Below, one piece after another: positions 1 through 23,872 of a stretch of DNA of 23,872 bases (position 1 is the first letter of the stretch; the number at the start of each line of letters is the position of its first letter). Made by a program: the position numbers and the translations under genes. Under the pieces are notes generated by a model, which searched no databases, had not been told where the DNA came from, and saw nothing but the letters and a program-made list of their open reading frames with translations. Origin of the DNA: a virus; the IMG/VR virus record IMGVR_UViG_3300043446_001894, positions 1 to 23,872 of that record. One strand, written 5' to 3'.

Positions 1-2
1 AA

Positions 3-188
3 ACATTTACAGATATTTGTAATTTTTTAAACATAAAAGTTTTTGAACCTAATTTTAATAATAAAGTTAATATTAGCGATTATAATAATTTTATATATGA
101 TGAAACGATAGATATTTTAAACAATGTCTATAAAGATCAATTTGACTTTTATAAATCTATTAGTAGTTTACGCAACAATCCTTATTAA
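3..188 (+). CDS. C-terminal part of a rightward gene (5' end outside window)
   Basis: One frame is open from base 3 to the TAA at 186-188 and gives 61 residues; the other two forward frames stop within 31 bases. The ending, with hydrophilic and aromatic residues (motif DQFDFYKS near the C-terminus), is reminiscent of the last helix of phage or bacterial sulfotransferase-like proteins, but this is a weak resemblance and no catalytic part is visible. It converges with the leftward gene at 185-334, and the two stop codons share bases 185-188. Function unassigned. Confidence 0.6.
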   Translation, partial: TFTDICNFLNIKVFEPNFNNKVNISDYNNFIYDETIDILNNVYKDQFDFYKSISSLRNNPY

Positions 189-334
189 TCATCATCAATT
201 TCATACCAATCTCCATATTTTTCTGCTTGCTTAAAGAAAAATGCAGCAATTGATCCACATATATTGCCATAAAAACCTGATAGTCTGTTAGAATTTAAAT
301 GCGGGATAAAACCATCATACGTTAGTTTGGGCAT
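185..334 (-). CDS. Small hypothetical protein, 49 aa
   Basis: ATG at 334-332 to TAA at 187-185. The product is 49 residues with a central hydrophobic stretch (ICGSIAAFFFK) and an acidic C-terminus ending IDDD. The start lies inside the end of the upstream leftward gene (overlap 315-334), consistent with translational coupling. It is too short for confident family assignment. The hydrophobic segment is too short for a clear membrane span. Confidence 0.55.
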   Translation of the reverse strand: MPKLTYDGFIPHLNSNRLSGFYGNICGSIAAFFFKQAEKYGDWYEIDDD

Positions 335-512
335 TTAAATCTCTTTGCACCATTGCCATATTATTTAAAACTATTTGAGCAGTTAATGCATCTCTGATAG
401 CCTTTTCACGTCTTTCTTGTTTAGAAAGTTGTGGCTTATCTGCTAATCTTTTTTTATTTTTTAAATATCTTTTTTGTCCTTGTTTTGCTTTAATTGCGCT
501 ACTTTTTCTCAT
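315..512 (-). CDS. Small basic hypothetical protein, 65 aa
   Basis: ATG at 512 overlaps the TGA of the upstream gene in an ATGA junction, so the two are probably translationally coupled. The protein is strongly basic in its first 40 residues (runs of K and R, predicted helical), followed by an Ala/Leu/Asn-rich helix. This composition suggests nucleic-acid or ribosome contact, but no family is recognised. It is part of the leftward run 185-769. Confidence 0.6.
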   Translation of the reverse strand: MRKSSAIKAKQGQKRYLKNKKRLADKPQLSKQERREKAIRDALTAQIVLNNMAMVQRDLNAQTNV

Positions 513-769
513 TCTGATGCAGCCTCTAATATTTCCTCTAGGTCAGTAAACCCAGTATCTTTAATTTTTAAACTTTGTAAAAATAATTCAAAAGTTTCTT
601 CAACAAATATTTCTCCCTTGTTCGTCATCTTAACAAGATCACTATCAACAAGATATGCCATTGGTAACCCTAAATCATTGTATTCAATAAAGTCTACAAA
701 TTCTGAATCATCTCTATAGTCCATCCAAAGTTTTCCAAGAATTCTACACTTGCTTTCAATATCAGTCAT
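509..769 (-). CDS. Hypothetical acidic phage protein, 86 aa
   Basis: Start ATG at 769 is preceded by a good Shine-Dalgarno (CTGGAGGT, 6-8 nt upstream). An extended -10-like TGGTATAGT lies just upstream of that, so this gene heads the leftward run down to 185. The product is acidic, mixed alpha/beta, with LGKLWMDYRDD near the N-terminus. No catalytic motif was recognised. Its TGA overlaps the ATG of the next gene. Confidence 0.7.
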   Translation of the reverse strand: MTDIESKCRILGKLWMDYRDDSEFVDFIEYNDLGLPMAYLVDSDLVKMTNKGEIFVEETFELFLQSLKIKDTGFTDLEEILEAASE

Positions 770-801
770 GCTAACCTCCAGTTATACTATACCATAAAGT
801 T

Positions 802-1047
802 TTAGTAAGTCCACCATCTTATTTCTTCCCAAACAATTTGATCATACTCTTCATCTGTATATTCTCTGTTCCACCATTTATCATCAACTGGAACTACTGG
901 TGGATCATCCTCACAAAAATAAACCGATGTATTGTCATCTAAAACTTCTTCTACAATGGCGGTAGGACATCTATCCCACCACATTTGTTCATTTGAAACA
1001 GGATCAACAGGACCAATTAACGCTATAAGTAATAAAAAGATTTCCAT
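802..1047 (-). CDS. Trp-rich acidic protein with hydrophobic N-terminus, 81 aa, leaderless
   Basis: The chosen start is ATG 1047-1045 rather than the upstream in-frame ATG at 1071. A -10 hexamer TATACT lies exactly 6 nt before it and a TTGCTT box 17 bp further upstream, so the transcript should start at this ATG. Residues 1-12 are hydrophobic (MEIFLLLIALIG), a possible short membrane anchor or signal. The remainder is acidic and unusually rich in Trp (WW at three places) with two Cys. Function unknown. Confidence 0.65.
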   Translation of the reverse strand: MEIFLLLIALIGPVDPVSNEQMWWDRCPTAIVEEVLDDNTSVYFCEDDPPVVPVDDKWWNREYTDEEYDQIVWEEIRWWTY

Positions 1048-1053
1048 GTAAAA

Positions 1054-1082
1054 AGTATATCGTATGCTCAATCAAAAAGCAA
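1054..1082 (-). promoter_or_regulatory. SigA-like leaderless promoter for the gene at 1047
   Basis: On the minus strand: TTGCTT (1082-1077), 17-bp spacer, TATACT (1059-1054), then 6 nt to the ATG. There is no room for a ribosome-binding site. Confidence 0.6.
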
Positions 1083-1085
1083 GTG

Positions 1086-1529
1086 TTATTCTGATATGTA
1101 AGAAAAAGACATATGAAATTTATCTTCTGTGTTTGGGTTAAATGGAGTATTGTAGTCCATTGGTTCATCATTTCCAGAACCTGCATGTTGCCATAAGGTC
1201 ATTATTGTACTAGATGGAGTTAGGTGTCCTTTTAAACTATAATGTCTTAATGTTGGTAGTGTATCGTGTGCAGAACCACCATAAACATCAGTATGATATT
1301 TTGATGCAAATGGAAGTGTAAGGTTATACTGACCAGTTCCAAAGTTTGTTACTGTTGTATAAAGAACATCAATTTGAACTATTATAAAATTTCCAATTTT
1401 AATATATGAACCAGTTGTTGGAGTTCCAGTATATGCAAGACCAGTGCCAGACCAAGTTGGGTTATAGGAATATATTGTTGTTGTTAATCCGCCTACATCT
1501 CCAAAAGATGGATGGGTAAATCTTGCCAT
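1086..1529 (-). CDS. Putative fibre-head / minor virion protein, 147 aa
   Basis: The protein is rich in Gly, Thr, Ser, Tyr and Asn with alternating beta-type sequence. The segment around residues 24-75 (SGTGLAYTGTPTTGSY, then IKIGNFIIVQ and FGTGQYNLTLPF) is of a kind common in small beta-sandwich fibre or head-decoration proteins of environmental phages. There is no signal peptide or membrane span. The start ATG overlaps the TAA of the preceding gene (TAATG), so it is coupled to the 92-aa protein at 1529-1807, which is probably another virion component. A receptor-binding or decoration role is inferred from composition only. Confidence 0.7.
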   Translation of the reverse strand: MARFTHPSFGDVGGLTTTIYSYNPTWSGTGLAYTGTPTTGSYIKIGNFIIVQIDVLYTTVTNFGTGQYNLTLPFASKYHTDVYGGSAHDTLPTLRHYSLKGHLTPSSTIMTLWQHAGSGNDEPMDYNTPFNPNTEDKFHMSFSYISE

Positions 1530-1807
1530 TACATCAACTCAACGCCAGTCCATAAAACTGCTGCTTGTGCTCCATTAACATTGGAAATTGCATACAGTGG
1601 ATCTCTTCCAGGAAGTTCTATTGACCAAGAATGGTTTGGCAAAATTCTAAATCCATAATTTGTTGTGCTTACTCCAGGACCACCTAAATAAACATATGCA
1701 GCAGTATTGACATTTTGAACAGTTATATCCATGCCAGTATGATAACCTTCTGGCGTTAATCTTGTAGCAGTAATATTACTTAAAGTAGTGAGAACGTGGG
1801 TAGTCAT
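1529..1807 (-). CDS. Putative minor virion protein, 92 aa, leaderless
   Basis: The start is set at ATG 1807, because TGTTATAAT stands exactly 6 nt upstream (1822-1814); an upstream extension to 1855 would run through the promoter. The product is beta-rich (Thr, Asn, Val, Gly), with YVYLGGPGVSTTNYG and a PGRDPLYAISN loop. It resembles small phage proteins found next to fibre or head-decoration genes that carry a variable surface role. Its stop overlaps the next ATG (TAATG). Confidence 0.7.
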   Translation of the reverse strand: MTTHVLTTLSNITATRLTPEGYHTGMDITVQNVNTAAYVYLGGPGVSTTNYGFRILPNHSWSIELPGRDPLYAISNVNGAQAAVLWTGVELM

Positions 1808-1813
1808 ATAGTT

Positions 1814-1822
1814 ATTATAACA
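1814..1822 (-). promoter_or_regulatory. Extended -10 leaderless promoter TGTTATAAT
   Basis: TGTTATAAT reads leftward, with 6 nt between the hexamer and the ATG at 1807. It overlaps the stop region of the upstream 57-aa gene. No -35 box at 17 bp. Confidence 0.7.
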
Positions 1823-1823
1823 T

Positions 1824-1997
1824 CTAATAGTGTAAACTAATCCAAAAATATCCAAGATCTAATACTGCGTAGTGTTTACTTATCTCAAACCCAACGGCAA
1901 ATCTGGAAAAAGAATAGTTCATCGTAATGTTAAATCTAATACCTCTACGCCTGCTAGTTTCTCTTGGCAACCTTGGTCGTATTGCATTGTTTGTCAT
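1824..1997 (-). CDS. Hypothetical protein, 57 aa
   Basis: ATG at 1997-1995 to TAG at 1826-1824. The N-terminus is basic (many Arg in residues 7-19), followed by aromatic, beta-like sequence. It starts 7 nt after the stop of the 25-aa membrane peptide, in the same leftward unit as 2082-2219. No family is recognised. The continuous spacing with its neighbours and the absence of stops support it as a gene. Confidence 0.55.
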   Translation of the reverse strand: MTNNAIRPRLPRETSRRRGIRFNITMNYSFSRFAVGFEISKHYAVLDLGYFWISLHY

Positions 1998-2004
1998 ATT
2001 AATC

Positions 2005-2082
2005 CTAAAAAAACTTAAACATTATTCCAACAAATGTACCAATAAGAAGTCCCCAAGCAACAAATAAAAATAAATCTGCCAT
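2005..2082 (-). CDS. Single-span membrane peptide, 25 aa
   Basis: ATG at 2082 shares its A with the stop TAA of the preceding gene (TAATG), a junction repeated many times in this window. The 25 residues are almost entirely a membrane span (LFLFVAWGLLIGTFVGIMF) ending in KFF. Tiny membrane peptides like this are common in actinophage small-gene arrays. Function unknown; a lysis or envelope role is only a guess. Confidence 0.5.
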   Translation of the reverse strand: MADLFLFVAWGLLIGTFVGIMFKFF

Positions 2083-2219
2083 TATGGTGCATATGTTTTA
2101 AGATGGCACTTACACACATCTATTACTGCAAACATACCCTTCTCATTTAGCCCTAGATCAGTGTAGATTGCAGGCTTATCGCAATAAACACAAACATCCT
2201 TTTTATCTAAAGTTTCCAT
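2082..2219 (-). CDS. Small zinc-ribbon-like protein, 45 aa, leaderless
   Basis: ATG at 2219 lies exactly 6 nt after TATAAT (2231-2226), with TGG in front of the hexamer. The protein carries a CVYC pair near residue 10 and a CKCH cluster near residue 37, spacing suited to one structural zinc. It heads a TAATG-coupled set with the 25-aa membrane peptide and the 57-aa protein. A nucleic-acid or protein adaptor role is inferred from the Cys pattern only. Confidence 0.65.
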   Translation of the reverse strand: METLDKKDVCVYCDKPAIYTDLGLNEKGMFAVIDVCKCHLKTYAP

Positions 2220-2225
2220 ACTTAC

Positions 2226-2234
2226 ATTATACCA
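2226..2234 (-). promoter_or_regulatory. Extended -10 leaderless promoter TGGTATAAT
   Basis: TGGTATAAT reads leftward and ends 6 nt before the ATG at 2219. It abuts the stop codon of the upstream gene (2235). Confidence 0.65.
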
Positions 2235-2435
2235 TTAAGGATTTGCAGGCCGTCTTCCCTTTGGTATAATTCGATACCCTTCTTGGTCAAGGGATTCTAA
2301 AATGGTGTTCGTAATCTTTTCATAATCCATTTCTATAATAGAATTATCATCGTCTATTTTATGAAAAGTAACACTATCTGAAAATGAGTCCTGCAACGCC
2401 ACAAAAATTAAATCTTTTATGGGGTTCTTTGACAT
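2235..2435 (-). CDS. Hypothetical acidic protein, 66 aa, leaderless
   Basis: ATG at 2435, with TGTTATAAT (2450-2442) ending 6 nt upstream, so translation probably starts on a leaderless mRNA. The protein is acidic in the middle (KIDDDNSIIEMDYEKI) and ends in a basic, Pro-rich tail (RIIPKGRRPANP). No family is recognised. Confidence 0.6.
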   Translation of the reverse strand: MSKNPIKDLIFVALQDSFSDSVTFHKIDDDNSIIEMDYEKITNTILESLDQEGYRIIPKGRRPANP

Positions 2436-2441
2436 AGTTTT

Positions 2442-2450
2442 ATTATAACA
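2442..2450 (-). promoter_or_regulatory. Extended -10 leaderless promoter TGTTATAAT
   Basis: TGTTATAAT reads leftward, 6 nt before the ATG at 2435. There is no TTGACA-like box at 17 bp. Confidence 0.65.
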
Positions 2451-2514
2451 TTTTGTTTGTTTTTAAGTTCGGCGGTAAATAGAAATACAAACACCCCTAT
2501 GCTCTACACGAGCA

Positions 2515-2733
2515 CTATCTGTTAGTATTCTCACTTTGCCATACATCTCCACAATCTATACACATAATACCTGGATCTCTCATATAGTACCTATGTTCAT
2601 GAATATTTTCTCCTCTTAGTTTTCTTTGAAACTTGCCTTCTGGCTTATGAATATGGCATAGAGTGTCTTGATTGTTTACAAGAATAGTACATCTTTGATT
2701 ATTGTTTTTGGTAGCGGTACATTGTGAAAGCAT
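2515..2733 (-). CDS. Cys/His-rich zinc-binding protein, 72 aa, leaderless
   Basis: ATG at 2733 sits 6 nt after a -10 (TATCCT) that has a TTGACT box 17 bp upstream. The Cys/His layout is C5, C15, C26-x-x-H29 in the first half, with His residues near 45-47 and a CIDC pair near residues 58-61 in the second. The N-terminal pattern (CTATKNNNQRC ... CHIH) resembles the small DUF5763-type zinc modules in phage proteins; the C-terminal HEHRYY ... CIDCGDVW looks like a second zinc knuckle. Likely a small regulator or adaptor. It is the first leftward gene after the noncoding region 2746-3283. Confidence 0.7.
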   Translation of the reverse strand: MLSQCTATKNNNQRCTILVNNQDTLCHIHKPEGKFQRKLRGENIHEHRYYMRDPGIMCIDCGDVWQSENTNR

Positions 2734-2739
2734 ATAACC

Positions 2740-2768
2740 AGGATATCAAAAAATCGGGGGGAAGTCAA
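2740..2768 (-). promoter_or_regulatory. SigA-like promoter driving a leaderless start at 2733
   Basis: TTGACT (2768-2763), 17-bp spacer, TATCCT (2745-2740), then 6 nt to the ATG. It combines a strong -35 with leaderless spacing. Confidence 0.65.
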
Positions 2769-3283
2769 GAGTTATAGACAATAACCCCTATAGTACAAAC
2801 AATGTATCCAAGTATGGCCAGATATAGATTTATGTGTTTGGACATATGGCGCATATATCAATTATATAAGATGTTTGGCCAAATGATCCATCAAGAAGGA
2901 TGTTTATATACCCTGGCAAATAGGCGTATATGGCTTTTAAAGTGTATCTGGATAGGAGTGTTTGGAATGAATTAAATATTACTGATATTTTTTAGATATG
3001 ACTGTTTGTGGAGTGAAGTGGATGAAAGTGGAGAATAGAACGTTTTTCTTGTGGTGGTCGTAATGTCCAAACACTATATCTAGTATATCCCCAAACATTT
3101 ATATCCCCAAACACCCATATCATATGTTTGAATGTTTGTCAAATCGCCAAACAAACATAACAATTTGATAACTTTATTTCCAGGATTTTTCTACGAATTT
3201 CGTAATAAAATAAAATAAAAGAATATAAATGTTTGATAATCAGGGAAAAAGTTTTATATTTCGTAATGTTTTATATAGGGGTA
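2746..3283. other. Noncoding region rich in TGTTTGG/CCAAACA repeats (candidate origin or control region)
   Basis: There is no convincing ORF on either strand over about 540 bases. The region holds many copies of TGTTTG or its complement. A perfect 12-bp inverted pair, GTGTTTGGACAT (2834-2845) and ATGTCCAAACAC (3063-3074), is present. Two direct copies of TATATCCCCAAACA start 16 bp apart at 3084 and 3100, and TTTGGCCAAA forms a palindrome near 2874. Further TGTTTG copies continue to about 3820, and at 5967 and 6519. Iterons, a partition site or a repressor array are all possible; nothing here decides between them. Confidence 0.5.
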
Positions 3284-3565
3284 TTATTGATTAGATTGTT
3301 TGGATCCCCGCCGTTTTTCGCGGAGGGCTTTTAGATCAATCTCATCACCAGACGTGGCTTGGTAAGGTAGGCTCTCAGTCTTTCTGGAGATTTTGTCGGG
3401 GGATTTAATGAATGCTACTAACTTACTAATACCAGTATACTTAAGTACATAGAATGAAGCCTTCTCAAACTTAGTCTTTGGCTTTGATGGAAGATCATTT
3501 ATAAAATGTCTATTGGATAGATAATAAGGACCATATATTGCTCTTACAAAATGTCTTGGACTCAT
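3284..3565 (-). CDS. Hypothetical basic protein, 93 aa, leaderless
   Basis: ATG at 3565 follows TGTTATAAT (3580-3572) with exactly 6 nt between. The product is Lys/Arg-rich, with aromatic N-terminal sequence (FVRAIYGPYYLSNRHF), a middle helix, and a charged C-terminus (LKALREKRRGSKQ). No motif is recognised. The basic charge would suit nucleic-acid binding. It lies between two noncoding regions and appears to be a single-gene unit. Confidence 0.65.
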   Translation of the reverse strand: MSPRHFVRAIYGPYYLSNRHFINDLPSKPKTKFEKASFYVLKYTGISKLVAFIKSPDKISRKTESLPYQATSGDEIDLKALREKRRGSKQSNQ

Positions 3566-3571
3566 ATATGT

Positions 3572-3580
3572 ATTATAACA
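3572..3580 (-). promoter_or_regulatory. Extended -10 leaderless promoter TGTTATAAT
   Basis: TGTTATAAT reads leftward, 6 nt before the ATG at 3565. A TTGACA lies 23 bp from the hexamer, too far for normal spacing. Confidence 0.65.
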
Positions 3581-3704
3581 TTGTTTGATAATATAATGTT
3601 TGTCAAACTTTCTGCGATTTTTTTAATTCTTTCGTAATAAAGTTTTTGGGGGAAATATTGTTTGTTCGTAAATGTCTGGTTTGATATGTTTTGTACCCGG
3701 CCCG

Positions 3705-3757
3705 CAAAAGAAAAAGGACCTAGCGACTGCAGGGACTAGATCCTTATTTTTCTTTTG
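3705..3757 (-). terminator. Hairpin terminator, probably bidirectional
   Basis: Arms 3705-3723 and 3736-3757 pair over 19 bp (one G-U on the minus strand, one 3-nt bulge). The minus-strand 3' arm contains TTTTTCTTTT. It also closes the leftward gene at 3831-4055. Confidence 0.65.
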
Positions 3758-3783
3758 AGAGAAAGTGTAGAGTGAATAACTAC
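3705..3783 (-). ncRNA. Candidate small RNA: strong promoter followed by a long hairpin
   Basis: A near-consensus leftward promoter (3813-3818 and 3790-3795) predicts a start near 3783. About 25 nt later comes a 19-bp stem formed by 3705-3723 and 3736-3757, with a 3-nt bulge and a 12-nt loop. Its descending arm is U-rich on the minus strand, so it can act as an intrinsic terminator; the symmetry would allow termination from both sides. No credible ORF fits between promoter and hairpin. The result would be a free RNA of about 80 nt. Alternatively it is a terminated leader. Confidence 0.55.
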
Positions 3784-3789
3784 TATACC

Positions 3790-3818
3790 AGTATACACTG
3801 ATCAAACAACTTTGTCAA
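3790..3818 (-). promoter_or_regulatory. Near-consensus SigA promoter
   Basis: TTGACA (3818-3813), 17-bp spacer, TATACT (3795-3790), reading leftward into the hairpin at 3705-3757. Confidence 0.75.
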
Positions 3819-3830
3819 ACACCATTATTC

Positions 3831-4055
3831 TTATTGGAATAGATATCCACGATTATCTCTCCCTAGCCTTTGGTTTTCTTGTTTGATTGCTTCTTGCTCT
3901 GCCGAATCTATAACTGTGATAATACGATTATATGCTAATCTAGGCAATCTCGCAACATATACACCAACTGAATCTAAATCTAATTCAGGGTCTTGTACGA
4001 GTTTGCTCATTTGTTGAGCAACTTGTTCTTGTTTGTTTATTCTATATAAGCGCAT
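3831..4055 (-). CDS. Hypothetical helical protein, 74 aa
   Basis: ATG at 4055 is preceded by GAGGAGAGAT, a good Shine-Dalgarno. The product begins MRLYRINKQEQ and is largely helical, charged, with a Gln-rich N-terminal segment (EQVAQQMSKL) and a C-terminal QENQRLGRDNRGYL. No family is recognised. Its promoter sits inside the terminator region of the upstream 54-aa gene, and it ends just before the candidate small-RNA unit. Confidence 0.7.
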   Translation of the reverse strand: MRLYRINKQEQVAQQMSKLVQDPELDLDSVGVYVARLPRLAYNRIITVIDSAEQEAIKQENQRLGRDNRGYLFQ

Positions 4056-4071
4056 ATCTCTCCTCTATTGA

Positions 4072-4100
4072 ATTGTACCCGAAAATTTAGAAGAGCGCAA
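4072..4100 (-). promoter_or_regulatory. Promoter whose -35 lies in a hairpin arm
   Basis: TTGCGC (4100-4095), 17-bp spacer, TACAAT (4077-4072), reading leftward to the gene at 4055. The -35 hexamer is part of the 12-bp stem at 4093-4124. Confidence 0.6.
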
Positions 4101-4163
4101 GTCCCGTGGAAAGGACCTGCGCTCCAGTGCGGGATAGGGCGGAACCCCTTCCGCTATCCCTGC
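4093..4163 (-). terminator. Two strong consecutive hairpins after the 54-aa gene
   Basis: Hairpin A (4129-4163) begins 1-2 nt after the stop codon. Its inner stem GCGGAA/TTCCGC and outer stem GGGATA/TATCCC are separated by a small bulge. Hairpin B pairs 4093-4104 with 4113-4124 (12 bp, one G-U) and is followed on the minus strand by a loose U-rich stretch. Together they should stop or stabilise the leftward transcript. Confidence 0.6.
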
Positions 4164-4164
4164 A

Positions 4165-4329
4165 TTAGCGTGAGCCTACCCGTTGACCACGCTTTAAGGA
4201 TGAAAGGGAGACGTTGTCTACAAACCTTCCATTCTTTCTTAGTACTACACGCTCAGAGAGACCATAGCGTGTATCCCAAGTCTCTAGGTATGGGATTGTC
4301 TTAGGTTTTGTCTTCTTCTTTGCTGCCAT
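4165..4329 (-). CDS. Small basic protein, 54 aa
   Basis: ATG at 4329-4327 to TAA at 4167-4165. It has a canonical leader of this phage (GAAAGGAACC about 8 nt upstream) and a consensus promoter just before. The N-terminus is Lys-rich (MAAKKKTKPK), followed by a compact Tyr/Trp/Arg-containing segment (YLETWDTRYGLSERVVLRK) and a basic C-terminus. Likely a nucleic-acid-binding or host-takeover micro-protein; no family is recognised. The gene is followed at once by two strong hairpins. Confidence 0.7.
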   Translation of the reverse strand: MAAKKKTKPKTIPYLETWDTRYGLSERVVLRKNGRFVDNVSLSSLKRGQRVGSR

Positions 4330-4373
4330 TGTGGTGGTTCCTTTCGATAGTTAGTTAGGGTTTTCCTTATTCA

Positions 4374-4402
4374 ATTGTACCAGTGCCCTGGCTGTTTGTC
4401 AA
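4374..4402 (-). promoter_or_regulatory. Consensus SigA promoter for the 54-aa gene
   Basis: TTGACA (4402-4397), 17-bp spacer, TACAAT (4379-4374), reading leftward. The predicted leader is about 40 nt with an AAAGGAA ribosome-binding site. Confidence 0.75.
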
Positions 4403-4405
4403 GAT

Positions 4406-4756
4406 CTACGCAGGCTGCTTAGATCCATAGAATGATATCCAGTCTTCAAATGAATGCCATTCCTCTCCATTACCAACAGTAAAGTTAGTAAAGTCTATAA
4501 TGATTGGGTGGTCCATGAATCCAAGGTCATTTGGGTCGCAGGGATAAATTCCAAATCCTGTTTCTCCCATAACATCATACTGAATCATATAAGATATAAA
4601 CATACGTGTTGCGTATGATGTGTCACCATACCGTGGCTTGCAATGTGCCAGGGCACCAGCAATGTCACGATTCATAGAGTCTTCACCCCAGTGACTATAT
4701 AAAGCAATCGCATTATTCTTGTCATGTTTTAAAACAAATGTACAACGTGCTCCCAT
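4406..4756 (-). CDS. Conserved-type phage hypothetical, 116 aa
   Basis: ATG at 4756 overlaps the stop of the upstream gene (TAATG). The start MGARCTFVLKHD followed by IALYSHWGED resembles a recurrent small phage family that begins with a 'GxRxxxxxxD ... LYxHWxG' pattern. The remainder holds an acidic loop and aromatic C-terminus (HSFEDWISFYG). The biochemical role of that family is unknown to me. Last gene of the leftward operon that begins at 5895. Confidence 0.7.
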   Translation of the reverse strand: MGARCTFVLKHDKNNAIALYSHWGEDSMNRDIAGALAHCKPRYGDTSYATRMFISYMIQYDVMGETGFGIYPCDPNDLGFMDHPIIIDFTNFTVGNGEEWHSFEDWISFYGSKQPA

Positions 4757-5013
4757 TATTTTTCCTCTCTAGCAAATGATAGTTTGTAGGTAAGGGCATA
4801 CACAATGGATAGAGCGTCTAACTGACCCTCCCAATATTTGCGTTCCATAGAATCCATTGCTTCTTCAGTGCGCTCCTCTTCCTCTATGGCTGCCTCTAAT
4901 TCTGCCTCGGCTTCAACCATTAGATTTTTAAGTTCGCCATGCATGATATCCAATGAATCAATTCCATTGTCTATAAGTTTTTGCAAGCGTGGGCTTATGT
5001 TTAGGTCTCTCAT
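4756..5013 (-). CDS. Acidic coiled-coil protein, 85 aa
   Basis: ATG at 5013 has GGAGAGAT immediately upstream. Residues about 25-60 are strongly acidic and heptad-like (many Glu and Ala), predicting a coiled coil, followed by a mixed segment with YWEGQLDALSIVYALTYKL. No family is recognised. It lies between 5022-5252 and 4406-4756 in one tightly packed leftward operon. Confidence 0.7.
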   Translation of the reverse strand: MRDLNISPRLQKLIDNGIDSLDIMHGELKNLMVEAEAELEAAIEEEERTEEAMDSMERKYWEGQLDALSIVYALTYKLSFAREEK

Positions 5014-5021
5014 ATCTCTCC

Positions 5022-5252
5022 TTAGTAGGGTTTCTCTAGTATATCGTGAGCCACTGACAATATGTGCGAGGTGGCCATAAGTTCCCCAGTATTATAATGG
5101 TCATCAAGTACTAGGTTCTCATACTCCTCTGAATCATAATCGCCTTCAAAATTACGCTTTAGTTCTTCTAGTCTATCTGCATCTTGTTCTAAACTAATTT
5201 TATGTAGTTTGAGATATTCTAAAAGCATAATCATTTTTACATCAGATGTCAT
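5022..5252 (-). CDS. Hypothetical helical protein, 76 aa
   Basis: ATG at 5252 overlaps the 3' end of the Api92-like gene by 11 nt, consistent with coupling. The sequence is helical, with LEYLKLHKISLEQDADRLEE near residues 11-31 and an acidic middle. The C-terminus (TSHILSVAHDILEKPY) is His-containing. No recognised motif. Confidence 0.7.
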   Translation of the reverse strand: MTSDVKMIMLLEYLKLHKISLEQDADRLEELKRNFEGDYDSEEYENLVLDDHYNTGELMATSHILSVAHDILEKPY

Positions 5253-5895
5253 GTTTGCATTCTCTCTCTTCGCGGTTCATCTTACACTTCAAGCATACAC
5301 TACAACCGCAATCATCGCAATACTCCATGTTGTTAGTTTCGTCACACTCATGGCATTTGTCGTCATATTCTAGAATTGTTTTACCTTCACCGTTGATGTA
5401 TTCAACCTCGCCACCCCAACCTTGCTCTTCCTCATAATATAGTTTGAAAGTTAGGTTTGGGTGCTGCGTTGATAGTTTCTCTATAGCCTCACTAGGAGGG
5501 GACCAAGCGGTATCAAAGTTATACTGAATACCACCGTCTTTGAGTTCATCCATTGAAGTACCAAGGAATTCATTATCATCTGAAATTGCTACATCCCATT
5601 TACATCCCCAGTTACGAATGTTCCAGTCATACCAGTTATCACCTGACCAAGGAACTTTGGGGTTTGCATTTGGGTCAGACTGTTGAGCATAGGTATAAAG
5701 GTCAGTGGGACGAACTATATTCCAGAATGCAAACACAGGATTAGAATATGTAGTAGTAGACTTATCTAGTGTTTGTGTTTTAGGATTCCATGAAGTATGC
5801 TCTTTAGAAAACGGGGAATTGAGTTGAGCCTTTACAACATCTATATCTTTAGAATCACCTTTGACGGTAAGGTGGTTAAATACCCAGTTTGGCAT
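5242..5895 (-). CDS. Api92-like ferredoxin-fold protein with C-terminal zinc ribbon, 217 aa
   Basis: The start MPNWVFNHLTVKG is the hallmark of the Api92/YubB-like ferredoxin-like domain family (DUF1281), found in phages and plasmids. The Trp-rich middle (WYDWNIRNWGCKWD and NFDTAWSPPSEAI) matches the family's conserved core. After about residue 180 there is an extra Cys-rich tail (CHEC, CDDC, C-x-C, CLKC), which should bind one or two zinc ions. Family function is unknown; DNA transfer or replication contexts have been suggested elsewhere. It has its own promoter at 5923-5951 and heads the operon 4406-5895. Confidence 0.85.
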   Translation of the reverse strand: MPNWVFNHLTVKGDSKDIDVVKAQLNSPFSKEHTSWNPKTQTLDKSTTTYSNPVFAFWNIVRPTDLYTYAQQSDPNANPKVPWSGDNWYDWNIRNWGCKWDVAISDDNEFLGTSMDELKDGGIQYNFDTAWSPPSEAIEKLSTQHPNLTFKLYYEEEQGWGGEVEYINGEGKTILEYDDKCHECDETNNMEYCDDCGCSVCLKCKMNREERECKHDI

Positions 5896-5922
5896 TGGGG
5901 TCCTCTCTCTAGGGGTAATACA

Positions 5923-5951
5923 ATTATGGCATGAATAGGGGAAAAAGTCAA
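5923..5951 (-). promoter_or_regulatory. SigA-like promoter for the Api92-like operon
   Basis: TTGACT (5951-5946), 17-bp spacer, CATAAT (5928-5923), leftward. A double TGTTTG repeat lies just upstream at about 5966-5980. Confidence 0.7.
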
Positions 5952-5987
5952 GCCTTCTTAATAAAATGTTTGAATGTTTGGGTAGAT

Positions 5988-6149
5988 CTATGCAGTGAAA
6001 TGTCCCTCTGCCAATAGACCCATAAGGAAATCATGGGTCATAACTAAATAATTATGAATTGCTGGATTCTCATCTGCGTTAATTAAAAAATCAGCCTGAT
6101 ATACACCATATGTCATATCTGCTAAATCTTGCTCTGTATAACCTAGCAT
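5988..6149 (-). CDS. Small hypothetical protein of the MLGYT pair, 53 aa
   Basis: ATG at 6149 shares a TAATG junction with the upstream gene. It begins MLGYTEQDLADM, almost the same as its neighbour (MLGYTREDIINM), so the two arose by tandem duplication. The rest is acidic and helical with a hydrophobic end (LVMTHDFLMGLL). It is the last member of a three-gene leaderless micro-operon. Confidence 0.65.
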   Translation of the reverse strand: MLGYTEQDLADMTYGVYQADFLINADENPAIHNYLVMTHDFLMGLLAEGHFTA

Positions 6150-6295
6150 TATTTTACCTCATCCAATAGGTTTATAAAGAATTCATAAGCCTGAGCCAAA
6201 CCATCTTTTAAATCTTCGGGGGAATAGGTGGAATCATAAGCAATACCTATAGATTCAGCCATGTTTATAATATCTTCTCGTGTATAACCTAGCAT
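6149..6295 (-). CDS. Small hypothetical protein of the MLGYT pair, 48 aa
   Basis: ATG at 6295, stop TAA at 6151-6149; both ends form TAATG overlaps with neighbours. It begins MLGYTREDIINMAES and shares with the next gene the MLGYT-x-x-D-x-x-x-M opening and an aromatic-acidic helix. No known motif. Confidence 0.65.
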   Translation of the reverse strand: MLGYTREDIINMAESIGIAYDSTYSPEDLKDGLAQAYEFFINLLDEVK

Positions 6296-6450
6296 TATTC
6301 TCCCCAATACTCTAGTATAGTATTTAACGTGGTATGAATATTACAATCACAGTCTCCACCCATATTATCCATAAAATCCAGGTGGGAGAAATTGTCTTCG
6401 TATATAGTAGTAACTAGTTCATCTATGCTATAGGGTTTGGTAAGGGTCAT
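6295..6450 (-). CDS. Small acidic protein with CDC motif, 51 aa, leaderless
   Basis: ATG at 6450 follows TAGAAT by exactly 6 nt, with TTGACA 17 bp upstream, so the mRNA should be leaderless yet strongly transcribed. The protein is acidic with a GGDCDCNIHTT cluster that could bind metal. It heads the micro-operon 5988-6450. Confidence 0.65.
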   Translation of the reverse strand: MTLTKPYSIDELVTTIYEDNFSHLDFMDNMGGDCDCNIHTTLNTILEYWGE

Positions 6451-6456
6451 GTATTA

Positions 6457-6485
6457 ATTCTACCCTGAATATGGGAAAATGTCAA
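6457..6485 (-). promoter_or_regulatory. Consensus promoter giving a leaderless mRNA
   Basis: TTGACA (6485-6480), 17-bp spacer, TAGAAT (6462-6457), then 6 nt to the ATG at 6450. Confidence 0.7.
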
Positions 6486-6532
6486 GCGTTTCTTAATGAA
6501 GTTCTTAATTGATTTATTGTTTGGAAATATGA

Positions 6533-6543
6533 CCCCCGGCCCG
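6533..6543. repeat. GC box (CCCCCGGCCCG) at an operon boundary
   Basis: A GC-only stretch in AT-rich surroundings, downstream of the tRNA and upstream of the promoter for 6450. Related boxes are at 3696-3704, 7757-7765, 8661-8670, 11392-11402, 12399-12411 and 13690-13699. Confidence 0.5.
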
Positions 6544-6562
6544 TTAACGCACCAGACTGGGG

Positions 6563-6636
6563 CGATCTGGATGGGACTTGAACCCACGACCTCTACCGTG
6601 ACAGGGTAGCGTTCTAACCAACTGAACTACCAGACC
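6563..6636 (-). tRNA. tRNA-Asp (anticodon GTC)
   Basis: A full cloverleaf reads leftward. The 7-bp acceptor stem is GGTCTGG/CCAGATC (one G-U). The D arm contains AGTTCAGTTGGTTAGAAC. The anticodon stem CTACC/GGTAG carries loop CTGTCAC, giving anticodon GTC. The T arm is GTGGGTTCAAGTCCCAT, and the discriminator G73 is as expected for Asp. The 3' CCA is not encoded as such (CCC follows). It lies 36 nt after the stop of the DUF932 gene and is probably processed from that transcript. Phage tRNAs usually compensate for codon-use differences with the host. Confidence 0.95.
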
Positions 6637-6638
6637 AT

Positions 6639-6663
6639 TGAGCAGTTTTATATCATGCTCAGG
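6639..6663 (-). ncRNA. Repeated 3'-UTR hairpin, copy 1
   Basis: TGAGCA/TGCTCA stem (6 bp) in the frame CCTGAGCA ... TAAAACTGCTCA, 9 nt after the DUF932 stop. Other copies: 7771-7795, 8763-8786, 9249-9276. Confidence 0.6.
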
Positions 6664-6671
6664 ATATTTTA

Positions 6672-7655
6672 TCACGCTGCTACTAAATCATTTACGATTT
6701 TTAGTAGGCGATTCTTTTCTGCATTAGTTGCAGCGTCAAATCCACTTGCTGCTGCTAACTTAGTTTCGGTGTTTCCACGATACCAGTCAATACGCTCAGT
6801 GAGAGCATTGAGTGCTCCCCACGCATTACCCGAAATCATGTGGTTGAAATCGCCAGTGTAAATATTATTGAGTTCATCAATTTTATTCTGCCAGCGAGTA
6901 AGTGCAGTTTTGCTTGAATCCTTCTCAGGCTTAGGATAAGCAGCGAGAAGAATATCATTGAATTGTTGTGCAGTGATTTCAGTCTGAATCATCTTGTTTG
7001 CCATTTTGCTAAAATCATCCATGTAGGAATTAGCAATGTTAAGTGCGGTTTTTGCAGATTGAACTTTACCGTTTGCGGTTTGAGTGTGACGAATCTTGAA
7101 TGTTTGCTTTACACTACGCAATGCAAAGTTCAAGGTATTAGCGCATACTACACGCACAGGTGTAACGCTTGCTTGAATAGACACTGAACCGTCATGTGAT
7201 GTATTGACAACTAGATAGGTGTTGATTTTATCTGATACACCATTAGGGTCTAGTACAGTTTCGCGGTCTAGCGCAAGAGAGCCAAAGACTACACGGCCTC
7301 CACGAATAGAGCCTGCGGTTTCCCAACGGCCTCCGTCTAGCATTGCATCTGCAAAATCGAATAGTTCTTCATTCTGCAAAGTATTGTAACGCTCTCCGAC
7401 AATTCCGAGAACATCATTTTGATTATCTATTACGGGATTATTTCGCACTACATAGAAATAATTTTTATCTGATGTTAGATTAGCAGGAGGGGTTACTTCT
7501 TCTAGTCTTACATTCCAGTTGCTAAGATTTGCTAAGTCTAGCATTTCTTTTGTTGTTAGTTCCTCAGTGAACACAGTTCCTAAACCATGCCATGCGGGTT
7601 CACGAAATGAGGCAAAAGAGGTTTGCCCATTGATTTGTTCTAGTTCGTGTGCCAT
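6672..7655 (-). CDS. DUF932 phage/plasmid-like protein, 327 aa
   Basis: The N-terminus has the family signature AWHGLGT near residue 20 and later NNPVIDNQNDVLGIVGERY, then TSHDGSVSIQASVTPVRVVCANTLN, the most conserved part of DUF932 (TIGR03299, phage/plasmid-like protein). Length is typical. Family function is not established; members are abundant in phages and mobile plasmids. The start ATG at 7655 has the leader AACGAAAGGA about 7 nt upstream and a clear promoter (7680-7708). A CRP-like palindrome lies upstream of that promoter. Downstream are a repeated hairpin and tRNA-Asp. Confidence 0.9.
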   Translation of the reverse strand: MAHELEQINGQTSFASFREPAWHGLGTVFTEELTTKEMLDLANLSNWNVRLEEVTPPANLTSDKNYFYVVRNNPVIDNQNDVLGIVGERYNTLQNEELFDFADAMLDGGRWETAGSIRGGRVVFGSLALDRETVLDPNGVSDKINTYLVVNTSHDGSVSIQASVTPVRVVCANTLNFALRSVKQTFKIRHTQTANGKVQSAKTALNIANSYMDDFSKMANKMIQTEITAQQFNDILLAAYPKPEKDSSKTALTRWQNKIDELNNIYTGDFNHMISGNAWGALNALTERIDWYRGNTETKLAAASGFDAATNAEKNRLLKIVNDLVAA

Positions 7656-7679
7656 GTTTTTTCCTTTCGTTGTATTTCT

Positions 7680-7708
7680 ATCTTACACTACGAGGGCTGC
7701 AAAGTCAA
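7680..7708 (-). promoter_or_regulatory. SigA promoter of the DUF932 gene
   Basis: TTGACT (7708-7703), 17-bp spacer, TAAGAT (7685-7680), reading leftward, followed by the AAAGGA leader. Confidence 0.75.
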
Positions 7709-7717
7709 GTTCTTAAG

Positions 7718-7733
7718 AGTGATCAATCTCACA
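7718..7733. promoter_or_regulatory. CRP/GlxR-like site AGTGA-N6-TCACA
   Basis: AGTGA-TCAATC-TCACA (plus strand) lies about 10 bp upstream of the -35 of the DUF932 promoter. It is one of six such sites in this block. Confidence 0.5.
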
Positions 7734-7756
7734 TCGTAAATAGGACAAAGGGGGCA

Positions 7757-7765
7757 GGGGCCGGG
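7757..7765. repeat. GC box (GGGGCCGGG)
   Basis: GC-only stretch in the opposite orientation to most other copies, between the 3' hairpin of 7818-8255 and the regulatory site of the DUF932 promoter. Confidence 0.45.
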
Positions 7766-7770
7766 ATTGA

Positions 7771-7795
7771 TGAGCAGTTTATAGTCATGCTCAGG
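7771..7795 (-). ncRNA. Repeated 3'-UTR hairpin, copy 2
   Basis: CCTGAGCA ... TATAAACTGCTCA with a 6-bp stem TGAGCA/TGCTCA, 23 nt after the stop of the gene at 7818-8255. Confidence 0.6.
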
Positions 7796-7817
7796 ACTTG
7801 TGTTCCCCGATGGAACT

Positions 7818-8255
7818 CTAGAAGATTGAATCAACTCCACGTGCTTCAACCTCAAATGTTTTTACATCAGCAGAGTAGTGAGATACATCAAGGTCATCTA
7901 CTGCCTCTTGTGCTTCATCTTCATTTGCTGCCTCAACTTCAATCTCTCCTTCAATTCTGAACTGAACGAGATATAGTCGCTTGAGTGTAGTGATGTTATT
8001 TCTATTTAAGAACTCGTTGGCCTCATCAACATTAAATGAGATTGTGTCATCTTCACGATTCTCTTCAAAGAAATCACGAATACTATTTGCTAGGTTTGTT
8101 GCTAACATATAGTTGTTATCAGCAGCCTTAGTTAGTTGCTCAATGGTTTGCTCTAGGTGAGCGATTTTAGCATTGAGTTGTTCCATGAATACAGGAACCT
8201 CAAATGCTTGTGGTTGTGGTTTTGGTTCTTGTATTGGATTATTTTCTTGCCACAT
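7818..8255 (-). CDS. Hypothetical acidic protein with coiled-coil centre, 145 aa
   Basis: ATG at 8255 forms TAATG with the upstream stop. It has a Pro/Gln-rich N-terminus, a heptad-like helix (AKIAHLEQTIEQLTKAADN), and a C-terminal alpha/beta part with strongly acidic stretches (IEVEAANEDEAQEAVDDLD). That part is reminiscent of small 'EIEVEAxNEDEA' beta-alpha modules seen in actinophage proteins. No enzymatic motif. Second gene of a two-gene operon with 8255-8548. Confidence 0.75.
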   Translation of the reverse strand: MWQENNPIQEPKPQPQAFEVPVFMEQLNAKIAHLEQTIEQLTKAADNNYMLATNLANSIRDFFEENREDDTISFNVDEANEFLNRNNITTLKRLYLVQFRIEGEIEVEAANEDEAQEAVDDLDVSHYSADVKTFEVEARGVDSIF

Positions 8256-8548
8256 TAGTTTGCCTCCAAGAAGTCTGAGATTTCTGAAACTAGGTCAGTT
8301 GCCATAGAATCTGTGTGTGTTTCAATCATGCCGTCAATTTCTTGCGGTGTGTAAAGAGTGTGAAGAACTTTTGTCAAAGTCATTGCTGATACTGATTGAG
8401 AGTATTCATATAACTCTTTAATAATTGTTTTGAGGTCTACGCCTTCCATAATTGTTGCGACAAGTGCGCTTGCCTCATCTTGAATCTCGTCTGTGTGAAT
8501 AGCGAGAGTTGCGTTTTCGATTACTTTACTGAACTGATTGTTGTCCAT
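8255..8548 (-). CDS. Hypothetical acidic helical protein, 97 aa
   Basis: ATG at 8548 is preceded by AACGAAAGGAAACCCC, the standard leader of the early genes. The product is helical and acidic, with DLKTIIKELYEYSQSVSAMTL in the middle and SDFLEAN at the end. It resembles short hypothetical proteins of actinophages without known function. Its promoter region shows CRP-like and ATGTCC motifs, and the operon ends in the repeated hairpin (copy 2). Confidence 0.75.
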   Translation of the reverse strand: MDNNQFSKVIENATLAIHTDEIQDEASALVATIMEGVDLKTIIKELYEYSQSVSAMTLTKVLHTLYTPQEIDGMIETHTDSMATDLVSEISDFLEAN

Positions 8549-8578
8549 ACGGGGTTTCCTTTCGTTTGTTATATTTTA

Positions 8579-8607
8579 ATACTACTAGACGGGGCTGACA
8601 TTGTCTA
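8579..8607 (-). promoter_or_regulatory. Promoter of the 8548 operon
   Basis: TAGACA (8607-8602), 17-bp spacer, TAGTAT (8584-8579), leftward. The upstream region is similar to that of the 12270 promoter. Confidence 0.6.
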
Positions 8608-8641
8608 ATCTTAATTTGGGCGTTTCTGGACATATCTTAAA

Positions 8642-8657
8642 TGTGTTTTATCTCACA
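8642..8657. promoter_or_regulatory. CRP/GlxR-like site TGTGT-N6-TCACA
   Basis: TGTGT-TTTATC-TCACA (plus strand) lies upstream of the 8548 promoter. A GGACAT motif sits between it and the -35. Confidence 0.5.
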
Positions 8658-8660
8658 TGG

Positions 8661-8670
8661 CCCCCGGCCC
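8661..8670. repeat. GC box (CCCCCGGCCC)
   Basis: GC-only stretch next to the CRP-like site, between the tRNA-like RNA and the 8548 promoter. Confidence 0.5.
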
Positions 8671-8678
8671 TCAAAAAT

Positions 8679-8748
8679 GATTAGGTACGAGTTTTTAGAT
8701 CTAGAATCGCAACTCTATTCAGCATCCGCAAATGGAATCTGCCTAATC
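8679..8748 (-). ncRNA. tRNA-like folded RNA, 70 nt, not a standard tRNA
   Basis: A 7-bp closing stem GATTAGG/CCTAATC encloses two hairpins: CAGATTCC/GGATGCTG with a 2x2 internal mismatch, and GAGTT/AACTC. The three-way shape, the 70-nt length and the position match those of tRNA-Asp at 6563-6636: after a repeated hairpin and before a GC box. A canonical T-arm and a clear anticodon arm are missing. It could be a decayed tRNA, a tRNA mimic or an unrelated small RNA. There is no ORF in the segment. Confidence 0.4.
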
Positions 8749-8762
8749 AAACTTAGGGAAAG

Positions 8763-8786
8763 GAGCAGTTTATAGACTTGCTCAGG
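8763..8786 (-). ncRNA. Repeated 3'-UTR hairpin, copy 3
   Basis: CCTGAGCA ... TATAAACTGCTC with stem GAGCA/TGCTC, 9 nt after the stop of 8795-9217. Confidence 0.6.
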
Positions 8787-8794
8787 TCTTGATA

Positions 8795-9217
8795 CTAAAG
8801 GTATCTAGCGATTGCGTTGTATGTGCTTGTGCTTACAACTTCCTCGTCCGTCATTTTGAGAATACGAATTGCGTTCTCAATTTCTTCTACCATCTCGTTA
8901 TATGTGTGTTTGTGGATTACCTCAAAATCACGCTGAGGTTCTTTTGGATAATCTTCATTGGTAACGGAAATATCAAAATCAACATTTAGTATATTACTCC
9001 AACTACGCATATTAGTACGAACATTTTTAGCCTTTTTGATATTAGCGAGTGCGAACTCCATAAGTTCTTTGTTCCACTTTTCTAGTGCTTTTTGGTACTT
9101 AGCCTCTAAAGCATCTTGCGCTTCATAGTCTTTCTTGATTTGCGCTAGTTTAGTTTCTAGTGCTTTGATTACTTTGGTTGTAGCGATTTTTACATTTATC
9201 GCTTTGCTTCTGGACAT
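8795..9217 (-). CDS. Hypothetical helical protein, 140 aa
   Basis: ATG at 9217 has CTGAAAGGAACCCC upstream. The first 70 residues are Lys/Ala/Glu-rich and likely coiled coil (ALETKLAQIKKDYEAQDALEAKY). The second half has FDISVTNEDYPKEP and a C-terminal helix. No motif of known function was recognised; the charge pattern would fit a nucleoid- or ribosome-associated accessory protein. Second gene of the operon that starts with the 52-aa protein at 9459. Confidence 0.75.
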   Translation of the reverse strand: MSRSKAINVKIATTKVIKALETKLAQIKKDYEAQDALEAKYQKALEKWNKELMEFALANIKKAKNVRTNMRSWSNILNVDFDISVTNEDYPKEPQRDFEVIHKHTYNEMVEEIENAIRILKMTDEEVVSTSTYNAIARYL

Positions 9218-9248
9218 TGGGGTTCCTTTCAGGTTTAGGGGTTTTGGG

Positions 9249-9276
9249 TGGGCAGTTTATCCTTCTCATGCCCAGG
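9249..9276 (-). ncRNA. Repeated 3'-UTR hairpin, copy 4 (covarying stem)
   Basis: CCTGGGCA ... GATAAACTGCCCA. The stem is TGGGCA/TGCCCA, an A-U to G-C compensatory change relative to copies 1-3. It lies 25 nt after the stop at 9301 and upstream of the leader of 9217. Confidence 0.6.
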
Positions 9277-9300
9277 AGAGGTTAGCGTGTGCTAAAGGTA

Positions 9301-9459
9301 TTACGCCTTCCAAGTAGTCCAGCGAGTTTTGCCTTCTACATCAAGGCGAACTCTCACCGAGCCAGATGAGTTTGGCTTGATTTCCTGGATAGTACCAGTA
9401 ACCTTGCTCTTTTGCGAGGTATAGGTGTCGCCTACTTTGTATAGTGCTGACTTAGCCAT
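9301..9459 (-). CDS. Small beta-barrel-like protein, 52 aa
   Basis: ATG at 9459 to TAA at 9303-9301, with leader AACGAAAGGAAGC and a strong promoter. The sequence (YKVGDTYTSQKSKVTG, then VRVRLDVEGKTRWTTW) has the length and alternation of an SH3- or KOW-like small barrel. Similar short proteins with 'SQKSKVTGTxxEIxPNxxGSVRV' are common in actinobacteria and their phages. RNA or DNA binding is plausible, not shown. A perfect palindrome over its promoter suggests it is repressed at some stage. Confidence 0.8.
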   Translation of the reverse strand: MAKSALYKVGDTYTSQKSKVTGTIQEIKPNSSGSVRVRLDVEGKTRWTTWKA

Positions 9460-9488
9460 TTTGCTTCCTTTCGTTTGTTGTTATTACA

Positions 9489-9517
9489 ATTCTAGCAGGG
9501 TTGCTAGAAAATATCAA
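9489..9517 (-). promoter_or_regulatory. Promoter overlapped by a perfect palindrome
   Basis: TTGATA (9517-9512), 17-bp spacer, TAGAAT (9494-9489). The inverted repeat TTCTAGCA-N4-TGCTAGAA (9490-9509) covers the -10 and most of the spacer, a typical repressor operator position. Confidence 0.7.
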
Positions 9518-9557
9518 ATCTGAAATCAGACATATCGGACATTATGAAAAATATTTT

Positions 9558-9623
9558 TTATTCATGCCCCATACCTGCCAATACTAGGACAGTTCCGACA
9601 ATTAGGATAAATAGGATTTCCAT
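9558..9623 (-). CDS. Single-span membrane peptide, 21 aa
   Basis: ATG at 9623, 6 nt after the stop of the Gp88-like gene. GAGGAAC overlaps that stop as a ribosome-binding site. The product is almost all hydrophobic (ILFILIVGTVLVLAGMG) with a short polar end. It is like the 25-, 30- and 34-aa membrane peptides elsewhere in this window. Confidence 0.5.
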   Translation of the reverse strand: MEILFILIVGTVLVLAGMGHE

Positions 9624-9629
9624 AGTTCC

Positions 9630-10346
9630 TCATTTCTTAGTGCTAGAAAATAGGATATCGTTACGTTCATATACGCATTGACCGCAAGTAACGCATGCGC
9701 TACCCTGTTTTGATATGAGTGGGATTTTCTTGTTATTCTCAGGGCACTTTACTCCGCCCTTGCCTATCAAGTCTAGCATATCCTCTCTACCTAACGCAAA
9801 TGTAGTAGAGAGGTACGCTAGTTTTATACCCCCCGCAGATAAGTCTTTGGCGATATCTTTATTTTCTGAATCTGTAGAATAATATAAAGATAAGTTTTCG
9901 ATATCTTTGAGAATATTGGCAGCGCTTGCAACTCTCGTGTAGACCCAAAATTGCACATCGCTATTATTTAAGATTACGTGTTTCCATGCGAATGCGTATT
10001 CATCACTGAAGAAATCACCGTCCCAGTGAATGCGGAATAGTTTTTGTGCATTGCGCTTATCGCAGTCTTGTTTGAATTCTTGAATCATCTCTTCTAGAAG
10101 ACGTTCCATAGTATCATGGTCTGCACCGTTGAGTAGGTCCCAATTGTGCAATAGGGTATCTCTTACTCCCTTGTAGATTTTCTCAAGTTTTCCTGCATAG
10201 CAGACTTTTTTACATATAGAGGTCTCACCAGGGCACGAGTAATCTTTTCCAGCAGGTAGTCCAAATGTGTTTGCGATTGTGGGGGTTTTTCCGTTTGGGG
10301 AGACGGCATTGGTCACTTTCCTATCGTTAGAGCGTTTTAATTTCAC
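9630..10346 (-). CDS. Gp88-like phage protein, 238 aa
   Basis: It begins with KLKRSNDRKVTNAVSPNGK and has TFGLPAGKDYSCPGETSICKKVCYAGK, the signature of the phage 'gene product 88' family. The C-terminus holds CPENNKKIPLISKQGSACVTCGQCVY, a further Cys cluster. With the N-terminal CPG-x5-C-x3-C this suggests bound metal or an Fe-S cluster. The biochemical role is not established. Start is GTG at 10346, following AGGAACCCC. Its own promoter lies inside the end of the upstream 49-aa gene. Confidence 0.85.
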   Translation of the reverse strand: MKLKRSNDRKVTNAVSPNGKTPTIANTFGLPAGKDYSCPGETSICKKVCYAGKLEKIYKGVRDTLLHNWDLLNGADHDTMERLLEEMIQEFKQDCDKRNAQKLFRIHWDGDFFSDEYAFAWKHVILNNSDVQFWVYTRVASAANILKDIENLSLYYSTDSENKDIAKDLSAGGIKLAYLSTTFALGREDMLDLIGKGGVKCPENNKKIPLISKQGSACVTCGQCVYERNDILFSSTKK

Positions 10347-10373
10347 GGGGTTCCTATCTTTGGGGGTCTTTCT

Positions 10374-10402
10374 ATAATATCATAAATCTTGGGTGGGGTC
10401 AA
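10374..10402 (-). promoter_or_regulatory. SigA promoter of the Gp88-like gene
   Basis: TTGACC (10402-10397), 17-bp spacer, TATTAT (10379-10374), leftward. The promoter overlaps the last codons of the upstream 49-aa gene. Confidence 0.7.
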
Positions 10403-10529
10403 CTTTGGCATTCTTAACTTTGCGGGAATATTTCTTAAGGTCCCTTAATGGGGAGGCAGCGCTAGATCTACGTAACTCTTGAATCTTACGTATCTCGTCC
10501 TTAGACTTTTTCCAGATGCTGCCTTCCAT
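10380..10529 (-). CDS. Small basic protein, 49 aa
   Basis: ATG at 10529 to TGA at 10382-10380. It is Lys/Arg-rich (KKSKDEIRKIQELRRSS ... DLKKYSRKVKNAK), likely helical and nucleic-acid binding by charge. It starts 3 nt after the stop of the 31-aa zinc protein and shares its 3' end with the Gp88 promoter. Confidence 0.55.
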   Translation of the reverse strand: MEGSIWKKSKDEIRKIQELRRSSAASPLRDLKKYSRKVKNAKVDPTQDL

Positions 10530-10532
10530 GAT

Positions 10533-10628
10533 CTAGTCCTCACACTCACAACATGTGGGAGAGCCATCTACCAAGTGATAGCCCTCAATTTCTTGATTAA
10601 TTGTTTGATTACAACTCCAGCATTTCAT
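10533..10628 (-). CDS. Micro zinc-ribbon protein, 31 aa
   Basis: ATG at 10628 overlaps the preceding stop (TGATG). The protein has two Cys pairs, CWSC near the N-terminus and CCEC near the C-terminus, with about 20 residues between. This is the minimal zinc-ribbon layout. One of at least eight such micro-proteins in the window. Confidence 0.6.
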   Translation of the reverse strand: MKCWSCNQTINQEIEGYHLVDGSPTCCECED

Positions 10629-10753
10629 CAGATCTCGTCCTCACAACTGCATTGTCCATGACAATTGCAACAATACCAAGTTCCTGATAGATAAAAAGAA
10701 TTGGCAATAATTTCGTGAGTGCCTTGTTCGTCACATGATACGCAAATTGCCAT
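10628..10753 (-). CDS. Micro zinc-ribbon protein, 41 aa
   Basis: ATG at 10753 overlaps the upstream stop (TAATG). The Cys pattern is CVSC near residue 4 and a CCNCHGQCSC cluster near residues 28-37, enough for one or two zinc sites. It lies in the operon 10380-11273, next to a second micro-zinc protein. Confidence 0.6.
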   Translation of the reverse strand: MAICVSCDEQGTHEIIANSFYLSGTWYCCNCHGQCSCEDEI

Positions 10754-11064
10754 TAGTCCTCATCATCCCAAATAGGCTCATCATCCTCAATAAGCCATGG
10801 GTCTAAGTGATGCTGTTGAATAATTGACCATGCAGGGGCAGTAGTACTTCCCTTATATGTGACCTGGAATCCATCAATTTTGGGGAGAGAAATTTCTGTG
10901 TCCAGACTTTCTCTGTCGTTATAGCAAGTGATAGCATCAATGCATGCCTGTGCCATTTCTGCAGGTACGGGTGGATAGTGATTACCTTGAAGATGCATAA
11001 TTATTGCACCCTCAATATCTAATCCTTCAACTGTTGACAATGCTTCTGCAAAATTTCTTCCCAT
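10753..11064 (-). CDS. Conserved-type actinophage hypothetical, 103 aa
   Basis: ATG at 11064 overlaps the upstream stop (TAATG). It begins MGRNFAEALSTVEGLDIEGA, followed by HLQGNHYPPVPAEM and a C-terminal WSIIQQHHLDPWLIEDDE. The 'HLQGNHYPPVP' and 'HHLD' elements occur in a small hypothetical family of actinophages that I recognise by pattern; its role is unknown. The C-terminus is very acidic. Confidence 0.75.
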   Translation of the reverse strand: MGRNFAEALSTVEGLDIEGAIIMHLQGNHYPPVPAEMAQACIDAITCYNDRESLDTEISLPKIDGFQVTYKGSTTAPAWSIIQQHHLDPWLIEDDEPIWDDED

Positions 11065-11273
11065 TAAATTACATCCTTTACTCTAATGAAACTTTGTGTT
11101 CCGCCATAGTTAATTTGTTCTTCCATTTCTTTAAGTTTGAACATTGAAACTACGGCAGTATTAAGAAACTCTGTTAATTCTGTTTCTGTAAGTTGTGTAA
11201 TTGTAGGGAATTGCTCTAAAGATATTTCATGCTCAAATACTACTACTGTTTGTTTGATTAGTTTGTTTTCCAT
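11064..11273 (-). CDS. Small paralogous protein A, 69 aa
   Basis: ATG at 11273 has the standard leader AACGAAAGGAACCCCC. By eye about 40 of 70 positions match the product of 11674-11886, including TVVVFEHE, FLNTAVV and SFIR ... DVI. So the two are duplicated genes heading or sitting in adjacent operons. No known function; the conserved acidic-aromatic helix could be a protein-binding surface. Confidence 0.75.
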   Translation of the reverse strand: MENKLIKQTVVVFEHEISLEQFPTITQLTETELTEFLNTAVVSMFKLKEMEEQINYGGTQSFIRVKDVI

Positions 11274-11303
11274 TGGGGGTTCCTTTCGTTTGGGTATAAT
11301 ATA

Positions 11304-11332
11304 ATAATATCATGAGGGGCTGACAAAAGCAA
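11304..11332 (-). promoter_or_regulatory. Promoter of the 11273 operon
   Basis: TTGCTT (11332-11327), 17-bp spacer, TATTAT (11309-11304), leftward. Confidence 0.6.
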
Positions 11333-11352
11333 ATCCACGATGGTATCTACGG

Positions 11353-11368
11353 TGTGATTAATGTCATA
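11353..11368. promoter_or_regulatory. CRP/GlxR-like site TGTGA-N6-TCATA
   Basis: TGTGA-TTAATG-TCATA (plus strand) lies about 20 bp upstream of the -35 of the 11273 promoter. Confidence 0.5.
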
Positions 11369-11391
11369 CGTAAAAGGTGTAAATTGGACAG

Positions 11392-11402
11392 CCCCCGGCC
11401 CC
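11392..11402. repeat. GC box (CCCCCGGCCCC)
   Basis: GC-only stretch immediately after the stop codon of the 49-aa membrane protein (11407) and upstream of the next promoter. Confidence 0.5.
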
Positions 11403-11406
11403 GATC

Positions 11407-11556
11407 CTACGCTTTTGTTATGTTTCTAATTCGCATTTGATAACGATAAACATCTCGCTCTAATTTTCTAATGCGTAGAAAAGAAAATAAGATGAACAAT
11501 AGGCTACCCGCAAGGGCAGCCATTATTCCGATATATAGTGGCATATCTATAAACAT
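11407..11556 (-). CDS. Small membrane protein, 49 aa
   Basis: ATG at 11556, 1 nt after the upstream stop, with a GGAG ribosome-binding site. One membrane span (residues about 6-26, PLYIGIMAALAGSLLFILFSF) is followed by a basic cytoplasmic-type tail (RIRKLERDVYRYQMRIRN). Function unknown. Confidence 0.65.
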   Translation of the reverse strand: MFIDMPLYIGIMAALAGSLLFILFSFLRIRKLERDVYRYQMRIRNITKA

Positions 11557-11557
11557 T

Positions 11558-11674
11558 TTACTCCTGATACAATCCCGTGTAGATTATTAGTTGACCTTCA
11601 TTATCAAAATCCATAGCAAAGTCGTGTTGTTCACAAAACTTATCTACTACTTCTGCCAATTCATTAGCGGTCAT
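11558..11674 (-). CDS. Small acidic protein, 38 aa
   Basis: ATG at 11674 overlaps the stop of paralogue B (TGATG). The product is acidic, with one Cys and a C-terminal beta-like segment (EGQLIIYTGLY). The tight overlaps on both sides support it as a gene. No family is recognised. Confidence 0.6.
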   Translation of the reverse strand: MTANELAEVVDKFCEQHDFAMDFDNEGQLIIYTGLYQE

Positions 11675-11886
11675 CAAATCACATCCACAATTCTGATGAA
11701 CGAGTGAGTTCCGTGTTCATTGAGTGATTCTTCTTTTTGTCGCAACTCAAACAACTCCACAACTGCTGTATTTAGAAACGAGGTCAATTCATCTTCTTTC
11801 ATTGTTAGCAATTGAGGAAACGCGTCTAGGCTCATCTCGTGCTCAAAGACGACTACTGTTTTCTTCATTAGTTTATTATTAGACAT
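11674..11886 (-). CDS. Small paralogous protein B, 70 aa
   Basis: Duplicate of 11064-11273 (shared NKL-x-K-x-TVVVFEHE, SL-x-x-FP, ELT-x-FLNTAVV, SFIR-x-x-DVI). ATG at 11886 overlaps the upstream gene by 8 nt, whereas copy A begins its own operon with a promoter. So the duplication has been re-embedded in a different context. Function unknown. Confidence 0.75.
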   Translation of the reverse strand: MSNNKLMKKTVVVFEHEMSLDAFPQLLTMKEDELTSFLNTAVVELFELRQKEESLNEHGTHSFIRIVDVI

Positions 11887-12088
11887 TACTCATCAACCAA
11901 TCTTCCATATCTGGATTCTCTTCTAAAGAGAGGAAACTTTCCTCATCTTCTAACTCTACCATAGGCTCTTCCCATGGCGCAACTAGGTCAGAGGAATATT
12001 CTACAAACTCCTCTAACTTTTCTTCCCAAACTTCAGGGGTATCCCAAATTGTTTGGTCTTGTTTTTCCCAACTATATTGATAACTCAT
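11879..12088 (-). CDS. Very acidic Trp-containing protein, 69 aa
   Basis: The start is taken as ATG 12088, which forms TAATG with the upstream stop; an in-frame upstream extension to 12115 lies wholly in the preceding gene. The protein is extremely acidic (many Glu, five Trp) and could act as a DNA mimic, but that is only a composition argument. Confidence 0.65.
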   Translation of the reverse strand: MSYQYSWEKQDQTIWDTPEVWEEKLEEFVEYSSDLVAPWEEPMVELEDEESFLSLEENPDMEDWLMSNV

Positions 12089-12270
12089 TACGCACTCACC
12101 TTTACAATTCCGCAAGCCTCACGAAACTTATCATAGTCAAAATTAGGATTATCACTAGCGCAATAATCAGCAATATCCTCAACCAAATCCTCGAAAGTAA
12201 ATCGTTCGATTAGTTCTGAAAATGATTCTAGAATATCTGCTAGAGTAACATAGTCTTTTCTTGTTAGCAT
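12088..12270 (-). CDS. Hypothetical acidic helical protein, 60 aa
   Basis: ATG at 12270 is preceded by AAAAGGAGAAAAATA, a strong Shine-Dalgarno. The product is helical and acidic, with FEDLVEDIADYCASDNPNFD and a Cys-containing C-terminus. It heads the six-gene operon 11407-12270, driven by a promoter with a CRP-like site. Confidence 0.7.
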   Translation of the reverse strand: MLTRKDYVTLADILESFSELIERFTFEDLVEDIADYCASDNPNFDYDKFREACGIVKVSA

Positions 12271-12304
12271 TATTTTTCTCCTTTTCGGTTCTTGTTATAT
12301 TCTT

Positions 12305-12333
12305 ATACTACACGAAGCCACCGACAAACGCAA
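12305..12333 (-). promoter_or_regulatory. Promoter of the 12270 operon
   Basis: TTGCGT (12333-12328), 17-bp spacer, TAGTAT (12310-12305), leftward. Its upstream sequence (TTCTGGACAT, then TGTGTTTT and ATCACA elements) parallels that of the 8548 promoter. Confidence 0.6.
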
Positions 12334-12368
12334 ATCCAAATTTGGGAGATTCTGGACATCTGCGTAAT

Positions 12369-12384
12369 TGTGTTTTTTATCACA
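12369..12384. promoter_or_regulatory. CRP/GlxR-like site TGTGT-N6-TCACA
   Basis: TGTGT-TTTTTA-TCACA (plus strand), in the same order relative to GGACAT and the -35 as at the 8548 promoter. Confidence 0.5.
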
Positions 12385-12398
12385 GGACAAAACGGACA

Positions 12399-12411
12399 CC
12401 CCCGGGCCGCG
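12399..12411. repeat. GC box (CCCCCGGGCCGCG)
   Basis: GC-only stretch adjoining the 25-nt repeat at 12411-12435, at the boundary of two early operons. Confidence 0.45.
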
Positions 12412-12435
12412 ACACGCCCGAACGCGTTACACGAA
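12411..12435. repeat. 25-nt dispersed repeat, copy 1
   Basis: GACACGCCCGAA, two variable bases, then CGTTACACGAA. Copy 2 is at 13549-13573 (23 of 25 identical), and a 10-nt fragment is at 13676-13685. On the minus strand the centre can form a short ACGC/GCGT hairpin with a UUCG-containing loop. Located 8 nt after the stop of the 31-aa zinc protein. Confidence 0.55.
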
Positions 12436-12442
12436 TATTTTC

Positions 12443-12538
12443 CTATTTTTTGCCAGGGCGAATCAACTCATTACAATCCGCACACAGATACGCATTTTTT
12501 AGAATACGGAATTTACGACATAGGCTACACTTTTTCAT
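12443..12538 (-). CDS. Micro zinc-ribbon protein, 31 aa
   Basis: ATG at 12538 overlaps the upstream TGA (ATGA) and has GGAGGATCA before it. Two pairs, CSLC near residue 4 and CADC near residue 19, give a compact zinc ribbon. The rest is basic (KFRILKN, LIRPGKK). Last gene of the operon that starts at 13421. Confidence 0.65.
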   Translation of the reverse strand: MKKCSLCRKFRILKNAYLCADCNELIRPGKK

Positions 12539-12627
12539 TGATCCTCCAAATCAAAAAATAATAACGCAAGCGCAGCGCCTAGAAGTGTAGCCACTACGCC
12601 CAAACCAAACACGATTACATAGAACAT
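12535..12627 (-). CDS. Single-span membrane peptide, 30 aa
   Basis: ATG at 12627 overlaps the upstream stop (TAATG), and its own stop overlaps the next ATG. The product is a membrane span (FYVIVFGLGVVATLLGAALALLFF would fit the bilayer) plus an acidic tail DLEDQ. Same style as other membrane micro-peptides in this window. Confidence 0.55.
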   Translation of the reverse strand: MFYVIVFGLGVVATLLGAALALLFFDLEDQ

Positions 12628-12803
12628 TAGAGATTACCTCGCAAAGTTCCGCTTACGCCTAGAATATCGCAAGACACTTTTACGCTTACGCCTTTTGGTA
12701 AATTGTTAGGGTACTCATTTACAAATTGAGCAACGGCACCTTTAGAAGGGAGAGAGATTTCTCTAACCTCTCCCGAATATGTTTCTATTTTTACTTTATA
12801 CAT
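12627..12803 (-). CDS. Small hypothetical protein, 58 aa, paralogue of 14568-14747
   Basis: ATG at 12803 overlaps the upstream stop (TAATG). It shares with the rightward gene at 14568 the MY-x-(V/I)-K opening, a QF in the middle, LP-x-G, and LGVSG near the end. So the same small family is present on both strands. Beta-rich; function unknown. Confidence 0.7.
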   Translation of the reverse strand: MYKVKIETYSGEVREISLPSKGAVAQFVNEYPNNLPKGVSVKVSCDILGVSGTLRGNL

Positions 12804-13000
12804 TAGCGATACCTCTCTAACATCTCAACAATACCAGTAGGAGATTTCCAACCCTCACTGGTAAAGTGGTGAACATCTACAATCTCAAACTGAAACTGAA
12901 CATCACCCAATGGGTCTAACTTATGAAAACCCGCGAAGGCGGCTTTGAGATAATCCTCTGCCTCAACATAGGTTTCTAAGAATACTTTATATTTATTCAT
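12803..13000 (-). CDS. Hypothetical protein, 65 aa
   Basis: The start is set at ATG 13000, which forms TAATG with the stop of the upstream gene. Mixed alpha/beta sequence begins MNKYKVFLETYVEAEDYLKAAFAG and ends with TGIVEMLERYR. The first half resembles short phage proteins with a 'xxExYxxAxxAFxGF' helix. No function is assigned. Confidence 0.7.
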   Translation of the reverse strand: MNKYKVFLETYVEAEDYLKAAFAGFHKLDPLGDVQFQFEIVDVHHFTSEGWKSPTGIVEMLERYR

Positions 13001-13203
13001 TAGCAATCTCCGTTCTTTACAGCAACATAGCGATATTTATCTTTTATGAATCCTTGTTCGCGGATACGCACAAGGTAAGCGTCTATTCCTTGACCGAAAT
13101 AAACTTTATCGGTGAGTTCTGCCTCAACGATATAACCTCTAACAGTAGGCGAAATATAATCGCGCCCTGCTAATAAAGTTTCTACTGAATATAATTTACT
13201 CAT
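13000..13203 (-). CDS. Hypothetical beta-rich protein, 67 aa
   Basis: ATG at 13203 has AGAAAGGAAATCCCCT upstream, the best match of the window to the actinobacterial anti-Shine-Dalgarno. The product has GYIVEAELTDKVYFGQGIDAYLVRI and a basic C-terminal segment, suggesting a small beta-barrel. No family is recognised. Confidence 0.7.
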   Translation of the reverse strand: MSKLYSVETLLAGRDYISPTVRGYIVEAELTDKVYFGQGIDAYLVRIREQGFIKDKYRYVAVKNGDC

Positions 13204-13217
13204 AGGGGATTTCCTTT

Positions 13218-13421
13218 CTACTCAATTTCCCATTTAGTATAGACAATTCCTCTATCCTCATCATAGAAAGAGAATTGTGAGATATTTTGCTCACACACTT
13301 CACAGAAAGTGTAAGCCTCTCCGTCAGCGAAAGAATAAGCAACTACGGAAATTGCTTGCTTATTTGGCGTGTGAAACTTATCCCCCACGCATAGGGCTTT
13401 ATTCTTATATAGTGTAGTCAT
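13218..13421 (-). CDS. Small protein with Cys pair, 67 aa
   Basis: The chosen start is ATG 13421 (leader AAAGGTAGG, 9-10 nt upstream); the longer reading to 13553 would pass through the promoter. It contains CVGDKFHTPNKQ and a CEVC pair (residues 40-43). KFHTP-like and SVVAYSFADGE segments look like a small beta-domain. It heads the operon 12443-13421. Confidence 0.7.
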   Translation of the reverse strand: MTTLYKNKALCVGDKFHTPNKQAISVVAYSFADGEAYTFCEVCEQNISQFSFYDEDRGIVYTKWEIE

Positions 13422-13455
13422 ATTATGACCTACCTTTCTTTTATCTAATAGTCTT

Positions 13456-13484
13456 ATTGTTTCATGGATTCCGAAAAATATCAA
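13456..13484 (-). promoter_or_regulatory. Probable promoter of the 13421 operon (weak -10)
   Basis: TTGATA (13484-13479), 17-bp spacer, AACAAT (13461-13456), leftward. The -10 is poor; other nearby T-rich hexamers are possible. Confidence 0.45.
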
Positions 13485-13525
13485 GGGGACTATTCGGACA
13501 TATAGGATAAATCCAAAAGTATTTT

Positions 13526-13541
13526 TGTTATCTACATCACA
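13526..13541. promoter_or_regulatory. CRP/GlxR-like site TGTTA-N6-TCACA
   Basis: TGTTA-TCTACA-TCACA (plus strand), upstream of the 13421 promoter, with a CGGACAT motif in between. Confidence 0.45.
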
Positions 13542-13548
13542 TGCCTTC

Positions 13549-13573
13549 GACACGCCCGAATACGTTACACGAA
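13549..13573. repeat. 25-nt dispersed repeat, copy 2
   Basis: Differs from 12411-12435 at only the two central bases. Here it stands next to the CRP-like site instead of a GC box. Confidence 0.55.
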
Positions 13574-13715
13574 AATATTGGGCTTTTTTGATAGGTATAA
13601 AATAGGGGTAATTTAGATGTTAAAAAACCCAATAAAAAACCTGTGAATTTAACATGGATCTACTTAACGTAAACAACACGCCCGACTGCGGGGGCCGGGA
13701 CCCAAAAAGGGCCTG
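13574..13715. other. Noncoding boundary between two leftward operons
   Basis: No gene seen. It holds an 8-bp inverted repeat ATGTTAAA/TTTAACAT (about 13618-13654), a 10-nt fragment of the dispersed repeat (13676-13685), a GC box (13690-13699), and a short GGCCC/GGGTC hairpin right after the stop at 13716. Confidence 0.45.
13690..13699. repeat. GC box (GGGGGCCGGG)
   Basis: GC-only stretch downstream of the 34-aa membrane peptide gene, joined to the dispersed-repeat fragment. Confidence 0.45.
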
Positions 13716-13820
13716 TTAGATTAAAAACCAATCAGTAAAACCTGCAGCAAAGAAGAACGCTGCAAAGATAACTATCATTACTACACCAACTATATCTGAA
13801 GTACTTTGTTTATTAAACAT
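13716..13820 (-). CDS. Single-span membrane peptide, 34 aa
   Basis: ATG at 13820 overlaps the upstream stop (TAATG). A hydrophobic segment (IVGVVMIVIFAAFFFAAGF) forms one membrane span. Part of the first leftward operon after the divergence point. Confidence 0.55.
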   Translation of the reverse strand: MFNKQSTSDIVGVVMIVIFAAFFFAAGFTDWFLI

Positions 13821-13903
13821 TAGAACTCCATTTCATAGGCTAGTTCTTCACGCATCATGTCTGCGTATAGTTCCTCAAAGTATTCGTTATTTTCTGTATT
13901 CAT
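13820..13903 (-). CDS. Acidic micro-peptide, 27 aa
   Basis: ATG at 13903 lies 5-8 nt after AGAAAGGTAA, and a clear promoter stands upstream. The 27 residues are acidic and aromatic (NNEYFEELYADMMREELAY). First leftward gene after the divergence region. The strong signals support translation despite the size. Confidence 0.55.
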   Translation of the reverse strand: MNTENNEYFEELYADMMREELAYEMEF

Positions 13904-13939
13904 TTTAGTTTACCTTTCTAGTAACTTTCTTATAGGATA

Positions 13940-13968
13940 AGACTAGCATATGATGTGCCAAAAGTCAA
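13940..13968 (-). promoter_or_regulatory. SigA promoter, first leftward early unit
   Basis: TTGACT (13968-13963), 17-bp spacer, TAGTCT (13945-13940), reading to the ATG at 13903. Confidence 0.7.
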
Positions 13969-13978
13969 GGGGTAATCG

Positions 13979-13994
13979 TGTGGTGTTCGTCACA
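13979..13994. promoter_or_regulatory. CRP/GlxR-like site TGTGG-N6-TCACA
   Basis: TGTGG-TGTTCG-TCACA (plus strand), about 10 bp upstream of the -35, the same placement as at 7718-7733. Confidence 0.5.
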
Positions 13995-14003
13995 TATATA
14001 AAA

Positions 14004-14099
14004 CGGACATATTGGACTATATCCCGGCGATGTCCGATTTGCCCTACTTTAGGCAGTCATTTTAGTCAAAGAAAAAATATTTTTTGAAATGTCCGATTT
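14004..14099. promoter_or_regulatory. ATGTCCG boxes in the divergence region
   Basis: CGGACAT (14004-14010) is inverted relative to ATGTCCGATTT at 14030-14040, and that 11-mer recurs exactly at 14089-14099. These lie between the leftward and rightward early promoters, and the ATGTCC core recurs upstream of other early promoters. Confidence 0.5.
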
Positions 14100-14114
14100 A
14101 TTAGCATTTCTAAT

Positions 14115-14143
14115 TTGATTTTGTCAGACCATGAGAGTAAAGT
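14115..14143 (+). promoter_or_regulatory. Rightward early promoter
   Basis: TTGATT (14115-14120), 17-bp spacer, TAAAGT (14138-14143). A leader of about 40 nt precedes the AGAAAGG site of the gene at 14193. Confidence 0.55.
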
Positions 14144-14192
14144 ACGGGGTATAAGGAAGTTAGGGAAAGCCCCTAAACTAGAAAGGGTAGAT

Positions 14193-14357
14193 ATGAGAAT
14201 CTACTATGAAGAATCAGTACAGTATCAACAAGAGGCTTATGGTATGCCTAGAAAATATCAAGGTGATTTACTTCCTGAATGGAAGAAAAAACAAATTAGA
14301 GATAGTATTGCTAAGGCTAAGGCTATCCTAGAAGAAAGGAAACGCAATGAAGTTTGA
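14193..14357 (+). CDS. Hypothetical basic helical protein, 54 aa
   Basis: The start is set at ATG 14193, because AGAAAGGGTAG lies just upstream and the promoter at 14115-14143 falls inside any longer reading. The product opens MRIYYEESVQYQQEAYGMP and has a long basic helix (WKKKQIRDSIAKAKAILEERKR). Function unknown. First gene of the rightward early unit. Confidence 0.65.
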   Translation: MRIYYEESVQYQQEAYGMPRKYQGDLLPEWKKKQIRDSIAKAKAILEERKRNEV

Positions 14358-14448
14358 GTGTATGCGTTGTCTAGATAGTTGGATATATCTAACAAAAGAA
14401 AATGATGTTTGGATAAAAAATTATTGTGAACATGAAGTGAAAGGATAA
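14347..14448 (+). CDS. Micro zinc-binding protein, 33 aa
   Basis: ATG at 14347 overlaps the upstream gene by 11 nt. A CMRC pair near residue 5 and CEH near residue 27 form a plausible C3H zinc site. The middle is Trp/Tyr-rich (SWIYLTKENDVWIKNY). Confidence 0.6.
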   Translation: MKFECMRCLDSWIYLTKENDVWIKNYCEHEVKG

Positions 14449-14452
14449 GGAA

Positions 14453-14575
14453 ATGGGAAATTTATTAGACGTTATTAGCGTTGAATGTGTTGAATGTATG
14501 AGCGCAGGTTTTGTGTTCTATGGTGACGAGGGCATGATGGTCATGCCTTGTGAATGTGAGGAGCAATATGTATAA
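14453..14575 (+). CDS. Micro zinc-binding protein, 40 aa
   Basis: ATG at 14453 with AAGGATAAGGAA before it. The product has CVEC near residue 12 and C-x-C near residue 33, Met-rich between (EGMMVMP). It overlaps the next gene by 8 nt. Likely a small metal-binding adaptor. Confidence 0.6.
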   Translation: MGNLLDVISVECVECMSAGFVFYGDEGMMVMPCECEEQYV

Positions 14576-14747
14576 CATCAAACTAACTAACTCAAGCGGT
14601 ACTGAAAAAGTTATTCGCTTTACAGAAAAGAAACTAGCAGAGCAATTTATCAAGGAATTACCTACTAAATTGCCTAGCGGTAGTCGTGTCAGAATTGACG
14701 CTGATTTATTAGGTGTTAGCGGGTATGTAGGGGGTCTTGCTCAATAA
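14568..14747 (+). CDS. Small hypothetical protein, 59 aa, paralogue of 12627-12803
   Basis: The start is at ATG 14568, preceded by GTGAGGAGCA; the longer frame start at 14550 lacks a site. It shares MY-x-I-K, QF, LP-x-G and LGVSG with the leftward gene at 12627. Followed by a terminator hairpin. Confidence 0.7.
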   Translation: MYNIKLTNSSGTEKVIRFTEKKLAEQFIKELPTKLPSGSRVRIDADLLGVSGYVGGLAQ

Positions 14748-14787
14748 AAAAAGATCCTGTGTGTAGTATATAAAAATAGTGGGTGCA

Positions 14788-14814
14788 TAGTGGTGTGTGC
14801 TCACTAATTTTTTT
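14788..14814 (+). terminator. Rho-independent terminator
   Basis: Stem TAGTG/CACTA with a 9-nt loop, followed by a run of seven T (14808-14814). It ends the rightward early unit 14193-14747. Confidence 0.6.
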
Positions 14815-14900
14815 GTTTATTTTTTTTAAAATCCTGCATCGTACATCTTTGAAAAATATTCAGATTTTCCTAAATACAAAATTTTTCAGATTTTTCAGGG

Positions 14901-14906
14901 TATAAT
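14901..14906 (+). promoter_or_regulatory. -10 box of a leaderless promoter
   Basis: TATAAT, 6 nt before the ATG at 14913. Upstream are two close copies of TTTTTCAG. Confidence 0.6.
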
Positions 14907-14912
14907 AAATAT

Positions 14913-15086
14913 ATGATCTGCTCACACGTATACGAAGAAACTATAGACTATATCTGTAGAAAATGTGACGAACCAACCCATAAAACAAAATGGCTTGCTT
15001 GGAGACAAGAACATAAAAAATATCAAAAAGAAATGAATGTTTGGAGCAGAGAATATGAAAATCCTACAGTTTGGTGGTCGATCTAA
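14913..15086 (+). CDS. Small zinc-finger-like protein, 57 aa, leaderless
   Basis: ATG at 14913 lies exactly 6 nt after TATAAT. The N-terminus has C3-x-H5 and CRKC at residues 15-18, a CxH...CxxC zinc site. This is followed by a Trp/Lys-rich helical half (WLAWRQEHKKYQKEMNVW). It heads a run of four small genes to 15587. Confidence 0.65.
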   Translation: MICSHVYEETIDYICRKCDEPTHKTKWLAWRQEHKKYQKEMNVWSREYENPTVWWSI

Positions 15087-15248
15087 ATGGGCATATTAGA
15101 AAATTTCGAGGCATGGGTTAACTTTGATGACGAAAATGATAATCTGGCTTTGAAGATATTTAAAGAAGATGTTTGCGAGAATTGCGGGTGTAAAGATGAG
15201 CAATCTATCAAAGATCTACTATCTCCTGAAGAACCTAGACAATCTTGA
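15087..15248 (+). CDS. Small protein with CENCGC motif, 53 aa
   Basis: ATG directly abuts the upstream stop (TAA-ATG). The product is acidic at the N-terminus (NFDDENDN), with CENCGC at residues 30-35. Its 3' part overlaps the next gene by 53 nt. Metal binding is likely, role unknown. Confidence 0.6.
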   Translation: MGILENFEAWVNFDDENDNLALKIFKEDVCENCGCKDEQSIKDLLSPEEPRQS

Positions 15249-15393
15249 AATAAAAATTTCAGAATTAGAAATAGCAAAACAAATTGAAGATGATGCTTAT
15301 GGCAATTTATGGTATGAAGAGAAAATTGACGAGGCAGAAAAAAAGGTAATAAAAATTAAACAACTACTAGTAGATTTGGTAAAAGAACTATGA
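15196..15393 (+). CDS. Coiled-coil protein, 65 aa
   Basis: The start is taken at ATG 15196 (MSNLSKIYYLLKNL); a longer reading from 15169 is possible. The whole product is heptad-like with Leu/Ile at regular spacing and Glu/Lys around it. The long overlap with the preceding gene is unusual here, so the start is uncertain. Confidence 0.55.
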   Translation: MSNLSKIYYLLKNLDNLEIKISELEIAKQIEDDAYGNLWYEEKIDEAEKKVIKIKQLLVDLVKEL

Positions 15394-15587
15394 CAGAAGC
15401 AGAAATATTATTTAATAAACTTAAACAAGAAACTTTGTTATTTTGTAACAACATGTTAGAACTTAATAAGGATAATGATAACGTTATTATAGAAAAATCT
15501 ATGTTTAAAAATTTTAAATGGTTCGTATCATTACAAGAACTATCCACTAATGATTCTTTTGGTGATAACGGCAGCAATTCTGGGTAA
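15390..15587 (+). CDS. Hypothetical helical protein, 65 aa
   Basis: ATG overlaps the upstream stop (ATGA). It opens MTEAEILFNKLKQETLLFCNNMLELNKDND, followed by an aromatic stretch and a Ser/Asn/Gly-rich tail. The last 48 nt overlap the convergent leftward gene 15540-15722. Confidence 0.6.
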   Translation: MTEAEILFNKLKQETLLFCNNMLELNKDNDNVIIEKSMFKNFKWFVSLQELSTNDSFGDNGSNSG

Positions 15588-15722
15588 TTTTTTATAATTA
15601 TTTTTTACATCTTCTTCTATTTCTTTTGAAGAAAGTCCACGCTTTACTCCATAGGCTCTAATTTGTTTTTCCATTTCTTCAATAATAATTGACATTATTT
15701 GTTTTGGATCAGTAATCACCAT
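15540..15722 (-). CDS. Hypothetical protein, 60 aa
   Basis: The start is set at ATG 15722 inside the stop junction of the zinc protein (ATGGTGA), the same junction as between the DHH-like gene and the zinc gene. The product is mixed-charge and helical (QIMSIIIEEMEKQIRAYGVKR). It overlaps the rightward gene 15390-15587 tail to tail. Confidence 0.6.
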   Translation of the reverse strand: MVITDPKQIMSIIIEEMEKQIRAYGVKRGLSSKEIEEDVKNNYKKLPRIAAVITKRIISG

Positions 15723-15877
15723 TTCTCCAAAGGACAAGTATTTTCTGCTCTATCTACTTTAATATTAACACCACATCCACATTGTCTACAAGTCATGGTG
15801 TTTTTGCGAAGCCAATCACAATTCATGCAAATTTCCAAACGGGATTTACCAAGATCTGTTTCTGGCTCAATCACCAT
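15716..15877 (-). CDS. Zinc protein (CxxC ... CxxCGC ... CPxxKW), 53 aa
   Basis: ATG at 15877 overlaps the DHH-like gene by 7 nt. Motifs in order: RLEICMNCDWL, CRQCGCGV, then a K-x-D segment and CPLEKW at the end. The same layout occurs in 21251-21505 (RFEICKACPEL, CKKCGCFM, CPIGKW), so these are paralogues. The family is common beside phage structural genes; a structural-zinc, protein-binding role is likely. Confidence 0.75.
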   Translation of the reverse strand: MVIEPETDLGKSRLEICMNCDWLRKNTMTCRQCGCGVNIKVDRAENTCPLEKW

Positions 15878-16656
15878 TCTACTTCATCCTTATATGTAAC
15901 GCTATATTCGCCACCATAAACTTCTGCGTATGACATGATATCTTTATTATATCTTATACAGGTTGTTTTATCTACTAGTCCTGTTTGATACTTATATCCC
16001 CTGGTCAATTCCCTGACTGAAAAATTCCAAGTTGCTTCTTTTTTAAGCATATCGTTCATTTGAGCCATATATTTATCTTTGCCTAATCGTCTTGAAACAA
16101 AGCCTTGCTTGCCTTCCATATGAGCCATATGTTTTTCCACAGAGTTGTGGATATCATTGTTCATAACAAATTGTGTTTGTGGACAATCCAACAACATTGA
16201 CCAATTTTGCATGTTAGGTGCGTAATCGACTTTATTTTTGTAAGTCGAATCTGCATATGCCATGCATAGGTTGTCAGAAAGTGTTGTTTGAGACTCTATT
16301 GCAAACGCGAGAAGAAAACATGTTGCGAACGGAAATTTATCGCTATACTTTTTGACTTTGTAATGCGTATTGGGATTAAATGATTCGATATGAATGTTAT
16401 CTTCCATAAGTCGCATGTGATTTCCAATAGATGCGTATTTAGGAGAGTTCATGTCACAGTCAACGAAGAGACAGTCTTCTGGATCGATGCCCTCCGCGAG
16501 AAGTAAAAGATTTTTATCATATGTACCAACAACGGTTGCACCGTTATATTGCCAGATTAATTTTGCGGAGATCAAACCATCAATATCAGGGGAAATTATT
16601 AGGTTTTTTGAATAGTCAAGCGTTGCAAGTATTTCTTTTCTCAAAACTCTCCTCAA
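15871..16656 (-). CDS. DHH-phosphoesterase-like protein, about 261 aa
   Basis: Near residue 23 it has IISPDIDGLISAKLI, the D-x-D-G-x-x-S-A pattern of motif I in the DHH phosphoesterase superfamily (RecJ, NrnA, PpaC type). Next comes LFVDCDMN (motif-II-like) and IGNHM in the place of the DHH motif. MAYADS further on could supply another Asp. So it is probably a divergent metal-dependent phosphoesterase or nuclease, with the canonical DHH altered. The likely start is TTG 16656 (TATAAT 6 nt upstream) or TTG 16644, which has GAGGAG in front. Leads the unit 15540-16656. Confidence 0.6.
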   Translation of the reverse strand: MRRVLRKEILATLDYSKNLIISPDIDGLISAKLIWQYNGATVVGTYDKNLLLLAEGIDPEDCLFVDCDMNSPKYASIGNHMRLMEDNIHIESFNPNTHYKVKKYSDKFPFATCFLLAFAIESQTTLSDNLCMAYADSTYKNKVDYAPNMQNWSMLLDCPQTQFVMNNDIHNSVEKHMAHMEGKQGFVSRRLGKDKYMAQMNDMLKKEATWNFSVRELTRGYKYQTGLVDKTTCIRYNKDIMSYAEVYGGEYSVTYKDEVEW

Positions 16657-16662
16657 AATTGT

Positions 16663-16670
16663 ATTATAAT
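16663..16670. promoter_or_regulatory. Shared palindromic -10 (ATTATAAT) of a divergent pair
   Basis: ATTATAAT reads as TATAAT on both strands: leftward 6 nt before TTG 16656, rightward 10 nt before ATG 16681. Only one polymerase could use it at a time. Confidence 0.5.
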
Positions 16671-16680
16671 TAAACTTATC

Positions 16681-16875
16681 ATGTCAGTACAAGATTGGTT
16701 TGGACTCACACTTACTGCTCTATCCATTCTAGCATTCTTAGTTGGAGGAGTCAAGTTTCTTGTCAAGCATTATCTTTCCGAACTCCGCCCAAATTCTGGC
16801 TCAAGTTTAAAAGACCAAGTTAATAGACTTGAAGAGCGTGTTAATCAAATTTACGATCATTTGCTAAATAAGTAA
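16681..16875 (+). CDS. Membrane protein with C-terminal coiled coil (holin candidate), 64 aa
   Basis: One membrane span at residues about 8-29 (LTLTALSILAFLVGGVKFLV), followed by a short linker (KHYLSELRPNSGSS) and a coiled coil (VNRLEERVNQIYDHL). Small proteins of this exact plan are widespread in actinophages next to tail genes and are often called putative holins; the role is unproven. It is first in the rightward late block, and a strong promoter on the opposite strand (16951-16979) points into it. Confidence 0.75.
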   Translation: MSVQDWFGLTLTALSILAFLVGGVKFLVKHYLSELRPNSGSSLKDQVNRLEERVNQIYDHLLNK

Positions 16876-16950
16876 TATCTATATATAATATATATAATAT
16901 ATAAATATATTTAACTATAGTATATATCTTTTATATTTATATATATTTAA

Positions 16951-16979
16951 AGTATACACTATGGTTTTAAGTTTGTCAA
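16951..16979 (-). promoter_or_regulatory. Strong leftward SigA promoter
   Basis: TTGACA (16979-16974), 17-bp spacer, TATACT (16956-16951). It points left, antisense to 16681-16875 and toward the DHH-like gene. It resembles the small-RNA promoter at 3790-3818. Confidence 0.7.
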
Positions 16980-17013
16980 GTTCAATACCCTCTGGTGTAA
17001 AAATAAAGAATTA

Positions 17014-17022
17014 TGTTATAAT
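17014..17022 (+). promoter_or_regulatory. Extended -10 leaderless promoter TGTTATAAT
   Basis: Ends 6 nt before the ATG at 17029. Confidence 0.7.
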
Positions 17023-17028
17023 CTTACT

Positions 17029-17415
17029 ATGTGTGGAACATCGTCAATTAACCAAGTTGGAGCAAATCCAGTAAATATTAAATGGAAGGTTGTTCGTGGT
17101 GATACCGCCACACTTAGAGTAGATTTTCTAGAAGATGACGAAGTTACAACCATTGATATAGATGATTGGACTTTTGCTGCCACTTCATATGATGCATCTG
17201 GAGATGTGCTTGACGAATTAGCCGTTGCAAAATATGACGGATATGTAATTATTACAGCAGCAGCCGAACTTACAAAATTTTGGGGACTTGGATATAAAAC
17301 TGTTGTTGCAGACCTACCCTTTGATCTAGAAATAACAACAGATGATGATGTTGTTTGGACTCCAATTATTGGAACTATTACAGTATATAGCGATATAACT
17401 CCAGGTGCGTTATGA
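17029..17415 (+). CDS. BppU-like N-terminal-domain virion protein, 128 aa, leaderless
   Basis: The core is VNIKWKVVRGDTATLRVDF near residues 15-33, then 'IDIDDWTFAATSYD' and a closing PIIGTITVYSDI. This is the beta-sandwich pattern of the small N-terminal domain of baseplate upper proteins (BppU type). Two paralogues follow at 18257 and 22936. Likely a tail or baseplate attachment protein onto which fibre proteins dock. Its stop overlaps the next ATG (ATGA). Confidence 0.75.
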   Translation: MCGTSSINQVGANPVNIKWKVVRGDTATLRVDFLEDDEVTTIDIDDWTFAATSYDASGDVLDELAVAKYDGYVIITAAAELTKFWGLGYKTVVADLPFDLEITTDDDVVWTPIIGTITVYSDITPGAL

Positions 17416-17501
17416 TAATTAAAATTACCGCACCAGCCGTCACACCAGCAAAAGTTGTAAAGATTGATGAAAAAATCTTTATAATTAAAACTGGTGAATA
17501 G
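17412..17501 (+). CDS. Micro-protein, 29 aa
   Basis: ATG at 17412 overlaps the stop of the BppU-like gene. The product is a Lys/Ile/Val-rich beta-like peptide (IIKITAPAVTPAKVVKIDEK). It bridges exactly to the next gene (2 nt gap). Weak evidence beyond position and coupling. Confidence 0.45.
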   Translation: MIIKITAPAVTPAKVVKIDEKIFIIKTGE

Positions 17502-17503
17502 TT

Positions 17504-18241
17504 GTGGTATCTCAAAAAGTTAATATTCCAGGAAAACCAAACCATAATAAATCTTATGCTGAGGCAGTAGAGTCTTTACAATTATCAGAAAATCCAATTC
17601 CACAATACATACCAGTTGCAGGTCCACAAGGCCCACAGGGACCTCAAGGAGCAAGAGGTACAGAGGGACCCAAAGGCGATAGAGGTGAAAAGGGAGAGAG
17701 GGGTTTAAAAGGCGATAAAGGCGATCCTGGAGAAAATGGTAAAGATGGAAAAGATGCAATACCACCATCTGGCCAAATGCCAGGTTGGGCATCCTACATT
17801 AATAAAGATAATACTTTAAATATTATTGGATTATCTAGGGGAAACGATGGTTGGTCTCAAATAACAATAGATAAAAGAAATTTATTAATAAATAAAGACT
17901 TTTTACCAAAAACATCTGTAGATCTTTGGAATGCAGAAACTCAAAGGTTAAATTTTAAAAGATTAAAGGTTGGTGCTAAAGTTGCTATTACCTATGATTT
18001 TACCGTAACAACATATAATAATAATACTGAACTTTGGATAAGAACAGTTTTTCCAGAGTCTAACATTTCTTATACTCAGTTTGTTGCAAACTTAAAATAT
18101 CAATATTCTTATGATTTTTCTGTAACTCAGCATCTGTATTTAACTACAGAAAAAATGACAATAGAATCCCCCACTGCAGAGGTAAGATCAGATTTTGATT
18201 CTGAGTTTTTAATTAAATCTATTACAGTCCATGTCTCTTAA
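17504..18241 (+). CDS. Collagen-like fibre protein, 245 aa
   Basis: The start is GTG 17504. Residues 40-84 are 15 unbroken Gly-X-Y triplets (GPQGPQGPQGARG ... GKDGKD), a collagen-like triple-helical shaft. Before it is a short N-terminal arm, probably for attachment. After it comes a beta-rich C-terminal domain of about 155 residues, likely trimeric and receptor-binding. Such proteins form phage side or tail fibres. It sits between two BppU-like adaptors. Confidence 0.85.
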   Translation: MVSQKVNIPGKPNHNKSYAEAVESLQLSENPIPQYIPVAGPQGPQGPQGARGTEGPKGDRGEKGERGLKGDKGDPGENGKDGKDAIPPSGQMPGWASYINKDNTLNIIGLSRGNDGWSQITIDKRNLLINKDFLPKTSVDLWNAETQRLNFKRLKVGAKVAITYDFTVTTYNNNTELWIRTVFPESNISYTQFVANLKYQYSYDFSVTQHLYLTTEKMTIESPTAEVRSDFDSEFLIKSITVHVS

Positions 18242-18244
18242 TGG

Positions 18245-18250
18245 TATAAT
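18245..18250 (+). promoter_or_regulatory. Extended -10 (TGGTATAAT) leaderless promoter
   Basis: TATAAT with TGG in front, 6 nt before the ATG at 18257. It lies just after the collagen-like gene stop. Confidence 0.65.
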
Positions 18251-18256
18251 AAAGTC

Positions 18257-18658
18257 ATGGCATTTCCAGGTACATATAACTTTGATTACTATCGTGGTGA
18301 CACATTTAGATTTGTAGTTTCTCCAAAAGATTCTAATGGAAACGCATTAGACTTATCATCATACTTAGACGAAGAAGATGGAAGAGATGCAATTTTTACA
18401 ATTGCTGATGCTAGAGGAACCTCTGCAATATCTACATATTCTTCAATTGTTGAACTAGAAGGAAACTTTCCTTTATCAGCAACTATTGATGTTGAAAATA
18501 GTACAATCACTTGTACGATTAAACCAGATGGTGGTAGATATTTAGAAGGAGGATCTACGTACTATTATGATGTTGAAATTTATAATGGCGCAGATCTTCG
18601 CTACACATTGTTAACTGGAACAATAACTGTAGAAGACGATGTTACTGGAGCAGAATAA
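18257..18658 (+). CDS. BppU-like N-terminal-domain virion protein, 133 aa, leaderless
   Basis: It opens MAFPGTYNFDYYRGDTFRFVV with the shared (R/K)GDT motif, then 'GNALDLSSY' and a final YTLLTGTITVEDD. This is the same beta-sandwich plan as 17029 and 22936. Its TAA overlaps the ATG of the next gene (TAATG). Confidence 0.75.
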   Translation: MAFPGTYNFDYYRGDTFRFVVSPKDSNGNALDLSSYLDEEDGRDAIFTIADARGTSAISTYSSIVELEGNFPLSATIDVENSTITCTIKPDGGRYLEGGSTYYYDVEIYNGADLRYTLLTGTITVEDDVTGAE

Positions 18659-19206
18659 TGCCAGAGGTTGTTGTAATTGATCCAGAATTATCAGTATATG
18701 GTCCAGCAGAATCTATAACTGTTTCTGTAGACATTGGCCAGACTGGAACAAGAGGAAGCAAACAATTTGTTGGAACAGGAACTCCAGGTCCATTAACAAT
18801 TGTAGAAACTCCAATTGCAAACGATATGTATTTAGATGTTTCAACATCAGAACTTTATCAGTATATTGATGGAAGTTGGACAATTGTTGGAAAGTTTGCA
18901 CCATTAACGTATAATGTAAATGAAACAGTTACATTTATTTCTGGAACTGCAAATTTTACTTATGATATAAATGATATGTTTGGAATTACAGAAACAAACG
19001 GTAGTTTTGTTGTACATCACAATATTATAGGAACAACAAATGTTATATCATCTATAATTACACAACCAACTTTAACAACTACTGAGTTAGATTTTTCAAT
19101 TAAGGCAAAATCTTTTAACGGAACATTATGGTCAGATCTTTCTGGAGACTACGATGTAATGCTTTCTATCAGCATAGGCGAAGACAACACCTCTTCTGCC
19201 TCATAG
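18658..19206 (+). CDS. Tail-associated structural protein, 182 aa
   Basis: It begins MPEVVVIDPELSVYGPAESITVSVDIGQTGTRGSKQF; the 'GTRGS-x-x-F-x-G-x-G-x-P' segment is found in actinophage minor tail proteins. It then has an ELYQYIDGSWTIVGK motif typical of fibre N-domains, and a beta-rich C-terminal half. It is coupled to the BppU-like gene upstream, suggesting a joint adaptor-fibre unit. Confidence 0.7.
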   Translation: MPEVVVIDPELSVYGPAESITVSVDIGQTGTRGSKQFVGTGTPGPLTIVETPIANDMYLDVSTSELYQYIDGSWTIVGKFAPLTYNVNETVTFISGTANFTYDINDMFGITETNGSFVVHHNIIGTTNVISSIITQPTLTTTELDFSIKAKSFNGTLWSDLSGDYDVMLSISIGEDNTSSAS

Positions 19207-19217
19207 AATAACTATGT

Positions 19218-19223
19218 TATAAT
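19218..19223 (+). promoter_or_regulatory. Extended -10 (TGTTATAAT) near-leaderless promoter
   Basis: The hexamer is 9 nt before the ATG at 19233, slightly longer than the 6 nt elsewhere. Confidence 0.6.
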
Positions 19224-19232
19224 ATTTGTATT

Positions 19233-20009
19233 ATGGCAGCCACAAATATAGGAAGTTCTAAGTATCCCCTAGCAAAAATTCCAGCAATGGCAGATCCAGC
19301 CGATATTCAGGTTGCACTTAAATACTATCATTGGGGTCAAGAAGCAGAGCCAGAAGGAACGGCAACAGCAGGTATTGCAAAATATTTAGATGATATTGAT
19401 ACAAGAATTGATGGCATTGATACAAGTTTAGAAGGTGTTGTTCTAGAATCAGTTATAGATGCTAAAGGCGATTTATTAGTTGGAACTGCAAACGATACAG
19501 TTGATAGACTTGCTGTTGGTAGTGATGGATATTTTCTAAAGGCTAATTCTGCAGCAACTAAAGGTGTTGAATGGTCAGCATTAACATCTGCATCTACATC
19601 TGCTTCAGGCATAGTTCAACTTAACGACACTGGAACAAGCACATCAACAACACAGGCTGCAACTGCAAACTCAGTAAGGGTATTAAAACAAACAGTTGAT
19701 GCATCTGCTAAAACAGCAGACTATACAGTAGCAGCAACTGATGCAGGTAAAATAATTTTAATGAATGTTAGTTCTGGAACCTCTATTATAACAATTCCAG
19801 TAAATCCATCTGCACCAAATGATTTTCCAGACTATACAAGAATAGATATTATTCAAACTGGATCAGTTCAAACTTCAGTTGCTGCAGCAGTTGGAGTTAC
19901 ACTAAATAGTAGAAATAGTCATAAAAAACTTTCAGGACAGTATTCTGCTGCAACAATAATTAAAACGGGTGCTAACGAGTGGGTTTTAATTGGCGATTTG
20001 ACAATTTAG
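19233..20009 (+). CDS. Tail fibre protein, 258 aa
   Basis: The centre contains DAKGDLLVGTANDTVDRLAVGSDGYFL (about residues 77-103), a widespread phage fibre motif. Then SASGIVQLNDTGTSTSTTQAAT (about 124-144) matches the 'phage tail fibre repeat' type (GIVQLND ... STTxAAT). N- and C-terminal parts are beta-rich. Likely a trimeric tail or side fibre. Composition (Ala, Thr, Ser) is typical. Confidence 0.85.
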   Translation: MAATNIGSSKYPLAKIPAMADPADIQVALKYYHWGQEAEPEGTATAGIAKYLDDIDTRIDGIDTSLEGVVLESVIDAKGDLLVGTANDTVDRLAVGSDGYFLKANSAATKGVEWSALTSASTSASGIVQLNDTGTSTSTTQAATANSVRVLKQTVDASAKTADYTVAATDAGKIILMNVSSGTSIITIPVNPSAPNDFPDYTRIDIIQTGSVQTSVAAAVGVTLNSRNSHKKLSGQYSAATIIKTGANEWVLIGDLTI

Positions 20010-20018
20010 GAGTTGTAA

Positions 20019-20954
20019 ATGTTTATACCATTAGGAACATTAGGAAACGTATTTACAACTATTATAGATACATTCGATCGTTCATCATTAGGAACAACAA
20101 CTACTACTGGTCATAAATTAACACAACTAAGACAGTCGTGGTCAATTCAATCCTCAAACTATGTTATATCTTCAGCAGCAGCAAATACATATCCATTATT
20201 AACTGTAGATGTAGAACAAACTGATCAAGTATCTGGAACCTATACTAGCAGATATTTAGGAAATGGTCCAGCATTTTGGGTAACAGATGCAAATAACTGG
20301 TGGGCAGCAATTAGTAATATGAGAGTTGCATTAGATAGAAATCCATATTCTTGTAATTGTTATTCATATTGTAGCAGTTATACTTGTGCATGTGGCAATG
20401 GTCGGGCAGACACAATGAATTGTTGTTGTTCTTATTCGACAACATATAGTTGTGGAAGTGGTTTTGTTGTTGGAAGTGGATGCTATCAATATACTGGGGA
20501 TGGATTTTTAGAATATCTTGGTCCAGCAACAGCATCAACTACATGTACTGGAGGATTTACTTGTGCATGTGGAAATGCAATAGCAGATAGCATGAGTTGT
20601 TGTTGTTCTGCAACAGCATGTAATACTTGTTATCAAGACTATAGTTATTATACAGAAATTAAAGTTTTACAATGTGTTGCAGGCACTGTTTCAACATACT
20701 CTACAGATATTATAGTAAATGCAACAAGTTATAATATAGATAATGTACCAAATTATATATCTGTTGTAACAAGAAATAATCAAATTACAATAAGACCATT
20801 TAATAATAGTAATGTTTTAATGGGTAGTGCTATTGTAAAAAATATATCTAATCCGACTAAAGGAAATTATGCTGGAATAGCATATGGTGGCAGTGAATAT
20901 AATCCAAACGGAGCACTTTCTTTATACTATAGTGCTGGAAGACCAACTTCTTAG
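20019..20954 (+). CDS. LamG-like virion protein with Cys-rich insertion, 311 aa
   Basis: The N-terminus (DTFDRSSLG ... WSIQSSNYVIS ... FWVTDANNWWAAISN) follows the pattern of concanavalin/LamG-like beta-sandwich domains in phage proteins. It closes at the C-terminus with NYAGIAYGGSEYN. Between them, residues about 112-204 hold 18 Cys, including two copies of a 17-residue unit starting at 121 and 180 (TCACGN-x-x-A-D-x-M-x-CCC). Disulfide- or metal-stabilised surface loops are likely. Ribosome site TTAGGAGT before ATG 20019. Confidence 0.75.
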   Translation: MFIPLGTLGNVFTTIIDTFDRSSLGTTTTTGHKLTQLRQSWSIQSSNYVISSAAANTYPLLTVDVEQTDQVSGTYTSRYLGNGPAFWVTDANNWWAAISNMRVALDRNPYSCNCYSYCSSYTCACGNGRADTMNCCCSYSTTYSCGSGFVVGSGCYQYTGDGFLEYLGPATASTTCTGGFTCACGNAIADSMSCCCSATACNTCYQDYSYYTEIKVLQCVAGTVSTYSTDIIVNATSYNIDNVPNYISVVTRNNQITIRPFNNSNVLMGSAIVKNISNPTKGNYAGIAYGGSEYNPNGALSLYYSAGRPTS

Positions 20955-20979
20955 TGTATAATATATTTAAGGAGATAAA

Positions 20980-21276
20980 ATGAGCGAATTGCCACCAGAT
21001 ATAAATAAAGAGATTTTGTTATCAGAGCCACCACTTCCAACAGAAGATCCAGAAAGACTTAATATTGCTACATCAAAAATTCGTGAAGGATTAAACGCAA
21101 TTGCTTTAGTTATAGACAATCAAGTAGTAGAAATTATGAACGTTCAGCAAAGAACAGCAGCAATTTTATTAAGTGATCCAACTATTGTTGATCTAACAGA
21201 CTATATTAAGCCAAATGGAAAACTAGATGTTGTTATTGGGATGACATATAATGAATCAAATAGAAAATTTAAATAA
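20980..21276 (+). CDS. Conserved-type phage hypothetical, 98 aa
   Basis: A good AAGGAGAT site and a TATAAT lie upstream. The acidic Pro-rich N-terminus (PPDINKEILLSEPPLPTEDPERLN) is followed by IALVIDNQVVEIMNVQQRTAAILLSDPTIVDLT. This 'IDNxVV ... RTAAILLSxPTIVDLT' plan is common in freshwater and marine phages. Function unknown, usually beside structural genes. Confidence 0.7.
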   Translation: MSELPPDINKEILLSEPPLPTEDPERLNIATSKIREGLNAIALVIDNQVVEIMNVQQRTAAILLSDPTIVDLTDYIKPNGKLDVVIGMTYNESNRKFK

Positions 21277-21505
21277 TAAAAAAGCAAGACCTTGGGATCT
21301 ATTTAATAAAAATATTGAAAAGGTTAACACTGATATTGCTAATCAAAGATTTGAAATTTGTAAAGCATGTCCAGAACTAATTAAACTTACATCACAGTGC
21401 AAAAAATGTGGATGTTTTATGGAAGCAAAAACAAAACTTCCACATGCCGAATGCCCTATTGGAAAATGGGATAAGGTTATAATTTCATTAAATGAGGAAC
21501 TATAG
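21251..21505 (+). CDS. Zinc protein (CxxC ... CxxCGC ... CPxGKW), 84 aa
   Basis: ATG at 21251 lies inside the end of the previous gene. Motifs: RFEICKACPELIKL, CKKCGCFMEAK, then CPIGKWDK. Paralogue of 15716-15877 with the same order and spacing. Probable small zinc-binding adaptor coupled to the oxygenase downstream, which starts at the next stop junction. Confidence 0.75.
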   Translation: MNQIENLNNKKARPWDLFNKNIEKVNTDIANQRFEICKACPELIKLTSQCKKCGCFMEAKTKLPHAECPIGKWDKVIISLNEEL

Positions 21506-22281
21506 TGACTAAATATTTTCATTGCGATGGCAAATCTAGGGTATATGAAAACTTTTTAACAGAAGAAGAGTGCGTTGAACTGTATAACTTTATGCATAAT
21601 TTTCCTTATGATGAACTGCAAGATTATAAAATAGCAAGATATTTTAATAAAAGACAAATTAGTAGACTTCAAATGAAAGAGCAGCCAGGTTTTGAAAATG
21701 TTATGGATCAAATTCAACCAACATTAGATAAAATTACAGAAAAATTAAAAAATATTTTAAACAAAGATGATCATGAAGATCAATGGAATGTTGGCGAATA
21801 TGTTTTAATGAGAGTTTTTAAAGATGGAATCCCTGAAGATTATAATATTAAGAATGAAGGAATGTTTATTCATGTAGACAACCATGATTGGATGGAGGGA
21901 AAAGTTTTTTGGGGAGTGGTTTTATATTTAAATGAAGATTATGATGGAGGAGAATTATTTTATCCAGAATATAATTATGAATATAAACCAAAAAGAAAAG
22001 ATTTAGTAATGCATGTTGGAGATATTTTACATGGAGTTAAAGAAGTTGTTTCTGGAGTTAGATATGCAGTTACTGTTTTGGTTAGAATTAAAGGAAAATA
22101 TAATGAAAATCCTCTTCCATTTAAAGAAGATGATACTGATGGAAGATATATTTATCCGCAAGGATATTGGGGTAAAAGAATGCCAGACGATCCAATTCAA
22201 GGAGATATAAAAGTTCCTAGATCTGATGGAACATTTGCTGCATATAATGCAAATCCAACATTATATGTACCAAAGGCTTAG
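21505..22281 (+). CDS. 2OG-Fe(II) oxygenase (prolyl-4-hydroxylase-like), 258 aa
   Basis: Start is GTG 21505 at the end of the zinc gene. The double-stranded beta-helix signature is present: H123-V-D125 (FIHVDNHDW), YLNEDYDGGELFYP near 141-154, H176 (DILHGVKEV) and R186 (SGVRYAV). These are the Fe(II) ligands HxD...H and the 2-oxoglutarate-binding Arg. Phages of aquatic bacteria often carry such enzymes; the substrate (protein, nucleic acid or glycan) cannot be inferred. The stop overlaps that of the convergent lysin gene. Confidence 0.9.
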   Translation: MTKYFHCDGKSRVYENFLTEEECVELYNFMHNFPYDELQDYKIARYFNKRQISRLQMKEQPGFENVMDQIQPTLDKITEKLKNILNKDDHEDQWNVGEYVLMRVFKDGIPEDYNIKNEGMFIHVDNHDWMEGKVFWGVVLYLNEDYDGGELFYPEYNYEYKPKRKDLVMHVGDILHGVKEVVSGVRYAVTVLVRIKGKYNENPLPFKEDDTDGRYIYPQGYWGKRMPDDPIQGDIKVPRSDGTFAAYNANPTLYVPKA

Positions 22282-22814
22282 TATCTTTCCATCCACTCTT
22301 TAGTTTTCCAGGTAATGCCCTTCCAGGCTGACCAGTCTTTTCCACCATCGCTCATATGATAAGCAATCTCTGCATTTAGAACAGGATCAAATAAGTCTTC
22401 ATTAGAGTCTAGATTAAACTTTTCTCTTCTTTCTTTACCCATTTCTCCAAGCATGTTTATTTGAAATAGGCCATAAGAGTTGTCTCCAGTTTTTCTATTA
22501 GGATTCCAAGAATTAGGGGTTCCCATAGATTCTTTCATTACCGTTGCCCAAGCAACTTTAAGGGAGTACCCTTCAAAACCTACAGCCTTTAATATCTTGA
22601 TTAACTCATCTTTTTCAAGAGGTGTTCCATATTTATATTTTTTGGTAGTTTTATTATTTTCTTCCTTAGAAACGGAAAAAACCGCTTTCGCGGTCAGATC
22701 TGCGTCATAGACGGAATTGTAATTTAAATTATTTTCAGCATTAGCAGCCGAATTAGCAAAAAATGCTATCGCTGCCACTCCTGAGAGTACGCCAATCATT
22801 GCCGATTTATTCAT
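22278..22814 (-). CDS. Secreted SLT-type muralytic enzyme (endolysin candidate), 178 aa
   Basis: The start is set at ATG 22814, with AAGGAGGAAACGATC before it; an in-frame ATG at 22838 lies upstream of the ribosome site. A signal peptide is clear: MNKSAMIGVLSGVAAIAFFANSA followed by ANA before E27. The SLT/lysozyme-like domain has TVMKES (catalytic Glu about residue 95), NSYGLFQINM (about 112-121) and NAEIAYHM. It should cleave peptidoglycan after export. It is the only leftward gene in the structural block, with its own promoter and a leader hairpin. Confidence 0.85.
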   Translation of the reverse strand: MNKSAMIGVLSGVAAIAFFANSAANAENNLNYNSVYDADLTAKAVFSVSKEENNKTTKKYKYGTPLEKDELIKILKAVGFEGYSLKVAWATVMKESMGTPNSWNPNRKTGDNSYGLFQINMLGEMGKERREKFNLDSNEDLFDPVLNAEIAYHMSDGGKDWSAWKGITWKTKEWMERY

Positions 22815-22838
22815 GATCGTTTCCTCCTTAGAAAACAA

Positions 22839-22860
22839 AACACCATTTTTTGATGGTGTT
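22839..22860 (-). terminator. Leader hairpin before the lysin gene (attenuator candidate)
   Basis: AACACCAT/ATGGTGTT (8 bp, 6-nt loop), followed on the minus strand by TTGTTTT, between the promoter and the Shine-Dalgarno of the lysin. It could end most transcripts early. Confidence 0.5.
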
Positions 22861-22867
22861 ACTCACC

Positions 22868-22897
22868 AGTATAGCATGAAATTTTATTTTTTGTCAA
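22868..22897 (-). promoter_or_regulatory. SigA-like promoter of the lysin gene
   Basis: TTGACA (22897-22892), 18-bp spacer, TATACT (22873-22868), reading leftward. Confidence 0.7.
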
Positions 22898-22920
22898 GTT
22901 TTAACGTTTTTACGTTATTG

Positions 22921-22929
22921 TGTTATAAT
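22921..22929 (+). promoter_or_regulatory. Extended -10 leaderless promoter TGTTATAAT
   Basis: TGTTATAAT ends 6 nt before the ATG at 22936. It is divergent from the lysin promoter, 25 bp away. Confidence 0.7.
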
Positions 22930-22935
22930 TCTATT

Positions 22936-23337
22936 ATGGCAAATTATAGAGGTGCTGGTCAATCTGTTTATGATATTGGTGATGCTCCACCTCTAGTAAA
23001 ATGGACAATTGTAAAAGGCGACACAGTAGCATTTAGAGTATATGTTACAGATGATGCTAAAAATCCATTAGTTATTGCAGATTGGGATATTTCTGCAGAA
23101 TTTAGAAGACCAGATACTGCAAATAATTTTGATCAAGATAGTGCTGGCACAGTATTTACTTTAACCCCTGCTCCAGACGGGGATGACGGAGATGGAGAAT
23201 TTACAGTAAAATTAACATCTAATCAATCAAATCAACTTAGAACTGGAGATGTTTTCGATATTGAACTATCTGATGCAACAAGAGTTTGGACTGTTGCAAG
23301 AGGACAAATGGTAGTTCTTGAAGACGTAACAGATTAA
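22936..23337 (+). CDS. BppU-like N-terminal-domain virion protein, 133 aa, leaderless
   Basis: The start is ATG 22936, 6 nt after TATAAT; a longer reading from 22813 would cross both promoters. It opens MANYRGAGQSVYDIGD, followed by VKWTIVKGDTVAFRVYV, the shared (R/K)GDT motif, and ends with RGQMVVLEDVTD. Third member of the family with 17029 and 18257. Its stop overlaps the next ATG (TAATG). Confidence 0.75.
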   Translation: MANYRGAGQSVYDIGDAPPLVKWTIVKGDTVAFRVYVTDDAKNPLVIADWDISAEFRRPDTANNFDQDSAGTVFTLTPAPDGDDGDGEFTVKLTSNQSNQLRTGDVFDIELSDATRVWTVARGQMVVLEDVTD

Positions 23338-23564
23338 TGGCATCTGTATCAATACAAGAAAAAACAAGGTTTAATAATTTAAATATTAATATTAAAGATT
23401 TTGCAACATCATCAATTGAAGAAAAGGTTCAAAAAAGAGTAACAATAAATGAACTTTTACCTTTTAGAATAAGAATAACTGATATAGATCTTATTGGGTT
23501 TGGAACTAACAACGTTCCACCAATTCCATTGCAGATAATTGGCTTAAGTAACTACATTTTATAA
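23337..23564 (+). CDS. Hypothetical structural-region protein, 75 aa
   Basis: ATG at 23337 is coupled to the BppU-like gene. It has a Lys/Asn-rich N-terminal half and a hydrophobic C-terminal half (FRIRITDIDLIGFGTNNVPPIP). No motif is recognised; by position likely a tail component or chaperone. Confidence 0.65.
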   Translation: MASVSIQEKTRFNNLNINIKDFATSSIEEKVQKRVTINELLPFRIRITDIDLIGFGTNNVPPIPLQIIGLSNYIL

Positions 23565-23572
23565 AATAATTA

Positions 23573-23581
23573 TGTTATAAT
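23573..23581 (+). promoter_or_regulatory. Extended -10 leaderless promoter TGTTATAAT
   Basis: The hexamer ends 6 nt before the ATG at 23588. Confidence 0.7.
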
Positions 23582-23587
23582 ATTGTC

Positions 23588-23872
23588 ATGTCCAGACTAT
23601 CACTTGCAACAGTTAAAACCAAGTTTCAAACAGGAGATCGTCCTACACAAACAGACTATGAGGATTTAATTGACTCAACATCTGCTCAGGCTACAGATCT
23701 TGGTTCATATGGTAATAATGAAAATACAATCACTGGTATTGAAAACGCTACAGTAATTGATAGTTTTTCGGCAACAGACTGGAGAATGGTTAAATACATT
23801 ATCTCAATTGCTAAAACATCAGCAGGAGATAATAAATACTATGCTACAGAAATGACCATACTTATTGACGGA
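23588..23872 (+). CDS. N-terminal part of a fibre-type protein (runs off the window)
   Basis: It opens MSRLSLATVKTKFQTGDRPTQ, then TDYEDLIDST, a pattern common at the N-terminus of phage tail-fibre proteins. 95 codons are visible without a stop. Beta-rich, Thr/Ser/Ala composition as in the other fibre genes. Leaderless by the upstream promoter. Confidence 0.7.
   Translation, partial: MSRLSLATVKTKFQTGDRPTQTDYEDLIDSTSAQATDLGSYGNNENTITGIENATVIDSFSATDWRMVKYIISIAKTSAGDNKYYATEMTILIDG

Follow-up and report, generated by a model that had tools for sequence, protein, structure and literature searches.

A TATAAT hexamer stands exactly 6 nt before the ATG of many genes on both strands of the 23,872-nt stretch of viral DNA analysed here (the window), an observation that is real and lies far beyond chance. 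Very probably the motif marks promoters of the sigma70/sigmaA type, from which the RNA polymerase of an actinobacterial host produces leaderless mRNAs. With the -10 hexamer at this distance the A of the ATG would be the first transcribed base; the mRNA would therefore carry neither a 5′ leader nor a Shine-Dalgarno site, and translation would initiate from its 5′-terminal AUG. The genes served would mostly be the first of their transcription units, including repeated tail/baseplate genes, with most other genes using Shine-Dalgarno sites or translational coupling.

Promoter motifs at gene starts in the window

Nine genes had been named in the initial annotation as having TATAAT 6 nt before the ATG, and all nine sites are present at those starts (1807, 2219, 2435 and 3565 on the minus strand; 14913, 17029, 18257, 22936 and 23588 on the plus strand). 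The 9-mer TGTTATAAT was found, as described there, at six of them (1807, 2435, 3565, 17029, 22936 and 23588) and at a distance of 9 nt before 19233, whilst TGGTATAAT precedes 2219 and 18257. Start 14913 has GGGTATAAT and thus no extended -10. The three genes reported to combine a -35 with the same distance (1047, 2733 and 6450) also stand, each with a 17-nt spacer and 6 nt to the ATG. The sites are as follows.

1805..1822, minus: TGTTATAAT-N6-ATG, putative leaderless promoter and start of the gene ending at 1529; two homologues keep it at 55-57% amino acid identity
2217..2234, minus: TGGTATAAT-N6-ATG, gene 2082-2219; a homologue keeps TATAAT-N6-ATG at 64% amino acid identity
2433..2450, minus: TGTTATAAT-N6-ATG, gene 2235-2435; found by pattern search, with no homologue found in the homologue search
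3563..3580, minus: TGTTATAAT-N6-ATG, gene 3284-3565; a homologue keeps it at 33% amino acid identity
14898..14915, plus: GGGTATAAT-N6-ATG, without TG, gene 14913-15086; a homologue keeps it at 79% amino acid identity
17014..17031, plus: TGTTATAAT-N6-ATG, gene 17029-17415, phrog_1084 family; from pattern search and homologues
18242..18259, plus: TGGTATAAT-N6-ATG, gene 18257-18658, phrog_1084 family; three homologues have a Shine-Dalgarno site instead
19215..19235, plus: TGTTATAAT with 9 nt to the ATG (putative short leader), gene 19233-20009, tail-fibre-like
22921..22938, plus: TGTTATAAT-N6-ATG, gene 22936-23337, beta-sandwich tail/baseplate-like, phrog_1084
23573..23590, plus: TGTTATAAT-N6-ATG, gene 23588-23872, which runs off the window; homologues of 80, 75 and 54% amino acid identity retain the -10 and its 6-nt distance but differ in spacer bases
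6448..6485, minus: TTGACA-N17-TAGAAT-N6-ATG, gene 6295-6450, putative leaderless -35 class; G001 has TTGACT...TAAAAT-N6-ATG
1045..1082, minus: TTGCTT-N17-TATACT-N6-ATG, gene 802-1047
2731..2768, minus: TTGACT-N17-TATCCT-N6-ATG, gene 2515-2733; the weakest -10, matching TATAAT at only 4/6 positions

The window is 36% GC, TATAAT is common in it (59 copies) and three of the genes with the motif are paralogues, all of which could point to coincidence in AT-rich DNA or to the copying of a single sequence. The comparison with shuffled sequence that had been suggested gave eight occurrences of TGNTATAAT-N6-ATG (TGNTATAATN6ATG) against a mean of 0.06 and a maximum of 1 in 500 dinucleotide shuffles, far above chance, and a pattern search of the whole record returned 8 matches with none for the reversed control. 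For TATAATN6ATG, 13 were observed (shuffle mean 0.9, maximum 4), four of which open no ORF of at least 40 aa. An ATG follows TATAAT at exactly 6 nt 13 times and about once at any other distance in the window (binomial P of 2.5e-11 against the other 39 distances). Moreover, spacers and flanks differ between sites, the downstream genes are mostly unrelated and the peak is also found in a phage of 49% GC, Samisti12. Chance or duplication is refuted by the shuffles and the published starts of Samisti12, and we give it practically no probability.

The absence of a ribosome site at these starts, as initially claimed, is borne out in that a 4-base Shine-Dalgarno match was found at 0/13 starts in the window. 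A codon-usage gene call truncated or missed the ORFs at 2435 and 3565, the latter sharing its promoter with a relative. An ATT at the 6-nt position before 19233 was rejected as a start codon, as Shell et al. report ATG and GTG only; a 3-nt leader appears more likely for this gene.

Start signals across the window and five relatives

In the window and five relatives (six records, 441 genes), 60 genes, about one in seven, have a -10 hexamer 6 nt before the start (d6 genes), and the majority have Shine-Dalgarno or coupled starts. TATAAT occurs 48 times at 6 nt and about 3 times at other distances; for hexamers matching TATAAT at 5/6 positions or more the figures are 74 and about 11, with distances of 5 and 7 nt near background. 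ATG accounts for 47 of the 48 start codons at this distance, TTG for one and GTG for none. GTG and TTG lack enrichment at 6 nt, and non-ATG leaderless starts were rejected.

A C or T occupies position -1 in 55/60 d6 genes (92%) and in 90/248 Shine-Dalgarno genes (36%; Fisher P 9e-16), the start positions in these comparisons having been picked with the motif known, a choice of which the distance counts in the window and at the published starts of Samisti12 are free. This pyrimidine counts because it matches the pyrimidine/purine preference at transcription start sites. A 4-base Shine-Dalgarno match is present in only 6/60 d6 genes (10%). An upstream same-strand stop lies within 14 nt in 8/60 of them, compared with 123/246 Shine-Dalgarno genes, and the d6 genes look mostly to be first genes of transcription units, as TA-led genes are.

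The initial annotation had seen one uniform extended -10 cassette, mostly lacking a -35. Extended -10 promoters without a -35 do form one class, and the lack of a -35 is true of this TG-containing class only; a second class has TTGACA-N17 and no TG. A perfect TTGACA at 16-18 nt is found in 11/25 d6 genes without TG, and Shine-Dalgarno genes with a match of at least 5/6 to TTGACA at that place number 0 (both in the window and five relatives). The promoters would owe their strength either to a TG located one base ahead of the -10 or to a TTGACA -35 at 17 nt.

Homologues retain the -10 and the 6-nt distance down to 33-55% protein identity, or carry a Shine-Dalgarno site instead, and orthologues keep the -10 and spacing while spacer bases change. 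Among 80 homologous starts, 48 have TATAAT-N6, 14 have a Shine-Dalgarno site and none has both. At the level of sequence, the position, statistics, conservation and exclusivity of the -10/N6 starts are established.

Three other explanations of the pattern were weighed. Cluster K mycobacteriophages have start-associated sequences, and a motif seen repeatedly at gene starts across the genome, on either strand, might be the binding site of a phage regulator and no promoter. However, its match to the sigma70 extended -10 is exact, TTGACA stands at the right spacing at many sites that lack TG, a pyrimidine is found at -1 and Shine-Dalgarno sites are missing at the motif starts, and homologues that lose the spacing gain a Shine-Dalgarno site; we regard a regulator site as very improbable. 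Alternatively, the promoters may produce very short leaders (1-5 nt), or act mainly inside longer read-through mRNAs, with translation mostly coupled or leadered. Some sites do lie at 7-9 nt (e.g. 19233), which would mean leaders of 1-3 nt, and read-through mRNA is also likely at 18257 and 2219, because both start 15 nt after the preceding stop. Against this, the peak is at exactly 6 nt with 5 and 7 nt near background, and the -1 pyrimidine argues for the A as +1, making this reading improbable. Taken together, the fixed 6 nt, the -1 pyrimidine, the few Shine-Dalgarno sites, the trade-off between TG and -35 and the conservation or replacement in orthologues support the initial proposal that transcription starts at the A of the ATG. 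The 5′ ends themselves, the polymerase involved and the way these mRNAs are translated are inferred.

Phage group, host and reader of the promoters

Among cultured phages, large Streptomyces phages are the nearest relatives, with Mycobacterium phages also kin; gene 6672-7655 is 54-55% identical over 98-99% to Samisti12 and kin. Samisti12 (Stanwilliamsviridae, Boydwoodruffvirinae) has genes homologous to those of the window and, like it, a block of short genes on the reverse strand, and the d6 peak recurs at its published gene starts (16 at 6 nt, about 2 elsewhere). A pyrimidine is at -1 in 94% of these d6 starts compared with 46%, and a Shine-Dalgarno site is present at 2/16 compared with 126/188. 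It differs in its 49% GC and its mixture of TAnnnT and TATAAT, and leaderless promoters are unannotated there. In a blind IMG/VR motif scan, the phage group made up 50/120 contigs as against 8/119 for a control spacing, among the matches listed. The motif should therefore help to recognise such phages. A comparison of N6 with N8 in IMG/VR covered the further sites within the listed contigs. Leaderless -10/N6 use is supported as a trait of the whole group, beyond this phage alone.

We infer an actinobacterial host because of the kinship to Streptomyces phages and the WhiB encoded in relatives. A tblastn search for WhiB over the IMG/VR motif contigs, which are short, found none. A scan of genome contigs for a host clue was set aside: its sole match, in a cyanobacterial MAG, was a contig of phage origin, and as the WhiB match lies on that contig too, it says nothing about the host.

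The promoters could be real and yet belong to a separate temporal class, transcribed with the help of a sigma factor or polymerase that the phage itself encodes. A sigma-70 factor is known from isolated Planktophila phages (PMC10202952), and the TG class forms a compact set that appears repeatedly in tail modules. However, models of sigma70 region 2 or 4 and of sigma-ECF matched nothing in nine records in which positive controls matched, the relatives being fragments or of unrated completeness. The consensus is also that of the housekeeping factor, and the -35 class has the same geometry. A phage reader is, on balance, highly unlikely, and as the relatives yielded no sigma factor, the promoters are probably read by host RNA polymerase.

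An unlikely though conceivable extension is that leaderless starts form a regulatory class, in which leaderless genes, including repeated tail modules with their own promoter, would be translated when Shine-Dalgarno genes are not (late in infection, with ribosomes or initiation factors altered), and orthologues would pass from one regime to the other by exchanging the -10/N6 and a Shine-Dalgarno leader. Cultured Streptomyces phages carry the motif, and leaderless translation during infection is therefore directly testable. A TATAAT-N6-ATG scan finds such starts, which can be put in the wrong place by gene callers requiring a Shine-Dalgarno site.

Comparison with known leaderless systems

In a literature search of open-licence papers, no description of a class of leaderless promoters in these phages came up. 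The leaderless mRNA of phage lambda is that of cI. The d6 genes resemble it as phage genes predicted to be transcribed from the AUG; cI is a single gene, whereas many genes are involved here. A leaderless mRNA from lambda is also mentioned by Zheng et al. 2011 (PMC3160421), who described TA-led genes with TAnnnT/TATAAT about 12 bp (first T) upstream of the start codon, replacing the Shine-Dalgarno site. They are known from Actinobacteria, where they account for over 20% of genes, and from other bacteria, and in low-GC genomes a TG before the -10 is said to replace the -35 (PMC3160421). The phages likewise show a TAnnnT -10 some 12 bp ahead of the start codon, more often than in shuffled sequence, and starts that have it lack a Shine-Dalgarno site, barring the 6/60 4-base matches. 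The earlier cases are in bacterial chromosomes, whereas here a phage group has the low-GC TG form with a -35 class beside it.

In mycobacteria nearly a quarter of transcripts are leaderless, a 5′ ATG or GTG suffices, and -10 and Shine-Dalgarno sequences are mutually exclusive upstream of start codons (PMC4633059, Shell et al. 2015). The phages show the same exclusivity and stay within the ATG/GTG rule, but are practically restricted to ATG (47/48) where mycobacteria also use GTG; the mycobacterial transcripts were measured, those of the phages are predicted from sequence. In S. lividans TK24, 17% are leaderless, the mean -10 to start distance is 6.3 nt and promoters have a TTGACn -35 and a TAnnnT -10 (PMC8079986). 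The geometry from -10 to start is the same, known there from mapped transcripts, but the -10 is degenerate in that high-GC genome and a full TATAAT in the phage. About one seventh of the genes of these large actinobacterial phages, a widespread group, would be leaderless, much as reported for actinobacterial hosts. The type of signal, that of TA-led leaderless genes of Actinobacteria, is already known; its apparent group-wide use in these phages is new.

The predicted promoter motif in the window

All of the sites named in the initial annotation, which proposed leaderless promoters with the -10 hexamer exactly 6 nt before the ATG, were found in the window. An ATG lay exactly 6 nt downstream of TATAAT in 13 cases, against a mean of 1.03 and a maximum of 4 for the other 39 distances (binomial P = 2.5e-11), and 9 of these 13 ATGs begin an ORF of 40 or more codons. 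The comparison with shuffled sequence that had been proposed as a check also favours the motif: TGNTATAATN6ATG occurs 8 times in the window (500 dinucleotide shuffles, mean 0.06, maximum 1), and the reversed pattern, a control, had 0 matches. Some sites required amendment. At 14913 the hexamer placement stands and the extended -10 falls, the hexamer being preceded by GGG, not TG; the site at 2733 is present, with its -10 corrected to TATCCT. The hexamer of gene 19233 lies 9 nt from the ATG. ACT or ATT precedes the ATG in 16 of 23 TGnTATAAT sites with this spacing, and the class, including window 19215-19235, suggests recurrent 3-nt leaders.

Further features of the window
2765-2854, minus strand: 29-aa ORF outside the gene list (MRHMSKHINLYLAILGYIVCTIGVIVYNS), TATAAT-N6 upstream
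6560-6637, minus strand: tRNA-Asp gene
16663-16670: palindrome ATTATAAT, overlapping -10 hexamers for divergent genes 15871-16644 (minus) and 16681-16875 (plus)
22835-22862: AACACCAT...ATGGTGTT, arms of an inverted repeat, leader of lysozyme-like gene 22278-22814

The 29-aa ORF is a candidate leaderless small membrane protein. An unannotated region of Proteus phage 10 matches 57 nt of the tRNA-Asp gene at 96.5% identity, and the related phage locus L047 keeps the arms of the inverted repeat with a different loop. The gene-poor stretch 2800-6000 carries repeated AATGTTTG/CCCCAAACATT units, mainly at 3085-3140 and 5961-5980, some adjoining promoters; these are possible operators.

Sequence tests of the proposed leaderless starts

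In the window and five relatives, which are fragments (547 called genes before redundancy removal), exact TATAAT preceded candidate starts 48 times at 6 nt, 7 at 7 nt, 12 at 9 nt and about 3 elsewhere. The non-redundant genes comprised 60 with a -10 (at least 5/6) 6 nt before the ATG, 248 with a Shine-Dalgarno match and 133 with neither. Bacterial RNA polymerase usually prefers starting at A after a pyrimidine, and C or T occupied -1 in 92%, 36% and 38% of these classes, respectively. An upstream same-strand stop within 14 nt of the start was found for 8/60 of the -10/6-nt genes versus 123/246 of the Shine-Dalgarno genes. Folding of the first 40 nt was slightly weaker in the former (mean -2.6 vs -3.3 kcal/mol, P = 0.014), a weak point. 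Among the 60, the mean -35 match was 2.9/6 with TG and 4.3/6 without it, perfect TTGACA occurring in 11 of the 25 without TG; this complementarity points to two promoter designs with one common geometry.

Because knowledge of the motif had guided the choice of the 60 starts, the -1 test was repeated on the 204 published starts of Samisti12 (49% GC), a cultured Streptomyces phage related to the window phage. A -10-like hexamer (at least 4/6) lay 6 nt before 16 starts, most other distances giving 0-3 and single far values at most 9. These 16 starts had a pyrimidine at -1 in 15 cases (vs 46%), a Shine-Dalgarno sequence in 2 (vs 126/188) and ATG in all 16 (vs 136/188); those in the head and tail region include 26217, 31436, 32305 and 45591.

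Conservation and distribution of the signal

In homologues of 23588 whose proteins are 80, 75 and 54% identical, TGTTATAAT/TGATATAAT and the 6 nt are kept; the spacers differ (attgtc in the window; ttagac, ctaggt and cataat in homologues). The -10 and 6 nt are likewise kept for 22936 at 45%, 1807 at 55-57%, 3565 at 33% and 18257 at 71% identity. Distant 18257 homologues have a Shine-Dalgarno sequence instead (aaggagtaat, taaggagaatc, gaggagtaaag), the -10 being shifted upstream in two. Genes 17029, 18257 and 22936 are phrog_1084 members; the 80 different starts compared across their homologues comprised 48 with TATAAT at 6 nt, 14 with Shine-Dalgarno and 0 with both. The 48:14 ratio is biased by sampling contigs for carrying one such site, which leaves the exclusivity unaffected.

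TGNTATAATN6ATG was found in 19 of 23 related records (reversed control, 1 of 23); those without it are mostly of 47-50% GC. IMG/VR contigs were also picked, among the matches listed, by a single TGTTATAATN6ATGGC site or the same with N8. Among these listed matches, N6-picked contigs held 89 further TATAATN6ATG starts versus about 9 at other distances, and N8-picked contigs 15 versus about 7; at least 3 proteins were shared with the window's group by 50/120 and 8/119, respectively. The remaining 70 N6 contigs among the matches listed retained a smaller 6-nt peak (17 vs about 4), and therefore further phage groups probably use the signal.

The initial annotation spoke of structural genes. This is reasonable for the right half, given the predicted fold of the phrog_1084 member 22936 and the tail-fibre repeat encoded by 19233; left-half genes are small and of no known function. 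The AlphaFold model of 22936 is a beta-sandwich (pLDDT 83) whose best solved match is a baseplate chain of mycobacteriophage Douge; among the viral matches are minor tail proteins and an LtfC/p132/Gp6 beta-sandwich protein. Since Ig-like folds match broadly, this is a hint only of a tail/baseplate-like product. The three phrog_1084 genes appear as diverged tail/baseplate-like beta-sandwich paralogues, each with a separate predicted leaderless promoter, and a 22936-23337-23588 module is common to about 40 of 120 IMG/VR contigs found by motif alone, among the matches listed. A 311-aa protein (20019-20954) has two Cys-rich repeats (TCACGNG...CCCS); a search for a family match to it found none.

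Host, polymerase and known leaderless systems

The window is a 23.9-kb piece of a tailed phage genome, with 25 related loci in IMG/VR (identity 53-96%). Gene 6672-7655 shares 54-55% identity across its full length with gene 2 of Streptomyces phages (e.g. Angela, Samisti12), gene 9630-10346 matches phages of Mycobacterium and Streptomyces, and two large relatives (108 kb, 124.5 kb) encode WhiB, which Kavagutti et al. (PMC10202952) regard as restricted to Actinobacteriota and as a marker of actinophages. From this kinship and WhiB in the relatives we infer an actinobacterial host. L053 (109.9 kb, whiB present), a phage contig of the window's group, has been assigned to a cyanobacterial MAG (CAINGU010000031.1), probably by mis-binning.

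Models of sigma70 region 2, region 4 and ECF factors found nothing in nine records, the relatives being fragments, and controls were positive. The promoters follow the consensus of the housekeeping factor; the simplest reading is that host RNA polymerase would recognise them.

Known TA-led genes are defined by TANNNT about 12 bp upstream, with a TG peak in low-GC genomes and more than 20% leaderless genes in Actinobacteria (Zheng et al. 2011, PMC3160421). In mycobacteria a 5' ATG or GTG suffices, and the -10 and Shine-Dalgarno sequence are mutually exclusive (Shell et al. 2015, PMC4633059). In S. lividans 17% of transcripts are leaderless, and the transcription start lies on average 6.3 nt from the -10 (PMC8079986). 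The predicted share in the phage group, 60/441 (14%), is near these host-type figures. Judged on sequence, the window's case agrees with known leaderless genes in every criterion, and a known host-type mode of expression would here be used across a phage group.
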